A stretch of DNA of 60,607 nucleotides from an uncultured Lachnospiraceae bacterium (GTDB lineage: Bacteria > Bacillota > Clostridia > Lachnospirales > Lachnospiraceae): positions 1 to 60,607 of the forward strand of contig CANQBX010000017.1 of the NCBI GenBank assembly GCA_947589095.1, given 5' to 3'. Position 1 is the stretch's first letter, and every line of letters begins with the position of its first letter. The notes beneath the pieces were generated by a model, which worked only from the letters and a program-made list of their open reading frames with translations, had not been told where the DNA came from and ran no database searches. Of this stretch, positions 1 to 60,607 are shown in pieces. Position numbers and translations under genes: made by a program.

Positions 1-2310
1 CCCGAAGGAACCACCAACTGCAAGTTCTGGGGCCTGGGCGCGGACGGTACGGTCGGCGCGAACAAGAACTCCATCAAGATCATCGGCGACAACACCGATA
101 TGTACGCGCAGGCGTATTTTGATTACGATTCCAAGAAGTCCGGCGGCGTGACCATGAGCCACCTGCGTTTCGGACATAAGAAGATCAAATCCACCTACCT
201 GATCCACACCGCGAACTTCGTGGCGTGCCACAACCCGGCGTATGTACGCAAGTATAATATGGTTCAGGAGATCGTGGACGGCGGTACCTTCCTGCTGAAC
301 TGCGCATGGAACGCAGAGGAGCTGGAGACCCATCTGCCCGGTCAGATGAAGAAGTACATCGCCGACCATAACATTCAGTTCTATACCATCGACGGCGTGA
401 AGATCGGTATCGAGACCGGCATGGGCCCGACCCGTATTAACACGATCCTTCAGTCCGCGTTCTTCACCCTGACCGGAATCATTCCGCAGGACAAGGCGAT
501 CCAGCTGATGAAGGACGCCGCCCAGAAGACCTACGGCCGCAAGGGCGAGGATGTCGTTAAGAAGAACTGGGCCGCCATCGACGCCGGCGCTACCGGCTTC
601 GTGAAGGTAGAGGTTCCGGAGTCCTGGAAGAACTGCGAGGACGAGGGACTTGATTACGCGGTCGTGACCGAGGGACGCAAGGATGTGGTCGATTTCGTCA
701 ATAACGTCCAGTCCGCAGTCAGCGCGCAGGAAGGCAATAACCTGCCGGTATCCGCGTTCAAGGATTATGTGGACGGTTCCACGCCCTCCGGCGCAGCCGC
801 TTATGAGAAGCGCGGTATCGCGGTCGACGTTCCGGTATGGAATCCCGACAACTGCATCCAGTGTAACTTCTGCTCCTATGTATGTCCGCACGCTGTCATC
901 CGTCCGGTTGCTCTGACCGAGGATGAGGCGGCCAAGGCTCCGGCCGACATGAAGATGCTGCCGCTGACCGGCATGCAGGGCTACAAGTTCGCAGTGACCA
1001 TTTCCGCTCTTGACTGTACCGGATGCGGCTCCTGCGCGAATGTCTGCCCGGGCAAGAAGGGCGAGAAGGCTCTGACCATGGATAAGCTGGCGAATCATCT
1101 GGATGAGCAGCCGATCTTCGCTTATGGCCAGACCCTGCCGATCAAGACCGACGTCGTTGCCAAGTTCAAAGACACGACTGTGAAGGGCAGCCAGTTCAAG
1201 CAGCCCTTATTGGAGTTCTCCGGCGCATGCGCAGGCTGCGGCGAGACTCCTTACGCAAAGCTGATCACCCAGTTGTTCGGCGATCGTATGTACATCGCCA
1301 ACGCGACAGGATGCTCCTCCATCTGGGGCAACTCCTCACCGTCCACTCCTTACACGGCTAACGCCAAGGGACAGGGCCCGGCCTGGGGCAACTCCCTGTT
1401 CGAGGACAACGCGGAGTACGGCTTCGGTATGCTGCTGGCTCAGAACGCGATCCGCGACGAGCTGAAGGAGAAGGTCGAGACTCTGATCGCGAAGGACGAG
1501 GCTCCCGAGGCTGTGAAGGCGGCCGGCAAGGAATGGCTGGAAACCTTCAGCAAAGGCGCTCTGAACGGAACCGCTACCGACGTTCTGGTAGAGGCTCTGA
1601 AGACCTGTGACTGCGATACGGCCAAGTATCTGGTCGCCAACGCGGACTTCCTGGCGAAGAAATCCCAGTGGGTATTCGGCGGCGATGGCTGGGCCTATGA
1701 TATCGGCTTCGGCGGCGTAGACCATGTGCTGGCGTCCGGCAAGGACATCAACGTCATGGTATTCGATACCGAGGTTTACTCCAACACCGGCGGCCAGTCC
1801 TCCAAGGCTACCAAGACCGGCGCTGTGGCGCAGTTCGCTGCGGGCGGCAAGGAGACCAAGAAGAAAGATATGGCTTCCATCGCCATGAGCTACGGTTATG
1901 TGTATGTCGCTCAGATCTCCATGGGCGCCGACATGGCTCAGACCATCAAGGCTATCACAGAGGCTGAGGCTTATCCGGGACCGTCCCTGATCCTGGCATA
2001 CGCTCCGTGTATCAACCACGGCATCAAGAAGGGCATGAGCAAGGCTCAGACCGAGGAGAAGCTGGCGGTAGAGACCGGTTACTGGAACAACTTCCGCTTC
2101 AATCCGGCTGCGGAGAACAAGTTCACTCTGGACAGCAAGGAGCCGAAGATGGAAGGCTATCAGGATTTCTTAAAGGGCGAGGTCCGTTACGCGTCCCTGG
2201 CCATGAAGAATCCGGAGAGAGCTGCGAAGCTGTTTGCCAAGAACGAGGCGGAGGCCAAGGAGCGCTACGATTATCTGAAGAAGCTGATCGGACTGTACGG
2301 AGCGGAATAA
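1..2310 (+). CDS. nifJ: Pyruvate:ferredoxin (flavodoxin) oxidoreductase, 3' part
   Basis: The reading frame is open from base 1, so the gene starts upstream; 769 residues are visible of a family usually near 1,170. The enzyme oxidises pyruvate to acetyl-CoA and CO2 and reduces ferredoxin, a central step of anaerobic fermentation in the cytoplasm. Two ferredoxin-type 4Fe-4S motifs are seen (CIQCNFCSYVCP near base 853 and CTGCGSCANVCP near base 1015), a further cluster site with CAGCGE near base 1230, and the thiamine diphosphate site GDGWAYDIGFGG with NTGGQSSK (about bases 1681-1815). The codon use is strongly biased, as in a highly expressed gene. A strong terminator follows 156 bases after the stop, so this gene ends its transcript. 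Confidence 0.97.
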   Translation, partial: PEGTTNCKFWGLGADGTVGANKNSIKIIGDNTDMYAQAYFDYDSKKSGGVTMSHLRFGHKKIKSTYLIHTANFVACHNPAYVRKYNMVQEIVDGGTFLLNCAWNAEELETHLPGQMKKYIADHNIQFYTIDGVKIGIETGMGPTRINTILQSAFFTLTGIIPQDKAIQLMKDAAQKTYGRKGEDVVKKNWAAIDAGATGFVKVEVPESWKNCEDEGLDYAVVTEGRKDVVDFVNNVQSAVSAQEGNNLPVSAFKDYVDGSTPSGAAAYEKRGIAVDVPVWNPDNCIQCNFCSYVCPHAVIRPVALTEDEAAKAPADMKMLPLTGMQGYKFAVTISALDCTGCGSCANVCPGKKGEKALTMDKLANHLDEQPIFAYGQTLPIKTDVVAKFKDTTVKGSQFKQPLLEFSGACAGCGETPYAKLITQLFGDRMYIANATGCSSIWGNSSPSTPYTANAKGQGPAWGNSLFEDNAEYGFGMLLAQNAIRDELKEKVETLIAKDEAPEAVKAAGKEWLETFSKGALNGTATDVLVEALKTCDCDTAKYLVANADFLAKKSQWVFGGDGWAYDIGFGGVDHVLASGKDINVMVFDTEVYSNTGGQSSKATKTGAVAQFAAGGKETKKKDMASIAMSYGYVYVAQISMGADMAQTIKAITEAEAYPGPSLILAYAPCINHGIKKGMSKAQTEEKLAVETGYWNNFRFNPAAENKFTLDSKEPKMEGYQDFLKGEVRYASLAMKNPERAAKLFAKNEAEAKERYDYLKKLIGLYGAE

Positions 2311-2621
2311 TTCGAAGCGATGTACGGCTGCGACCAGAGGATCCGCGTTCTGTGATTGCAGAGCGGAAAGCTGCTGCCTTCCGGTACGACGGTGGACGGT
2401 GGCAGATTCCGGAAGGAAGGCGAAGGCCTTCTGACGGGTGTGATTATACACAGATAATACACATAGGAGCGTCGGGAAACCGGCGCTCCTTTTGAAGTAC
2501 AGCAGTATACAGATATCCGTTTATGTCCGTTAGAGGACGATTCATGCGAAAGAATTGCATTTCAACGGTCGGTATGACAAAATTTAAGCAGTAAAAGGAA
2601 AGAGAATGGAGGCAGACAGAT
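2311..2621. other. Intergenic region nifJ to STAS gene
   Basis: About 310 bases without a gene. It holds the nifJ terminator and, before the next gene, an AT-richer stretch (2550-2600) with TTGCAT at 2566 but no convincing -10 at the right distance, so no promoter is called. Confidence 0.5.
2466..2495 (+). terminator. Rho-independent terminator of nifJ
   Basis: An 11-bp stem (bases 2466-2476 with 2481-2491, one T-G pair) closed by a GAAA tetraloop and followed directly by TTTT. Confidence 0.85.
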
Positions 2622-2918
2622 ATGACGATCAAAAAGATGCGTGACGGCGATGAACTGACGATAGCGCTGACCGGACGCCTGGATACGAATACGGCTCCCG
2701 ATCTGGAGATGGAATTGAAGAGCGGTCTCGGGAATGTAAAGAGTCTGGTCTTCGACATGGAGCGGCTGGAGTATGTATCTTCGGCCGGACTGCGTGTTCT
2801 TCTCTATGCCCAGAAGGTGATGAACCGTCAGGGTGAGATGAAGATATGTCATGTGAATGAGATGATCATGGAAGTGTTTGATATCACCGGTTTTACTGAG
2901 ATCCTCACGATCGAATAG
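2622..2918 (+). CDS. STAS-domain protein, anti-sigma factor antagonist-like
   Basis: A 98-residue single STAS domain of the SpoIIAA/RsbV type. It carries the motif SSAGLRVLL around residues 51-59; in this family the conserved serine of SSAG is phosphorylated by a partner GHKL kinase to switch binding. An AG-rich site (GGAGG, 2609-2613) lies at good spacing before the ATG. The gene downstream, 35 bases on, encodes a protein with a degenerate GHKL-like region and probably forms the partner. No sigma factor is encoded nearby, so the pair may act elsewhere or not on sigma at all. Family is clear; target is unknown. Confidence 0.85.
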   Translation: MTIKKMRDGDELTIALTGRLDTNTAPDLEMELKSGLGNVKSLVFDMERLEYVSSAGLRVLLYAQKVMNRQGEMKICHVNEMIMEVFDITGFTEILTIE

Positions 2919-2953
2919 ACCGGCGTGAGCGTACGGAAAGGACGTGAAATCGT

Positions 2954-3577
2954 ATGGAGACCAATAAGATTGCGGTTAATGATCATGGAATCGGCAGGAA
3001 GCAGGCGTTCGATGAACTGGAGAAATTTGCCAGTTATCAGGAACTGAACCATAAGGAAACGCTGCGGCTGCGGCTTCTGGCGGAAGAGATGCTGGGAATG
3101 CTGGGCGGTATTGTCGGAGATTACGGCGCGTACTTCTGGATCGAAGGCGAAAGGAAGAACGTGGCTCTGCATCTGGATGCTTATGTGGAAATGGATATTG
3201 ACAAGAAAGAGGAGCTTCTGGCTGTGTCCAGTTCCGGGAAGAATATGGCTGCGAAGGGTCTGATGGGACGGATCCGGGATATGATGGAGAACTACCTTCT
3301 GAATTATGACGATATCAGCCAGTACGCGGCGGACAGCGGCATGAGTTTGATGCCGTATGATGACTACGGTATGATGAGCGCCGGTATGGACTGGGCGAAT
3401 TCCCGCTGGTCCCTGGACCGCTATCGCGTTGATGTGGAGGCACACCATTCGGACGACGTCGCAGCGGAGGAAGCATGGGACGAGCTGGAGAAGTCTATCG
3501 TAGCGAAGCTGGCCGACGATGTGCAGGTCGGGATCCGTTCGGATAAGGTGGAACTGGTGATCCGGAAGAAATTCTGA
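2954..3577 (+). CDS. Hypothetical protein, possible degenerate GHKL (RsbW-like) partner of the STAS protein
   Basis: A 207-residue soluble protein with no membrane segment. Residues about 25-75 (HKETLRLRLLAEEMLGML, then alternating strands) and a segment with SSSGKNMAAKGLMGRIRDMM resemble the N-box helix and lid/G-box region of RsbW-type kinases, but the conserved Asn of the N box is absent and the G box is poor. It lies directly after a STAS gene, the usual place for an anti-sigma kinase. The reading is an inference: it may bind the STAS protein without ATPase activity. The middle (residues 120-145) is rich in Met, Tyr and Asp. It may equally be an unrelated helper protein. Confidence 0.6.
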   Translation: METNKIAVNDHGIGRKQAFDELEKFASYQELNHKETLRLRLLAEEMLGMLGGIVGDYGAYFWIEGERKNVALHLDAYVEMDIDKKEELLAVSSSGKNMAAKGLMGRIRDMMENYLLNYDDISQYAADSGMSLMPYDDYGMMSAGMDWANSRWSLDRYRVDVEAHHSDDVAAEEAWDELEKSIVAKLADDVQVGIRSDKVELVIRKKF

Positions 3578-3650
3578 GTGGACGACAGAAAGGCGGGACT
3601 TTCGGATAGTCCTGCCAGCCTATAGATTGAGGAGTGTTGAGAGAGGGAGA

Positions 3651-3696
3651 GATCCCGGAAGCGGGCAATTGTGTCTGCGCCGGGGTCTTTTCTTTG
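3651..3696 (+). terminator. Probable terminator after the STAS pair
   Basis: GATCCCGG (3651-3658) pairs with CCGGGGTC (3680-3687, one T-G pair) and is followed by a T-rich run (TTTTCTTT). A second, smaller hairpin without a T run lies just upstream at about 3595-3618. Confidence 0.6.
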
Positions 3697-3853
3697 CGCT
3701 AATATGCAAAAATATGCAAAGCTGGCAGTGGAGTTCCTTTCACGTTATGCCGGTATGCAAAAGAGGTAATGGTGTTCTTTGGGTATTATATCAGTGAGCA
3801 GGTAGTGCCGGAGACGCACTGGGCGATTTCATAAATACGTAAGAATTCTGTAA

Positions 3854-3882
3854 TTGATTTCCAGAAGACAGTGTGGTATAAG
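3854..3882 (+). promoter_or_regulatory. Sigma-A promoter of the GntR-ABC operon
   Basis: TTGATT (3854-3859), a 17-base spacer and TATAAG (3877-3882). A palindrome begins at once after the -10 box. Confidence 0.75.
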
Positions 3883-3903
3883 TGTATTAATCGTATTAGT
3901 ACA
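3883..3903 (+). promoter_or_regulatory. Probable GntR (YtrA-like) operator
   Basis: A 21-base palindrome, TGTATTAA - 5 bases - TTAGTACA, with one mismatch between the half-sites. It sits exactly downstream of the -10 box, where a bound repressor would block initiation. The GntR gene that follows is the obvious candidate ligand; the match of protein to site is an inference. Confidence 0.65.
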
Positions 3904-3907
3904 GTTA

Positions 3908-3943
3908 AATACGAGCAGGGCGTCACTGGCGCCCTGTGTGTAT
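3908..3943 (-). repeat. Dispersed hairpin element copy 1 (reverse orientation)
   Basis: Stem AGGGCG/CGCCCT around the loop TCACTGG (CCAGTGA on the minus strand). Lies in the leader of the GntR operon. Confidence 0.8.
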
Positions 3944-3946
3944 GGA

Positions 3947-3983
3947 AATACAAGTGAGTGTCACTGGCGCCTTGCTTGCATGG
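3947..3983 (-). repeat. Dispersed hairpin element copy 2 (reverse orientation)
   Basis: Loop TCACTGG flanked by CAAG...CTTG outer arms; adjacent to copy 1 with a repeated spacer (TGGAAATACAA) after each copy. Confidence 0.75.
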
Positions 3984-4030
3984 AAATACAAAGACCGCCG
4001 CTGCTGGGCGGAGAAAGGAGAGAGCAGGAT

Positions 4031-4747
4031 ATGATCTTACTGGACTATCGGGACCGGAGACCGATCTATGAGCAGATCGTGGAGCGGTTTGTGGAGCTGA
4101 TGGTAACGGGAGTGATGCCGCAGGACAGCCAGATGCCGTCGGTGCGATCCATGGCTATGGAACTTTCGATCAATCCGAATACGATCCAGCGGGCCTACGC
4201 GGAGCTGGAGCGGCAGGGATATATTTATTCGGTCAAGGGCAAGGGCAGCTTTGTCGCGGAGAACCGGCATATCATGGAACGGCGCGGGGAAGAGATGCTT
4301 CAGGAGTTCAGGGCGCTTGCGGAGCAGGCCAGGAGCCTGGGGTTAGAGAAGGAGCGGCTGTTCGCGGTCATTAGCGCGGTATATGAGAAGATAACAGAAG
4401 AGGAGCCGGGTACCGGCGGAACACAGTCGCAGCTGCTGGGGCAGGCGCAGCCGAAAGCAGAAGCTGCAGAGCTGCAGAAGCAGCCGAAAGCAGAAGAGGC
4501 AGAATTGCAGGCGCAGCCGAAAGAAGAAGCTGCAGAGCTGCAGAAGCAGCCGAAAGCGAAAGAGGCAGAATTGCAGGCGCAGCCGAAAGAAGAAGCTGCA
4601 AAGCTGCAGAAACAGCCGAAAGCGAAAGAGGCGGAGCTGCCCGTCAGGCAGCAGGCAGAACGGAGACAGCCGGCGGCAGAAGAAAATGACGTAACGCAGT
4701 CCGCCGGTTACGGCAAGGCACTACGAGAGGAGGGAGAGACATCATGA
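4031..4747 (+). CDS. GntR family (YtrA-type) transcriptional regulator with repeat tail
   Basis: The frame is open from 3854, but that would include the promoter; ATG 4031 has an AAAGGAGAG site 8-10 bases before it. Residues 1-75 are a winged helix-turn-helix (RRPIYEQIVERFVELM ... NPNTIQRAYAELERQGYI ... GKGSFVA), typical of the short YtrA subfamily that represses its own ABC operon. Family members end near residue 125. Here the protein runs to 238 residues through a Gln/Lys/Ala/Glu-rich tail made of three 22-residue repeats (QPKxEAAELQKQ / PKAKEAELQA). The stop overlaps the ATPase start as ATGA, indicating translational coupling. It is expected to sense envelope or drug stress and repress the operon. 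Confidence 0.88.
   Translation: MILLDYRDRRPIYEQIVERFVELMVTGVMPQDSQMPSVRSMAMELSINPNTIQRAYAELERQGYIYSVKGKGSFVAENRHIMERRGEEMLQEFRALAEQARSLGLEKERLFAVISAVYEKITEEEPGTGGTQSQLLGQAQPKAEAAELQKQPKAEEAELQAQPKEEAAELQKQPKAKEAELQAQPKEEAAKLQKQPKAKEAELPVRQQAERRQPAAEENDVTQSAGYGKALREEGETS
4448..4645 (+). repeat. 66-bp tandem repeat (3 copies) inside the GntR gene
   Basis: Copies at 4448-4513, 4514-4579 and 4580-4645; each is itself made of two related 33-base halves. All keep the reading frame. Confidence 0.85.
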
Positions 4748-5643
4748 TAGAGGCCAGGAACCTGACGAAGCGGTTCGGCGATATCGTGGCTGTGGACCAT
4801 ATCGACGCCACGATCAGGGACGGCAGCGTCTTCGGCCTGATCGGCACCAACGGCGCGGGCAAGAGTACATTCTTACGTATGATGAGCGGGATACTGCGGC
4901 CGGACGAGGGCAGTGTAACCATAGATGGAAAAGAGGTTTACGAGGATATACAGGTTAAAAGCCGGTTCTTCTACATTTCTGACGACCAGTATTTCTTCAG
5001 CAATTCGACGCCGGAGGAGATGATGACCTTCTACCGGGCCGTGTATCCGAAGTTCAATAAGGAGAGGTTCATTCACCTGATGGAAAGCTTCGGCCTGGAC
5101 CGGCGGCGGAAGATCAATACCTTTTCCAAAGGCATGAAGAAGCAGGCGGCGGTGATCTGCGGGGTCTGCGCCGGGACGGACTATCTGTTCTGTGACGAGA
5201 CCTTCGATGGGCTGGACCCGGTGATGCGTCAGACCGTGAAGAGCATTTTCATGGGAGATATGCAGGAGCGGAACATGACGCCGATCATCGCGTCCCACAA
5301 CCTGCGGGAACTGGAGGACATCTGCGACCATGTGGGTCTGCTGCACAAGGGCGGTATCCTGCTGTCGAAGGATCTGGATGATATGAAGCTGAATCTCCAC
5401 AAGATTCAGTGCGTGCTGCAGCCGGGAAGAAAGGCGGAGGACATCCAGGGACTTGAGATTATTAATACCGAGGAGCGGGGCAGCCTTCTGACTTTGACCG
5501 TCCGGGGCAGCCGGGATCAGGTGGAGGCGGCCATGCACAGCTGCGAGCCTATTTTCGCGGAGATCATACCGCTCTCCCTGGAGGAGATATTTATCAGTGA
5601 AACGGAGGTGGCTGGATATGACATCAAGAAACTTGTGCTTTAA
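4744..5643 (+). CDS. ABC transporter ATP-binding protein
   Basis: A 299-residue nucleotide-binding subunit. It shows Walker A GTNGAGKST (about residues 37-45), the signature SKGMKKQ (residues ~135), Walker B with catalytic Glu replaced context FCDETFDGLDP (D-E present), and the switch histidine in ASHN. Proteins of this kind pair with the large membrane protein encoded next to form a Ytr/Bcr-like exporter or mechanosensing complex. The start overlaps the regulator stop by four bases, and the end overlaps the permease start by 26 bases, so the three genes form one operon. Substrate cannot be read from sequence. Confidence 0.93.
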   Translation: MIEARNLTKRFGDIVAVDHIDATIRDGSVFGLIGTNGAGKSTFLRMMSGILRPDEGSVTIDGKEVYEDIQVKSRFFYISDDQYFFSNSTPEEMMTFYRAVYPKFNKERFIHLMESFGLDRRRKINTFSKGMKKQAAVICGVCAGTDYLFCDETFDGLDPVMRQTVKSIFMGDMQERNMTPIIASHNLRELEDICDHVGLLHKGGILLSKDLDDMKLNLHKIQCVLQPGRKAEDIQGLEIINTEERGSLLTLTVRGSRDQVEAAMHSCEPIFAEIIPLSLEEIFISETEVAGYDIKKLVL

Positions 5644-8146
5644 GCTGATGCGGGAAGATCTGAAGCGCAGGCTGTGGACGGTTGCATGGAGCATTGTCAG
5701 CATGGTGTTCGCCCTGATCGTCCCCGTAGCCGTGAACTGCAGCAATTTCACGAGGAAGCAGGCGGATATGTCCATATCCCAGCAGTTTACGCAGATCCGG
5801 CGTATTGTGGAATCGCTGTGGTTCAATATTCCCGTGATCGTTGTGCTGATGATTACGGCAGTTCTCTGGGCGGTCAGCGGGTATCAGTACCTGCATAACC
5901 GGCAGAAAGTGGATTTCTATCACAGCATCCCGGTGAAGCGTCACCAGCTTTTTCTGGCGGCGTACGTGAACGGGATCCTGGTGCCGCTTGTCTGCTACGG
6001 GCTGGCCCAGGCGGCGGCCGTCGGCTTCCTTCTGTCGGCGGGGATTGGATTTGACCGGATCGGCAGCCTGCCATGGCAGAGCCTGCTGATCAATTCGGTC
6101 TATTACTGCCTGATCTATACCACCGTGATCATCGCCATGATGATGACCGGTCACGTGGTGGTGGCTCTTCTCGGAGCGGGCGTGTTCTTCGGCTACGGAC
6201 CGGCTGTGGTTGTTCTGGGAGAAGTGTTCTGCGAGACCAATTTTCGCACCTGGATCTACGGGCTGGGAGTAACGGACACAGCGGATCGGCCTTTCATGCG
6301 GCTTTTACGGTACACGTCGCCGTTTAGCAATTATATTCTGGCGCTGAATGATTTCACGGAAAATGCCTGGAGCCTGTGGCGGGCCCTGCCGGTGGCTCTG
6401 GTGACGGCGGCGCTTGCGCTGGTTGCTTACGGCCTGTACCGGATGCGGGCCTCGGAGGCGGCGGGGCGGGCCATGGCCTTCGATAAGACGAAGGCGGCGA
6501 TCCGGATTCTGATCGCGATTCCGGTTGGCATAGCCGGCGGAATGCTCTTCGGCTCCTTTGCCGAGGGCGTCGGCTGGCTGGCGTTCGGTACGGTCTGCGG
6601 CGTGCTGCTGACCCATTGCCTGATGGAGATCATTTACCATTTCGATTTCCGGAAGCTTTTCGCCAACCGCTACCAGCTGGTGCTCTGCGCGGTGATCGCG
6701 ATCGTGGTCAATATAGGAGGATATTACGATCTGTTCGGCTATGACAGCTGGTATCCGAAGGCAGATGAGATCGTGGATGCGGCGGTGTATGATCCGAGCG
6801 CGGCGAACTGGGTCTCCTACGGGAACGTGGTGTTTGAGAAAGCAGGAATCTATTCAGACTATGTGGAAGAGGCCATCCGGGACACCGGAAGGGAGTATGA
6901 CGGGCACTATGCCTGGAGTTATGGCAGCAGCAATGACTACCGGATGACGCACATGAAACTGACGGACGCCTATACGGTGTCGGAACTGGCAAGGCACGCC
7001 GCGGAGCAGGAGAAGCTCAGGCGTTTTGACCAAAGCTATGACCGGCGTTATCGGTCGGTCTACCTGCGTGTGAAGCTGAAAGACGGCAGGCAGGTCTACC
7101 GCCATTATAATTGTGTAGAGAATACCGGCGAGAGTGAGAAACTGTATAATTCCATTGTGGAAAGTCCGGAGTATAAGCAGGCGGTCTATCCGGTCATGAA
7201 TCAGACGGCGGAGGAGACCGCGGCGGTCTACTTTATGCAGAACGGTTCCGATTCCGGCTCCGAAACTGCCGGGGAATTTGACGGGGCGGGCGGCTCCGTG
7301 CAGGATGATTCCGGTTCCGGCACTGCCGTAAGGCTTGACGCGTCGGGACGGGAAGAGCTGCTTGCGGCGTTTAAGCAGGATATGCTGGATCAGACGACCG
7401 ACGCCATGGAGCATGAGCTTCCGATCGGTACGATCCAGTTTCGGACCCGGGAGCATGAGGAAGCCGTCCGGTACAATAACGCGCTTGAGGAAGCGGCTCC
7501 TGGTATCGGCTATGATATCGGCAGTCTGGTCGGGAGATGCGTCTATCCGGTATATCCGTCCTTTGCGCGGACTCTTAAGCTTCTTGAGGAAGCGGGAGTG
7601 GAGATCCGGACGCTGGCGGATGAGGATATTGCTGGTATCGATATCTATTATTACGGGGAGAAATACCGCCAGGCGGCGGAGACAGTGTATACGGAAGCGG
7701 CGTATGCGGAGATTACGGACACGGTGAAGGATGAGGTTTCGGACGCGGCGGACGGGGAAGCAGCAGATGCAGAGTCTGAGGCGGGTGCTGAGGACACAGG
7801 CGCCGGAGAAGGGGAGGCTGCAGAAACACTGCCCCATCAGAAGATACCGGCAGCCGAGGAGACTTCTCTGGATTATGACGGCGAGGTCAAGTACGAGGAT
7901 CCGGAGGATATCCGGGTGCTGGCGCCGGGGCTTGTCTATTCGGAGTACGTCTGGATGAACTCCGATTATTATGACCGCGATAATCTGGCCGACGGCGTGA
8001 ACGTGACCGTACGGATCCGACGGAACGGTACGCGGAAAACGGCGGCCGGCGAGTACAAAGGCCAGTGGACGGAAGAGCTGGACTGCGAGATCGATCTGAC
8101 GAAGCTGCCGGAGGAGACAAGGCAGAAGTATGGTTTGTGGAACTAG
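5618..8146 (+). CDS. ABC transporter permease with large extracytoplasmic domain (DUF6449-like)
   Basis: ATG 5618 is preferred over 5597 because CGGAGGTG (5603-5610) stands 8-9 bases before it. The 842-residue protein has about ten hydrophobic segments within the first ~370 residues (for example VAWSIVSMVFALIVPVAV and IPVIVVLMITAVLWAV), with VALLGAGVFFGYG typical of the ABC-2 class. A long soluble domain follows with many Tyr and Asp. Between about residues 700 and 745 lies an Ala/Glu/Asp-rich stretch of low complexity. It is the membrane partner of the preceding ATPase. The annotation as a DUF6449-type permease is from family memory and is less certain than the transporter role. Confidence 0.85.
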   Translation: MTSRNLCFKLMREDLKRRLWTVAWSIVSMVFALIVPVAVNCSNFTRKQADMSISQQFTQIRRIVESLWFNIPVIVVLMITAVLWAVSGYQYLHNRQKVDFYHSIPVKRHQLFLAAYVNGILVPLVCYGLAQAAAVGFLLSAGIGFDRIGSLPWQSLLINSVYYCLIYTTVIIAMMMTGHVVVALLGAGVFFGYGPAVVVLGEVFCETNFRTWIYGLGVTDTADRPFMRLLRYTSPFSNYILALNDFTENAWSLWRALPVALVTAALALVAYGLYRMRASEAAGRAMAFDKTKAAIRILIAIPVGIAGGMLFGSFAEGVGWLAFGTVCGVLLTHCLMEIIYHFDFRKLFANRYQLVLCAVIAIVVNIGGYYDLFGYDSWYPKADEIVDAAVYDPSAANWVSYGNVVFEKAGIYSDYVEEAIRDTGREYDGHYAWSYGSSNDYRMTHMKLTDAYTVSELARHAAEQEKLRRFDQSYDRRYRSVYLRVKLKDGRQVYRHYNCVENTGESEKLYNSIVESPEYKQAVYPVMNQTAEETAAVYFMQNGSDSGSETAGEFDGAGGSVQDDSGSGTAVRLDASGREELLAAFKQDMLDQTTDAMEHELPIGTIQFRTREHEEAVRYNNALEEAAPGIGYDIGSLVGRCVYPVYPSFARTLKLLEEAGVEIRTLADEDIAGIDIYYYGEKYRQAAETVYTEAAYAEITDTVKDEVSDAADGEAADAESEAGAEDTGAGEGEAAETLPHQKIPAAEETSLDYDGEVKYEDPEDIRVLAPGLVYSEYVWMNSDYYDRDNLADGVNVTVRIRRNGTRKTAAGEYKGQWTEELDCEIDLTKLPEETRQKYGLWN

Positions 8147-8167
8147 GGCAGACGCATGATTATCTGT

Positions 8168-8214
8168 AAGCAGCCGCCCGGGCTGGAAATAAATCAGACC
8201 GGACGGCTGCTTTT
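8168..8214 (+). terminator. Terminator of the GntR-ABC operon
   Basis: A 14-bp stem (AAGCAGCCG...CCGG with its complement, one mismatch), loop of ~17 bases, then TTTT. Confidence 0.8.
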
Positions 8215-8224
8215 GAACTCTGCA

Positions 8225-8253
8225 TTGACATTTCCCCGTAAAAAAGGTAATAT
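8225..8253 (+). promoter_or_regulatory. Consensus sigma-A promoter
   Basis: TTGACA (8225-8230), 17-base spacer, TAATAT (8248-8253). One of the closest matches to consensus in the window; it drives the zinc-ribbon gene at 8283. Confidence 0.85.
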
Positions 8254-8282
8254 ATAGAAAAAGACAAGGGGGTATATTCATC

Positions 8283-8810
8283 ATGGCATTTATTGACTTT
8301 GACGATATCAGCAAGACTCTGGCGGGAAAGGGTAAGGAAGCTGCCCAGAAGGCCAAGGACGTGGCGGAGATCGTCCAGCTGAAGGCGCAGGCTACATCCG
8401 AGAAGAATAAAGTGAAAGCGCTTTACACGGCCATCGGACAGCTTTACTACAAGAACCATAAGGACGACGCGGACGGCGAGTACCAGTCGATCGTGGACGA
8501 GATCACGAAGAGTCTGGCGACGGTCGGGGAGCTTCAGACGAAGGTTCGTAAGCTGGACGGCAGCGTGGTCTGTCCCTCCTGCGGCGCGGTGATCCGGAAG
8601 GGCAACGCCTTCTGCGGCAAGTGCGGCGCTGCGGCTCCGGAGCCTGACGTGGAGGAAGAGGAAGTCTTTGAGGAAACAGAGGAAGAAGCGGATGCCGCTG
8701 AAGACGAGACGGAGACGGCTGCAGAAGATGTAGAAGAAGCGGTAGCGGAAGCCGCTGAAGTGGCGGAAGAAGCCGCGGACGAGGTGAAGAGCGAGGTTTA
8801 CGGCGAGTAA
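8283..8810 (+). CDS. Zinc-ribbon protein with acidic tail
   Basis: A 175-residue soluble protein. Residues 1-95 are helical and charged (KGKEAAQKAKDVAEIVQLKA and following), residues ~97-118 form a zinc ribbon (CPSCG ... FCGKCG), and the last ~55 residues are almost all Glu, Ala, Asp and Val. An AAGGGGG site lies before the ATG and a consensus promoter stands 30 bases upstream, so expression should be strong and constitutive. The gene is monocistronic, with a bidirectional terminator after it. Such proteins are common in Clostridia; the function is unknown. The acidic tail could act in protein or nucleic-acid contact, but that is a guess. Confidence 0.8.
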   Translation: MAFIDFDDISKTLAGKGKEAAQKAKDVAEIVQLKAQATSEKNKVKALYTAIGQLYYKNHKDDADGEYQSIVDEITKSLATVGELQTKVRKLDGSVVCPSCGAVIRKGNAFCGKCGAAAPEPDVEEEEVFEETEEEADAAEDETETAAEDVEEAVAEAAEVAEEAADEVKSEVYGE

Positions 8811-8850
8811 ACTGCCGGCTGCCGGACAAGAACCGATAGGAGAAAGATAG

Positions 8851-8892
8851 AAAGACCCTGACGGGCGGATCAAGCCCTGCCAGGGTCTTTGT
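8851..8892. terminator. Bidirectional terminator between convergent genes
   Basis: AAAGACCCTG (8851-8860) pairs perfectly with CAGGGTCTTT (8881-8890), with inner GGGC/GCCC pairs; A run on one side and T run on the other serve both strands. Confidence 0.85.
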
Positions 8893-8899
8893 CTGTTTC

Positions 8900-8936
8900 C
8901 ATGCAAGCAGAGCGCCAGTGACGCTCTTCTCGCATT
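8900..8936 (+). repeat. Dispersed hairpin element copy 3
   Basis: Stem AGAGCG/CGCTCT around CCAGTGA. Its right edge touches the stop codon of the DUF368 gene. Confidence 0.85.
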
Positions 8937-9835
8937 CAGATTCCGGACTTCTCATCTTTCCCGAGGATATAAGTGAATATGCCGCAGCCGACGGCCAGCA
9001 AAAGCCCCAGGATGATCTGCCCCGCGGTCAGGCTGCCAAGCTGGCCGAACAGCCCCGTATTGTAGAAGATGGCGAACGGCGACGCGATGATCAGGCCCAG
9101 GATCGCGCAGTAGGTGGGAACGCCGTATTTTTCAAACAGGAAGGTGATCAGCCTGGCGATCAGGAAGATCCCGAGGAGCACGCCGATCCCGAAGGGCAGC
9201 AGCAGGATCCCTGCCGAGAACATTCCTCCGATATCGAAATGGCGCAGCGCTTCCAGAAACGCTTTGATCGTGTTGATAATGCCGTAATAGTAGCCCAGGA
9301 TCATCATGACCAGGGAACCGCTGACACCGGGGATCACCATGGTAGCCGATGCGATAACGCCGACAAGAAACAGCGCGATAAGCGTTCCGGGAGCTGCCGT
9401 AAATGTCCGGAGAACCTGGTCGTCCGCGTTCAGCATGGGCAGAAAGACCGCCACGCAGAAAAGGATCACGAAGGCCAGGATGCCCGCGATGCCGACGGAG
9501 GAGGAAGAGCGTTTCATTTCCTTCTTCAGCGAGATGAAAAGAGTGGGCAGTCCGCCTAGGATCAGCCCGACAAAGGCCATGCAGGTGACGAAGGTATGGC
9601 TGCTCAGCAGAAATTCGATCGCGTAGGTGAAGCCCACGATGCCCAGCGCGCAGCCGGCGAGCAGGGGCAGCAGGGTCTTTACGCTGGACTTCCAGTCCTT
9701 AAAGAGATTGGAGACCGCCGAGATGATCCTGTCGTAAATGCCCAGCGATACGGCCATGGTGCCGCCGCTGACGCCGGGAATGATGTTGGCGATGCCGATG
9801 AATATACCTTTTATGATGTCGATGATGATTGCCAT
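8936..9835 (-). CDS. DUF368 (PopT-type) undecaprenyl-phosphate transporter
   Basis: A 299-residue membrane protein with about eight to ten hydrophobic segments. The family hallmark is seen twice in inverted halves: IPGVSGGT near residue 19 and IPGVSGSL near residue 168. DUF368 proteins have been reported as flippases that return the lipid carrier undecaprenyl phosphate to the cytoplasmic face for cell-wall and polymer synthesis. On the minus strand an AGAGAGG site precedes the start. It stands alone and converges with the zinc-ribbon gene. The family call is firm; the carrier role rests on family literature. Confidence 0.9.
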   Translation of the reverse strand: MAIIIDIIKGIFIGIANIIPGVSGGTMAVSLGIYDRIISAVSNLFKDWKSSVKTLLPLLAGCALGIVGFTYAIEFLLSSHTFVTCMAFVGLILGGLPTLFISLKKEMKRSSSSVGIAGILAFVILFCVAVFLPMLNADDQVLRTFTAAPGTLIALFLVGVIASATMVIPGVSGSLVMMILGYYYGIINTIKAFLEALRHFDIGGMFSAGILLLPFGIGVLLGIFLIARLITFLFEKYGVPTYCAILGLIIASPFAIFYNTGLFGQLGSLTAGQIILGLLLAVGCGIFTYILGKDEKSGI

Positions 9836-10013
9836 TTTAAACCTCTCTTTTTGCGTTATTTTTCTTTCAGTCCATTATAGTTTCCGGGGTGGGATCTGTC
9901 AACCGCATTTCTCGCGCTGCTTTTTTGGTGTGCTCCGGAGCCGGTCTACAGGAAGCGTGTTATATTTTGTCGCATTTTGCGTTTTATTATTGGTGGACTC
10001 CGGAGGGACACGA

Positions 10014-10064
10014 ATGTATACAGAAAGAGGTGGTGCGATGAAGAGTCTCTTCTCTTTGATTTAG
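10014..10064 (+). CDS. Possible 16-residue leader peptide
   Basis: A short frame, MYTERGGAMKSLFSLI, begins 6 bases after GGAGGG (10002-10007); a second in-frame ATG at 10038 also has AAAGAGGTGG before it. It ends 21 bases before a strong hairpin. It could be a leader peptide or a short independent transcript. No Met or Cys run is present, so classical attenuation of the sulfur gene is not supported. Low confidence. Confidence 0.25.
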   Translation: MYTERGGAMKSLFSLI

Positions 10065-10085
10065 CTGACTGATGCTTCTGGTAGG

Positions 10086-10114
10086 AGAGGCCTGCCGGCC
10101 GCAGGCCTCTTTCT
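10086..10114 (+). terminator. Hairpin terminator upstream of the sulfhydrylase gene
   Basis: Perfect 10-bp stem AGAGGCCTGC/GCAGGCCTCT with loop CGGCC, followed by TTCT. It would end a short transcript before the next promoter. Confidence 0.65.
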
Positions 10115-10145
10115 GCCCGGCCGGCGTCAAAATTTTATATATCTG

Positions 10146-10174
10146 TTGATTCTGGAACCCGCCTGTGATAGACT
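10146..10174 (+). promoter_or_regulatory. Promoter of the O-acetylhomoserine sulfhydrylase gene
   Basis: TTGATT (10146-10151), 17-base spacer, TAGACT (10169-10174). No SAM riboswitch or T-box was recognised in the leader. Confidence 0.6.
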
Positions 10175-10210
10175 GTGAGAAGTAAACAGAACAGGAGGGC
10201 TTTTCACATT

Positions 10211-11491
10211 ATGAGCCGAAAACAATCATTAGATACGATCTGTATCCAGGGCGGCTGGCAGCCGAAAAACGGCGAGCCCAGGATCCTGCCGATCTACCAG
10301 AGCACGACATTCAAATATGAGACCAGCGAGCAGATGGGACGCCTGTTCGATCTGGAGGAGAACGGTTATTTCTATACCAGACTGGCCAATCCGACCAACG
10401 ATATCGTAGCCGACAAGATCTGCAAACTGGAGGGCGGCGTGGCGGCGATGCTTACTTCGTCCGGCCAGGCGGCCAATCTGTTCGCGATCATCAATATCTG
10501 TTCCAAGGGCGACCATGTGGTCAGCGCCGCCACGATCTACGGCGGAACCTCGAACCTGCTGACGGTGACGCTGAAGCGCTTCGGCATCGAGTGTACGCTG
10601 GTTGACCCTGACGCGCCGGAGGAGGAGCTGGAGAAGGCGTTTCAGCCCAACACAAAGGCGGTTTTCGGCGAGACCATCGCCAATCCGGCCCTGGTGGTGC
10701 TGGACATCGAGAAATTCGCCCGCCTGGCCCATAAGCACGGCGTGCCGCTGATCGTGGACAATACCTTCGCCACCCCGATCAACTGCCGGCCCTTTGCGTG
10801 GGGCGCGGACATCGTGACCCATTCCACGACCAAATACATGGACGGCCATGCGATGACCGTTGGCGGCTGCATCGTGGACAGCGGCAATTTCGACTGGGAC
10901 GCCCACGCGGACAAGTTCCCGGGGCTGACCACGCCGGATGCGTCCTACCACGGCGTTATTTACACGAAGAAATTCGGCAAGGCCGGCTATATTACCAAGG
11001 CCACGGCCCAGCTGATGCGGGATATGGGGCCGATCCAGGCGCCTCAGAACGCGTTCCTGCTGAACGTGGGGCTGGAGACTCTGCATCTGCGGATGCCCAG
11101 GCACTGCGAGAACGCCCTGAAGGTGGCGCAGTACTTAAAGAGCCGCGACGATGTAGCCTGGGTGAATTATCCCGGACTTGAGGGTGATAAATACTATGAG
11201 CTGGCGCAGAAATATATGCCGAACGGCACCTGCGGCGTCATTTCCTTCGGGCTTAAGGGAGGAAGGAAAGCGGCGGCGGCGTTCATGGACAGGCTGCAGC
11301 TGGCGGCGATCGTGACCCATGTGGCGGACGCCAGGACCTCGGTGCTGCACCCGGCCAGCCATACTCACAGGCAGTTAAGCGATGAGCAGCTGGTGGAGGC
11401 CGGCGTGGATCCGGCGATGATCCGGCTGAGCGTAGGCATTGAAGGCGTGGGGGACATCATTGCCGATCTTGAGCAGGCGCTGGAAGCTTAA
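10211..11491 (+). CDS. metY: O-acetylhomoserine aminocarboxypropyltransferase (sulfhydrylase)
   Basis: A GTG at 10175 is in frame, but the ribosome site AGGAGGG (10193-10199) lies after it, so ATG 10211 is the start. The 426-residue length is normal. It is a PLP enzyme of the Cys/Met metabolism fold: the motif HSTTKYMDGH around residue 209 carries the Schiff-base lysine, YTRLANPTND marks the N-terminal part and LSVGIEGVGDIIADLEQAL ends it. It joins sulfide (or methanethiol) to O-acetylhomoserine, giving homocysteine or methionine. The promoter is its own. The neighbours (GH127 downstream) are unrelated in function. Confidence 0.93.
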   Translation: MSRKQSLDTICIQGGWQPKNGEPRILPIYQSTTFKYETSEQMGRLFDLEENGYFYTRLANPTNDIVADKICKLEGGVAAMLTSSGQAANLFAIINICSKGDHVVSAATIYGGTSNLLTVTLKRFGIECTLVDPDAPEEELEKAFQPNTKAVFGETIANPALVVLDIEKFARLAHKHGVPLIVDNTFATPINCRPFAWGADIVTHSTTKYMDGHAMTVGGCIVDSGNFDWDAHADKFPGLTTPDASYHGVIYTKKFGKAGYITKATAQLMRDMGPIQAPQNAFLLNVGLETLHLRMPRHCENALKVAQYLKSRDDVAWVNYPGLEGDKYYELAQKYMPNGTCGVISFGLKGGRKAAAAFMDRLQLAAIVTHVADARTSVLHPASHTHRQLSDEQLVEAGVDPAMIRLSVGIEGVGDIIADLEQALEA

Positions 11492-11584
11492 AGTAACGCC
11501 GGTGCCGGCGTATGGCCGATGCCTGCGTCCGGCGGGTGCCGGGTTCCGGCATGAAGAAAAGCGGGAAGGCAGAAAGAGACAGAT

Positions 11585-13933
11585 ATGGAAAGAAAGAATT
11601 TCAGCAGACCGGTGGACTTAAAGCAGATCCAGATCACCGACGCGTTCTGGCAGCGGGAGCAGGAACTGGTGCGCACGGAGGTGATCCCCTATCAGTGGGA
11701 GGCTTTAAATGACCGGGTGCCGGGTGCTGCTCCCAGCTACTGTATGCACAATTTCCGGGCCGCGGGACGGCTGATGCGCGAGAAGAAGGCGGCCGGCGCG
11801 TCCTTTGCGGCGCCGGCTTATTCGTATCGGGGCTTCAATGTGCTTCCGGAGGATCCGGCGGATCCGGATCCGGATAGGTTCTACGGCTTCGTTTTTCAGG
11901 ATACGGATTTCAGCAAATGGATCGAGGCTGTGGCTTACACGCTGACCTGGCATCCGGATCCGGAACTGGAGCGGATCGCCGACGAGGCCATCGATGTGGT
12001 CTGCGCGGCCCAGTGGGAGAACGGGTACCTGGATACTTACTATATCTTAAGCGGAATGGACCGCTCCTTTACGAATCTGAAGGATCACCATGAGCTCTAT
12101 TGCCTGGGACATCTGACGGAGGGGGCCGTGGCCTACTATCAGGCTACCGGTAAGGATCGGCTTCTGAAGGCGGCCTGTCGGTTTGCTGATTACACGGACT
12201 CCGTTTTCGGGCCGGAAGAGGGCAAACGCAGGGGATATCCCGGCCACGAGATCGCTGAGATGGCGCTTGTAAGGTTATATGAGGTTACAGGTTGTGAGAA
12301 ATATCTCCGGCTGGCGCAGTTTTTCCTGGATCAGCGCGGAACGGAGCCCCACTATTTTATTGAAGAGGAGAAAGAGCGGTGGCTCTGCGAGCAGGGAGAG
12401 AAGAGCGGCGCAGGCGGAGAAGGCGCTCGGGAGTTCCCCGCCAGGATCCGTGCTCTGACTCCCGCCAGCTACGCTTACTATCAGGCGCACCAGCCGGTCC
12501 GCCAGCAGTCGGAGGCGGTGGGCCACGCGGTGCGGGCCGGATATCTGTATTCCGGTATGGCCGACGTGGCGAGGCTGACAGGGGATGATGCGATGTACGC
12601 GGCCTGTGAGCGACTGTGGAACAGCATTGTGAAGGAAAAGCTGTATATCACCGGCGGCGTGGGCGGCACCAGTCATGGGGAGGCGTTTTCCTATCCCTAC
12701 GATCTGCCCAACGACGCGGCCTATTCGGAGACCTGCGCGGCCATCGCTCTGGCGTTCTTTGCCCGGCGGATGCTGCAGATCCGGCCGGACGTCCGGTACG
12801 CGGACGTGATGGAGCAGGCGCTTTACAATACGGTGCTTGCGGGCATGTCCCTGGATGGCAGGAGCTTCTTCTATGTGAATCCGCTGGAGGTGAAGCCGGA
12901 AGCCTGCCGTAAGGACAGCCGTCTGGATCATGTGAAGCCGGTGCGCCAGAAATGGTTTGGCTGCGCCTGCTGTCCGCCGAATCTGGCGAGGATCGTCAGT
13001 TCCGTGGGCGCTTACGCTTATACGGAGAATGAGGATACGCTGTGGTTCCATCTGTATATGGGCGGCCGGGTGACGAAGACAGTCCGGGTCGGAGAAAATC
13101 CGGGTTCGAAAGCCGGCGGCGAATCGGAGGCAGCATTTCATGCCGGCTCGGAAAATGCGGCCGCGTGTGCGGAAACTGCGGACGGAGCCCAGTATGCAGC
13201 CCAGATCACGCTTCAGGTGGAGACTGGGATGCCATGGAATGGAAATGTGAAGATAACGGTCTGTGAGGCGGGAACCGAACCCGTTGTTTCCAGCGCAGCC
13301 CCATCCGGCACAGTGCCGGGCGGCGCGGCTTCATGCGGTGTGCCGGGCAGGGTAGTCGCGTGTACGCTGGCCCTGCGCATCCCGGGCTGGAGCGGAGACT
13401 GGCACGCGGATGTCGTCTGCGGCGGTAAGAAGCAGGAGATATCGCGGATCGAGGACGGCTATCTGTATGTGACCGGTTCCTGGCGGGCGGGCGATACCAT
13501 TTCCCTGGAATTCCCGATGGACGTGCATATGAAGGCTGCCGACTCGCGGGTGCGCGAGGATCTGGGACGCGTGGCGTTCGTGCGCGGGCCGGTCACCTAC
13601 TGCGTGGAGGAGGCGGATAACGGGAAGGATCTGCATCTGTACCGGGTGGATACGGCGAGAACCGGCTGTGCCGCGGAGAGGAAAAATGCAGCTGGAGAGA
13701 ACGGCGCGGCTTCCAAGTCTGGCAGCGGCGTCTGCGTCGAAATGACGGACCGGCTGGGGCATCCGATGGCGGTCCTGAAGGTTCCGGCTAAGAAATTGGT
13801 CCCGGTGGAAGGCAGTTCCCTCTATCGCGATTACACGCCGCCTGCGGAGGAGGACGCGGTTCTCACGCTGATCCCCTATTACGCGTGGGCGAACCGCGGA
13901 GAGGGCGAGATGACCGTGTGGCTGCGAGCGTAG
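11585..13933 (+). CDS. GH127 family beta-L-arabinofuranosidase-like glycosidase
   Basis: A 782-residue soluble protein without a signal peptide. The N-terminal alpha/alpha barrel has the family features: AAQWENGYLDTYY, GHEIAEMALVRLYEVTG, ITGGVGGTSHGEAF, then YSETCAA (residue ~380) and FGCACCPPNLAR (residues ~458-469). In characterised GH127 enzymes these Glu and Cys residues bind zinc and one Cys is the nucleophile, so the active site looks intact. Family members are about 650 residues; the excess sits in the C-terminal beta-sandwich as Ala/Gly/Ser/Glu-rich insertions near residues 500-530 and 565-595. It probably releases L-arabinofuranose from imported plant oligosaccharides. It is not next to a transporter. 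Confidence 0.9.
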   Translation: MERKNFSRPVDLKQIQITDAFWQREQELVRTEVIPYQWEALNDRVPGAAPSYCMHNFRAAGRLMREKKAAGASFAAPAYSYRGFNVLPEDPADPDPDRFYGFVFQDTDFSKWIEAVAYTLTWHPDPELERIADEAIDVVCAAQWENGYLDTYYILSGMDRSFTNLKDHHELYCLGHLTEGAVAYYQATGKDRLLKAACRFADYTDSVFGPEEGKRRGYPGHEIAEMALVRLYEVTGCEKYLRLAQFFLDQRGTEPHYFIEEEKERWLCEQGEKSGAGGEGAREFPARIRALTPASYAYYQAHQPVRQQSEAVGHAVRAGYLYSGMADVARLTGDDAMYAACERLWNSIVKEKLYITGGVGGTSHGEAFSYPYDLPNDAAYSETCAAIALAFFARRMLQIRPDVRYADVMEQALYNTVLAGMSLDGRSFFYVNPLEVKPEACRKDSRLDHVKPVRQKWFGCACCPPNLARIVSSVGAYAYTENEDTLWFHLYMGGRVTKTVRVGENPGSKAGGESEAAFHAGSENAAACAETADGAQYAAQITLQVETGMPWNGNVKITVCEAGTEPVVSSAAPSGTVPGGAASCGVPGRVVACTLALRIPGWSGDWHADVVCGGKKQEISRIEDGYLYVTGSWRAGDTISLEFPMDVHMKAADSRVREDLGRVAFVRGPVTYCVEEADNGKDLHLYRVDTARTGCAAERKNAAGENGAASKSGSGVCVEMTDRLGHPMAVLKVPAKKLVPVEGSSLYRDYTPPAEEDAVLTLIPYYAWANRGEGEMTVWLRA

Positions 13934-14067
13934 AGGCTTGCAGAGATAAGTGGATTGTGGGCCGTGACGAAGAATAGGGAGTTATGGCAGCGATACAGGG
14001 AGAGCCGCAGTCAGATTGCGGTAAAAACGGAATACAGAATCACTGGCAGAAAAGAGGCAGAACAGCA

Positions 14068-16443
14068 ATGACGATCAAAGATATGAAGATCGGGGAGAGC
14101 GCCGTCATCGACGTGGTCGGCGGCGAAGGCGCGCTCAGGCAGCATTTCCTGGACATGGGCGTCATCCCCGGCGCTGAGGTGACGGTGGTGAAGTTCGCCC
14201 CGATGGGCGATCCGGTGGAGCTGCGGATCCACGGTTATGAGCTGACCCTGCGTCTGGACGATGCGGCGCAGATCACGGTAAGCAGCGTCCGGGAGGCGGA
14301 GAAGGACGCGTCGGGTATGGCCGGGAGAGCGTCGGACGCGGCCCGGAAGACGAAGAAGCGCTCCGTGGCCCACCCGTATTTCGGCGAGCCCGGCGTCCAT
14401 CACGAGAAGCAGACGGAGAATCCCCTGCCGGACGGACATATCCTGACATTCGCCCTGGTGGGTAACCAGAACTGCGGCAAGACGACGCTTTTCAACCGGC
14501 TGACCGGCGCCAACCAGCATGTGGGCAATTTCCCGGGCGTCACGGTGGACCGGAAGGACGGCGCGATCCTGGGCCATCCGAAGACGTCGATCACCGATCT
14601 GCCGGGTATCTATTCCATGTCGCCGTACTCCAGCGAGGAAGTGGTGTCCCGGAATTTCGTGCTGAAGGACGAGCCGGACGCGATCATCAATATCGTGGAC
14701 GCCACCAACATCGAGCGGAACCTGTATCTGACCATGCAGCTTCTTGAGATGAACCGGCCCATGGTGGTGGCGCTGAATATGATGGACGAGCTGACCGGCA
14801 ACGGCGGCTCCATTGACGTCAATGCCATGGAGGCCCAGCTGGGCGTCCCGGTGGTGCCGATCTCCGCGGCCAAGAATAAGGGGATCGAGGAACTGGTGAC
14901 CCATGCGCTCCATATCGCCAAATACCAGGAGAAGCCGCAGCGCTATGATTTCTGCTCCAAGGACGATTTCGGCGGAGCGGTGCACCGCTGTCTTCACGCG
15001 GTGGTTCATCTGATCGAGGATCACGCGGAGAACGCCGGGATTCCGGTGCGGTTTGCCGCCAGCAAGGCCATCGAAGGCGATCAGCTGATCATCGACCAGC
15101 TGGCGCTGGATCAGAATGAGAAAGAGCTTCTGGAGCATATCACGCTCCAGATGGAGGCGGAGCGCGGCCTGGACCGCAGCGCCGCCATTGCGGACATGCG
15201 CTTTCGCTTCATCGAGAAGGTCTGCGAGGAGTGCGTCAATAAACCGCACGAGAGCAAGGAGCATGTGCGCAGCGAGAGACTGGACCGGATCCTGACGGGA
15301 CGGTACACGGCGATCCCTGTATTTGTCTGCATCATGGCTGCGGTCTTCTATCTGACTTTCAATGTGATCGGCGCGTGGCTCCAGGGGCTTCTGGAGACCG
15401 CGATCGCCGCGCTTACGGATATCACGGCGAAGGCCATGGCGGCCGCCGGAGTCAATGAGGTGCTTCAGGACCTGGTGCTTTCCGGCATCTTCGAGGGCGT
15501 CGGCAGCGTCTTAAGCTTCCTGCCCATCGTGGTCACCATGTTTTTCTTCCTGTCGCTTCTGGAGGACAGCGGATACATCGCCAGGGTCGCGTTCTTTATG
15601 GATAAGCTGCTGCGCAGGATCGGCCTGTCCGGCCGCAGCATCGTACCGATGCTGATCGGCTTCGGCTGTACGGTGCCGGCGGTCATGGCGACCCGTACGC
15701 TTCCCAGCGAGCGGGACCGCCGCATGACGATCCTGCTGACGCCGTTCATGAGCTGCACCGCCAAGCTGCCGATCTACGCGTTCTTTGTCAACGCGTTCTT
15801 CCCGGGAAAGGGCGGATTCATCATGACCGGCCTGTATCTGTTCGGGATCGTCGTGGGGATCCTGGACGCGTTCCTCTACAAGAAGGTGCTCTTTAAGGGC
15901 GAGGCGGTTCCGTTCGTGATGGAGCTTCCCAACTACCGTCTGCCCAGCGCCAGAAGCACGATGCAGCTGATGTGGGAGAAGGCGAAGGACTTCCTCGAGA
16001 AGGCGTTTTCCGTGATCCTGGTGGCGACGGTGGTCGTCTGGTTCCTGCAGAGCTTCAACCTGCGGTTCAATCTGGTAGCGGACTCGGCGGACAGCATTAT
16101 GGCGATGCTGGCCGGCGTCCTGGCCCCGCTCTTTAAGCCGCTGGGACTGGGCGACTGGCGGATCTGTACATCGCTGATCAGCGGTTTCATGGCGAAGGAG
16201 AGCGTGGTCTCCGTGCTGGAGGTGCTCTTCGGCACCCAGGGCGGCATAACGGCTGTCCTCGGAACGGCGGAGGCCGGCGCGCTTCTGATCTTCAGCCTTC
16301 TTTACACGCCCTGCGTGGCTGCCGTCGCGTCCATCAAGCGGGAGCTGGGCGGCAAATGGGCCTTCGGCGTGGTCGTGTGGCAGTGTGTGGTGGCCTGGTG
16401 CTGCGCGCTGGTGTTTAAGATCGTGTGCGGCGCGTTCCTGTAA
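14068..16443 (+). CDS. feoB: Fused FeoA-FeoB ferrous iron transporter
   Basis: ATG 13984 is in frame but its GGGAG site is only two bases away; ATG 14068 has AGAGG at normal spacing and starts exactly with a FeoA domain (MTIKDMKIGESAVI ... LRQHFLDMGVIPGAEV), residues 1-75. After a charged linker comes the FeoB G-domain with G1 GNQNCGKTT (about residue 131), G3 DLPGIYS, and G4 NMMD, then the membrane part with the GFGCTVPAVMATRTL gate motif near residue 531 and about nine segments. In most species FeoA and FeoB are separate; the fusion gives one 791-residue protein that imports Fe2+. No Fur box was recognised. A strong terminator follows. Confidence 0.93.
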   Translation: MTIKDMKIGESAVIDVVGGEGALRQHFLDMGVIPGAEVTVVKFAPMGDPVELRIHGYELTLRLDDAAQITVSSVREAEKDASGMAGRASDAARKTKKRSVAHPYFGEPGVHHEKQTENPLPDGHILTFALVGNQNCGKTTLFNRLTGANQHVGNFPGVTVDRKDGAILGHPKTSITDLPGIYSMSPYSSEEVVSRNFVLKDEPDAIINIVDATNIERNLYLTMQLLEMNRPMVVALNMMDELTGNGGSIDVNAMEAQLGVPVVPISAAKNKGIEELVTHALHIAKYQEKPQRYDFCSKDDFGGAVHRCLHAVVHLIEDHAENAGIPVRFAASKAIEGDQLIIDQLALDQNEKELLEHITLQMEAERGLDRSAAIADMRFRFIEKVCEECVNKPHESKEHVRSERLDRILTGRYTAIPVFVCIMAAVFYLTFNVIGAWLQGLLETAIAALTDITAKAMAAAGVNEVLQDLVLSGIFEGVGSVLSFLPIVVTMFFFLSLLEDSGYIARVAFFMDKLLRRIGLSGRSIVPMLIGFGCTVPAVMATRTLPSERDRRMTILLTPFMSCTAKLPIYAFFVNAFFPGKGGFIMTGLYLFGIVVGILDAFLYKKVLFKGEAVPFVMELPNYRLPSARSTMQLMWEKAKDFLEKAFSVILVATVVVWFLQSFNLRFNLVADSADSIMAMLAGVLAPLFKPLGLGDWRICTSLISGFMAKESVVSVLEVLFGTQGGITAVLGTAEAGALLIFSLLYTPCVAAVASIKRELGGKWAFGVVVWQCVVAWCCALVFKIVCGAFL

Positions 16444-16474
16444 GCGCCCGCCATGCGTGCCGGGGTATTCTGCC

Positions 16475-16512
16475 GGGGTTTTGCGGGAGACTTTCCCGCG
16501 GAGCCCCTTTTT
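16475..16512 (+). terminator. Terminator of the feoAB fusion gene
   Basis: A 14-bp stem (16475-16488 with 16494-16507, three T-G pairs), loop GACTT, followed by TTTTT. Confidence 0.85.
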
Positions 16513-16518
16513 CATTAC

Positions 16519-16553
16519 ATGCCGGCAGGGCGCCGGTGATGCTCCGCTTGCGT
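16519..16553 (+). repeat. Dispersed hairpin element copy 4
   Basis: Loop CCGGTGA, stem GGGCG/TGCTC with T-G pairs; between the convergent feoAB and binding-protein genes, 10 bases from the latter's stop. Confidence 0.75.
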
Positions 16554-16562
16554 TAGAATCGG

Positions 16563-17576
16563 TCAGTTATCCGCTCTGTTTTTGGCCGCTTCCGAGTACT
16601 CGGTCGTCACCAGGGCCTCGTACGGAACCCGTTTTGGCAGCTCGCCGGCTTCTTCCAGAATGTTCTGCAGCAGATCGAAGCTTTCTTTCTCAAATATCGT
16701 ATCTTCCTTCCAGCTGTCCTGCTCTTTATAACGCCCGACGATGATCGTGATATTCTCTAACGGCGTCTCTTCGAACTGCGGACGGATCGTCTTTGCAATC
16801 TCTTCGGCCGTGTGGGAATTTACATAATCCATTCCCTTCTGGATCGCGTTGGTGAAATGCCGGATGATCTCCGGATGAGCCTCCAGATAGCTCTTCTTCG
16901 CGCTGTAGGCCGTGTAGGGGACGTAACCGGAATCGGTGCCCAGGGACGCGACCACATAGCCGCTGCCGTCCAGCTCCAGGCTGGTGGCGAAGGGCTCGAA
17001 TTCCACGGTGTAGTCCGCGTCGCTGCTTGTGAAAGCGGCGGCGGTCAGGCCGAAGCTGATGCTTTGGTCGATGGAGAGATCCGAAGAGGGGTCGATGCCG
17101 TTCTTTTTGAGGATATACTCAAAGACCATTTCCGGCATTCCGCCGGCGCGGCCGCCTAATACCTTTTTGCCCTTAAGCTTCTGCCAGTCGAAGTGTTCGT
17201 CCGGTTCCCTGGCCACCAGAAAATTGCCGGCCCGCTGTGTCAGCTGGGCGAAGTTGACGGCGTAGTCTTCGGCGCCGCCCGCGTAAGTATAGATGCTGGC
17301 TTCCGAGCCCATGAAGCCGATATCGGCGTCGCCGCTTATGAGGGAGGTCATGACCTTATCGGCGCCGCCGCCGTTGACGAGCGTTAAGTCGATTCCCTCC
17401 TCCTCGAAATATCCCAGCTCGATGGCGGCGTACTGGGGCGCGTAGAAAATGGAATGGGCCACTTCATTCAGCGTGACCGGCGTCAGACTTTCCGCGGATT
17501 CTTCTGCGGACCGGCAGGCGGTAAGAGAGGCCGCGGCCAGGACCGCGGCCATGGAAAACACGACAGCTTTTTTCAT
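16563..17576 (-). CDS. NMT1/SsuA-type ABC transporter substrate-binding lipoprotein
   Basis: A 337-residue protein with a lipoprotein signal peptide: MKKAVVF, hydrophobic core, then LTAC with the lipid-bearing Cys at residue 21. The mature part has the NMT1/THI5-like fold (SIFYAPQYAAIELGYFEEEGIDL, GGGADKVMTSLISGDADIGFMG), as in periplasmic-type binding proteins for thiamine precursors, sulfonates, nitrate or riboflavin. No ATPase or permease gene is next to it, so it is an orphan in this window. It converges with feoAB. GGAGG precedes the start on the minus strand. The ligand cannot be read from sequence. Confidence 0.88.
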   Translation of the reverse strand: MKKAVVFSMAAVLAAASLTACRSAEESAESLTPVTLNEVAHSIFYAPQYAAIELGYFEEEGIDLTLVNGGGADKVMTSLISGDADIGFMGSEASIYTYAGGAEDYAVNFAQLTQRAGNFLVAREPDEHFDWQKLKGKKVLGGRAGGMPEMVFEYILKKNGIDPSSDLSIDQSISFGLTAAAFTSSDADYTVEFEPFATSLELDGSGYVVASLGTDSGYVPYTAYSAKKSYLEAHPEIIRHFTNAIQKGMDYVNSHTAEEIAKTIRPQFEETPLENITIIVGRYKEQDSWKEDTIFEKESFDLLQNILEEAGELPKRVPYEALVTTEYSEAAKNRADN

Positions 17577-17633
17577 AGAGTCCTCCTTGCTTGGGGAAAT
17601 ACTGATAGTACATAATACTGCGGGGGACGGAAA

Positions 17634-17822
17634 ATGTGCATGACATGTCTGTCCGCCGCGCCGGATACCCTAGTTGCATCCAAAGCGCCGGAAGCGGATC
17701 ATATCGTTGATACGGAGGCGAAAGCCGCGCGCGTCGGCCAGCTTGCGGGGACGGTGCTCTCGCCTCTTATTTACGTGTTGTTTGGAGCGTTTATAATCCG
17801 CAAGCTTCGCAGGCGCAAATAG
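17634..17822 (+). CDS. Small putative membrane protein
   Basis: A 62-residue frame preceded by GGGGGACGG. The C-terminal half is a hydrophobic segment (LAGTVLSPLIYVLFGAFII) ended by RKLRRRK, a classic stop-transfer pattern. It lies divergent from the binding-protein gene, 57 bases away, and converges with cutC. No family is recognised; it may be a chance frame. Confidence 0.35.
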   Translation: MCMTCLSAAPDTLVASKAPEADHIVDTEAKAARVGQLAGTVLSPLIYVLFGAFIIRKLRRRK

Positions 17823-17981
17823 GACAAACAGCCGGTTCTGGTATGGTTCTTTGGCGGCTTCAGCGCGTGCGGCCGGAGAGACCGCCGCCGCTATGTCAGG
17901 TATGCAGGCAGGAGAAGACGCGGCGAAGGCAGCCGCCGTTCAGCCGGACGAAGGAGCTGATCGGGAAGGAAGCGGTCGTGT

Positions 17982-18755
17982 TTACACTGGAGAGGCAGCC
18001 GATTCCAGAAGCGCTCGCACTGCTTTTACGGCATTCTCGTCGGTTCTCAGAAGCTGGTATTCGCTGAGACCGGGGAGTCCCATGGAAACGGCGGGGTTGC
18101 GGAAGGTCATGCCGCTTTCCAGAACGACCTTGCCGGACATATGGAAGGAGCGGATATCGGTCTGCCTGAGAAGAAGGCAGACCGTGTCCGCGTTTATGCC
18201 GCCGCCTGCCAGAATGGAGGGACCGTCCGGTCCGGACATTCCGGTCAGCTTCTGCAGCAGGGGAAGACCCTCGAGGCAGGAGGACGCCTGGCCGGAGGTG
18301 AGGATTGTGTCAATACCCAGGCGCCTGGCCTGTTCCAGGGCGTCCAGCGGGCTGCGGCACATATCAAAGGCCCGGTGGAGGGTAACGGACATCCCGCGGG
18401 CGCAGTCCATGAAGCGGCCCATGCTTTCCGTGTCAAGCGTGCCGTCCGGCCGCAGGCATCCGATGACGACGCCGTCGGCTCCGGCCCTTTGAAAAGCCCG
18501 GATCTCCCGGCAGATGATATCGGTCTCCGCTTCGGAGTAGAGAAAGTCGCCGAAACGGGGGCGGATCAGCACATGAATGGGAAGAGAGACGTTTTCTCTT
18601 ACCTTCTCATATAAAGCCATGGTCGGCGTGGTGCCGCCGATGATCAGATTGGCGCAGAGTTCCAGGCGGCCGGCGCCGCCGCGCATGGCCGCGAGGGCCG
18701 ATTCGGGAGAATCGACGCAGCATTCCAGCAGATATCGTTGTCTGTTTGACAGCAT
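17982..18755 (-). CDS. cutC: CutC family protein
   Basis: A 257-residue TIM-barrel protein with the family landmarks LECCVDS near the start, GAGRLELCANLIIGGTTPT, VLIRPRFGDFLYSEAE, GADGVVIGCL, TLHRAFDM and ILAGGGINADT. CutC was named for copper tolerance in E. coli but later work does not support a transport role, so the real enzymatic function is open. It is monocistronic, with an extended -10 promoter about 110 bases upstream on the minus strand. Confidence 0.92.
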   Translation of the reverse strand: MLSNRQRYLLECCVDSPESALAAMRGGAGRLELCANLIIGGTTPTMALYEKVRENVSLPIHVLIRPRFGDFLYSEAETDIICREIRAFQRAGADGVVIGCLRPDGTLDTESMGRFMDCARGMSVTLHRAFDMCRSPLDALEQARRLGIDTILTSGQASSCLEGLPLLQKLTGMSGPDGPSILAGGGINADTVCLLLRQTDIRSFHMSGKVVLESGMTFRNPAVSMGLPGLSEYQLLRTDENAVKAVRALLESAASPV

Positions 18756-18865
18756 AAGGATCCTTTCTCAGCATCGAACCGGCGGGGCGCTGCCCCGGGA
18801 GGCTGCCGCGCGGCGTACGGTCGGTCTGTCCGGCAGCCGGGTCGGGCTGTATATTCGTTATGGAA

Positions 18866-18874
18866 AGTATAGCA
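18866..18874 (-). promoter_or_regulatory. Extended -10 promoter of cutC
   Basis: On the minus strand TGCTATACT (TGn plus TATACT). No good -35 at 17 bases, as is usual for extended -10 promoters. Confidence 0.45.
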
Positions 18875-18935
18875 CATTTCTCTCCTTCTGTGCGTGAAAT
18901 CTGCAGGATCCCTTTTTTTAAAAAAGAATAGATAA

Positions 18936-18964
18936 TTGACCGGTCTGTCCTTTTGTGGTATGTT
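18936..18964 (+). promoter_or_regulatory. Promoter of the ABC exporter / DUF1854 operon
   Basis: TTGACC (18936-18941), 17-base spacer, TATGTT (18959-18964); an A/T-rich stretch lies just upstream. Confidence 0.65.
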
Positions 18965-19043
18965 TATTTCATGCATCCGCGCCTTGCGAAGGCCGCAATA
19001 CGGCGACTGGGATGTTTGTGTAACGGAGGTTTAGTACGGTTTT

Positions 19044-21359
19044 ATGAATGTACCGGATAGTTTTATCCGCGCGGTAAAGAAGTACGGTATCGCGGAAGAG
19101 GATATCGTCTTCACAGCCGCCGCGGATCTCGATATGGAATACCGCTTCGCGGACAGCATCGCGGCGGTTACGAAGAAGCGGCTGATCTTCGCGGCGTATC
19201 CTTACCGGGGGAAGCGGGAGTACCGCTTCGGAGGTTACAGCGGCTGGCAGCTGGAGGATACGCGGGAGTTCGAAGAGCCTGCGATCCAGCTGTGGGAGCT
19301 CAAGCGCGTGGAGCGGCTGGAGGTGATCCGCGAGGTCAGCACCGGCGTGCTGATGGCGGTGATCGACGGCACGGAGCGGTGCCTGTGCCATTTCTCCAAC
19401 ACCCGGATGGAGGTTTTCCTCCGGATCTGCCGGATCCTGAATAAGATCAAGAAGGAAGAGGAGATCACGTCCGAGGATCTGGACGTGAAGAGAGGCCGGG
19501 AGTGCTGCCCCAGGTGCGGCATGATCTATCCGGACCAGGAGCGGAAGGTCTGTCCCAAGTGCATGGATAAGAGATCGATCCTTCTGCGGGTACTGTCGTA
19601 TTTTAAGCCGTATAAGCCGGCGCTGGCGGTGATGGTCTTCTGCTATCTGGGGACGGCGGTCGTGAATCTGACCTGGCCGTATTTAAGCGGAACCGTTCTC
19701 TATGACCGGGTATTGGCCCGGGATGAGAGCTTTCTGGCGCTTCTTCACCTGCCGGCGGGACGGTTTGTGACCGCGCTTGTAATGCTGGTGATCGCCATCG
19801 TCGTATCAAAGGTTGCGCTCCAGGCATTGGGTATCCTGCAGGGAGTAATGACTGCCCGGATCGCGCCGGAAGTGGTGGCCACGCTGAAAAGCCAGGTATT
19901 CGATTCCATGGGAAGGCTGTCGATCAGCTTCTATTCCAGAAGGCAGACCGGAGGCCTGATGACCAGGGTCTCGGACGATGCGGAAGAGATCTCCAGTTTT
20001 TTCATCGACGGGCTCCCATATATATTCATCAATGCAGGCATCCTGCTCGCAACCGGTATCATCATGCTCTGCTTAAATCCCCTTCTCGCCGTTGTGTCCA
20101 TGGCGCTCATGCCGGTTCTGGTGGTCATGAGCGCGAAAATGATGCCGCATCTGTGGCATTATTACGGCAAGCGGCACCGGGCCAACCGACGCTTAAACGC
20201 GCAGATGAACGAGAATTTCACCGGCGCCCGCGTAGTGAAGGCGTTCGGCCAGGAAGAGCAGGAGACGGTGCGATTCTCGTCGAGCAACAAACGGGTCCGG
20301 GGAGCAGAACTGGATCTGGCTCGCTACGACAACAAATTCTACGCGCTTTACGCCGCCGTGGAGGATACGCTGAGCTTCCTGGTATGGGCGGTCGGCGGCG
20401 CGCTGATCATCAGCGGCTCCAATATGGAAGTGGGCATGCTTCTGACCTTCTCCGGCTATGTGGGGCAGCTGCAGGGACCGCTGGAATTCATGTCGCGGAT
20501 CGTCCGCTGGTACACCGACTGCATGAATTCGGCCCAGAGAATGTTTGAGATCATCGACGCCGTGCCGGAGGTGAAGGAATCGCCGGATCCGCTGCGGCCG
20601 CAGAGCCTGCGGGGCGAGATCGAACTGAAACACGTGACTTTCAGCTACGAGTCCCACAAGCCGGTACTAAAGGACGTCAGCTTCCATGTGAACGCCGGCG
20701 AGGTCTTCGGCATCGTGGGCCGGTCCGGCTCCGGCAAGTCTACGCTGGTGAACCTGATCTCACGCCTTTACGACACGGAGGAGGGCGAGGTGCTGGTGGA
20801 CGGCGTGAACGTGAAGCAGTACGGCTTTAAGGAGCTTCGCAAAAATGTGGCCATGGTGTCCCAGGAGACTTACATTTTCATGGGAACCGTGGCGGAAAAT
20901 ATCGCCTACGCCCGCCCCGACGCCACCCGGGAGGAGATCATCCGGGCGGCCATCCAGGCCAACGCCCACGATTTCATCTGCCGGATGCCGGAAGGCTACG
21001 ATACGATCCTGGGCGCGTCCCGGCGCTCCCTGTCCGGCGGCGAGAAGCAGCGGATCTCCATCGCCAGGGCGATCCTGGCGGATCCGAAGATCCTGATCCT
21101 GGACGAGGCCACGTCCGCCGTGGACACGGAGACGGAGCTGGCGATCCAGAAGTCGCTGGAACAGCTGGAGAAGGGACGCACGGTGCTGTCCATCGCCCAC
21201 CGGCTGTCGACGCTTCGCAACGCGTCGCATCTGATCGTACTGGATGACGGGAAGATCACGGAATCGGGGACCCATGAGGAGCTGCTCGCGAAGAAAGGAA
21301 CTTATTATAAGCTGAGCGAGCTGCAGACGAAGGCACTGGCGATGCGCGGAATTGAATAA
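19044..21359 (+). CDS. ABC exporter (ATPase-permease) with N-terminal PH-like and zinc-ribbon domains, subunit 1
   Basis: A 771-residue protein. Residues 1-~140 form a beta-rich domain (AAVTKKRLIFAAYPYRG, LWELKRVERLEVI) that looks PH-like; residues ~153-175 are a zinc ribbon (CCPRCG ... CPKC). A normal six-helix exporter domain follows, then an ATPase with Walker A GRSGSGKST (~residue 559), LSGGEKQR and ILILDEATSAVD; the catalytic Glu is present. Typical exporters are ~580 residues, so the first 190 are extra. It is followed by a DUF1854 gene and a second exporter of the same plan, so a heterodimer is likely. Similar DUF1854-ABC sets in proteobacteria are named cyanophycin-associated; the substrate here is unknown. 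Confidence 0.88.
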   Translation: MNVPDSFIRAVKKYGIAEEDIVFTAAADLDMEYRFADSIAAVTKKRLIFAAYPYRGKREYRFGGYSGWQLEDTREFEEPAIQLWELKRVERLEVIREVSTGVLMAVIDGTERCLCHFSNTRMEVFLRICRILNKIKKEEEITSEDLDVKRGRECCPRCGMIYPDQERKVCPKCMDKRSILLRVLSYFKPYKPALAVMVFCYLGTAVVNLTWPYLSGTVLYDRVLARDESFLALLHLPAGRFVTALVMLVIAIVVSKVALQALGILQGVMTARIAPEVVATLKSQVFDSMGRLSISFYSRRQTGGLMTRVSDDAEEISSFFIDGLPYIFINAGILLATGIIMLCLNPLLAVVSMALMPVLVVMSAKMMPHLWHYYGKRHRANRRLNAQMNENFTGARVVKAFGQEEQETVRFSSSNKRVRGAELDLARYDNKFYALYAAVEDTLSFLVWAVGGALIISGSNMEVGMLLTFSGYVGQLQGPLEFMSRIVRWYTDCMNSAQRMFEIIDAVPEVKESPDPLRPQSLRGEIELKHVTFSYESHKPVLKDVSFHVNAGEVFGIVGRSGSGKSTLVNLISRLYDTEEGEVLVDGVNVKQYGFKELRKNVAMVSQETYIFMGTVAENIAYARPDATREEIIRAAIQANAHDFICRMPEGYDTILGASRRSLSGGEKQRISIARAILADPKILILDEATSAVDTETELAIQKSLEQLEKGRTVLSIAHRLSTLRNASHLIVLDDGKITESGTHEELLAKKGTYYKLSELQTKALAMRGIE

Positions 21360-21510
21360 GATTGCGGCTGTCGGCGTGCGGAATCGGCCAGCGGCCGGTG
21401 ATGTATGGTGTGGTGACTGCAGCGGCCGCCGGCAGCGCATCGGACGGATTGAAGAGATCAACTGCCGCGAATATTGTGCGGAGAGAAGGAAATAGAAAGA
21501 AGGTATAGAT

Positions 21511-22092
21511 ATGCCTCCAATGAGAGAACAGGAACACCAGGATCTGTTGAACCTGCGTGAATTTGACGAGGAAGCATTGAAGAAGGAATCGGAGGAGCTC
21601 CTGGAGATGCGTCTTCTGACCCGTGAGAACGCCCGGTTCGCCCGGACGGGAGGCGGATTCATTTCCCTGAAATACGGTGAAAAGGAATACTCCCGCGTCG
21701 GGGTCTATCTGACGTTTCCGCTGACGGAGCCGGATGAATTCATCTCGATCCGGGAAGCGGATGAGAAGGCGAAGGAGATCGGCCTGATCGGGAAGCTGTC
21801 CGATCTGGACAAAGACCAGCAGGAGATGATCCGCGAGCAGATCCGGCTTCGGTATTTCATGCCGGTCATAGAGAAGGTGCTGGACGTGAAGGACGAGTAC
21901 GGCTACGCCTACTGGAACGTGACCACCGGTTTCGGAGCCTGCCGCTTCACCACCCGAATGAGCGGCGACGCGGTGATCTTTCTCGGAGACAACCGTCTTA
22001 TGGTGACGGACATTGACGGGAACCGGTACGAGATCCCGGATTTCTATAAGCTGAGCGTCCAGGAGAGGAAGAAGCTGGATCTGTTCATTTAA
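21511..22092 (+). CDS. DUF1854 family protein
   Basis: A 193-residue soluble protein with family landmarks: LLTRENARFARTGGGFISL, EYSRVGVYLTFPLTEPDEFISI, RYFMPVIEKVLDVKDEYGYAYW and RFTTRMSGDAVIFLGDNRLMVTDIDGNRYEIPD. It lies between two ABC exporters of matching architecture, 151 bases after the first and 23 before the second, all on one strand. Database names for relatives link DUF1854 proteins to cyanophycin-metabolism ABC transporters. No biochemical function is known. The constant gene order suggests it is an accessory subunit of the exporter. Confidence 0.85.
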   Translation: MPPMREQEHQDLLNLREFDEEALKKESEELLEMRLLTRENARFARTGGGFISLKYGEKEYSRVGVYLTFPLTEPDEFISIREADEKAKEIGLIGKLSDLDKDQQEMIREQIRLRYFMPVIEKVLDVKDEYGYAYWNVTTGFGACRFTTRMSGDAVIFLGDNRLMVTDIDGNRYEIPDFYKLSVQERKKLDLFI

Positions 22093-22115
22093 GTTTTAGA
22101 AATGAGGCAAGTTTC

Positions 22116-24347
22116 ATGAAGTTACTATATACATTAACGCCCGCCCAGACGGAGGCGCTTCACCTTGCGCCCGGCGAAAAGCTGTGGTACTGCGTCCCGG
22201 TGGATCTGGCGTATGACAGCCGGGAGAAGAAGGTCCGCGAGTCCTATACCGACCGGATCTGGCTGGCCGTGACCCGGAAGCGCTTCCTGGTGCTGGACGG
22301 CGAGGCAGTGACCGCGTCCTGGGAGCTGGCGGACTGCGAGCGGATTCGCTGCGAGCACCAGGTTCACAGCGGGATTGTAACCGTCCTGACGAAAGCCGGC
22401 CGGGAGATCTGCGCGGCCCGTTTTTCCATGCGCCATATCATCCGCGTCTCCTATGTGGCCCGCGGCGCCCAGGCGCTGATCACGGCCCTTGAGGACGGCC
22501 GGATCCCCGGCGAGGAGGAGCGGGTCCACAGTCACGAATACGAGAAATACTGCGAGAAATGCGGCCGCGCCCTGCCGGGTACCAGCAGGTGTCCCTACTG
22601 TTCGGGCAAAGGCGACATCATGCGCAAATTCTTTACCCTCTGCGGCGGTTATATCGGAAAACTCCTGCTGATCTCGCTCCTGATGGTACTGGTGTCCGTG
22701 GTGAATCTGCTGACGCCCATGGTCCAGAGGGATTTTATCGATAACGCCCTCGCTGCGGGACAGGGAACCTGGCGCGATCTGTGGCTTTTCGCGGGAGTCA
22801 GCTTCGCGCTCCTGCTTTTGCGGATCATCCTGTCGGTGGTGCGTTACTGGAACTGCGCCAAGCTGGGCGCGTCCCTGAGCATGACGCTTCGCCAGAAGCT
22901 GTATGTAAAGATCCAGAGCCTGTCGTTGTCTTTCATCAATAACCGCCGGCCGGGCGAGCTGATGAACCGTGTTTCCAGAGATACCCGACAGGTCCGGCAG
23001 TTCATGGAGGATGTGTTCGGCGATATGTTCTCCACGCTTCTGACGATGATCGTTTCCCTGTTCATGATGCTGACGATCAGCTGGAAGATGACGATTCTTT
23101 CCATGGCGTTTGTGGCGCTCGTATTTGTCTTGTTCCGGCTTTTCCAGCACCATACCCATGTGATGTTCCATAAGCAGTGGCTGAAATCGGACGACTTAAG
23201 CAGCCGGCTGCAGGATATCATTTCCGGTATCCGGGTGGTGAAGACCTTCGGCCAGGAGGAGCGGGAGGCGGAAAGGTTCAGGCGGACAGCCATGGATTTC
23301 GCGGCCATTTCCCGGAAAAATGAAACCTTCTGGGCCGTGCTTTTTCCGATTATCAGCTTTCTGATGAGCTGCGGCACTTATTTCGCGGTCCTCTTAGGCG
23401 GCCTGGATGTGCTGAACGGGAGAATGAGCATGGGCCAGCTGGTCCAGTATATCACCTACTGCGGCTATCTTTTCGGCCCGTTAAGCTGGATGACCCATCT
23501 GCCCAGGGCGGTCATGCAGCTGGTCATCAGCCTGAACCGGATCTACGACGTGCTGGACGAGGAGCCGCGGATGGCGGATAAGCCGGACGCGAAGGAATTC
23601 CCGATCCGGGGCGCGTTCACATTTGAGCATGTGTCCTTCGGCTACCAGACCTATGAGCCGGTATTGGAAAATATCAATTTCGAGGTGAAGCCGGGAGAAA
23701 TGATCGGCCTGGTGGGCGCTTCCGGCGCCGGCAAGTCTACGTTAATCAACCTGATCATGCGGCTTTACGACGTGGACCAGGGACGGATCACGATCGACGG
23801 CGTGGATATCCGGGATATCAAGATGGAGAGTCTCCATTCCCAGATCGGCGTGGTGCTGCAGGAGACCTTCCTGTTCTCCGGCACGATCCTCCAGAATATC
23901 CGCTTCGCACGGCAGGACGCTCCTCTTTCCGAAGTGATCCGGGCGGCCAAGGCTGCCAACGCCCACGATTTCATCTGCAAGACTCCGGACGGCTACAATA
24001 CCTACGTGGGCGAGCACGGCTACAATCTGTCCGGCGGCGAGCGGCAGCGGATCTCCATCGCCCGGGCAATCTTAAATAACCCGCGGCTTCTCATCCTGGA
24101 CGAGGCCACATCGGCGCTGGATACAGAGAGCGAATTTCTGATCCAACAGGCCATGGAGCGGCTTGTGAAGGGAAGAACCACATTTGCCATCGCCCACCGG
24201 CTCTCCACCCTGCGGAACGCCGACCGGCTGGTGGTCATCGACCGCCACGGCATCGCCGAGATCGGCACCCACAATGAACTTCTGGAGAAGAAGGGAATCT
24301 ACTACGGCCTGGTGACGGCGCAGCTTAAGATGTCGGAGGGGAGATAG
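22116..24347 (+). CDS. ABC exporter (ATPase-permease) with N-terminal PH-like and zinc-ribbon domains, subunit 2
   Basis: A 743-residue protein of the same plan as the exporter at 19044: an N-terminal beta domain (DRIWLAVTRKRFLVLDGEAV, residues 1-~125), a zinc ribbon at ~146-163 (CEKCG ... CPYC), six membrane helices, and an ATPase with Walker A GASGAGKST (~residue 534), LSGGERQR and LLILDEATSALD. Both ATPase sites in the pair look catalytic. The two N-terminal domains share the layout but little sequence, as expected for old paralogues in a heterodimer. It ends the operon; the next gene has its own promoter. Confidence 0.88.
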   Translation: MKLLYTLTPAQTEALHLAPGEKLWYCVPVDLAYDSREKKVRESYTDRIWLAVTRKRFLVLDGEAVTASWELADCERIRCEHQVHSGIVTVLTKAGREICAARFSMRHIIRVSYVARGAQALITALEDGRIPGEEERVHSHEYEKYCEKCGRALPGTSRCPYCSGKGDIMRKFFTLCGGYIGKLLLISLLMVLVSVVNLLTPMVQRDFIDNALAAGQGTWRDLWLFAGVSFALLLLRIILSVVRYWNCAKLGASLSMTLRQKLYVKIQSLSLSFINNRRPGELMNRVSRDTRQVRQFMEDVFGDMFSTLLTMIVSLFMMLTISWKMTILSMAFVALVFVLFRLFQHHTHVMFHKQWLKSDDLSSRLQDIISGIRVVKTFGQEEREAERFRRTAMDFAAISRKNETFWAVLFPIISFLMSCGTYFAVLLGGLDVLNGRMSMGQLVQYITYCGYLFGPLSWMTHLPRAVMQLVISLNRIYDVLDEEPRMADKPDAKEFPIRGAFTFEHVSFGYQTYEPVLENINFEVKPGEMIGLVGASGAGKSTLINLIMRLYDVDQGRITIDGVDIRDIKMESLHSQIGVVLQETFLFSGTILQNIRFARQDAPLSEVIRAAKAANAHDFICKTPDGYNTYVGEHGYNLSGGERQRISIARAILNNPRLLILDEATSALDTESEFLIQQAMERLVKGRTTFAIAHRLSTLRNADRLVVIDRHGIAEIGTHNELLEKKGIYYGLVTAQLKMSEGR

Positions 24348-24389
24348 GTGTCTTCTGCATCGCCGGGTATATCTTTTTCGGAAATTTTA

Positions 24390-24398
24390 TGGTATAAT
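24390..24398 (+). promoter_or_regulatory. Extended -10 promoter of the LOR/SDH gene
   Basis: TGG followed by perfect TATAAT (24393-24398); no good -35. The box lies inside the left arm of an 11-base perfect inverted repeat, GGTATAATTTC (24391-24401) and GAAATTATACC (24440-24450). Confidence 0.65.
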
Positions 24399-24405
24399 TT
24401 CTGAC

Positions 24406-24473
24406 GAGATTATATCTGCGACGGTTCGGCGTCCGACAAGAAATTATACCCGCGCCGGTTCGGCGTCCGACAA
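24406..24473 (+). repeat. 34-bp direct repeat in the LOR/SDH leader
   Basis: The 18-base core CGGTTCGGCGTCCGACAA occurs at 24422-24439 and 24456-24473, period 34, each preceded by an ATTATA-containing segment. It lies between promoter and gene and may be an operator or RNA element. Confidence 0.75.
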
Positions 24474-24517
24474 ACGTGCACTGCAGGGTTTATGACACAA
24501 TGAGAAGGAGAGCAGCC

Positions 24518-25606
24518 ATGAGTTTTGAACTGAGAAAATTTATCCCGCCGGAATTTGATCAGCCGTTTCTTGCAGACGCGCCGGACGCTTCGCTTTGCGC
24601 GGCGCCGTTTGACGGTGTCGCGCCGGAGAATTACCATGCGATGAGTATTTTCCCGGAGTATTTTAAGATCGATGGGAAATGGCTCCTGGCGGAGGAGAGC
24701 CGTATGGACTGCGTGCCTGTCTATGAGGGCGGCAGGATTATCGTGCGGGAGTTCCGGCTTCTTAAGAAAGGCGATCTGGTGGTTACAGGAAGGACGGAGA
24801 ATGCGGAGGAAGGAATCTATGTATATCCGGATGGTTTCCGCGAGGCGAAGGAGGTCCGCGATACCTTTGCGTTCCGGCAGAACCGGTCGCGGGAGACCGC
24901 ATTTTCCAGAGATTACGACGAACTGTATGAACTGCTGAACCATGAGAAGGAAAACGGCAGGATCGTGTGGGTCCTGGGGCCGGCGTTCGCTTTCGACAAC
25001 GACGCCAGGAACGCGTTCTCCAAGCTGATCGCGAACGGTTATGTGGACTGTGTGATGGCTGGAAATGCTCTTGCGACCCATGACCTGGAGGCTGCCTATC
25101 TGGGAACGGCTCTTGGGCAGGATATCTATACGCAGAAAAGCCAGGAGAATGGTCATTACAATCATCTGGATACGATCAACCGGGTGAAATACCATGGCGG
25201 AATTTCGCAGTTTATTGAAAAGGAACGGATCGACAACGGAATCATTTATAACTGCGAGAAATACCATGTGCCCTATGTGCTGGCCGGTTCCATCCGCGAC
25301 GACGGGCCGCTGCCGCCGGTGTACGGCAATGTGTACGAGGCCCAGGACCGGATGCGGGATCAGATCCGCACGGCGACCACGGTGATCTGCATGGCGACGA
25401 CGCTGCACACGATCGCTACTGGAAATATGACGCCGTCCTACCGGGTACTGCCGGACGGAACGGTGCGTCAGGTGTATTTCTACTGCGTGGATATTTCCGA
25501 ATTTACGGTCAATAAGCTGAGCGACCGGGGAAGCCTTTCGGCACGCGGGATCGTGACCAACGTGCAGGATTTTATCGTGACGCTGAGCAAGGGGCTGGGA
25601 CTGTAG
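24518..25606 (+). CDS. LOR/SDH-family protein, possible ornithine cyclodeaminase
   Basis: ATG 24518 has GAAGGAGAG 8-10 bases before it; the open frame upstream is not used. The 362-residue protein matches my memory of the LOR/SDH family (TIGR00300-type), the C-terminal module of cyanobacterial AgrE/ArgZ and the archaeal ornithine cyclodeaminase: ESRMDCVPVY, RDYDELYELL, MAGNALATHDLEAAYLGTALG, VLAGSIRDDGPLPPVYG and ICMATTLHTIATGNM. Those enzymes convert ornithine to proline with NAD. The arginine dihydrolase half of AgrE is absent. It follows an exporter/DUF1854 set whose relatives are linked to the arginine polymer cyanophycin, which makes a role in arginine/ornithine use attractive but unproven. 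Confidence 0.65.
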   Translation: MSFELRKFIPPEFDQPFLADAPDASLCAAPFDGVAPENYHAMSIFPEYFKIDGKWLLAEESRMDCVPVYEGGRIIVREFRLLKKGDLVVTGRTENAEEGIYVYPDGFREAKEVRDTFAFRQNRSRETAFSRDYDELYELLNHEKENGRIVWVLGPAFAFDNDARNAFSKLIANGYVDCVMAGNALATHDLEAAYLGTALGQDIYTQKSQENGHYNHLDTINRVKYHGGISQFIEKERIDNGIIYNCEKYHVPYVLAGSIRDDGPLPPVYGNVYEAQDRMRDQIRTATTVICMATTLHTIATGNMTPSYRVLPDGTVRQVYFYCVDISEFTVNKLSDRGSLSARGIVTNVQDFIVTLSKGLGL

Positions 25607-25642
25607 AGGACAGAAGCGCTTAGGAGACGTGGAAGACAGAAG

Positions 25643-25672
25643 GCCGGGACAGATCGAAAGTCCCGGCTTTTT
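25643..25672 (+). terminator. Terminator of the LOR/SDH gene
   Basis: GCCGGGAC (25643-25650) pairs perfectly with GTCCCGGC (25660-25667), followed by TTTTT. Confidence 0.85.
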
Positions 25673-25690
25673 GTGAGCTGCTGTATTTCC

Positions 25691-25727
25691 GTGCGTGCAA
25701 AGCGCCAGTGACGCTTTACACGCATTT
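25691..25727 (+). repeat. Dispersed hairpin element copy 5
   Basis: Stem AAAGCG/CGCTTT around CCAGTGA, with outer GTGC/GCAT arms. Directly before the LexA box of the SOS operon. Confidence 0.85.
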
Positions 25728-25729
25728 GC

Positions 25730-25741
25730 AAACATATGTTC
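25730..25741 (+). promoter_or_regulatory. LexA (SOS) box
   Basis: AAACATATGTTC, one base from the palindrome GAACATATGTTC, the Gram-positive LexA pattern GAAC-N4-GTTC. It abuts the -35 box of the polymerase promoter, so bound LexA would block RNA polymerase. Confidence 0.75.
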
Positions 25742-25770
25742 TTGCACAATTCAGTACGACCTGCTATACT
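25742..25770 (+). promoter_or_regulatory. Promoter of the SOS polymerase operon
   Basis: TTGCAC (25742-25747), 17-base spacer, TATACT (25765-25770), directly after the LexA box. Confidence 0.75.
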
Positions 25771-25842
25771 GAAGACAGATGTTTAAGGGACGGATGTCTG
25801 AATAGAGTGAGAAAAGAAGCGGAAGAAAGGGGGTGCAGGCAG

Positions 25843-27513
25843 ATGGAAAGTGCGGCAGAGCGGCAGGCCGGGCCGGATGCAGAGCGGCGGATGGGTTCAG
25901 GCGCAGAGAAGTGGAAGGATTCAGGCGAGGAGCGACGGAAAGACCCACACGCAAAGAGGCAGAAAAGTCTGGGCATTGAGCAGCAGACGCGGCGTGACCG
26001 GATCTACATTGCGATCGATCTGAAATCGTTCTATGCGTCGGTCGAGTGCAGAGAGCGCGGTCTGGATCCGCTGACCACGAACCTGGTAGTGGCAGATGAG
26101 AGCCGCACGGAGAAGACCATTTGTCTGGCAGTGTCGCCTTCTTTGAAGGCATACGGCATCCCCGGCCGGGCGCGGCTCTTTGAGGTGATTCAGAAGGTGC
26201 GGGAGGTCAACCGCCGGCGTCTGGCGGACGCGCCGGGGAGAACCTTTACGGGAGAATCCAGTAACGCTTCCGAGCTGGCCGCGTCGCCGCAGAAGGCTGT
26301 TTCCTATATCGTGGCGCCGCCGCGGATGGCCCTTTATCTGGAACGCAGCACGCAGATCTATGAGATCTATCTGAAATATGTAGCGCCGGAGGATATCCAC
26401 GTCTATTCCATCGACGAGGTGCTGATCGACGCCACCGGCTATCTGGGGACTTATAAGCTGACGCCGCGCGAATTCGCGATGCGGATGATTCAGGACATTC
26501 TCAAGTCGACCGGTATCACGGCCACCGCCGGTATCGGGACGAATCTGTATCTGGCCAAGGTGGCGATGGATATCGGCGCGAAGCATGTGGAGCCGGACGC
26601 CGACGGCGTGCGGATCGCCCAGCTGGATGAGATGAGCTACCGGCGGCAGCTGTGGGGACACAAGCCTCTGACTGATTTTTGGAGAATTGGCCAGGGCTAC
26701 CGGCGGAAGCTGGAGGAACACGGGCTTTACACCATGGGCGATATCGCCCGGTGTTCCCTTGGCGGTCCGGGCGATTATTACAATGAAGATCTGCTTTATA
26801 AATTATTCGGCGTGAACGCGGAACTTCTGATCGATCACGCCTGGGGCTGGGAGCCGGTGACGATCGCCGATGTGAAAGGTTATAAGCCGGAGTCCAACAG
26901 CATAAGCTCCGGACAGGTCCTGCAGTGTCCTTACGACTGCGGGAAGGCCCGCCTGGTGGTCCATGAGATGGCGGATCTGCTGGCGCTGGATCTGGTAGAT
27001 AAGCGCCTGGTGACGGATCAGCTGGTGCTGACGGTCGGTTATGACATCGAGAACCTGACGGATCCGGCGCGGGCAGCCGGGTATAAGGGGCCGGTTACCA
27101 CGGACCGCTACGGCCGCCGGATCCCCAAACACGCCCACGGGACGGAGAATCTGAAACGGCAGACTTCCTCGTCGCGGCTGATCTCGGAGGCGGTTCTGCG
27201 GCTCTATGACCGGATCATTGACCCGGATCTGTTGGTGCGTCGGATTACTGTCGCGGCGTGCCGGGTGTCGGATGAGAGGGAGACGAAGGCGGAGCCGGAG
27301 ATGGTACAGCTGGATCTGTTCACGGATTACGAGGCACTGGAGCGGGAGAAGCAGAAGGAAGAGGAGCAGCTTGCGAAGGAGCGGAAGATGCAGGAGGCCA
27401 TGCTTTCCATCAAGAAGAAGTACGGCAAGAACGCGGTGCTTAAGGGTATGAATTTGCAGGAAGGCGCGACGGCGGCGCAGCGGAACGCGCAGATCGGGGG
27501 ACATAAAGCGTAA
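25843..27513 (+). CDS. Y-family DNA polymerase (UmuC/UvrX-like), SOS-regulated
   Basis: ATG 25843 follows GAAAGGGGG at good spacing; the frame upstream covers the promoter. The 556-residue protein has the Y-family catalytic signatures: YIAIDLKSFYASVE (first Asp, residues ~55-68), VYSIDEVLID (Asp-Glu pair, ~188-197), and ATAGIGTNLYLAKVAMD in the palm/thumb. It is the UvrX/YqjW type that works with a YolD protein, encoded 24 bases downstream, in damage tolerance and mutagenesis. Residues 5-44 are an unusual N-terminal extension of five 8-residue repeats (AERQAGPD, AERRMGSG and so on). A LexA box overlaps the promoter, so expression should follow DNA damage. Confidence 0.9.
   Translation: MESAAERQAGPDAERRMGSGAEKWKDSGEERRKDPHAKRQKSLGIEQQTRRDRIYIAIDLKSFYASVECRERGLDPLTTNLVVADESRTEKTICLAVSPSLKAYGIPGRARLFEVIQKVREVNRRRLADAPGRTFTGESSNASELAASPQKAVSYIVAPPRMALYLERSTQIYEIYLKYVAPEDIHVYSIDEVLIDATGYLGTYKLTPREFAMRMIQDILKSTGITATAGIGTNLYLAKVAMDIGAKHVEPDADGVRIAQLDEMSYRRQLWGHKPLTDFWRIGQGYRRKLEEHGLYTMGDIARCSLGGPGDYYNEDLLYKLFGVNAELLIDHAWGWEPVTIADVKGYKPESNSISSGQVLQCPYDCGKARLVVHEMADLLALDLVDKRLVTDQLVLTVGYDIENLTDPARAAGYKGPVTTDRYGRRIPKHAHGTENLKRQTSSSRLISEAVLRLYDRIIDPDLLVRRITVAACRVSDERETKAEPEMVQLDLFTDYEALEREKQKEEEQLAKERKMQEAMLSIKKKYGKNAVLKGMNLQEGATAAQRNAQIGGHKA
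25855..25974 (+). repeat. 24-bp tandem repeat (5 degenerate copies) in the polymerase N-terminus
   Basis: Copies begin at 25855, 25879, 25903, 25927 and 25951, most starting GCAGAG; they encode 8-residue Ala/Glu/Arg/Lys repeats. Confidence 0.7.
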
Positions 27514-27537
27514 GGAAGAAAAGGGAAGGGCAACAAT

Positions 27538-28065
27538 ATGAGAGATCATAACGGCATGGGCGGACATATGCGAAATAGCGGAGAACAATGCGAAAATCCC
27601 GTTGGTCATGACCGCGGATATAATCGCGGAAATAACGAAAATCGTGGATACAAAGACATCATCAATCTCCCCCACCATGTCTCCAAAACCCATCCGCATA
27701 TGAGCATCACCGAGCGTGCGGCCCAGTTCTCGCCGTTTGCGGCTCTGACGGGCCACGGCGACGCGATCCGGGAAACGGCCCGGCTGACGGAAGGCCGGAT
27801 ATTTCTGGATGAAGATATGCTGGTGCGGCTGGATGAGAAGCTGGCGGAACTGGCAAGGCTGGTTGAGACCGGCGATCAGCCGGAGACGACGGTCACATAC
27901 TTCGAGGCAGATGAGCGTAAGGAGGGCGGAGCGTACCGGACGAAGACGGGCCGGGTGAAGCAGGTCGATCCGGCCGGGAGGAAGGTCATTTTCACGGATC
28001 GGATGGAGCTGGAGATAAAGAATATCCTCGATATTGAGATTACATTGGATTCAAGAGGTATATGA
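27538..28065 (+). CDS. YolD-like protein
   Basis: A 175-residue protein. After a Gly/Asn/His-rich N-terminus it has the YolD-type motif ITERAAQFSPFAALTGHGDAI (residues ~57-77), then a helical part and a small beta region ending EIKNILDIEI. YolD proteins accompany Y-family polymerases of the UvrX/YqjW class and are thought to act like UmuD. The gene follows the polymerase by 24 bases with an AAGGGAAGGG ribosome site and shares its LexA-controlled promoter. Confidence 0.88.
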   Translation: MRDHNGMGGHMRNSGEQCENPVGHDRGYNRGNNENRGYKDIINLPHHVSKTHPHMSITERAAQFSPFAALTGHGDAIRETARLTEGRIFLDEDMLVRLDEKLAELARLVETGDQPETTVTYFEADERKEGGAYRTKTGRVKQVDPAGRKVIFTDRMELEIKNILDIEITLDSRGI

Positions 28066-28224
28066 TCTTTGATTTTGTGTGGATTCTAAGGCATAAGGTT
28101 ATTGAGAGACGATTAAAAGACTGTGAAACCGTCAAGAGACGGAGATGGCTGGAAGAGAATAAGCTGTCATGGATATGAATTAGAGATTAAATCGCCGCTT
28201 CCACGCGGCAGAATGGAGGACCAT

Positions 28225-29064
28225 ATGAATTACTATGTCACGGAAAAGATCAACGATAATCTGACCCTGATCCGCAGCTTAAGCGGCGAGCTTCTGTATC
28301 TGGTGGAAGGCACCGAGCGCGCGGCTCTCATCGACACCTGCGTGGGCGTCGGTCATTTGAAAACGTTTGTAAACGGTCTGACGGACAAGCCGCTAATCGT
28401 GCTTTTAACTCACGGTCATGTGGATCATGCGCCCGGGGCGCCGGAGTTTGATACGGTCTATATGAATGAGCGGGACATTCCGCTGTACCGCACGCGCTGC
28501 CCCCTGGAGGCGAGGAAAGGCTATCTCAAAGCGAATTTAGGTCCGCGCTTTGCGGAACTGACGGAAGAGGATTTTGTGCCGGAGGCGCCGGATTATCCGT
28601 TCCGGCCGCTTCATGACGGCGACAGCTTCGATCTGGGCGGTATCCATATCGACGCTTACGCCCTGCCGGGGCATACGCCGGGCAGTATGGTGTTCCTGCT
28701 GCGGGAAATGCGCACCCTGATCACCGGGGATTCCTGTAATAACGCTACTTACCTGTTCCTTAATGAGTCCAGTCTCCTGACGGAATATCGTGATAATCTG
28801 AAGCGCGTGCAGAGCCGTCTGGCCGGGCAGTACGACCGGATCTACATGTCCCATGTGGTGATGGAGGCCGGGACGGATATGATCGACAATGTGCTGGAGG
28901 CGATCGATGAGGCGCTGCGCGGCGAGGCGGACGACCTGCCCTATGAATTCCGTGGATATCAAGCCTTTATCGCGAAGAAATGCAATATGCGGTTCGAGCG
29001 GGAGGACGGGAAGAGCGGGAATATCGTGTATGATAAGGAGAAGCTGCGTAGGGAGAATCTATAG
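28225..29064 (+). CDS. MBL-fold metallo-hydrolase
   Basis: ATG 28225 is chosen because GGAGG (28215-28219) lies before it; ATG 28213 would include that site. The 279-residue protein has the metallo-beta-lactamase metal motif THGHVDHA (residues ~63-70), ALPGHTPGSMVFL, the bridging Asp in GDSCNN and the late His in SHVVME. It is a soluble enzyme, so a glyoxalase II-like or other hydrolytic role is likely, but the substrate is unknown. It stands alone between the SOS operon and the GH31 gene. Confidence 0.85.
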   Translation: MNYYVTEKINDNLTLIRSLSGELLYLVEGTERAALIDTCVGVGHLKTFVNGLTDKPLIVLLTHGHVDHAPGAPEFDTVYMNERDIPLYRTRCPLEARKGYLKANLGPRFAELTEEDFVPEAPDYPFRPLHDGDSFDLGGIHIDAYALPGHTPGSMVFLLREMRTLITGDSCNNATYLFLNESSLLTEYRDNLKRVQSRLAGQYDRIYMSHVVMEAGTDMIDNVLEAIDEALRGEADDLPYEFRGYQAFIAKKCNMRFEREDGKSGNIVYDKEKLRRENL

Positions 29065-29104
29065 CGGAGGATCGTCATAGAGAGCGCAGTACGGCAGCAG
29101 TATT

Positions 29105-29213
29105 TTCGGAAATATGCATTCGGAAATATATCGATTATTATATGACATATTTCCGAATGTGGTTTGACATATTTCCGAATATGGTCTGCAATATTTCCGA
29201 ATGACGTTCCGAA
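29105..29213 (+). promoter_or_regulatory. Operator-like array of TTCGGAAATAT sites before the GH31 gene
   Basis: Three direct copies of ATATTTCCGAAT at 29147, 29169 and 29191 (exactly 22 bases apart, two helical turns), two inverted copies at 29105 and 29118, and a partial TTCCGAAT at 29206. The inverted and direct copies could also pair as a 13-bp hairpin. The stretch is AT-rich between GC-rich genes. Confidence 0.7.
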
Positions 29214-29277
29214 TGATGTTTGAAGAGCAAAGGTTCGAAGAGCAGATAGAAGAGGCAGAAAGGTATGGAGGGATAAG

Positions 29278-31851
29278 ATGATGGCTCAGGGACAATATAA
29301 ATTACCAATGCATCCGCAGGCATTGGCGGAGAACATGATAACCGGGGATACATATCGGATCACAGTGCTGACGGAAGGTTTGATCCGCCTGGAGTACAGC
29401 GAGGACGGAATCTTCGAGGACCGGGCGACGCAGACAGTTTTGAACCGCGACTTCCCGGCTGGGTCATACCGGGCAGAGGAAGAGAACGGCGAGCTTCGGA
29501 TCGTCACCCGGCGTCTGCGTCTTCGTTATGACCGGAAGGCATTTTCTGCCAGAGGATTACAGATCGAGATGAAGTGCGATTCGCTGGCCGGCGGAGGCGT
29601 CTGGCATTATGGAGATTCTGTGGACGACCTGGGCGGAACTGTCCGTACGCTCGACGGGGTGGACGGGGACTGTAAGCTGGGTCATGGACTGATGTCGATC
29701 TTGGGCTTTTCTGTGCTGGATGACTCCCGCTCTCTGATCCTGACGGACGATGGCTGGGTGGAACCGCGCAGGAAAGGAATCTGCGATCTCTATTTCTGGG
29801 GATACGGAGCGGACTATCTGGAATGCCTGAAGGATTTCTATCATCTGTGCGGAAAGACGCCGATGCTGCCGCGGTTCGCGCTGGGGAACTGGTGGAGCCG
29901 TTACTACGAGTATACGGAGGAGAGCTATCTGGAACTGATGGAGCGGTTCGACCGGGAGGGCATTCCATTTTCGGTGGCTGTCATCGATATGGACTGGCAC
30001 CTGGTGAAGATCGATCCGAAGTACGGAAGCGGCTGGACCGGCTATACCTGGAACCGGGAGTTCTTCCCGGATCCGGAGCGGTTTATGCGGAAACTGCATG
30101 AGCGGGGCATGCGGATCACGTTAAATGTGCATCCGGCGGAGGGCGTCGGAGCGCATGAGGAAATGTACGCCGCGATGGCAAAGGAGCTGGGCAGGGATAT
30201 TTCCAGAGAAGCGCCGATCGCCTTTGATATCACGGATCCGGCGTTTCTGGCTGCTTATTTTAAGTATCTGCACCACCCGCAGGAGGAAAAGGGCGTGGAT
30301 TTCTGGTGGCTCGACTGGCAGCAGGGCGGCGTTACGAAGATGGAAGGAATGGATCCGCTGTGGATGCTGAACCATTTCCACTTCCTGGACAGTGCGCGAG
30401 ACGGGAAGCGGCCGATGACATTTTCCCGCTACGCGGGGCCCGGCTCCCACCGCTATCCGGTTGGGTTCTCCGGGGACACTGTGATCACCTGGGAGTCGCT
30501 GCGGTTCCAGCCGTATTTTACCAGTACGGCGTCCAATATCGGTTACGGCTGGTGGAGCCACGACATCGGCGGTCACATGCGAGGGTATAAGAATGACGAG
30601 CTGGAGGCAAGATGGTACCAGTTCGGCGTGTTCTCCCCCATCAACCGTCTGCACAGCACGAAAAATGAGTTTAACGGCAAGGAGCCGTGGCGCTTCAGGG
30701 CGGAGGTCCGCGCGGTGATGGATGATTTCCTGCGGCTGCGCCACCGGCTTGTTCCCTATCTGTATACGATGAACCACCGCGCGTGGGCGGAGGATACGCC
30801 CCTGGTCCTGCCGGTCTATTACCGGTATCCGAAGGATTGGGCTGCCTATCGGCAGAAGAATGAGTATTTCTTCGGCTCGGAGCTGCTTGTGATGCCCATT
30901 ACGTCGCCGGCGGTGCCGGGGATCAACCGTGCCAGGGAGACAGTCTGGCTGCCGGAAGGGACATGGATCGACTTTTTCACCGGCGTGATCTATGAGGGCG
31001 GACGCACGATCCGGATGTACCGAGGGATCGAATCCATGCCGGTGCTGGCGAAGGCCGGGGCGATCGTGCCGATGCAGGGAGAGAAAGAGTACGCCGGAGC
31101 GCAGGATAGGATGCCTGCGGCGAGTTATGATGATACACAGGAGAATGTATTTATGGCGAGTGTCTGCGTTGGCGAACATGAGAAGGAACCTGCGCTGACC
31201 GCTTACGCAGCAGCGCCGAAAAAACTGTCAGTGCATGAGGATGCGCCAGTGGAAAGAACCTTACATATGGATCAGAACCCTGCAGCATTGATATGGCGCA
31301 TTTACGGCGGCGCGGATGGAAGATTCGTACTCTATGAAGACGACAATGTGAGCTGCGATTATCAGAAGGGAATCTGCGCGGAGACCGCTGTGGAGTTGTC
31401 CTGGAATGAGGATCCGGCCATTGTAATTCATCCCGCGAAGGGCGAACTGTCCCTGATCCCGGCAGAGAGGACGCATGTGATCGAGTTTTACGGATGCCGT
31501 GAGAATGAGGCAGTCTGCACGGCCGACGGGAAGCCGCTGGAAGTACATACTTCCTACGAAGAAGAAAGGCACTGCCTGCGGATCGTTTTGCCCGCGGCGC
31601 CGGTGACGGCTGAGCTAACAGTAAGATTTACGCGAAAGCCGGAACTGGCGGGGAATGATACAAAGAAACTGGCATATGATTTCCTGGATCGGGCGGAGAT
31701 GGATTTCGATCAGAAGACGGAGATCTATCGCACTGTCTGCAGCGGGAAATCGGTCCCCGTGATCCTCAGCCAGCTGCAGGTACTGGGACTTTCGGAGGAT
31801 ATGTTGGGGTGCCTGACGGAGATTCTGACGGCGTGGCCCGACAGACAGTAA
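29278..31851 (+). CDS. GH31 family glycoside hydrolase
   Basis: An 857-residue cytoplasmic enzyme, start supported by GGAGGGATAAG; ATG 29281 is an alternative. The N-terminal beta domain leads into a TIM barrel with LGNWWSRYYEYTEESYLELMERF, VIDMDWH, the probable nucleophile in WWLDWQQGG (~residue 345) and the probable acid/base Asp in GFSGDT (~399). The C-terminal part has LYEDDN, a DUF5110-like motif. GH31 includes alpha-glucosidases, alpha-xylosidases and other retaining alpha-glycosidases; the specificity is not clear. No transporter is adjacent. The repeat array before the gene suggests a dedicated regulator. Confidence 0.9.
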   Translation: MMAQGQYKLPMHPQALAENMITGDTYRITVLTEGLIRLEYSEDGIFEDRATQTVLNRDFPAGSYRAEEENGELRIVTRRLRLRYDRKAFSARGLQIEMKCDSLAGGGVWHYGDSVDDLGGTVRTLDGVDGDCKLGHGLMSILGFSVLDDSRSLILTDDGWVEPRRKGICDLYFWGYGADYLECLKDFYHLCGKTPMLPRFALGNWWSRYYEYTEESYLELMERFDREGIPFSVAVIDMDWHLVKIDPKYGSGWTGYTWNREFFPDPERFMRKLHERGMRITLNVHPAEGVGAHEEMYAAMAKELGRDISREAPIAFDITDPAFLAAYFKYLHHPQEEKGVDFWWLDWQQGGVTKMEGMDPLWMLNHFHFLDSARDGKRPMTFSRYAGPGSHRYPVGFSGDTVITWESLRFQPYFTSTASNIGYGWWSHDIGGHMRGYKNDELEARWYQFGVFSPINRLHSTKNEFNGKEPWRFRAEVRAVMDDFLRLRHRLVPYLYTMNHRAWAEDTPLVLPVYYRYPKDWAAYRQKNEYFFGSELLVMPITSPAVPGINRARETVWLPEGTWIDFFTGVIYEGGRTIRMYRGIESMPVLAKAGAIVPMQGEKEYAGAQDRMPAASYDDTQENVFMASVCVGEHEKEPALTAYAAAPKKLSVHEDAPVERTLHMDQNPAALIWRIYGGADGRFVLYEDDNVSCDYQKGICAETAVELSWNEDPAIVIHPAKGELSLIPAERTHVIEFYGCRENEAVCTADGKPLEVHTSYEEERHCLRIVLPAAPVTAELTVRFTRKPELAGNDTKKLAYDFLDRAEMDFDQKTEIYRTVCSGKSVPVILSQLQVLGLSEDMLGCLTEILTAWPDRQ

Positions 31852-31899
31852 AGATTCCGGCAGGTATTTTTGCAGTCAGATTTGGAAAGGAAGATGCAA

Positions 31900-33012
31900 A
31901 TGCGTGATTTGAATCGATTCAAAGGCTGTCTTATCGGCGGCGCCGCCGGCGACGCGCTTGGGTATGCGGTCGAGTTTATGCCGGCTTCATCCATTTTTCG
32001 AAAGTATGGACCGGACGGCATCACCGAATATGAGCTCCGCCATGGCGTTGCGGAAATATCCGACGATACGCAGATGACGCTGTTTACTGCCACTGGGCTT
32101 CTGCTTGGGACGACCAGAGGAATGACCCGCGGCATCATGGGCGACTATGCCGAGTGTTACATAGCCCGCAGTTACCGGGACTGGTACCGGACCCAGACCG
32201 AGCGGTATCCGCTGCCGGAGGAATACCACTTTTCATGGCTTGTAAATGTCCCGGAGATGTTCAGCTGCAGGGCGCCGGGAAATACCTGCCTGTCCGCTCT
32301 GGAGCATGGCGGGAACGGAACCATTGATCATCCGCCGAATCACAGTAAGGGGTGCGGCGGGATCATGCGCATCGCGCCGGTCGGACTGTATTTTTGCGAT
32401 AAAAAGTATGAGCCGGAAGAGATAGATAGGATCGGGGCGAAGGCCGCGGCGCTGACTCACGGACATGAACTCGGATATATTCCGGCTGCCATGCTTACGC
32501 ATATTATTTTGCGGATTTCGGAATACGGCGATAGTATCCCGGACGCTGTGAAAGACGCCATATGCATGATGCCGGCGCTTTTTCCGACGGCGAAGCATAT
32601 GGACGAGCTGCTGACGCTTATTCGGAAAGCGGTCGACCTTTCCGCGGCGGGCCTCGATGACCTTGACGCGATCCGGCAGCTTGGCGAAGGCTGGGTGGCT
32701 GAGGAGACCCTTGCGATTGCCGTATACTGTTCGTTAAAATATGCGGATGATTTCGAGAAGGGGATCATAGCCGCCGTGAACCATGATGGCGACAGTGACT
32801 CAACCGGAGCGGTCGCGGGAAATATCCTCGGAGCCGCGCTGGGGTTCGATGCCATTCCTGAGAAATTCATTGATAAGCTGGAATTAAAAGATGTGATCCT
32901 TGAAGTTGCGGAGGATCTTCATCACGACTGCCAAATCAGCGAATACGGACCCTGGGATAGAGTATGGGCGAGCAAATATGTTGAGATGACTTACAGGAGA
33001 GGCAATAAATAA
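31900..33012 (+). CDS. ADP-ribosylglycohydrolase family protein
   Basis: ATG 31900 stands 9 bases after GGAAAGG; earlier ATGs are worse placed. The 370-residue protein has the DraG-family fold: FKGCLIGGAAGDALGYAVEF at the start, the metal ligands SDDTQMT (~residue 53) and, late, NHDGDSDSTGAVAGNILGA. All metal-binding acidic residues are present. It should remove ADP-ribose from proteins or small molecules, or cleave a related N-glycoside. It follows the GH31 gene by 48 bases and may be cotranscribed. Confidence 0.9.
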   Translation: MRDLNRFKGCLIGGAAGDALGYAVEFMPASSIFRKYGPDGITEYELRHGVAEISDDTQMTLFTATGLLLGTTRGMTRGIMGDYAECYIARSYRDWYRTQTERYPLPEEYHFSWLVNVPEMFSCRAPGNTCLSALEHGGNGTIDHPPNHSKGCGGIMRIAPVGLYFCDKKYEPEEIDRIGAKAAALTHGHELGYIPAAMLTHIILRISEYGDSIPDAVKDAICMMPALFPTAKHMDELLTLIRKAVDLSAAGLDDLDAIRQLGEGWVAEETLAIAVYCSLKYADDFEKGIIAAVNHDGDSDSTGAVAGNILGAALGFDAIPEKFIDKLELKDVILEVAEDLHHDCQISEYGPWDRVWASKYVEMTYRRGNK

Positions 33013-33084
33013 GGCTTTGTGACGCTGCCTAATTGAAAACAGCCCCGGCCTGTCCTGCGCTGCGTTGCTGATCTCCCGTATTAC

Positions 33085-33121
33085 CATGCGAGAAGAGCGC
33101 CGGTGACGCTCTTCATGTATT
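33085..33121 (+). repeat. Dispersed hairpin element copy 6
   Basis: Stem GAAGAGCG/CGCTCTTC around CCGGTGA. The right edge supplies the last codons and the stop of the LRR gene. Confidence 0.85.
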
Positions 33122-33610
33122 CAGTACCTTCGTCTGGAACGCTTCCGGGCTGATCTGCACATTCGGCCCGAAATTCAGCTCCTTCAGTTGGTCGCAGCCG
33201 CCGAAGACCCAGGCGTAGATCTTCTTCATGCCTTTGCCGCAGACTACCCGTTTCAGCTGCTTGCAGTCCTTGAACGCGAAGGGCGGCAGGCTTGCCAGCT
33301 TGTCCGGCAGGATGATCTCCTCCAGGCCGCAGCGGGCGAAGGTGTATCCCCACAGGCTGGTAAGCCCGGCCGGGAGATCCAGATGATGAAGGTTTACGCA
33401 TCCGTCGAACAGGAATTCCCCCAGGTCTGTAACCGTCTCCGGAATGCGGACGGAGGTGATCTCTGCGTGTCCGGCAAAAAGCTGATCGAAGAGGACGGTT
33501 ACCGGGATCTCGTTGTAGGTGTCCGGGATCGTCACTTCGGCTTCGTCGCCCTGGTAGCCCGCGACGCAATAGGTTCCATTTTCCATCAGTTTATAGGTGA
33601 ATTCCTGCAT
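33113..33610 (-). CDS. Leucine-rich repeat protein (BspA-like LRR_5)
   Basis: A 165-residue protein without signal peptide or anchor, made almost wholly of BspA-type repeats of ~23 residues (SVRIPETVTDLGEFLFDGC, HHLDLPAGLTSLWGYTFARC, EEIILPDKLASLPPFAFKDC, KRVVCGKGMKKIYAWVFGGC). Larger relatives are surface proteins; this one is short and probably cytoplasmic. AAGAAGGAAA precedes the start. It converges with the ADP-ribosylglycohydrolase gene, and its stop codon lies inside a dispersed hairpin element. Confidence 0.8.
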   Translation of the reverse strand: MQEFTYKLMENGTYCVAGYQGDEAEVTIPDTYNEIPVTVLFDQLFAGHAEITSVRIPETVTDLGEFLFDGCVNLHHLDLPAGLTSLWGYTFARCGLEEIILPDKLASLPPFAFKDCKQLKRVVCGKGMKKIYAWVFGGCDQLKELNFGPNVQISPEAFQTKVLNT

Positions 33611-33731
33611 AGTCGTTTCCTTCTTTCCTGTTATGGGCTGGTGTTTCCTTAGTATAGCATAAAACGGCGGCGATTGCCAGACTTGTTTTGGGGATTGTGC
33701 GGCGGCCTTTCTATAAACCTGCCGGGATCAC

Positions 33732-33760
33732 TTGATTTCACTCGCGTTTTTGGGTACAAT
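33732..33760 (+). promoter_or_regulatory. Promoter of the YhcG nuclease gene
   Basis: TTGATT (33732-33737), 17-base spacer, TACAAT (33755-33760). The leader to the start is about 140 bases. Confidence 0.75.
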
Positions 33761-33815
33761 GTAATTGCTGGATTATGGGAAAAGGGCGGGAAGTATAATG
33801 TGCTGACCTGCTTTT

Positions 33816-33867
33816 CGCCAATAGCCATGCGAAAATCAACGTGAGCGCGATTTTCAAACTGTTGGCG
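33816..33867 (+). other. Imperfect hairpin in the YhcG leader
   Basis: Outer arms CGCCAATAG (33816-33824) and CTGTTGGCG (33859-33867, one mismatch) and inner arms GAAAATC (33831-33837) and GATTTTC (33849-33855). It may control translation or be a protein site. Confidence 0.5.
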
Positions 33868-33907
33868 TCGGATACGAGAGTGAAAGTAATCTGAGGGGGG
33901 AACAGCA

Positions 33908-34972
33908 ATGAAAAAGGACGAAATTACCGTTTTTTCTAATCAGGATTTTTTGAAAAGCGTTTCAGATGTGCTTGCAAATGCGAGAAAAAATGCAAAAACG
34001 GCCGTGAATCTTTCCATGGTCTATGCCTATTTTGAAATCGGCAGAATGATCGTAGAGGAAGAGCAGCACGGGAAACGCCGGGCGGCATACGGCACTCAGC
34101 TTCTGAAGGAACTTTCCGACTACCTGACGCAGATCTATGGAAAAGGCTATTCTATCGCTAATCTGAAGAATATACGGCAGTTCTATAAGGTCTATTCTGA
34201 GGATCAGATTGGCGAAACAGTGTTTAGCCAATTTGAAAATCTGCCGGCAGTCAGCACTGGGCGGAAGTTTTTCCTGAGTTGGTCGCATTACTTAAAGCTG
34301 ATGCGGATCAATAACCCTGAGGAGCGGCATTTTTACGAAATCGAATCCGTCAAAAACGACTGGAGTTTAAGCGAACTGAAGCGACAGTACAACAGCGCCC
34401 TGTATGAGCGTCTGGCACTCAGTATAAAGAAAGAAGAGGTCTACCGCCTTGCTTTGGAAGGGCAGAAAATAGAATCTCCGAAAGACGCGGTAAAGGATCC
34501 CTATGTTCTTGAATTTCTTGGCCTTAAGGAGTTTCCGGAATATTCAGAGAGCGAATTGGAGAGCCGTATTATCGATCATTTGCAGCAATTTCTTCTGGAG
34601 TTGGGAACCGGGTTTGCTTTTATCGGACGGCAGGTGCGTTTCACTTTCGATGAAGAACATTTTATGGTTGATCTTGTATTTTACAACCGGCTGCTGCGGT
34701 GCTTTGTCCTTTTTGATTTGAAAATCGGGGAGCTTAAGCATCAGGATATCGGACAGATGCAGATGTATGTCCACTACTATGACCGCATGGTGAAGCTTCC
34801 GGACGAAAATCTGACGATCGGGATTTTGCTTTGTAAGGAAAAGAACAACGCCGTTGTTGAAATGACTTTACCGGAGGATAATTCTCAGATTTTTGCCAGC
34901 CAATATGAGACTGTCCTGCCCAGCAAAGAAGCGCTGCAAAAGCTTCTGGAAGAACATCTTGAGGAAAATTAA
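33908..34972 (+). CDS. YhcG family PDDEXK nuclease-domain protein (DUF1016)
   Basis: A 354-residue protein with the two expected parts. Residues ~15-160 are the DUF1016 N-terminal domain (LSMVYAYFEIGRMIVEEEQ, YGKGYSIANLKNIRQFYKVY, LSWSHYLKLMRI). Residues ~200-345 are a PDDEXK-like nuclease with FMVDLVFYNR and VLFDLKIGEL, carrying the Asp and the D-x-K pair, then GQMQMYVHYYD. It is complete in length. The gene is visibly less GC-rich than its neighbours, has its own promoter and terminator, and stands between unrelated genes, which suggests horizontal gain. YhcG proteins are often found near restriction or mobile genes; the function is unsettled. Confidence 0.9.
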   Translation: MKKDEITVFSNQDFLKSVSDVLANARKNAKTAVNLSMVYAYFEIGRMIVEEEQHGKRRAAYGTQLLKELSDYLTQIYGKGYSIANLKNIRQFYKVYSEDQIGETVFSQFENLPAVSTGRKFFLSWSHYLKLMRINNPEERHFYEIESVKNDWSLSELKRQYNSALYERLALSIKKEEVYRLALEGQKIESPKDAVKDPYVLEFLGLKEFPEYSESELESRIIDHLQQFLLELGTGFAFIGRQVRFTFDEEHFMVDLVFYNRLLRCFVLFDLKIGELKHQDIGQMQMYVHYYDRMVKLPDENLTIGILLCKEKNNAVVEMTLPEDNSQIFASQYETVLPSKEALQKLLEEHLEEN

Positions 34973-34983
34973 TAGCTATAAGT

Positions 34984-35030
34984 AAAGCACGAAACACAGA
35001 AGTAATTATGAACTGCGCTCCGTGCTTTTT
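34984..35030 (+). terminator. Terminator of the YhcG gene
   Basis: AAAGCACG (34984-34991) pairs with CGTGCTTT (35021-35028) and T's follow; the loop is long (29 bases). Confidence 0.55.
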
Positions 35031-35115
35031 CAATTCTGAAAATCTGCACCTGAAATCAAAGAAGTCTTCTTTCTCTGGTAATTATTATACCAGAAAATGC
35101 CTGTAATTACAAGCC

Positions 35116-35144
35116 TTGTATTATCGGAAGCCGAGGGTTATACT
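35116..35144 (+). promoter_or_regulatory. Promoter of helD
   Basis: TTGTAT (35116-35121), 17-base spacer, TATACT (35139-35144). TATACTTAA is repeated 14 bases on (35153-35161), giving a second possible -10 box. Confidence 0.6.
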
Positions 35145-35270
35145 TAATGGGCTATACTTAACACGCTGCGGTTTTGGAGGCGCGATGGGCGCGGCCTGTG
35201 TCTGCGTCTGCTGCGCGCCGCGAGAACATTGTCCGATGTCAGGCATACGGTTCGGCCGGGGAGGAACAGC

Positions 35271-37724
35271 ATGAAGAAGAGCGATTTTCAGCAGGAAGAA
35301 AACTATCTGAACAAGGTGGAAGGTATCATCCGGGGAAAGCTTGCGCGGCTGCGTGATCTCAGGACTCCGCTGAAAGGCCGGGTGCTGCAGGAGCGGAAGG
35401 AGATGTGGGAGGAGAACCGGCACCAGATCAGCGATTTTGACGACGTGGTTCTTCTGAGTGTTCAGGAGGCCGATGTGAGGTCGGCGGAAGAGCAGTATGA
35501 GCAGAACGAGCTGGAAATCGGACGGCTTGAGAAAATGGAGAAGTCGCCTTACTTCGGCCGTCTGGATTTTGATGAGAGGGAAACCGGTGAGAAGGACACC
35601 GTCTATATCGGGACTTACGGCCTCGCGGAGGACGAGACCCACGAGATCTGCGTCGTGGACTGGCGGGCGCCTGTCTCCGCGATGTTTTATCATTTCGGCG
35701 TCGGGCCGGCGTGGTATCAGGTGCGGGATTACCGGGAAGAGGTCTGTGTCACGGGGAAGCGGCGGTACCGGATCGAGGAGGGGCGTCTTCTGCAGGCTTA
35801 TGACACGGAGTCGTCTATAGGCGACGATATTCTGGATAGAGTGCTTTCCGAACATTCCGACCATAAGCTGAAGGTCATCGCCGCCAGTATTCAGAAGGAG
35901 CAGGATCTGGCGATCCGGAGCGATCCGAAACGCTCCTGCCTGATCTACGGACTGGCAGGCAGCGGGAAGACCAGCATTGGGCTGCACCGCGTCGCGTATG
36001 TGCTTTACAATTTGAGAGATACCGTAAAGTCGGAGAATGTTCTGGTTCTGGCAAACAACCATATTTTCAGTTCATACGTTTCGTCGATCCTGCCGGATCT
36101 TGGGGAAATGCCGCCGCGGAATATGGTTTTTGCGGATATCCTGGAGACGTTTATGGATAAAGGCGTGGCAGTGGAGGATTATTATAGTCAGCTGAAGTGG
36201 TTGGATGGCAGATCAGATCTGACGCGGGAGAGTTTGGATCCGAAGCAGCCGGAACCGAATTCAGAGCGGGCGAATCCGGTTCCGGAGCGGTCAGCGCAGG
36301 GGCAGGTAAATTGGGCTTTGGGGCAAATGAAGCCAGCCTTGGAGAAGGAGGATCCTGACTCAGCTCGTCTGAAATACTTTCGCCTCAAATATTCCGCGGA
36401 TATGATTCAGTATTGTACGGATTATTTTGCTTCTTTTGCGTTCCAGGTGCCTGAGATCCGCTACAAGGGGAAGCTTGTGATATCGCCGGAATCCGGTGAA
36501 AATGACCGGCAGGTTCGGCAGGCGGACCGGGCGCTTGATTTTAAGGCCCGCCGCAGCCGGCTGGAACACCGGATCCGGCAGTCGATCGAGGAATTCTTTG
36601 AGACGAATAAGGAAGAGATCTGCAGGGATATTGAAGGAGACCACGAGGCATATCTGTCGGAGTGGGAACTCCGTCTGATCTATGAGAGGACGCTGCAGTC
36701 GTATCTGGATTCGGCGCAGGAGAAATTCATCCGCTTAAACCGTCTGGATCCGGGGAAACAGGCGGCGCTTATCCTGACCGCGTATCTGCGCCGGGCGGGG
36801 GAAGAAGAGGAAGAGGCGGTGCGGTTTTACGAGTCGCTGAAGCTTGGCGTGCTCTGGTACGAGGACGCGCTTTTTCTGCTGTTCGTCAAAGTGCTGATGG
36901 GGGAGGCGGCTCCGTTTTCCCATATCCTCCACACGGTGATCGACGAATCCCAGGATTACAGTCTGCTCCAGCTGCATATCATGAAGCGGCTGCTGCCCAA
37001 AAGCAGCTTTACGCTGCTTGGCGATATCTGCCAGACTGTCAATACGCTGACGACGATCCAGGAGTATGACGCTTATGAAGATGTATTCGGGTCCGGCCTT
37101 GTTCGGATCCGGCTCGGCAAATGTTACCGTTCGTCCGGAGACATCAACGCGCTGGCTTTCGCGCTGATCGGCGCCGCGGAAGGATACTCCTATTTTCAGC
37201 GGATGGCTGGTAAGCCGCGGTATATCATAAGCCAGGATCCGCTATCCTGCATCGCGCCGATCCTTGAGCGGTTTAAGAAGTATCATTCGGCTGCGGTCAT
37301 CACAAACAGCGGGGAGGAGGCCAAGGCGGTCTGGTCGAGGCTGCGGGGGCGCAGTAATCGGGCGGCCGCGTCTCCATCCGGGGCCGGGCAGCCGGATCAG
37401 GAGAAAACCGACGCAATTCAAGGGGAACGGCCAGATTGGGAGGGACGGCCTGACCGGGACGAAGTGCAGCTGATAGAGTCTCCCGAGGACGAGTTAAAAG
37501 GCAGAGTGGTCATTCTTCCGCTTCTGCTTGCGAAAGGCCTGGAATTCGACGCGGTGATCCTGTATCACTGTGTTCATTCGAACGAAGGAAATGCTTCCAT
37601 CCGGCGGAAGGTGTATCTGGGATGTACAAGGGCGCTGCATGAATTGTACCTCGTAGAGAGCGGACCGCTGCCGGAAGCTCTGCGCGGGTGTGAAGAGTAT
37701 CTTGAGATCGAAGAGTGGGAGTGA
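35271..37724 (+). CDS. helD: HelD-like RNA polymerase-associated helicase
   Basis: ATG 35271 has GGGGAGG before it. The 817-residue protein has the HelD plan: an N-terminal coiled coil (residues 1-100) that in relatives enters the RNA polymerase secondary channel, then VVDWRAPVSAMFYHFG, a UvrD-type helicase core with Walker A GLAGSGKTS (~residue 226), Walker B VIDESQDYSLLQ (~557), and GLEFDAVILYHC and LGCTRALHELYLV near the end. HelD removes stalled RNA polymerase from DNA using ATP. Two hydrophilic stretches, about residues 318-362 (Pro/Glu/Gln-rich) and 699-740, look like insertions. It has its own promoter and a strong terminator. Confidence 0.88.
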   Translation: MKKSDFQQEENYLNKVEGIIRGKLARLRDLRTPLKGRVLQERKEMWEENRHQISDFDDVVLLSVQEADVRSAEEQYEQNELEIGRLEKMEKSPYFGRLDFDERETGEKDTVYIGTYGLAEDETHEICVVDWRAPVSAMFYHFGVGPAWYQVRDYREEVCVTGKRRYRIEEGRLLQAYDTESSIGDDILDRVLSEHSDHKLKVIAASIQKEQDLAIRSDPKRSCLIYGLAGSGKTSIGLHRVAYVLYNLRDTVKSENVLVLANNHIFSSYVSSILPDLGEMPPRNMVFADILETFMDKGVAVEDYYSQLKWLDGRSDLTRESLDPKQPEPNSERANPVPERSAQGQVNWALGQMKPALEKEDPDSARLKYFRLKYSADMIQYCTDYFASFAFQVPEIRYKGKLVISPESGENDRQVRQADRALDFKARRSRLEHRIRQSIEEFFETNKEEICRDIEGDHEAYLSEWELRLIYERTLQSYLDSAQEKFIRLNRLDPGKQAALILTAYLRRAGEEEEEAVRFYESLKLGVLWYEDALFLLFVKVLMGEAAPFSHILHTVIDESQDYSLLQLHIMKRLLPKSSFTLLGDICQTVNTLTTIQEYDAYEDVFGSGLVRIRLGKCYRSSGDINALAFALIGAAEGYSYFQRMAGKPRYIISQDPLSCIAPILERFKKYHSAAVITNSGEEAKAVWSRLRGRSNRAAASPSGAGQPDQEKTDAIQGERPDWEGRPDRDEVQLIESPEDELKGRVVILPLLLAKGLEFDAVILYHCVHSNEGNASIRRKVYLGCTRALHELYLVESGPLPEALRGCEEYLEIEEWE

Positions 37725-37748
37725 TGCGGCACTTGATATGACAGCAAT

Positions 37749-37786
37749 GGCCCGCCCGGAAACGAGAGCTTCCGGGCGGGCCGTTT
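37749..37786 (+). terminator. Terminator of helD
   Basis: A perfect 13-bp GC-rich stem (37749-37761 with 37770-37782), 8-base loop, then GTTTG; short T run. Confidence 0.75.
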
Positions 37787-37794
37787 GGCTGCTT

Positions 37795-37832
37795 CATGTG
37801 AGTAGAGCGCCGTTGACGCCTTGCTTGTATTA
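37795..37832 (+). repeat. Dispersed hairpin element copy 7
   Basis: AGAGCG, loop CCGTTGA, CGCCTT, then the family tail TTGTATTA. First of two tandem copies between the convergent helD and ybjQ genes. Confidence 0.75.
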
Positions 37833-37837
37833 CGTCA

Positions 37838-37874
37838 GTATGCAAAAACGCATCCGTGACGCTCTTCCCGTATT
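37838..37874 (+). repeat. Dispersed hairpin element copy 8
   Basis: ATGCAAAAACG ... CCGTGA ... CGCTCTTCCCGTATTT; a diverged copy ending 3 bases before the ybjQ stop codon. Confidence 0.65.
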
Positions 37875-37877
37875 TCC

Positions 37878-38198
37878 TCACGATTTCTCAACAAACCGGA
37901 TCGCCGTCCCGTAGGCCACGACCTCGGCGGCGCCCTGCATCATGGAGGAGGAAGCCAGACGGACGCCGATGATCGCGTCCGCGTGGAGTTCCTCGGCCTC
38001 GTCCACCATGCGCTTGACGGCGATGGCCCGGGCCTCGTTCAGCATCTCGGTGTAGCCGGGAATCTCGCCGCCCACCAGCGTCTTCATACCGGCCATAAAG
38101 TCGCGGCCGAGATTCTTGCACTGCACGACGCAGCCTTTCACAAGGCCAAGCGCCTCGTATTCTTTGCCGGGGTAATGTTCAATATTTAAGAGCTTCAT
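37878..38198 (-). CDS. YbjQ/UPF0145 family protein
   Basis: A 106-residue protein of the YbjQ (heavy-metal-binding domain-like) family: GLVKGCVVQCKNLGRDFMAGMKTLVGGEIPGYTEML, ARAIAVKRMVDEAEELHADAIIGVRL and EVVAYGTAI. The family forms small pentameric rings; its function is unknown. The start lies inside the end of the merR-like gene (20-base overlap) with GGAGGAGAAGAAA before it, so the two are translated as one unit under the MerR-type promoter. Confidence 0.9.
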   Translation of the reverse strand: MKLLNIEHYPGKEYEALGLVKGCVVQCKNLGRDFMAGMKTLVGGEIPGYTEMLNEARAIAVKRMVDEAEELHADAIIGVRLASSSMMQGAAEVVAYGTAIRFVEKS

Positions 38199-38820
38199 TT
38201 TCTTCTCCTCCTTCGATTTCTTTCAGTCTTTCCCTGCATGCAGCGACGACACCGATTATGACCAGGACCGGCATAACGGTGATGATCACAAGAACCGGCG
38301 CGGGCGCGGGATCCAGCTGGTTCAGCCGCCAGAAGACGGCCAGAAATATCAGCATGACCGCGACGGTGACCGCCGCCGCGATGACGGGGACGAGCTTCCG
38401 TTTCCTTAAATCTGTCTGTTCCACATTCATAAACTGCGTACCTCCTTCTTCCAGAATTTCCATCTGATCCAGCCAGCGGGCGGCGTCGAGGCCGTCAAAC
38501 GCTGTCCGGTCGTCCTGCATCATCCGGCAGATCAGCCGCGTGTGCTCCAGAGTGGCTTCCTCCCGGTTCAGGGCCGCAAGCCGCCTCTCCAGGCAGTCGT
38601 CTAAGGAGAGCGTTCCGCCGGCCATATCCCGGATGTCCCCGATGGGGACCGACAGCTTCCGCAGGAGTCGGATCTTCCGAAGGAGCGCCACGTCCTCCAG
38701 GGAATACTCCCGGTAGCCGTTGGCAGGATTGCGTCCCGGGGTCAGAAGGCCTTCCTCTTCGTAGAAGCGGATGTTCTTCTTCGCGATGCCCGCCAGTTCC
38801 TCTACCTGATTGATCTTCAT
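38179..38820 (-). CDS. MerR family transcriptional regulator with C-terminal membrane anchor
   Basis: The start at 38820 (MKINQVEELAGIAKKN) is used; the longer frame would cover the promoter. Residues 1-70 are the MerR winged helix (NIRFYEEEGLLTPGRNPANGYREYS), followed by a helical dimer region. Residues ~150-205 hold two hydrophobic segments (AAAVTVAVMLIFLAVFW and VLVIITVMPVLVIIGVV), so the protein is probably tied to the membrane, with the DNA-binding part in the cytoplasm. No Cys-based metal loop is seen. It overlaps ybjQ downstream and is preceded by a MerR-type promoter, implying self-control. Confidence 0.88.
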   Translation of the reverse strand: MKINQVEELAGIAKKNIRFYEEEGLLTPGRNPANGYREYSLEDVALLRKIRLLRKLSVPIGDIRDMAGGTLSLDDCLERRLAALNREEATLEHTRLICRMMQDDRTAFDGLDAARWLDQMEILEEGGTQFMNVEQTDLRKRKLVPVIAAAVTVAVMLIFLAVFWRLNQLDPAPAPVLVIITVMPVLVIIGVVAACRERLKEIEGGEENEALKY

Positions 38821-38855
38821 TGCCGCGCCGCCTTTCTGTCTCGGATGCTGATTCG

Positions 38856-38886
38856 ACCATACACCTTCCAGAAGGTGGAAGGTCAA
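38856..38886 (-). promoter_or_regulatory. MerR-type promoter (19-bp spacer with dyad)
   Basis: Read on the minus strand: TTGACC (38881-38886), a 19-base spacer, and TATGGT (38856-38861). The dyad ACCTTCCA - 5 bases - TGGAAGGT (38863-38883) fills the spacer, the hallmark of MerR-activated promoters, and lies 35 bases before the MerR gene. Confidence 0.85.
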
Positions 38887-38992
38887 GAGGTTTTTCTGAT
38901 TTTTTAACAATTTTTTTAAACAGGCGCCTCATCATCTCGATAATACCGACAGCGGGGCGTTTAACTTTTTGTATTGCTTTCACAGGAGGACA

Positions 38993-39018
38993 GGTAAATG
39001 TACCCCTGCGGTCGAACA
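38993..39018 (+). repeat. GGTAAATGTNCCCCTG motif, copy 1
   Basis: Matches 50694-50720 with few changes (GGTAAA, TGT, CCCCTG, GGTC, ACA kept). One copy lies on each side of the adhesin gene. Confidence 0.5.
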
Positions 39019-39087
39019 TTTCAATAAAATCATACACAAAAGTCGCATATTTATCAATAAGCAGGCTCAAAAAAGACTTCTTGCAAT

Positions 39088-39116
39088 TTGACAGGATCCA
39101 TGCTATATATTTTTAT
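39088..39116 (+). promoter_or_regulatory. Probable promoter of the adhesin gene
   Basis: Perfect TTGACA (39088-39093), 17-base spacer, TTTTAT (39111-39116). The leader of ~180 bases contains a hairpin at 39147-39183. Confidence 0.5.
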
Positions 39117-39305
39117 GTATAAATATAATTTCATATATGCAATTTTGTCCGGCAGGCGGGTTCTGGGAGATGCCCGGCCGGACTGGTTTCATTTTCTTCC
39201 GTGCGGCATGGGGAGTTTCTGCGTTTTGAGTGATAGCTGCAAACAGGCCGCGCTTAAATGGAAAGTAAAATACTCCATCAATTTCTATTCCAGGAGGAAA
39301 TCAAT

Positions 39306-42300
39306 ATGAGAACGAAATGGGCGCGAGATGGCCGCAGAATGACGAGGCGGTTCAACTCGGGGGGGCGCCGTGTACTGGCAGGACTGCTGGCAGTGGCGAT
39401 GGTGTTTGGTCTGATGAACATCAATCTGCCGGAGGCGAAGGCGGAAGAGAAAGTGGATTATGAGGCGGAGAAGAAGGCCCGTCAGGAAGAGTATGAGAAG
39501 AAGTTTGATCTGGAGACGCTGACCTGGCGGGATAATTCTGCCCGTCCGTATCTCTACTGGCGGAATGATGTGTTCGGCGGAATAGAAGGTAAGAACTATA
39601 TTCATGTCTATGCGTTCGAGGGAGAAACAATCTGTTTTGGTTCCAATATCTATAATTCCAAACTGAATATGGCAGGCGACCGCGAAGCAACTGAAGAAGA
39701 GAAGAAGGAGATCAAAAAGCGCCTGGGGTATGATGAAGCGGACGATACAGTGGACACAGATATCTCTGTGGATATCGTGCTGACGGATCTGCGGGGCAAC
39801 CGTATTCTTTATGATGTGAAACAGAATGGGCTTGGTCATATCCCTAATGTTCAGACAGAAGTTCTGGCTAAAACTTTGGAAAGTCCGAATGGACAGTCTC
39901 AGGGGACGTATAATTATACCCCACTGACATATAAGGTTACGGAGACAGGAGTGTATACCTTTGAGTTTCATTCTTATGACCTTAGTGGTACTGATGGGCA
40001 GTCGTATAAGAATATCTCTAATTTTTATTCTCAATCGGCTACAAGAAATGAGAATGCTCAAGGTGCCCTGGTAGCTGCCTGGGATGTAAGTGTGTTTAAT
40101 GAGCAGGGCTACAAAAAAACCGGCCGTGTCTATGCGGACTATCTTGCTCTTCAGGAAAATGGTGGCGAAGTCCGTGAGACTTACTATGTAGTTACCACGG
40201 ACAGTTATATCTATCGTTGGGACTGGAAGGGCATAAAACCCAATACGTACAGCTTTTTTGCGGATAACCGGGGATTAACAGATAACGCAACCGGCAGTAC
40301 CCTGTACAAATCTGTGAAAGAGGAGAACAACGGTACTTCAAATTTTAAGAAATTCGGCGCCAGTTATAAGTATCCAGGCAGCGTCAATACAGATCAGGCT
40401 AAAAGTTTCTATATCTTTTTCGAGATGCCTAACGCTGATCTGAACGGGCATCTTTACTCCAGGGCAATCCAGCCCGATCCGGCGGAGAATATTCGGTTTG
40501 TGGATACTATCACAGATGATGAAGGTAAGGAAGTTCCAGGATCTTATGTGGGTATGGGCGGGTACTTTGCCTTTGACACGAGAGAAGCAACTACTGCTAC
40601 GCTGGTACTGAAATTCGATGAAGTGACAATTGGAGGGTCTAAGGGCGACTATGCTCCCGTCACTATCTCCGGGCCGGTAAAGCCATATTCTACCAACTAT
40701 TTTTACTGGGATGGCAGAGATGGAAAAGGTACGGTTATTCCCGAAGGGGATTATAAGATCGAGGATTTGATCACTTTGACTACTAAGGCCGGGGAGATTC
40801 ATTTCCCGGTTCATGATGTGGAAACTTCCGTAAAAGGATTTACATTTACTCGTGTGAGTCCCATATATAATCGTGCAGGAGAACAGATCAGCGACCTTGG
40901 AGATGGAAATGAGAATATTCTGGACGCTACCAAGAGCGTTATCTATTACGATGATTCGGCTATCTACTACGGAGAACATGTGGGCCGTACCGGGTTGACA
41001 GAAAGTGCGGTTGACAGATTTGAGAATAATACGGATAATTTGATGACTAATGATGATATAGGCAATCCGTATTATAAGTATGTCAATATGAACACTGATG
41101 GCGGAGAATATAAAGCACGTCAGACAGACTATATTAAAAATAACATTAGTGCGGCAAAGGCAGGGACAGCAAATTATATCCGTATTGGGGATCATAGTCA
41201 TACAACCAACCTGATCGAATACTATGATAAAGACGGAGCATTTCTGAAAGATTATGAGAGCCAAAAGGATAAAATTGACTATCTGGACAGCGAAAAAAAT
41301 CCGGTAGGAATATCGTCAGTGTCAGAGAAAAATACATACGATTTCGGAATCTCTGATTTCTGGACGTTTATTCCTGCCGAACCCGCCGTTATCGAGGATT
41401 CTGCGCAGACGATCCGTATCATCGATGGTGACGCGTTCAATCTGACGGGACAGGTATTTTATGATAAAGACTCTAATGGTAAGTATGACTCAATGGCTGA
41501 CAGCGACAGCCTTCTTACCGGCGTTACTCTGAATCTGTATACGAAGACAGCGGATGATGAACCGATTACCGGCAGTACCTATTATACGGTAGACAGCGTA
41601 TCCGGAAAAGTCAATTCTGGCGATAGTATTGGTATGCAGCGGAATGTTGTGAGAAAATTTACTGGAACAGTATTTGATCCGGAAAAAACATATTATGAAC
41701 TCTTTAAGTCGGACGTGACGCCGGTGGAGGGGCGGTATTTCTTTACCAATATCCCCTACGATAAAGCAAATGGAACGGAAGTAGTCTATGAAGTCTGCCG
41801 GCCGGATGCCAGTTATGTACTTACCTCGGGGAATACACTGCCGGAGCCGATAAAAACAACAGGCGACACATATTACGGTTCATACGCTCTGTATGCTTAT
41901 GACACGGCGGGCCGCGGCACTGAGGTGCAGATTATCCGGGTGGGTGAAGGTGAAGGTATGGTTAACCCGGATAGTAACAGGACAGATGGTGAGACTAATC
42001 ACACGGTTACAGCGGTAGATGTAGGTTATCATTACGATGCCTATACCAAACTGAAACTGAAAAAGACATATGCAGTGAACGGGAGTGTTTCGCTTCCTCA
42101 GACTACAGTGTTCGAAGTCTGTTATGTGGACAGCACAGGCACATCCCACGTTTATGATGAGCTTCCTCTGGCCAGGATCGAAAATGAGGAGTATACTTAT
42201 GAGCTGCTTCCATCTACGATGAACGGTGCAGAGGTTACGGACTGGTATACGGCAGCCGAGTATTACATTGCAGCGGTGGATACCAAGAATTATCTGTTCC

Positions 42301-45300
42301 GGCATACGTTTGATTATGATCCGTCTTCCGGGACGTATATCAGCTTTGTGGGTGAGAGCCAGTACATTGAGTTGAGTGATTTAAATGGGGATAATATTCT
42401 TGATCAGAAAGATATTCCTGACGCTAACGCTGATGAAACGCATGATTGGAAGGATCTGAGTGTTCTTGGCACGGATGCAGATATGACAGAAACAACATGG
42501 GAGAAAACAGGAACCGGGATAAGTGCGCCTTTCCATGCGGTTCTCGATCGTAATCCCGGTACTGCCGAGATCACCATCAATATCACCAATGCCTCTGATC
42601 CCGGTGTGATTGAGATTTTGAAATATACTGGTGCGCTAGAGGACAGGAATTATCTCCAGGGAGCGACGTTCCGTATCTATACGAGTCTTGCCGGTGAAAG
42701 TGAAATTACTATTGACGCAGTGCAGCAGCGTATCAACGGCAATACAGCCGATGATCTGCAATGGTTGTCGGACCGCCAGGTAGGCAGTTCTTCTACCCGT
42801 GCCAACGGAAAGGTGGCGTTTGCCGGACTGGATCCGAATAAGCATTATGTCATCCGTGAGATGTTTGCTCCGGCAGGCTATCGTATTATGGAGACCCTTT
42901 ATCTGGTTCATCCGAAAAATACGCCTAACAATGAGTATTATCGGGAGAAGCCAGAGGGAATGACAGATGAGGATTGGGAAGACTGGAAGATGCGGAATTT
43001 TCTCTTTGGGGAGGACAACTATGTGCAGGCCACCATTGCCAATATTCCTGCCAACGGGGATATGGCTATACGTAAGCAGATCGATGGCCGTGCATGGAAT
43101 GAGGGAGATCAGTTTACTTTTGATATCGCGTTTCGTCAGAGCAACACGGATGGGACATTGATTACGGATATTACTGAGGGTGTTTTTGATAGTAGTTCGG
43201 GATTCTTTGTGATGGATGACACGGAGAAATCCTTGTTTGGAGATAATGGCAGCAGACAGAAAATTCTTGCTGATTTAAAGGAGTTTGTTAGCGGATTTAA
43301 TAATAATACAAACGACATCACTGTCAATTATCATAGCCAGTTTGCTACATCCGTTACCTCAGTTAATGGTGCTGCAGATATTGAGACTCCTATGGCGGAT
43401 ACAAAGCAGTCGGTAGGTCTGATAACCAGCTATACGGTGAAAGAAGAAAAACCGGACGATCCGGACGAAGACCAGGAGGAGCATCCGAACGATGCATCGT
43501 TAAATCGTTCAACACAGGGGACTATAGGCGGAGCTCAGGCCGTGGAACCGCATGTATTCCCGGCAGCGGGAATTTATACGTTTACTGTCAGTGAGAATGA
43601 TCTGGGCGGAGAGTTGTCCGGAACGCTGAGTAAATCAAACAGAGTGTTTGTGGTTGAAATTGAAGTGACCCGTGTTTTGGATCCCGGCGAAGACGAGGGA
43701 ATTCCTATCACTGCGGAAAATTCATATCTGAAAGCGGAAGTGCGCAATATTTATTCCCGTGATCCTAAAGAGGGTGCTGCGTCTCCGGCGTATCCGACAG
43801 ATTATAATTCTATGCGGCGTTATGCCGGGGTGGCTCCTACATTTGTTAATACTTATACCATACAGCCGGCAATTCAGACTACCAGCTACGCTATTACAAA
43901 GATATTCACTGGGCGGTTGGGGCAGAATGGACAGCCTGTTAATGATGAAGACGATGTAAAAAGAAATTGGCTTGCAAATGATAAGTTTACTGTTACCATA
44001 ACTGGAGCCAACGATCAGACTGTCGAAGCGCTCAAATCAAGTCAGCTCTACATCGGCGGTTTGCACGGTGGAATGGAAGGTGGGACATTTGCCGAAAAGA
44101 AGGAGATTGATTTTAATCAGAATAATGTGACCAATCGTAACAGTATGGCGGAGGGAGGCCAAAACCATGAGGTGGATAAGGGTCACACGTTCAATTTCGA
44201 GGAGATAGATTTCCACGATATTAAATTCCCTGTGGTATGGAAGTTTAATGCTGAGTGTACTGTGGATGGTGTCAATTATAAAGCTGGAGACATTGTGCCG
44301 GATGTTTCAAAGGTCGTATTCATTCCCACGGCTGAAGGAAGCGATGGACAGTATATATACGCTGAGGATCCGGAGAATGTGACGGGAAGTGAGCCTGAGG
44401 TCAGTTCCCATACCGGGGACCTGGTTTACACTCTCAGAATTGAAGAAACCAGACCGCAAGGGGCGTCGCCGGAAAATGAGTATACATTTGAAGGTATAAA
44501 ATATGACCCTAAGGTGTATACAATGGTTATCACTTTGCGGAATGCAGTGGCGGCTGATACGGAACATCCTTCTGCAGGAGTCCATGACGGCATTATAGAT
44601 GAAATGGACTTCGAGTTGTACGAATGCGCGCCGGATCATATCCATGCTGAAGGGGTTGAGCCGATTGCTACCTGTGAGACGGATCAGGAAGTTGTAACAA
44701 CTTTTGATGACTGGGTAAATGCTGTTTTCGAAAATGAAAGCTATGAATCAGATGAAGGAGCGTTTGAAGGAGCGGACGATTCCTGGAAGAACGGTTGGTA
44801 TTATGTTAATGCTGAGCAGATAATCAGGCAGGCTACGGTGGAGGAGTGGCAGGACGATAACGAGGATTATCAGAAAGGAAAGCCGGAAGTACTTAGCGTG
44901 ATGGCTACGAATTCTGGGCAAGCGGGAGCAGGTGAGCAGAAGATTTATATTGTGAGGGATGCTACCGCCCAAAACGCTTATAAAGTTGAGCATCCAGATG
45001 CTGGTCTTGTCTATACGTTTGACGAATTAGAGGAATACAATCTCACTTTTGTGGTCAAACGTGAGGGGCATCATGGTGTGTCCAATCACACGATGACCTT
45101 TGCCAATACTTATTCTGCCAGCGGCACTTGGACGCCAACAGTCGCAAAGACTTTGGCTGGCCGTGATTGGGAGACAGGTGAGGAATTTGAATTTACTCTA
45201 TCCTGCACCAAGTGGCCGGGAAGCGGAAATGATTATAATCCCGTACCTGACCGGAGACGGCTTAGGATAAGCAGGCCCATCTCTGGAACAGAAAATAGCG

Positions 45301-48300
45301 CTGTTTTTGATACTGTCACATTTACCGCTCCTGGAGAATATGAATTCAGGATTTCTGAAATTGGCAAAGGGCAGGGAATAGGCAGTGGTACGAGTACTGG
45401 CGATATCAATATCGAAGTAACTGTTTCGGATGATGGAAATGGCAGTCTGAATCTCACAGTTACCGGCAGTGGCGGTACAACGCCGGAAGAGCCGTCTAAT
45501 CATGTTGCCACAACCATTCATTTTGTTAATACTTATGACGAAAACGGCGAGTTTGAACTGAATCTGTCCAAGCAGCTTACCGGTCGGGACTGGAGAACAG
45601 ATGACGAGTTTGTTTTCAGCGTTAAGCCAGACAATGGACGAACGGAAGAGGATATTGCCAACGGGACGCTTATAGTTCCCGATAGTTGGATTATCAGTGG
45701 AAGTGATTATACAGTTAAGGTTGATAATAACAGTCCGGGAACAAAGAATGATGCTGCTGGTTGGGAAACGAAGACATTAAATCTTGGAAAGCTTCATGTG
45801 GGCAATCTGAAGACTCTGGGTGCAGAATATAAATTTACTATTGCGGAGAATACCAGAAGTTTTGATGATCAAAGTATCTATTGCGCCCAACCGTCAATGG
45901 AACTGACCCTTGCGGTCAGCAGTACGCCTCATACGGAAGGTGGTCTCACCGGCGGTCTGGAGTTCGTGGCGACCTATGCCTATCTGTCTGATCCGGACAC
46001 GAAGTACGGTGACCTGACACACCCGGTAGGGAGCATCACCCTTCCCTTCACCAACCGCTACTACGCATCCGCGTCCCCGTCCGGGAATAACAGCCGCCTC
46101 ACGATCGGCAAGGTGCTTACCGGCCGGGAGTGGCTGGAGGATGAGAGTTATGACGTGAAGCTGACGCTGAATGACGCGGACGGTAACGGCAAGGCGGAGA
46201 ATGTCCAGTATATTGCATATACCGGCGCCGCAACGCCAGGCAACGCGTATAGGGAATTCTCCGAGGCCGAGGACAGAACGCTTTCACTTACTTTCGACGG
46301 TACGGGCGCGGAGGATCCCGATAACTGGAATGTGGATTTCCGCTTCTACGAGGCAGGGGATTATGTGTTTACCGTCAGAGAAGCAAGCCCTGCCAACGGA
46401 AGCAGGAAAGCCAACGTTATCTGCGACGATACGGAGTATACGGTCACATTCAGCGTGACAAAGGATGAGTCAAATGATAACAGGCTGCAGGTGTCGCGGT
46501 CTGTCATGCCCGAGTCCAGTACAGCGTGGACGGCGGGCAGCAGTGCTGATATCGTGTTCGTCAACCGATATAAACCGGAGCCTGCTGTCTGGACGCCTTC
46601 GGTTACCAAAGAACTGAAGGGAAGAGGCTGGGTGGCTAATGACAGCTTTACATTCACTCTGGAGCGGACGAACGGCGATACAGACGGGGTGACGCTGGCT
46701 AAGAGCAGTGTTTCTATTACGAACGCGTCGGAGGCCGGAAGCGGCGTCAGTTTCGGAGATGTTATCTTCACTAAGGCGGGAACGTATCGATTTACGATTA
46801 CTGAGACAGATCCCGGTAATGGGATTACGCAGGAGACGCCGAACTTAGGCTCCATTGCTGTCGAGGTCGAGGTGACGGATCATCCGGCCGAAGGCAAGCT
46901 GAAGCTTAAGGTTACCGGTACAGGTGGAACAGCCGCTGAAGAAAATGACGCTGCGGCTACTACTATTCAATTTGTCAATACCTACAGTGAGAGCGGCACA
47001 TTCCCTATCAATCTGTCCAAGCTTCTTACCGGAAGAGACTGGAATGATGACGACACATTTACATTTGCGATCGAACCCGATGAGGTGACAAAGAGCGCTG
47101 TCGGGGGAACCGAAGGCAGACCGCTTACGGTTCCGGCAGGCTGGGGGGAACCCGACCCGGAAGGGAATTACACCGTTAATGTGACGAAGGATACTTCGGA
47201 GAAAACGGATGACGGCAATCCGGAGTGGGTGACCAGGGAGGCTGCGACCGGTTACCTGAACGTGGGTAATCTGCGCGCGCGGGGTGCCTCCTATGGGTTC
47301 TCCATTCGGGAGGATACGGATGGGTTCGAGGCGCAGCAGCTTTACTGCCGCCAGCCGCAGATCGATCTGAGCGTTACGGTCAGGAGCGAACAGACGGCGG
47401 ACGGCAGGCCGACCGGCGATCTGGAGTTCGTGGCGACCTATGCCTATCTGTCCGATCCGGACACGAAGTATGGTGACCCGACAAACCCGGTAGAGAGCAT
47501 CACGCTTCCCTTCACCAACCGCTATTTTGCCGGCAGCAGTCTTACGGTCGGTAAAGTTCTGGAGGGGCGGAACTGGCTGGCCGGCGAGAGTTATACGATA
47601 GAAATGGAACTGGCGGAGCGCAGCACCGGCAAAGCGGTGAACGTGCAGTACGCCGTCGCTACAGCGGGCAACGCGGACCGCTATAAAGAGCTTTCTGAGA
47701 CAGAGGGCGATACGGTTTCTCTTTCCTTTAAGAGCGAGGAAGGCGGCAGCGCTGGTCCCGCCGGGCGGCGCGTGGATTTCCGGTTCTTCGAGGCGGGAGA
47801 CTATGTGTTCACCGTTCGGGAGAAGAGCCCCGCGGACGGGGAGGAGAGACCCGGCGTCGCCTATGATGAGAGGCAGTACACGGTGACGTTCCGTGCGGAG
47901 AAAGGAACGGATGGAGCGCTGGCGGTGACGCGGTCCATTTCGCCGGATCCGGCGGCGGAAAAGCCGGAAGGAAGCCTGGCAGATGCAGATATCGTATTTG
48001 TCAATACATACACTCCCGCTCCGGCGTTCTGGACGCCTTCGGTGGTTAAGACGCTGAACGGCAGGGAATGGGCGAGCGGCGACAGCTTCGTGTTCAGCCT
48101 GAAGCTGACGGATGGAGACGAAGACGGCGTGAAGCTCGCAGACACGGCCGTGACCATCGGAGAGGCGGACGAGGGACATAAGGCCGGTTTTGGAGAGGCC
48201 GAATTTACGAAGGCCGGGACGTATACGTTTACGATTGGCGAGAAGGCGCCGGAGCATGGGATCGACGTCGATGATGCGGGAGCCTACTCCGTCAGGGTGA

Positions 48301-49052
48301 CCGCGGCGGATGATGCGGCCAGCGGACGGCTGAAGCTTTCGTTTGATCCGGAGAGTCTTACGCCTGCCGGAACCATTTCCGATGGCAGCTGGCATTATGA
48401 TACTGTCACAAGATTTGTGAATACATACAGTCAGGAGCCGGGAAAATTCACGCTGAATCTCAGGAAGATCCTGGAGGGCCGGGAATGGCTGGCAGACGAT
48501 GAATTCGTTTTCTCCGTTACCTTCACGGCTACGCCGAATGAAGCTGCGAAGACGGCGCGGAACTGGGAGTTCAGACGGCGCCTGATGTCTGAGCGGGTAT
48601 TGGAGGACGGCAGGGAGAACGCCGCGGAGGCATCTGCGGCAACGCCGAATGAGATCGAAAGCAGGGAGCAGAGTCGGGAATTCCGAAGCATCCTGCTGTC
48701 GGAGATCACAGTCGATCCGGCGGCAACGCCGAATAATACCCCAAGGGTGCTGCAGAGACAGATAGAGGAATCGCTGCCCGCGATCGTTGTGCCGGAAGAT
48801 ATCTGGGGACCGGCCCATGAAGCCACCGGCGCGTACACGTTCACGGTGAAGGGCGGCGGCGCTGCCGGCGACAGAAGCGTTGTCCTGCCGCTGGGCGAGA
48901 TCACGGTAAATGAACCGGGACAGTATGTATTTACCATCCGTGAGGTGCAGAGGTACGCCGACCAGGTTTATTGCCAGGAACCCAGGATCGTATTAACGGT
49001 CACGCAACGGTCATTATGGAGGATGGCGTGCCGAACGGAGAACTGCAGGTAG
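39306..49052 (+). CDS. Giant isopeptide-domain surface adhesin, N-terminal part (frameshifted)
   Basis: ATG 39306 follows AGGAGG; the 3,248-residue product starts with an Arg-rich signal peptide (hydrophobic LAGLLAVAMVFGLM, cut near AKAEE). Then come a large N-terminal region (~residues 40-700), a SdrD B-like segment (VFYDKDSNGKYDS), a SpaA-like domain (~42600-42900) and about ten FctA/Spy0128-type pilin domains, recognised by K-x-L-x-GR-x-W starts (for example VAKTLAGRDW) and F-V-N-T-Y ends; Lys, Asn and Glu of such domains form isopeptide bonds. The frame is lost near base 49003 and ends in a short wrong-frame tail (RMACRTENCR). The anchor is encoded in the next frame. Without repair the protein would be secreted, not wall-bound. 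Confidence 0.9.
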   Translation: MRTKWARDGRRMTRRFNSGGRRVLAGLLAVAMVFGLMNINLPEAKAEEKVDYEAEKKARQEEYEKKFDLETLTWRDNSARPYLYWRNDVFGGIEGKNYIHVYAFEGETICFGSNIYNSKLNMAGDREATEEEKKEIKKRLGYDEADDTVDTDISVDIVLTDLRGNRILYDVKQNGLGHIPNVQTEVLAKTLESPNGQSQGTYNYTPLTYKVTETGVYTFEFHSYDLSGTDGQSYKNISNFYSQSATRNENAQGALVAAWDVSVFNEQGYKKTGRVYADYLALQENGGEVRETYYVVTTDSYIYRWDWKGIKPNTYSFFADNRGLTDNATGSTLYKSVKEENNGTSNFKKFGASYKYPGSVNTDQAKSFYIFFEMPNADLNGHLYSRAIQPDPAENIRFVDTITDDEGKEVPGSYVGMGGYFAFDTREATTATLVLKFDEVTIGGSKGDYAPVTISGPVKPYSTNYFYWDGRDGKGTVIPEGDYKIEDLITLTTKAGEIHFPVHDVETSVKGFTFTRVSPIYNRAGEQISDLGDGNENILDATKSVIYYDDSAIYYGEHVGRTGLTESAVDRFENNTDNLMTNDDIGNPYYKYVNMNTDGGEYKARQTDYIKNNISAAKAGTANYIRIGDHSHTTNLIEYYDKDGAFLKDYESQKDKIDYLDSEKNPVGISSVSEKNTYDFGISDFWTFIPAEPAVIEDSAQTIRIIDGDAFNLTGQVFYDKDSNGKYDSMADSDSLLTGVTLNLYTKTADDEPITGSTYYTVDSVSGKVNSGDSIGMQRNVVRKFTGTVFDPEKTYYELFKSDVTPVEGRYFFTNIPYDKANGTEVVYEVCRPDASYVLTSGNTLPEPIKTTGDTYYGSYALYAYDTAGRGTEVQIIRVGEGEGMVNPDSNRTDGETNHTVTAVDVGYHYDAYTKLKLKKTYAVNGSVSLPQTTVFEVCYVDSTGTSHVYDELPLARIENEEYTYELLPSTMNGAEVTDWYTAAEYYIAAVDTKNYLFRHTFDYDPSSGTYISFVGESQYIELSDLNGDNILDQKDIPDANADETHDWKDLSVLGTDADMTETTWEKTGTGISAPFHAVLDRNPGTAEITINITNASDPGVIEILKYTGALEDRNYLQGATFRIYTSLAGESEITIDAVQQRINGNTADDLQWLSDRQVGSSSTRANGKVAFAGLDPNKHYVIREMFAPAGYRIMETLYLVHPKNTPNNEYYREKPEGMTDEDWEDWKMRNFLFGEDNYVQATIANIPANGDMAIRKQIDGRAWNEGDQFTFDIAFRQSNTDGTLITDITEGVFDSSSGFFVMDDTEKSLFGDNGSRQKILADLKEFVSGFNNNTNDITVNYHSQFATSVTSVNGAADIETPMADTKQSVGLITSYTVKEEKPDDPDEDQEEHPNDASLNRSTQGTIGGAQAVEPHVFPAAGIYTFTVSENDLGGELSGTLSKSNRVFVVEIEVTRVLDPGEDEGIPITAENSYLKAEVRNIYSRDPKEGAASPAYPTDYNSMRRYAGVAPTFVNTYTIQPAIQTTSYAITKIFTGRLGQNGQPVNDEDDVKRNWLANDKFTVTITGANDQTVEALKSSQLYIGGLHGGMEGGTFAEKKEIDFNQNNVTNRNSMAEGGQNHEVDKGHTFNFEEIDFHDIKFPVVWKFNAECTVDGVNYKAGDIVPDVSKVVFIPTAEGSDGQYIYAEDPENVTGSEPEVSSHTGDLVYTLRIEETRPQGASPENEYTFEGIKYDPKVYTMVITLRNAVAADTEHPSAGVHDGIIDEMDFELYECAPDHIHAEGVEPIATCETDQEVVTTFDDWVNAVFENESYESDEGAFEGADDSWKNGWYYVNAEQIIRQATVEEWQDDNEDYQKGKPEVLSVMATNSGQAGAGEQKIYIVRDATAQNAYKVEHPDAGLVYTFDELEEYNLTFVVKREGHHGVSNHTMTFANTYSASGTWTPTVAKTLAGRDWETGEEFEFTLSCTKWPGSGNDYNPVPDRRRLRISRPISGTENSAVFDTVTFTAPGEYEFRISEIGKGQGIGSGTSTGDINIEVTVSDDGNGSLNLTVTGSGGTTPEEPSNHVATTIHFVNTYDENGEFELNLSKQLTGRDWRTDDEFVFSVKPDNGRTEEDIANGTLIVPDSWIISGSDYTVKVDNNSPGTKNDAAGWETKTLNLGKLHVGNLKTLGAEYKFTIAENTRSFDDQSIYCAQPSMELTLAVSSTPHTEGGLTGGLEFVATYAYLSDPDTKYGDLTHPVGSITLPFTNRYYASASPSGNNSRLTIGKVLTGREWLEDESYDVKLTLNDADGNGKAENVQYIAYTGAATPGNAYREFSEAEDRTLSLTFDGTGAEDPDNWNVDFRFYEAGDYVFTVREASPANGSRKANVICDDTEYTVTFSVTKDESNDNRLQVSRSVMPESSTAWTAGSSADIVFVNRYKPEPAVWTPSVTKELKGRGWVANDSFTFTLERTNGDTDGVTLAKSSVSITNASEAGSGVSFGDVIFTKAGTYRFTITETDPGNGITQETPNLGSIAVEVEVTDHPAEGKLKLKVTGTGGTAAEENDAAATTIQFVNTYSESGTFPINLSKLLTGRDWNDDDTFTFAIEPDEVTKSAVGGTEGRPLTVPAGWGEPDPEGNYTVNVTKDTSEKTDDGNPEWVTREAATGYLNVGNLRARGASYGFSIREDTDGFEAQQLYCRQPQIDLSVTVRSEQTADGRPTGDLEFVATYAYLSDPDTKYGDPTNPVESITLPFTNRYFAGSSLTVGKVLEGRNWLAGESYTIEMELAERSTGKAVNVQYAVATAGNADRYKELSETEGDTVSLSFKSEEGGSAGPAGRRVDFRFFEAGDYVFTVREKSPADGEERPGVAYDERQYTVTFRAEKGTDGALAVTRSISPDPAAEKPEGSLADADIVFVNTYTPAPAFWTPSVVKTLNGREWASGDSFVFSLKLTDGDEDGVKLADTAVTIGEADEGHKAGFGEAEFTKAGTYTFTIGEKAPEHGIDVDDAGAYSVRVTAADDAASGRLKLSFDPESLTPAGTISDGSWHYDTVTRFVNTYSQEPGKFTLNLRKILEGREWLADDEFVFSVTFTATPNEAAKTARNWEFRRRLMSERVLEDGRENAAEASAATPNEIESREQSREFRSILLSEITVDPAATPNNTPRVLQRQIEESLPAIVVPEDIWGPAHEATGAYTFTVKGGGAAGDRSVVLPLGEITVNEPGQYVFTIREVQRYADQVYCQEPRIVLTVTQRSLWRMACRTENCR
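45957..46062 (+). repeat. Adhesin 106-bp repeat, copy A
   Basis: About 93 % identical to 47421-47526 (7 differences seen); encodes LEFVATYAYLSDPDTKYGD and following residues at the end of the second domain of each super-repeat. Confidence 0.85.
47421..47526 (+). repeat. Adhesin 106-bp repeat, copy B
   Basis: Offset 1,464 bases from copy A, the period of the three-domain super-repeat. Confidence 0.85.
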
Positions 49053-50521
49053 TCACCACTTATGGGTATTCCGGCAGCGGATCCTGGGAGGACAGCGGCG
49101 ACGCCACGACGATCCCATTTGTCAACAACGCCTACGCGGACGCCGGTTTCAGGCTGAGCAAGGTTCTGGATGGCAGAGACTGGGCGGACGGAGAATTCAG
49201 CGCCGCGGTGACATTGAAGGAAGCGGCAGGGCAGGTTCTCTGCGAGCGGGAGCCTGTGAGCCTGGACAGTCCGGTGACGGTCCCGCTGACGAGGACGGCC
49301 CAAACCGCCGGTTTCCGGTTCCTGAATGAAGGCAGATATGTATTTACCGTCGCCGAGGTTCATGGCCGCGCGCCGGGCGTCACCTATGACGACAGCGAAT
49401 ACACCGTAACGGCGGATGTGACGCTGGAAGGTGAGAAGCTGGAGGCCGGGATCACCGTTACCAAAGCGGGTGAAGCGGTTGAAGGGATATCCTTTGAAAA
49501 TACATACAGGGACGTTCCGACGACCGGAAGCCTGACGGTCAGCAAGACGGTCGTGGCCGATGATACCAGCGGCAGGTTCCATTTCACAGTGACGCTGGAT
49601 GATCCGTCTGTCGACGGTATCTATGGCGGCATGACGTTCAGCGGCGGTACCGCGGAATTTGAGCTGGGCCACAATGAGACCGTTACGGCTGACGGACTGC
49701 CCGCGGGCGCGGGTTATACGGTGACGGAGACGCCCGCCGCCGGGTATACTTCCGCCGCCGCAAATGATACCGGCGTCATCCCGGCCGGGAGCGCGGTCGC
49801 GGCGAGATTTACCAATACGGCGGAGAACGTGGCTCCTCCGCCCGCAGAAGACAAGACCGGGAGCCTGACGGTCAGCAAGACGGTGGCAGGCGTGTCCGGA
49901 GACAGGCAGAGAGCGTGGACGTTCGTTGTGACGCTGACGGACGCGGAGAATAACGCGGTCACCGGAGAGTACGGCGGACTGACTTTCACGGCCGAAGGAG
50001 CGAGCTTCTCCTTAAAGCATGGCGAGAGCAGGACGATCGCCGGTCTGCCGGCGGGTGTAAGATACGCCGTCACGGAGGCCGAGGCGGATGAGGACGGCTA
50101 CACGACCAGCGCGGTTGGCGCAAGCGGCGTGATCGCCGGGGATGAAGAGGCTCGGGCGAGCTATACCAATACCAGGAATGATAACCGTTCGGGACTCCCG
50201 CAGGATGACCCGGCGGATGATCCTGCGGATCATTCCGGCAGCGGCCGTTCGCCCTCTCAGCCGGCCGCTCAGCCGGAAAGCGCAGCGGCTGCGCAGACGG
50301 ACGACAGCCGGGAGGAAACACAGCCGGATCAGTCCCTGAGATTGCTGGCAGGCGGCCGGTCGGGCGATACGCTGGAAGACGTGCCGGAGACCGGAGACGA
50401 CAGACAGCTGGGACTTTGGCTGGCGCTTATGTTCCTGTCACTGGCCGGAATGATCGCGGCGGCTGTTCCGCTTATCAGAAAGAAGGATATGACCGGAGAA
50501 GGCCGTGGGAAGGATGAATAG
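48971..50521 (+). pseudogene. Giant adhesin, C-terminal part after the frameshift, with sortase anchor
   Basis: True continuation begins at about base 49004 (ATVIMEDGVPNGELQ), which matches the corresponding spot in the two earlier repeats. It contains one more FctA-type domain (FRLSKVLDGRDW), two GSLTVSKTV domains, a Pro/Asp/Ser/Gln-rich wall-spanning stretch and the sorting signal: VPETG (an LPxTG variant), a hydrophobic segment (LWLALMFLSLAGMIAAAVPLI) and RKK. One missing base relative to the upstream frame separates the parts. No ribosome site precedes any start here, so independent expression is unlikely. No sortase gene is in the window. Confidence 0.88.
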
Positions 50522-50526
50522 TATGT

Positions 50527-50561
50527 GCGGTCGGGCTTCTTGCCCGGCCGCCGCGTTTTTT
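50527..50561 (+). terminator. Terminator of the adhesin gene
   Basis: 10-bp stem GCGGTCGGGC/GCCCGGCCGC (one T-G pair), loop TTCTT, then CGCG and six T's. Confidence 0.75.
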
Positions 50562-50600
50562 CATGCGGGCAGGATGTCAGTGACGCTCTGCTTGTATTTT
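50562..50600 (+). repeat. Dispersed hairpin element copy 9
   Basis: GCAG...CTGC outer arms, loop TCAGTGA; first of three tandem copies. Confidence 0.8.
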
Positions 50601-50637
50601 CATGGTGCAAGGTGCCAGTGATGCCTTGTTTGTATTA
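50601..50637 (+). repeat. Dispersed hairpin element copy 10
   Basis: CAAGG/CCTTG arms around TGCCAGTGATG; followed by the spacer TGTATTACGTCAGTATGCA also found between copies 7 and 8. Confidence 0.85.
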
Positions 50638-50642
50638 CGTCA

Positions 50643-50681
50643 GTATGCAGAAAGCGTACCAGTGACGCGTTTCCTGTATTT
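50643..50681 (+). repeat. Dispersed hairpin element copy 11
   Basis: GAAAGCG ... CCAGTGA ... CGCGTTTC arms, tail CTGTATTT. Confidence 0.8.
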
Positions 50682-50693
50682 CTTGAGATGGTG

Positions 50694-50720
50694 GGTAAAA
50701 TGTTCCCCTGTGGTCAGACA
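50694..50720 (+). repeat. GGTAAATGTNCCCCTG motif, copy 2
   Basis: Overlaps the stop codon of the AAA_14 ATPase gene; partner of 38993-39018. Confidence 0.5.
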
Positions 50721-52015
50721 ATTGTCTCATCAAGGAGAAAATCTATTATTCCGATATTGAGGACGCCGCTTTCGTCATACCAGCGTTTTCGGATGTCGTG
50801 ACGCACAATGATCTTCGGGAACGAGTCGCCGGTCATGGAAAACGGTTTGTTTTCGGAAATGGATTTTTCCTCTGTTTCTAAAGCATAAGCCGATTGAATG
50901 TAAGTCTTTTTTCCGCCTTTTGCTGCGACAAAATCGATCTCTCTGGCAGCACGGACTGACCGCCCCGATTTATTCTTTTCGGTTCCGTATACGATTCCGA
51001 TGTCCACCGCGCATCCGCGGATACGCAGGTCGTTATAGAGAATGTTCTCCATTATGTGCGTCATTTCCTGCTGACGAAAACCGATTCGCGCATTTCTCAG
51101 GCCGACGTCATCGCAATAGTATTTGTTCGGATAGTCAAAATAATTCTTCCCCTTCACGTCGAAGCGGCGGCATTCCTCAAACAGATATGCGTCGGCAAGG
51201 TGTGAGATATACGATGTTACGGTATTAGCCGCTACCGTGTCCTCTCCCGACAGCTGCCGCTTCGAGTTGAGTGCGTTGGCGATATTATTGGGATTTGTAA
51301 GAGAGCCGACTGATGAGCAGAGCAAATCCAATATCGCCGAAAGAACATCCTCTCTTTTGACCCTTTTGCGTTCGGCAATGTCTTTCATGTATACCTCCGA
51401 AAAGAGCGACTTTAAATAATCCATCTTTGCCGGTTCGTCGGGACGCGATAAGATCAGCGGCATTCCGCCGTAAAAAGCATATTCTTCGAAGGCTTCGGCC
51501 TTATCTCCGCCGACGGCAGCATAATACTCGGAAAAGCTCAGCGGATGCACCCGGATCTCGTCGCTGCGCCCGCGGAACTCGGTGAGAATGTCGCTTGAAA
51601 GCATGCGCGAGTTGCTTCCGGTCACATAAATGTCGAGATTGGGCAGGGAATTAAGATCATTTAACGCGTCGTAAAAGGTAATGCGCCTTCCGTTCGGATT
51701 ATACGGATTCGGCACTTCGTCAGACATTTGGATCTCGTCCACAAAAAGATAGAAGCGTTCGGATGTTTTCTCGACAATTTTCCGTACCGCACCCGCGAGT
51801 TCAAGGGGATCCCGATAGCGAATATCCTTTGCAAGGTCCAGGGCATAAAAAAGAATATGATCCTCGCTCACACCGTTTTGCAGCAGGAAGTTCTTAAAGA
51901 TAGTCGTAAGCAGATAGGACTTCCCACATCTGCGGATGCCCGTAATAACCTTTACCTGGCCGTCCCACATATATGAAATGATTTTTTTCAGATACAGATC
52001 GCGTTTGATTTCCAT
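50714..52015 (-). CDS. AAA_14/DUF4143 ATP-binding protein
   Basis: The start at 52015 (MEIKRDLYLKK) has GGAG before it; the longer frame is rejected. The 433-residue protein has the AAA_14 ATPase with Walker A GIRRCGKSYLL (~residues 28-38), Walker B YLFVDEIQM, the sensor-like YVTGSNSRML, and a C-terminal DUF4143 region (VKREDVLSAILDLLCSSVGSLTNPNNIANAL ... AREIDFVAAKGGKKTYIQ) with a nuclease-like E-x-D-F-V-A pattern. These orphan ATPases are common in gut Firmicutes and Bacteroidota; the role is unknown. The gene is less GC-rich than its surroundings, pointing to recent gain. It converges with the adhesin gene. Confidence 0.9.
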   Translation of the reverse strand: MEIKRDLYLKKIISYMWDGQVKVITGIRRCGKSYLLTTIFKNFLLQNGVSEDHILFYALDLAKDIRYRDPLELAGAVRKIVEKTSERFYLFVDEIQMSDEVPNPYNPNGRRITFYDALNDLNSLPNLDIYVTGSNSRMLSSDILTEFRGRSDEIRVHPLSFSEYYAAVGGDKAEAFEEYAFYGGMPLILSRPDEPAKMDYLKSLFSEVYMKDIAERKRVKREDVLSAILDLLCSSVGSLTNPNNIANALNSKRQLSGEDTVAANTVTSYISHLADAYLFEECRRFDVKGKNYFDYPNKYYCDDVGLRNARIGFRQQEMTHIMENILYNDLRIRGCAVDIGIVYGTEKNKSGRSVRAAREIDFVAAKGGKKTYIQSAYALETEEKSISENKPFSMTGDSFPKIIVRHDIRKRWYDESGVLNIGIIDFLLDETIV

Positions 52016-52120
52016 ATTATCATCTCCGTTGAGAACTTGACTATAAATAGTATAAAACTTCTCAATAGATATTATACATGACAATCGCAGATTTATCAAT
52101 ATGCAAATTAGTTGTCCCGC

Positions 52121-53320
52121 TTATCCGTCCGGCGCCTCCGCGGCGCGGCAGCGGTCGCGGAAATTCTTCGGCGTCATGTTCTTAAACTGCCGGAAGATCT
52201 TGCCGAAATAGCTCTGGTTGGGGAAGCCCACATAGGCGGCGATCTCCGGCAGTGAGAAATCGGAATACATAAGCAGGTTGGATGCGCGGTAGACGCGCTC
52301 TTCGTTGATGAAATCCTGCAGGCACTGGCCGCTCTCCTTTTTGAAGAGCCGGGAGAGGTAGATGGGGCTGATGCCAAGGCTTCCGGCGATGTCATCCAGA
52401 TAGATCTTTTCGCGGTAATGCTTGCGCACGTAATCCCTGGCCCGCTCCAGATAGTTGGAGCCCCTGGCGCGGTCCAATTTCTCCGCTACGCGGCCGCTTA
52501 GTTCCTCGATGGCGCGGTTGCGGTAGAGGAGCATGTGAGCGGGATCCTGGGCGTTGTCGCATTTCTGGATATAGTAGCCGCTGAGCCGGTAGGCGGTCTC
52601 GGGCGGAAGGCCGCCTTCGATGGCCGCCCGGGAACAGAGGGTGATGCCGACGATGGCAAGGTTGCGGTGGTGCGCCGCGGTCTGCTGCGCCAGGCGGCCG
52701 CTGTCCCGGTCCATGCTCTCCGCCAGCCGGACGGCTTCCTGCGTCCGGCCTTCCCGGATCGCCTGCATCAGAAGCTGCTCTTCATGGTAGCTGTGACGGT
52801 AGGAGGAGTCGTCATTTTCTTCCTCTTCCTTCAGCAGGAACCGGGTCTGGTCCTGTTTTTCGCGCATTTCGCTGTGGCTGACGATGCGGTTGAGCTGCAG
52901 CAGGTCTTCATTTTCAAGGTTCGCGTTGCCCAGGACCGTGTTGGTCAGCAGGATCATGTCGCGGATCTCGGGCAGCGTGAAGACCGGGAGAACCCGGAGA
53001 CCGTCGGATTCGATGCCGTAGGCGCGGTACATCTGTCTGCGGCGCACGGCGCTTAAGCGTTCGTGGGGCATCGGGCCCATGTAAAGGTATCCGCCCTCGG
53101 CCCGCAGACCCGCAAAATAGCAGTCGTAGCTGCTGCGGCGCAGGAACGGCTCCGTCTGAGAGGAAGTGCCCTTCCGCATAATGTCCCGCAGACGTTCTGA
53201 CTGCATCAGCGGGCTTTCGGCGACGGTATCGAAAAATGGGATCAGGGAGCCGTCGGGGGCTTCGTAGACCAGATCGACCTTGATCACGCTGCCCAGGATT
53301 CGGATGCTGCTTTCACGCAT
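52121..53320 (-). CDS. AraC family transcriptional regulator
   Basis: The start at 53320 (MRESSIRILG) has GGAGG ten bases before it. The 399-residue protein has a long N-terminal sensing part with no clear family and a C-terminal AraC DNA-binding domain of two helix-turn-helix units (IYLDDIAGSLGISPIYLSRLFKKESG, and FSLPEIAAYVGFPNQSYFGKIFRQFKNMTPKNFR). It lies divergent from the DUF3237-glycosidase genes, 359 bases apart, and is the likely activator of that catabolic locus. Confidence 0.9.
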   Translation of the reverse strand: MRESSIRILGSVIKVDLVYEAPDGSLIPFFDTVAESPLMQSERLRDIMRKGTSSQTEPFLRRSSYDCYFAGLRAEGGYLYMGPMPHERLSAVRRRQMYRAYGIESDGLRVLPVFTLPEIRDMILLTNTVLGNANLENEDLLQLNRIVSHSEMREKQDQTRFLLKEEEENDDSSYRHSYHEEQLLMQAIREGRTQEAVRLAESMDRDSGRLAQQTAAHHRNLAIVGITLCSRAAIEGGLPPETAYRLSGYYIQKCDNAQDPAHMLLYRNRAIEELSGRVAEKLDRARGSNYLERARDYVRKHYREKIYLDDIAGSLGISPIYLSRLFKKESGQCLQDFINEERVYRASNLLMYSDFSLPEIAAYVGFPNQSYFGKIFRQFKNMTPKNFRDRCRAAEAPDG

Positions 53321-53559
53321 GGCGGGGAGACCTCCGTGTTCTTCTTTATTTTGATCTTCTGATTTATTCTCATAAGCGTCTTGCAGGAAAATATTGCAGT
53401 GTAAGTATGTATTGTGCAGAAAACTTCCTGCGTATCTGTACAATTAAAAAATGATGAGAATGTATATCTATGAATATCATACCACAATTCCTAATTAATT
53501 GGAACAAAATAAGAATAAAATTGTTAAAATAAGGACAGACCGGTTGCCGGGACGTCATT

Positions 53560-53565
53560 TATAAT
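53560..53565 (+). promoter_or_regulatory. -10 box of the catabolic operon
   Basis: Perfect TATAAT; no -35 hexamer at 16-18 bases, consistent with AraC-dependent activation (inference). Confidence 0.45.
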
Positions 53566-53591
53566 GATCTCAGACAGAAGGAACTGCGGCG

Positions 53592-53640
53592 GGAATCCTG
53601 CAGCAGGAATTCTGCAGGAGGAATTCTGCAGAAGGAATAC
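53592..53640 (+). repeat. 14-bp tandem repeat (3.5 copies)
   Basis: GGAATCCTGCAGCA, GGAATTCTGCAGGA, GGAATTCTGCAGAA and partial GGAATAC, at 53592, 53606, 53620 and 53634, between promoter and ribosome site. Confidence 0.85.
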
Positions 53641-53679
53641 GGCGGAAAACCGAAATGAAATATGAGAAGGAGGCAGTTT

Positions 53680-54135
53680 ATGGACAGAACACCGATTCTG
53701 GATATCAAGATCGAGGCCAACGGGCCGGCGGTACATATGCAGGGAGAGAACGCCGAGGTGCTGATGGTTCCCTTCAAAGGATCCGTTGACAGCGACATTT
53801 TCCGCGGGATCGTGGAGCCCTGCGGGGTGGACACGCAGATCGTCAACGCCGCGGGGGTGCGTCATATGTCCGCCCGGTATCTGATGACCGGTACCGACGC
53901 GGAAGGGCAGTCCTGCCACATCTATGTGGAAAATAACGGGTGGTTCGACGACGCGGCGAAGACCATGCCGTTCCACACGGTGCCGACCTTCTATACGGAC
54001 AGCAGGGCGCTGGCGCCTTATCTGCACCGGAACCGGTTTGTGGGGGAAGGGCACGATATGGCGGACGGGCTGCATATTTTGTTCTTCGAGATTGATGGCG
54101 GAGCGACGCGGGCCGGCGGGGAGGCGCGGGCATGA
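53680..54135 (+). CDS. DUF3237 family protein
   Basis: ATG 53680 follows AAGGAGG by six bases. The 151-residue beta-rich protein fits DUF3237: VPFKGSVDSDIFRGIVEPCGVDTQIV, then ARYLMTGTDAEGQSCHIYVENNGWF, and a final strand HILFFEID. The function of the family is unknown; members form small beta barrels and occur in catabolic clusters. It overlaps the next gene by four bases (ATGA), so both are translated together. Confidence 0.75.
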   Translation: MDRTPILDIKIEANGPAVHMQGENAEVLMVPFKGSVDSDIFRGIVEPCGVDTQIVNAAGVRHMSARYLMTGTDAEGQSCHIYVENNGWFDDAAKTMPFHTVPTFYTDSRALAPYLHRNRFVGEGHDMADGLHILFFEIDGGATRAGGEARA

Positions 54136-55337
54136 ACGGGCGGTTCTACGGCGTAGGCGAGCCGCTGATCCAGCGGCAGCGGGATCAGGGCATTGACGCC
54201 GCGGCGTATCTGGATCTGGTGGCCGGACTGGGCTGCCGGGCCTACCGCTCGTGGATGCATTTGACGGAACTGCTGGCGGATCCGGTCACACCCAATCGGC
54301 AAGAGGTGGAAATGCACCGCCGCCTGCTGGATCGTGCAAAGGAGCTGGATATTGAGGTCACGGCCATGAGCCACGAGTGGTTCCTGCCGGACGGCTGCAG
54401 GCAGCGCGCGGGCCATGCGATGCCGCCGCGGGATCTGACGCCGGGCAGCCTCTACATGCAGGCCCTGGAAATGCTGGAACAGTCCTGGTACACGATGGTC
54501 TCCATTTTCCCGCAGGTGGATATCTGGGAGGTGGGAAATGAGTGGAACCTGAACGCGTTCCTGCATCCGGACGGATTCCTGGACAGCGATATGTCTCATC
54601 CCTTTACCGCGGATGAGAAGGCGGACATCGCCGTGGATATGATGTATTTCGCGGCCCGCGGCATCCGCCGGGCCAACCCGAGGGCAAAGGTAGCCAGCTT
54701 CTCGCCGGCCCTGTCCACGCCGGGACTGGGCGGGGATATGCCGGATTTTCTGCCGGTGATGTACGGCGTGGCCTGGACGCTGGATAAGATTTACCGGCGC
54801 ATTAAGAGCGGGGAGTTCTGGTCGGAAAACACGGATGATTATTTTGATCTGGTGGCCTGGCATCCTTATGTATTTACAAACCGGGAAGTGGCCAGCGACG
54901 CGGATCTGTTCTTAAATGTGCAGGAACCGGATGAGCTCTGGCGCAGCTTTAACGACGCGGCCTACAGGGTGATGAAGAAATACGGAGACGGCCATAAGCA
55001 GGTGCTTCTGACGGAGACCGGCTTCACCGACTGCGGGGACGCCGGGCTGGAGGAGCGCTATGCGGGCTACAACCGGAAGCTTCTGCAGATCGCCTCGGAG
55101 CTGCCTTACGTGCGGACGCTGCACAATTTCCGGCTTCTCAATGAGAACGCGATGCTGCGGCGGGCGGGAATCGAGGACAATCAGATCGGCGGGCTGACGG
55201 AGGTCTATTTCGGACTCTTTACCGATCCGGAGGACGGCTGCCGGCCGCGGAAGAGGGCGCTGGCGATCCAACAGATGACCGGGAGCGGCGCGGATCTGGA
55301 AACGATTGGGAGACGGCTGAGCCTGAATCAGGGATAG
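54132..55337 (+). CDS. Clan GH-A (TIM-barrel) glycoside hydrolase-like protein
   Basis: A 401-residue protein without signal peptide. It has the two hallmark acids of clan GH-A retaining glycosidases: the acid/base in WEVGNEWN (~residue 136) after the fourth strand and the probable nucleophile in VLLTETGF (~295) on the seventh; FDLVAWHPYVF lies between. The specific family (GH5, GH39, GH53 or other) is not clear. It is cytoplasmic and so would act on an imported glycoside. The start overlaps the DUF3237 stop. Confidence 0.75.
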   Translation: MNGRFYGVGEPLIQRQRDQGIDAAAYLDLVAGLGCRAYRSWMHLTELLADPVTPNRQEVEMHRRLLDRAKELDIEVTAMSHEWFLPDGCRQRAGHAMPPRDLTPGSLYMQALEMLEQSWYTMVSIFPQVDIWEVGNEWNLNAFLHPDGFLDSDMSHPFTADEKADIAVDMMYFAARGIRRANPRAKVASFSPALSTPGLGGDMPDFLPVMYGVAWTLDKIYRRIKSGEFWSENTDDYFDLVAWHPYVFTNREVASDADLFLNVQEPDELWRSFNDAAYRVMKKYGDGHKQVLLTETGFTDCGDAGLEERYAGYNRKLLQIASELPYVRTLHNFRLLNENAMLRRAGIEDNQIGGLTEVYFGLFTDPEDGCRPRKRALAIQQMTGSGADLETIGRRLSLNQG

Positions 55338-55349
55338 AGAGAATATAGA

Positions 55350-55405
55350 CTATAACCTTTTGTGTAGAAATTCAAGTTAGGTTGTCTGAGAATTACAGGT
55401 TATAG
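55350..55405 (+). other. Inverted repeat after the glycosidase gene
   Basis: CTATAACCT (55350-55358) and AGGTTATAG (55397-55405), 38 bases apart; no T run. Could be a weak terminator or protein site. Confidence 0.4.
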
Positions 55406-55720
55406 CAGGCATGATGTTCGCAGAGGCAGGATAGACCACGAGACAGGCCGATGTTTTAAAGACCGCTGCAGATGGTTTGAAATGCGTTGGTTTAGAAGTA
55501 TTGATGCGGATGATTAGGTATTTTGGCTGGAAATCAGGTTGAATTATAAATAGACTGAATTATAAGTTATAAATTGAAGCATCACAAAATAAAGCAGAAT
55601 CACAAATAGCGTAAGCAAGATCATAAATCAGAATAAAACACGAAGCAATGAAACGATTAGTCCTAACTGGCTGTTAGGTATCTAACCACCACAACTTTAT
55701 TGTAGAAGGAGGGAACACAC
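55406..55720. other. AT-rich intergenic region before the esterase
   Basis: Low-GC stretch with many short A-rich repeats (ATCACAAA, ATCATAAATCAGAA) and a small hairpin CCTAAC/GTTAGG near 55660. No gene or clear promoter is seen. A strong AGAAGGAGGG site ends it. Confidence 0.5.
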
Positions 55721-57279
55721 ATGACAGAACACATTGTCACCACCACATCCGGCGCGTCCGCGGCTATGAACGGGACGGCCGCATCGACTACCTGGGCATC
55801 CCCTACGCGGAGCCGCCCATCGGGCCGCTGCGCTTCAAGCGCTCGGTACCAAAGACCCCGTGGGAAGGCGTTTTTGACGCGAAGGACTACGGCCCGGCCC
55901 CGATCCAGTACAACAACGGCAAGGTCATGGGCGACGAGGACTGCCTGACCGTGAACGTCCAGCGGCCGCTGACGGGAGAGAAGCTGCCGGTCTTCATCTG
56001 GATCTACGGCGGCGGCTATAACACCGGTTATTCTTCCGACGAAATGTACCGGGGCGAGGCATTTGTGCGGGACGGCATCCTGTTCTTCTCCTTCAATTAC
56101 CGCACCAATCTGCTGGGCTTCTATGATTTCGGCACCTACGAGGGCTGCGAGGATTTTGACTCGAACCGGGGCCTGTCTGACCAGATCCTGGCCCTCAACT
56201 GGATCCGTCAGAACGTGGAGGCGTTCGGCGGCGACCCGGAACGCATCACCATCGGCGGCGAGTCGGCCGGCGGCGCGTCCGTAATCAACATGCTGGTCTG
56301 CCCCGGCGTGAAGGGCTGCTTTAACCAGGCGATCGTCGAGAGCGGACTGCCCAACTGTGTGATGACCCGTCAGATGGCCCGCGAGAATATCGACCTGTTC
56401 CTGGAAGGTATGGGCTGGACGGCGAAGGATCTGCAGCGCCTGCGCACCGAGGACATCCATCTGTTCCTGATCGGCCATGAGTATGTGCAGGCGAAGCACC
56501 AGTACAAGAATCCGGGAATCTTTCTGCCAGGGCCGGTCATCGACGATCTGCTTCCCATGCGCCCGATCGACGCGCTGCGGGCCGGGGCGGCCGAGGGCGT
56601 CAGGCTGATCATCGGTACCAATATGCATGAGGGCACCATGTTCGTCCATCCGGAGAACACCGGCTTCCCCAACAACTGGACCATGGTGGCGGAAATGCTG
56701 GAGAAGAACGGCAATGTGGACGCGCTGCCCAAGATCATGGGCTTCTATCACCAGAAGGGGCGGGACTATTTCACGCTGTTCAAGGATGCGGCGGTGAGCA
56801 TGGCGTCTTCGCTTCCGCCGGTGTCCGGCGACATCCGCCAGATCGGCGGCGACGCGTTTATCCGCTACGCCACCGACTACGCCTTTGAAATGCCTTCGGT
56901 GAAGGTAGCCATGGCGCAGCGCCGCTACACCGACGACGTATGGATGTACCGCTACGAGCTGGTGACCAAATCCGGTCTCGCCACCGGCTGGAAGGCCAGC
57001 CACGCCTACGAGCTGCCGGCGGTCTTCGAGAAGCCCGACCACGAGTTCAGCCGTTTCGAATTCGACGGCGAGGCGCCGGAGGTCTATGAGAACATTGTGA
57101 AGGATATACACGGCGACTGGGTGCGCTTCATTGCCACGGGCGAGCCCAATCCGGACTGGCAGCGCTTCGAAGGCGCCAAGTCTCCGGTACGCATCTACGA
57201 CCGCCAGACCCGCACTGAGATATTGGACCGCAGCCATCTGATGGAAATCTGGGGAGATATGCGGTTCTACGAGGCATGA
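55721..57279 (+). pseudogene. Type-B carboxylesterase (para-nitrobenzyl esterase-like), frameshifted near its start
   Basis: ATG 55721 with AAGGAGGG encodes MTEHIVTTTSG, then the frame is lost at about 55753-55756. From 55756 another frame reads VRGYERDGRIDYLGIPYAEPPIG, the conserved start of this family, and stays open to 57279; its first ATG is at 55927, too late to be a real start. One base is missing. The rest is intact: DEDCLTVNVQRP, FIWIYGGGYNTG (oxyanion hole), nucleophile Ser in GGESAGGAS, and the C-terminal region. An intact version would be ~519 residues and would hydrolyse esters of small organic molecules. It may be a sequencing error or a real lesion. Confidence 0.85.
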
Positions 57280-57628
57280 CGGCGGCGCGGTGTGTTTGAA
57301 TTACAGAGAGAGTTGCATGGCAGAGAGAATTGCATTGCATGGCGGAGCAGGATCCGTGCAGATTGGAAGTGAAGCGGCTTCTGTGTAATGGCTGCAGTTT
57401 TCTGGAGTAATTCGTGTTCCTGCTCTGCGGACATAAAAGTGCCGTGACAGGAGCGGCCTGCACTTACGTTTTTTGAATGTTATGGCTGGCAGACTTTCTT
57501 GCGGCAGCGGTGAGAATATCAGGACAACAAAAGAACAAAAAAGACAAAATAAAAATATAATCTTCACCCCGATCCGAGTATAGTTAGTGATAAGAAACAG
57601 GAAATAAAACCCCGAAGGAGGAAATCTC
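57280..57628. other. Intergenic region before the GPH transporter
   Basis: About 350 bases. Contains a short direct repeat (TTGCATGGC at about 57315 and 57340) and TATAAT at 57556-57561 without a good -35. No gene is supported. Confidence 0.5.
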
Positions 57629-59041
57629 ATGGTCAGTTTAGCTACGAAAAGCAACGATCCCGATACCAGCTTAGGCTGGGGCGAACGCCTCGGTTACGGC
57701 GCAGGCGCCTGCGGCTGGAACATGATCAACGGTATTATCGGAACATTTATGACGGTCTACTTTACCAATGTAGCCCTTCTGGACGCGGCAATCATTTCCA
57801 CATTGATCGCCCTGTCCAAGGTCTTCGACGGCGTGTCCGACCTGATCGTCGGCAACATCGTGGACCGCACCAAGTCCAAGATGGGCAAGGCCCGCGTGTG
57901 GCTGCTTCGGATGTGCGTTCCCTTCGCCATCTGCATGCTGCTGCTGTTCTGGGTGCCCAGCGGATTCCCGCAGGCCCTCAAGTATGTGTACGTATTTATC
58001 ATGTACAACCTGGTCAACACCGTGTGCCTGACCTTTATTCAGGTGCCCTACTACTCGCTGATCTCCCTGACCACCCGCAACGGGCAGGAGCGCGGCATGC
58101 TGGGCAATATCCAGCAGATCTTCCAGACACTGGGAAATATCATCATCAACAGCGTGTTCGTAACCTTGCTGGCAACCTTCTCCAGCAGCATGGAGACCGA
58201 GAATACCCAGGCCGGTTACACCGGCGCTCTGCTGGTCGTCTGCGCCGTGATGGTCGTGCTGGTTCTGATCACCGTCTTCTCCACGAAGGAGCGTGTCAAT
58301 GACAGCCCGGCGGAGACGGCGAAGGCCAAGAGCGACGAGGTGAAGCCGCTGGTGGCCGTCAAATCCCTTCTGCAGAACAAATACTGGGTCACCATGTTCT
58401 TCGCCATGCTGTGCATTTTCTTCGTGATCATTTTCTACTCCATCGGCGGCGTGTACTATGCGCTGTACATATTTAACGACATGAACCAGGTCAGCTGGAT
58501 GAACAACGCGATCTCTGTCGCCCAGTTCGCGATCATGTTCGCGACTCCGTTCTTCATGAAGAAGTTTGGCAAGCGTTGGATCTACACCGCGGGCATGGCG
58601 GTCCTGACCATCGGATTCCTGGGCTTCGGACTTTTCGGAACCAGCAAGCCGATTATGATCGTCTGCAATGTCCTTAAGGGCTGCGGCCTGGGCATGTCCG
58701 GCGGCATGGCCATGGGACTTGTGGCCGACGCCATCACCTACGGCCAGCTGAAGACCGGCGTCAATGCGGTCGGCATGGGCAATGCCGGAACCTCCGCGGC
58801 GCAGAAACTTGGCCTTGGCCTCGGAACGGCTGTGTTCGGATGGGTAATGTCCGGCGCCGGCTTTGACGGCGCTCTGGATCTGCAGGGTCTGCCCCAGCCG
58901 GCCAGCGTGATCACCGCGATCCGCTTCATGTACAACTGGGTGCCGATGATCATGTGCGCGATCATTTGTATCGTCATGGCGGTGTCCTTCAACCTTGACA
59001 AGGATCTGGAGAAGCTTCGCAAGGAAAAAGGTCTGGCGTAA
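57629..59041 (+). CDS. GPH-family sugar/glycoside:cation symporter (MFS)
   Basis: A 470-residue membrane protein with about 12 segments and a GAAGGAGG site. The GPH (MelB-like) features are GERLGYGAGACGWNMINGIIGTFMTVYFTN at the start, LSKVFDGVSDLIVGNIVDRTKSKMGKARVWLLR after helix 2 and VPYYSLISLTTRNGQERGMLG. These carriers bring glycosides, pentosides or hexuronides in with Na+ or H+. The neighbours (glycosidase, esterase, OYE enzyme) suggest that it imports an esterified or aromatic glycoside; that is an inference. Confidence 0.9.
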   Translation: MVSLATKSNDPDTSLGWGERLGYGAGACGWNMINGIIGTFMTVYFTNVALLDAAIISTLIALSKVFDGVSDLIVGNIVDRTKSKMGKARVWLLRMCVPFAICMLLLFWVPSGFPQALKYVYVFIMYNLVNTVCLTFIQVPYYSLISLTTRNGQERGMLGNIQQIFQTLGNIIINSVFVTLLATFSSSMETENTQAGYTGALLVVCAVMVVLVLITVFSTKERVNDSPAETAKAKSDEVKPLVAVKSLLQNKYWVTMFFAMLCIFFVIIFYSIGGVYYALYIFNDMNQVSWMNNAISVAQFAIMFATPFFMKKFGKRWIYTAGMAVLTIGFLGFGLFGTSKPIMIVCNVLKGCGLGMSGGMAMGLVADAITYGQLKTGVNAVGMGNAGTSAAQKLGLGLGTAVFGWVMSGAGFDGALDLQGLPQPASVITAIRFMYNWVPMIMCAIICIVMAVSFNLDKDLEKLRKEKGLA

Positions 59042-59092
59042 TGCGAAAACTGAGCTGCAAGGCGCGGCTGAATGAATTCCGTGCAGGATCTA

Positions 59093-59119
59093 CGGGGATG
59101 TGCTTACGGCGCATCCCCG
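59093..59119 (+). terminator. Hairpin after the GPH transporter gene
   Basis: An 11-bp stem (59093-59103 with 59109-59119, one T-G pair) with loop TTACG; no adjacent T run, so termination may be weak. Confidence 0.5.
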
Positions 59120-59153
59120 CGCTGCTAAACGGAGCAGTTTCCCAAAAATAGAG

Positions 59154-59181
59154 TTGTCTTCCGGAAAATAATCTGTACAAT
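59154..59181 (+). promoter_or_regulatory. Promoter of the OYE-family gene
   Basis: TTGTCT (59154-59159), 16-base spacer, TACAAT (59176-59181), 38 bases before the start. Confidence 0.5.
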
Positions 59182-59219
59182 AAAAGTAAAGATGAAACAA
59201 CAATCAGGAGGAGATCACC

Positions 59220-60607
59220 ATGACAAGACAATACCCCCATCTGAGCGCCCCCATCACCCTGGGACGCACCACCTTCCGCAACCGGATGTTCTCCGCTCCC
59301 ATGGGCGGCACCGACATCGCCAACGACGGCTGCATCGGCCCGAAATCAACGGCTTTCTACGAACTGCGCGCCAAAGGAGGCGCGGCGGCGGTCACCGTAA
59401 GCGAGTGCATGGTCCATCCGGCCACCGACGGTTCCCACGCCTACCACCTGGATGAAAGCATCCTGAACTCCCTGGCCTGCGCCACCTACACCGCGGACGC
59501 CATCCGCAGGCACGGCGCCATCCCCAGCCTGGAGCTGTCCCATTCCGGGATGTTCGCGGGTACCTATATGACCGACAAGACCAAGCAGAAGTCCATGAAC
59601 CAGTGGGGCCCCAGCGATACGGTCCGCGCCGACGGCGTGCCGGTGCGGGCTCTGACGAAGGAAATGATCGGCGAGATCGTCGCGGCCTACGGCCATGTGG
59701 CCGGACTTGCGAAGCGTGCCGGCTTCGAGCTTCTGATGGTCCACGGCGGCCATGGCTGGCTGATCAACCAGTTCCTTTCGCCGCTTTTCAATCACCGTAC
59801 CGACGAGTATGGCGGAAGTCTGGAGAACCGCTGCCGGTTCGCCATCGAGGTTCTGAAATCCGTCCGTGAGGCGGTAGGCCCGTTCTTCCCCATCGAGTTC
59901 CGTCTGTCCGGCGCTGAGTTCGTGGAAGGCGGCTACGACCTGGACGAGGGCGTGCGCATCGCCCAGCAGATCGAGCCCTACATCGACCTTCTGCACGTCT
60001 CCGCGGGCACCTACCAGAAGACCTTCGGCATCACCCATCCGTCCATGTTTACCGACCACGGGCGCAATGTGTTCCTGGCCGCGGAGATCAAGAAGCACGT
60101 ATCCGTCCCGGTAGCCACGATTGGCGGCCTGAACAGCCCGGAGCAGATGGAGGAGATCATTGCCAGCGGCAAGGCTGACGTGGTCTACATGGCCCGCGCG
60201 CTTCTGGCGGATCCGTTCCTGCCCCGCAAGGTGGTGGAGAACCGTCCGGAGGAGATCGTCAAATGTCTCCGCTGCTTCACCTGTATGGCGGAGCGGGCGG
60301 CCACTTCCACGAGACGCTGCACGGTGAACCCGCTGATCGGCCGCGAGATGGAGGGCGACCAGGTATTCCCGGCGGAAGAGAAGAAGAAGGTTCTGGTAGC
60401 CGGCGGCGGCCCTGGCGGTCTGTACGCAGCCTACACGGCGGCCCGCAGGGGGCATGAAGTGATCCTTTGCGAGAAAGAGAGCGAGTTGGGCGGCATCTTA
60501 AAGAGCGAGCAGGCGCTGCCGTTCAAGCATGAGATGTACGAGCTGACCGGCACTTACGAGCGGCTGGCCCGGAAGGCCGGCGTGGAGATCCGGCTGAATA
60601 CGGAGGT
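59220..60607 (+). CDS. NADH:flavin oxidoreductase / NAD(P)-binding 4Fe-4S flavoprotein (OYE family), 5' part
   Basis: ATG 59220 follows AGGAGGAGA; the frame stays open to the end of the window (462 residues of an expected ~640-680). The N-terminal TIM barrel has LGRTTFRNRMFSAPMGGTD, HGGHGWLINQFLSPLFNHRTDEYGGSLENR and VATIGGLNSPEQ, as in 2,4-dienoyl-CoA reductase and BaiCD/BaiH-like enzymes. Cys ligands for a 4Fe-4S cluster follow (CLRCFTC and a fourth Cys eleven residues on, C-x2-C-x2-C-x11-C), then an FAD/NAD fold begins (KVLVAGGGPGGLYAAYTAARRG). Such enzymes reduce C=C bonds of enoates, steroids or phenolics. It is probably the reductive step of the local catabolic locus. Confidence 0.93.
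   Translation, partial: MTRQYPHLSAPITLGRTTFRNRMFSAPMGGTDIANDGCIGPKSTAFYELRAKGGAAAVTVSECMVHPATDGSHAYHLDESILNSLACATYTADAIRRHGAIPSLELSHSGMFAGTYMTDKTKQKSMNQWGPSDTVRADGVPVRALTKEMIGEIVAAYGHVAGLAKRAGFELLMVHGGHGWLINQFLSPLFNHRTDEYGGSLENRCRFAIEVLKSVREAVGPFFPIEFRLSGAEFVEGGYDLDEGVRIAQQIEPYIDLLHVSAGTYQKTFGITHPSMFTDHGRNVFLAAEIKKHVSVPVATIGGLNSPEQMEEIIASGKADVVYMARALLADPFLPRKVVENRPEEIVKCLRCFTCMAERAATSTRRCTVNPLIGREMEGDQVFPAEEKKKVLVAGGGPGGLYAAYTAARRGHEVILCEKESELGGILKSEQALPFKHEMYELTGTYERLARKAGVEIRLNTE

What the first reader, a model, noticed from the sequence alone, without database searches (positions are those of the whole stretch)
3908..50681. Dispersed ~37-bp hairpin family with invariant CCAGTGA loop and covarying stem
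Eleven clear copies: 3908, 3947 (reverse), 8900, 16519, 25691, 33085, 37795, 37838, 50562, 50601, 50643. The core is a six- to eight-base stem around CCAGTGA, with an ATGC-type left edge and a TGTATT-type right edge. The stem changes on both sides together: AGAGCG/CGCTCT, AAAGCG/CGCTTT, GAAGAGCG/CGCTCTTC, AGGGCG/CGCCCT, CAAGG/CCTTG, while the loop stays CCAGTGA or one base off. Such compensation points to selection for the folded form (RNA or single-stranded DNA) or to REP-like mobility. Density is about one per 5.5 kb. I do not recognise it as a named element.
Basis: seen in the sequence. Interest (0 to 1): 0.8.

Follow-up and report, generated by a model that had tools for sequence, protein, structure and literature searches.

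The report
Mobile hairpin repeats landing behind terminators
A rabbit-gut bacterium carries some two hundred copies of a tiny DNA hairpin that seems to have jumped to the spot just behind other hairpins, mostly the stop signals of genes, and behind its own copies too, giving short arrays; the enzyme that moves it was not found.

Summary
In detail: all 11 copies are real, at 7 sites. They belong to a family with 208 units at 120 sites in the 429 kb of this genome that I read. The unit is a 35-bp hairpin (14-bp stem, loop near CC[A/G]GTGA, foot ATGC/GTAT with a conserved G.T) repeated head to tail every 39 or 44 bp. Stem covariation is strong. I found it only in one genus of uncultured rabbit-gut Lachnospiraceae, patchily.

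New: (1) arrays lie directly 3' of another stem-loop, usually an intrinsic terminator, in fixed polarity, confirmed on 180 other sites, and also where the upstream gene runs the other way. (2) Related species show empty sites; three lack exactly 39 or 44 bp. (3) Units unlike their neighbours were gained behind a unit's GTATT. (4) Group II introns also land behind these hairpins.

Best reading: a REP-like mobile hairpin whose target is a DNA stem-loop with a T-rich tail, its own included. No RAYT link: six of ten rich genomes have no Y1 transposase hit. Mobiliser unknown; little sign of recent activity in this genome.

The parts
3907..3949 (-). hairpin unit, second of a two-unit array
3946..3987 (-). 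hairpin unit, first of the two-unit array (shares the GTATTTCC junction with its neighbour)
3995..4011 (-). weak stem-loop on the 5' side of the array (-8.5 kcal/mol for 45 nt)
8852..8891 (+). terminator-like stem-loop directly 5' of the unit (-24.4)
8896..8936 (+). hairpin unit
16473..16505 (+). terminator-like stem-loop 5' of the unit (-27.2)
   Evidence: coordinates approximate
16515..16551 (+). hairpin unit, partly decayed
25640..25670 (+). terminator-like stem-loop 5' of the unit (-18.6)
25685..25727 (+). hairpin unit; G014 has a unit with the other linker at the matching place
33080..33121 (+). hairpin unit overlapping the stop codon of the minus-strand frame 33113-33610; also present in G002, not at this place in seven other species
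37746..37785 (+). terminator-like stem-loop 5' of the array (-34.0)
37794..37832 (+). hairpin unit 1 of 2
37833..37875 (+). hairpin unit 2 of 2 (44-bp type linker ACGTCAG), arms poorly matched; G014 and G004 have one unit here
50523..50556 (+). terminator-like stem-loop 5' of the array (-24.5)
50558..50599 (+). hairpin unit 1 of 3
50600..50637 (+). hairpin unit 2 of 3
50638..50681 (+). hairpin unit 3 of 3 (44-bp type linker ACGTCAG)

Best explanation
A family of miniature, non-autonomous mobile hairpins (REP-like), 39 or 44 bp per unit. Shown by comparison: each unit is a 35-bp stem-loop (foot ATGC/GTAT, loop CC[A/G]GTGA closed by GCG/CGC) plus a linker; the arms vary but stay complementary; units occupy places that are empty in related species; about 70% of arrays sit directly 3' of another strong stem-loop with a T-rich tail, in one polarity. 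Inferred: the insertion machinery takes a folded DNA stem-loop with a T-rich 3' flank as target, whichever way the neighbouring genes are read, a target choice like that of group IIC introns. A landed unit (stem-loop plus GTATT) is then itself a target, so later units land behind it in the same polarity and head-to-tail arrays grow. Only well-paired hairpins spread, so mobility, not a task at each site, is the likely filter that keeps arms complementary; resident copies then decay. Landing behind terminators spares genes. The moving enzyme is unknown: an undetected HUH-type enzyme, a host replication or repair route, or a mobiliser since lost.
For: Upstream 50 nt of 118 arrays: mean -18.0 kcal/mol, 69% at or below -15, against -9.3 and 15% downstream, -9.8 and 16% on the reverse complement of the downstream flank, -11.3 and 22% at random places. 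The signal is confined to the first 6-12 nt, survives removal of 20 flanks that may hold decayed family members (74% of 100) and is repeated on 180 sites, all but one from other genomes (70% upstream, 13% downstream, 22% in dinucleotide shuffles). It also holds where the upstream gene runs the other way (14 of 24 and 6 of 10). Empty sites: three exact (39, 44, 39 bp) among 31 orthologous pairs without a unit on the other side, of 138 pairs. Units unlike the neighbour gained behind a GTATT in L294 and L307. Array polarity constant: 0 of 120 sites mixed, 2 of 199 elsewhere. Covariation. Same core at up to 13 distinct flanks.
Against: No mobiliser found. In this genome only 1 of 173 distinct cores occurs at two sites, so there is little sign of recent movement here. 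About 30% of arrays have no strong upstream hairpin, among them 2 of the 7 window sites and 3 of 3 G009 sites; by a strict ungapped stem score only 38% pass, against 3-5% in controls. Most of the 31 empty pairs are rearranged, and no constant target duplication was seen. 15 of 120 sites overlap a predicted gene by more than 10 nt (crude caller). 11% of adjacent units are near-identical, so tandem duplication also builds arrays.
Confidence: 0.6

Rival explanations
1. Host function: the hairpins are working parts of gene 3' ends (back-up terminators, insulators, mRNA stabilisers) kept by selection for RNA folding, not mobile parasites.
For: They lie behind terminators and 3' of genes in 55 of 89 classified arrays; the third pair is a conserved G.T on the strand read with the upstream terminator; some stems (AAAAAACGCG...CGCGTTTTTT) look like terminators themselves.
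Against: Empty orthologous sites; ten of 25 genomes of the genus have no match; 34 of 89 arrays have an upstream gene that runs the other way; mismatches of the G.T and A.C kinds are reduced almost alike; many copies are decayed.
Confidence: 0.12
2. A classical REP/RAYT or IS200 system: a Y1 HUH transposase cuts and joins the single-stranded hairpins.
For: Size, folding, copy number and intergenic position are REP-like; an IS200 lies about 100 bp from one array.
Against: No Y1_Tnp hit in six of ten rich genomes (G002, G004, G009, G012, G018, G023) and eleven hits in G015, which has no match to the hairpin; no GTAG tag; the IS200 in L001 scores 158 bits for IS200 and 33.8 for RAYT against a cut-off of 80. 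The genomes are drafts (80-98% complete), so a lost or missed gene is possible.
Confidence: 0.1
3. The group II intron machinery of these bacteria moves or makes the hairpins (same target, reverse transcriptase available).
For: Introns of the genus begin behind terminators and, in G000, behind these hairpins in 4 of 9 copies clearly and one more behind a variant; class C introns are reported to insert just after Rho-independent terminators (PMC8919778, passages).
Against: No RVT_1 hit in the rich genomes G008 and G004; G014 and G004 have no hit to the intron's start and none to RF00029; G003 and G015 have 10 and 15 RF00029 matches and no hairpin match.
Confidence: 0.08
4. No transposition: arrays change only by slippage, template switching and recombination between copies, and were seeded once.
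For: Fewer or chimeric units at 37795 in G014 and G004; an inverted copy across the terminator in G014 opposite the 50.5-kb site; 11% of neighbours at least 90% alike in the arms.
Against: Single units of 39 or 44 bp at sites with no unit in the relative; gained units unlike the neighbour; adjacent units hardly more alike than random ones on average (0.65 against 0.60). Loss rather than gain is not excluded at each single site, since no outgroup was used.
Confidence: 0.1

Closest known systems
CGTC-tagged REPs (Di Nocera et al. 2013, PMC3733652)
   Same: Small dispersed palindromes, often 3' of genes, no dedicated transposase; A-T pairs at the first two stem positions; 21 of 208 units here have CGTC or TGTC near the left boundary
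   Different: There: stems of 8-9 bp, loops of 4-5, the tag at the stem foot, mostly head-to-head dimers, head-to-tail negligible. Here: 14-bp stem, 7-nt loop, tag only in a minority and 3 nt from the stem, head-to-tail arrays
GTAG REPs / REPINs with RAYT
   Same: REP-like size, copy number and hairpin form
   Different: No GTAG tag, no RAYT found, no inverted pairs as the rule
Group IIC introns (as target choice)
   Same: Land just 3' of terminator stem-loops in fixed polarity; here they also land behind the hairpins
   Different: The hairpin has no ribozyme, no reverse transcriptase and is 39-44 bp long
attC sites of integrons (recalled, not tested)
   Same: Folded hairpins with variable but complementary arms
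   Different: No gene cassettes between units; integrase and R boxes were not searched for
TIGR arrays (seen only as a search listing; features recalled)
   Same: Short tandem units with conserved loop and edge and two variable parts
   Different: The two variable parts pair with each other, arrays have at most 6 units in this genome and are dispersed; Tas genes were not searched for

Membership tests
REP-like palindromic repeats (general) | 20-40 bp palindromes, many copies, mostly intergenic | tested here: met
   35-bp hairpin; 208 units at 120 sites; 15 of 120 overlap a predicted gene by more than 10 nt
GTAG REP / RAYT | GTAG tag at the foot of the hairpin | tested here: not met
   foot consensus ATGC...GTATT
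GTAG REP / RAYT | RAYT gene in the genome, flanked by the repeats | tested here: not met
   two Y1 hits in this genome, both IS200-like; none in six of ten rich genomes; drafts, so not absolute
CGTC-tagged REP | CGTC tag at one end next to the stem | tested here: not met
   CGTC or TGTC near the left boundary in 21 of 208 units only, 3 nt from the stem
CGTC-tagged REP | stem 8-9 bp, loop 4-5, head-to-head dimers | tested here: not met
   14-bp stem, 7-nt loop, head-to-tail arrays; definition
CGTC-tagged REP | no dedicated transposase | tested here: inconclusive
   none found, but only Y1_Tnp, RVT_1 and group II intron families were searched
Group II intron | ribozyme domains or RT in the element | tested here: not met
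   no Rfam match in the window at gathering scores; unit of 39-44 bp
Mobile element | precise empty sites in relatives | tested here: met
   three exact, five nearly clean
Mobile element | transposition observed | not testable with these tools
   uncultured organism, draft genomes

The most novel reading that the evidence does not exclude
A mobile element reduced to a single 39-nt hairpin whose target is any DNA stem-loop with a T-rich 3' flank: host terminators seed arrays and every inserted unit becomes the next target. It is moved by something that is neither a RAYT nor a group II reverse transcriptase, and its arms stay complementary because only perfect hairpins are propagated, perhaps by copying one arm from the other.
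Probability: 0.35. Interest if true: 0.82.

Novelty: new variant of a known kind. Interest (0 to 1): 0.6.

Why it matters
REP-like palindromes are widespread, but how they choose sites and grow into arrays is poorly understood, and families without a RAYT have no known mover. Here a site rule can be read from sequence, and it is a DNA structure, the same one that group IIC introns use. That turns 'how do orphan palindromes spread' into a testable question and suggests that terminators are a shared landing zone for unrelated mobile elements. The hairpins in turn supply landing sites for a group II intron.

Tried and rejected
RAYT/TnpA link: not supported. Known RNA family: no Rfam match in the window at gathering scores; one match at E 0.28, far below its gathering score, in a 261-base stretch. 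Phage or plasmid origin: no blastn match of the array at 50540-50700 in the plasmid or phage collections; the one viral-contig pattern hit and the one Nitrospiraceae hit were not scored by the family profile and are taken as chance. Group II intron as mover: same target, no correlation. DNA-uptake sequence: suggested by a paper seen only in a listing (PMC1852404), set aside because the core is too rare (30 exact copies). TIGR or CRISPR arrays: set aside because the variable arms pair with each other. Pure slippage: does not explain the empty sites, kept as a secondary process. Strand test: G.T 458 and A.C 318 against 686 and 543 in shuffles, too weak to name the folded strand. Genes lying between close units were listed but not identified. 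In print: eight searches showed no description of this repeat; the 13-mer core occurs in no held paper. The library holds open-licence papers only. Of papers I saw: PMC3733652 abstract, passages, sections 6 and 15; PMC8919778 and PMC6006769 passages; PMC8266576 abstract and outline; the rest only as listings.

Full report
CHECK OF THE OBSERVATION. They fall into seven sites because several are neighbours in arrays. A covariance model from the eleven finds 137 matches at E<=1 in the window's own genome, G000 (4.1 Mb, 192 contigs, 97.6% complete), with only 150 of 2,156 candidates scored. The exact core GCGCCAGTGACGC occurs 30 times there and its backward reading 0 times. I fetched stretches around the hits; with the window and search loci they cover 428,962 bases. 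An iterated sequence profile (E<=0.01) found 208 units at 120 sites, 199 of them at E<0.001; 66 sites hold one unit, 35 two, 19 three to six.

ANATOMY. The consensus is ATTTCC-ATGCAAGCAGGGCG-CCAGTGA-CGCCCTGCTTGTAT-TT. Fourteen pairs can form; the third is G.T in 79% of 392 distinct ungapped units (447 of the 506 units found in all held sequence were ungapped, at E<=0.001, and on held flanks). The loop is CC[A/G]GTGA, 72-96% conserved by position. Of 88 unit-to-unit distances 56 are 39, 12 are 38 and ten are 44-45. The longer units have TACGTCAG instead of TTCC before ATGC. The right boundary is sharp (GTATT, then no consensus); the left one merges into a T-rich stretch.

COVARIATION. On 132 model matches, 93 cells change on both sides against 42.8 in shuffles (0 of 500 as high) and sliding the partners destroys the signal (this alignment is fitted to the structure, and three of the rows are the other strand of a palindrome already counted). 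On the 392 units aligned by sequence profile, the mean mutual information of true pairs is 0.130 bits against 0.017-0.035 for slid pairs; the true partner ranks first of 16 columns for 10 of 14 pairs. Of the 14 cores with the most distinct right flanks, ten have every pair Watson-Crick except the fixed G.T and four have 11-12 Watson-Crick pairs. Resident units carry G.T and A.C mismatches at 0.67 and 0.59 of the shuffled numbers. I read this as hairpins paired when copied and then decaying. Copying of one arm from the other could give the same pattern and is not excluded. In G000 itself only 1 of 173 distinct cores is found at two sites, so there is little sign of recent activity in this genome.

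WHERE THE UNITS SIT. The 50 nt upstream of 118 arrays with full flanks (of 120) have a mean folding energy of -18.0 kcal/mol, against -9.3 downstream, -9.8 on the reverse complement of the downstream flank and -11.3 at 1,000 random places; 69% against 15%, 16% and 22% reach -15; the last six bases are 47% T against 22-25%. A stricter score (ungapped stem, short loop, one mismatch) passes 38% against 3-5%. In 36-nt windows the signal is at offsets 0 and 6 (-11.7, -12.3), falls to -7.4 at 12 and to -5.6 to -7.0 beyond; downstream it is -5.1 to -6.2 throughout. Dropping 20 flanks that may hold a decayed family member leaves 74% of 100. On 180 sites with distinct flanks, all but one from other genomes, 70% upstream, 13% downstream and 22% of shuffles reach -15; 0 of 3 G009 sites do. 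By a crude gene caller, 55 of 89 classified arrays lie behind a same-strand gene, at a median of 96 nt from its stop codon. In the other 34 the upstream gene runs the other way, yet 14 of 24 and 6 of 10 still have the strong hairpin. The rule therefore seems to concern DNA structure, not direction of transcription. I did not run the matched control of gene ends without a unit. In the window six of seven arrays lie behind a plus-strand gene and five of seven have an upstream hairpin of -18.6 or lower; the exceptions are 3907 and 33080.

MOBILITY. Flanks of 323 sites in all held sequence gave 138 orthologous pairs, 31 with no unit on the other side. Three are exact: L353 against L373 differs by 39 bp, L373 against G000 contig 12 by 44, and G014 against G000 at the 50.5-kb site by 39. 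Five more are nearly clean (L300 or window 3907-3987 against L327; G000 contig 108 against L294; L354 against L319; G000 contig 46 against L274; L371 against G000 contig 65). The remaining pairs are less clean or rearranged. The empty alleles of these eight fold at -5.5 to -25.4, four of them below -11 (no control). No outgroup was used, so gain is the natural reading, not proof. At window 33080 the unit is present in G000 and G002 and not at that place in seven other species, two of which have a different unit nearby. Units unlike their neighbour appear behind a GTATT: one extra in L294 against G000 contig 108, one in L307 against G000 contig 12. Adjacent units are slightly more alike in their arms than random ones (0.65 against 0.60, 61 pairs), and 11% are near-identical, so tandem duplication also occurs. 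At 37795 the single units of G014 and G004 look like deletions between the two units of G000. Orientation is constant inside arrays: 0 mixed of 120, 2 of 199 elsewhere.

DISTRIBUTION. Within the genus 10 of 25 genomes have 71-140 matches, five have 1-9 and ten none (at most 149 candidates scored each). None of 16 genomes of other families of the order and none of 118 genomes of other genera of the family had a match. That scan cannot show absence elsewhere. A viral scan gave one hit without profile support; phage and plasmid collections gave none for one array.

WHO MOVES IT. Y1_Tnp has no hit in six rich genomes (G002, G004, G009, G012, G018, G023), while G015 with eleven hits has no hairpin match. 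RF00029 and RVT_1 do not track the load either. A group II intron of the genus, recognised by Rfam D1-D4 models and, in a copy of G011, by TIGR04416, begins behind terminators and in G000 also behind these hairpins: 4 of 9 copies clearly, one more behind a variant. Class C introns are reported to insert just after Rho-independent terminators (PMC8919778, passages); that this intron is class C is my inference. I hold that both elements share a target type and that the hairpin serves the intron as a landing site, not that the intron moves the hairpin.

COMPARISON AND VERDICT. It works like a REP, but it is not a member of the GTAG/RAYT class (no tag, no RAYT found) nor of the described CGTC families (stem, loop, tag position and dimer geometry differ; PMC3733652). 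It shares site choice with group IIC introns but none of their parts. I file it as a new variant of a known kind. The target rule and the insertions rest on comparison; the mechanism of movement is inferred.

Noticed in passing
L196, L207, L212, L214-L219 (G000 contigs 9, 28, 47, 76, 85, 88, 92, 118, 5): Nine copies of a group II intron start in G000; at least 4 follow a hairpin of this family, most lie close to a contig end, so the intron probably breaks the assembly.
   Followed up: partly
L192, L195, L200, L205, L208 (G005, G023, G008, G010, G041): The first 23 bases of the intron (GTGCGCC.GGCGGCGCACGTTT.) occur behind terminators without the rest of the intron; a solo fragment or a small element of its own.
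   Followed up: no
L098 4590-4792 (G014), opposite window 50.5 kb: Hairpin units in inverted orientation on both sides of a terminator, the whole forming a long palindrome that runs through the terminator; looks like an inverted duplication across it.
   Followed up: no
L001 (G000 contig 5): An IS200 element with its own end hairpins lies about 100 bp behind an array unit.
   Followed up: partly
window 39258-49052: A frame of 3,264 aa with repeated modules about 1.45 kb apart (e.g. 45934 and 47398, 90% alike); probably a large surface protein, not identified.
   Followed up: no
window 4441-4632: 66-bp tandem repeat (2.9 copies, 96% matches) inside a predicted gene.
   Followed up: no
window 29132-29208: Three copies of a 22-bp direct repeat (TGACATATTTCCGAATGTGGTC) just upstream of the gene at 29278/29308; perhaps an operator.
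   Followed up: no
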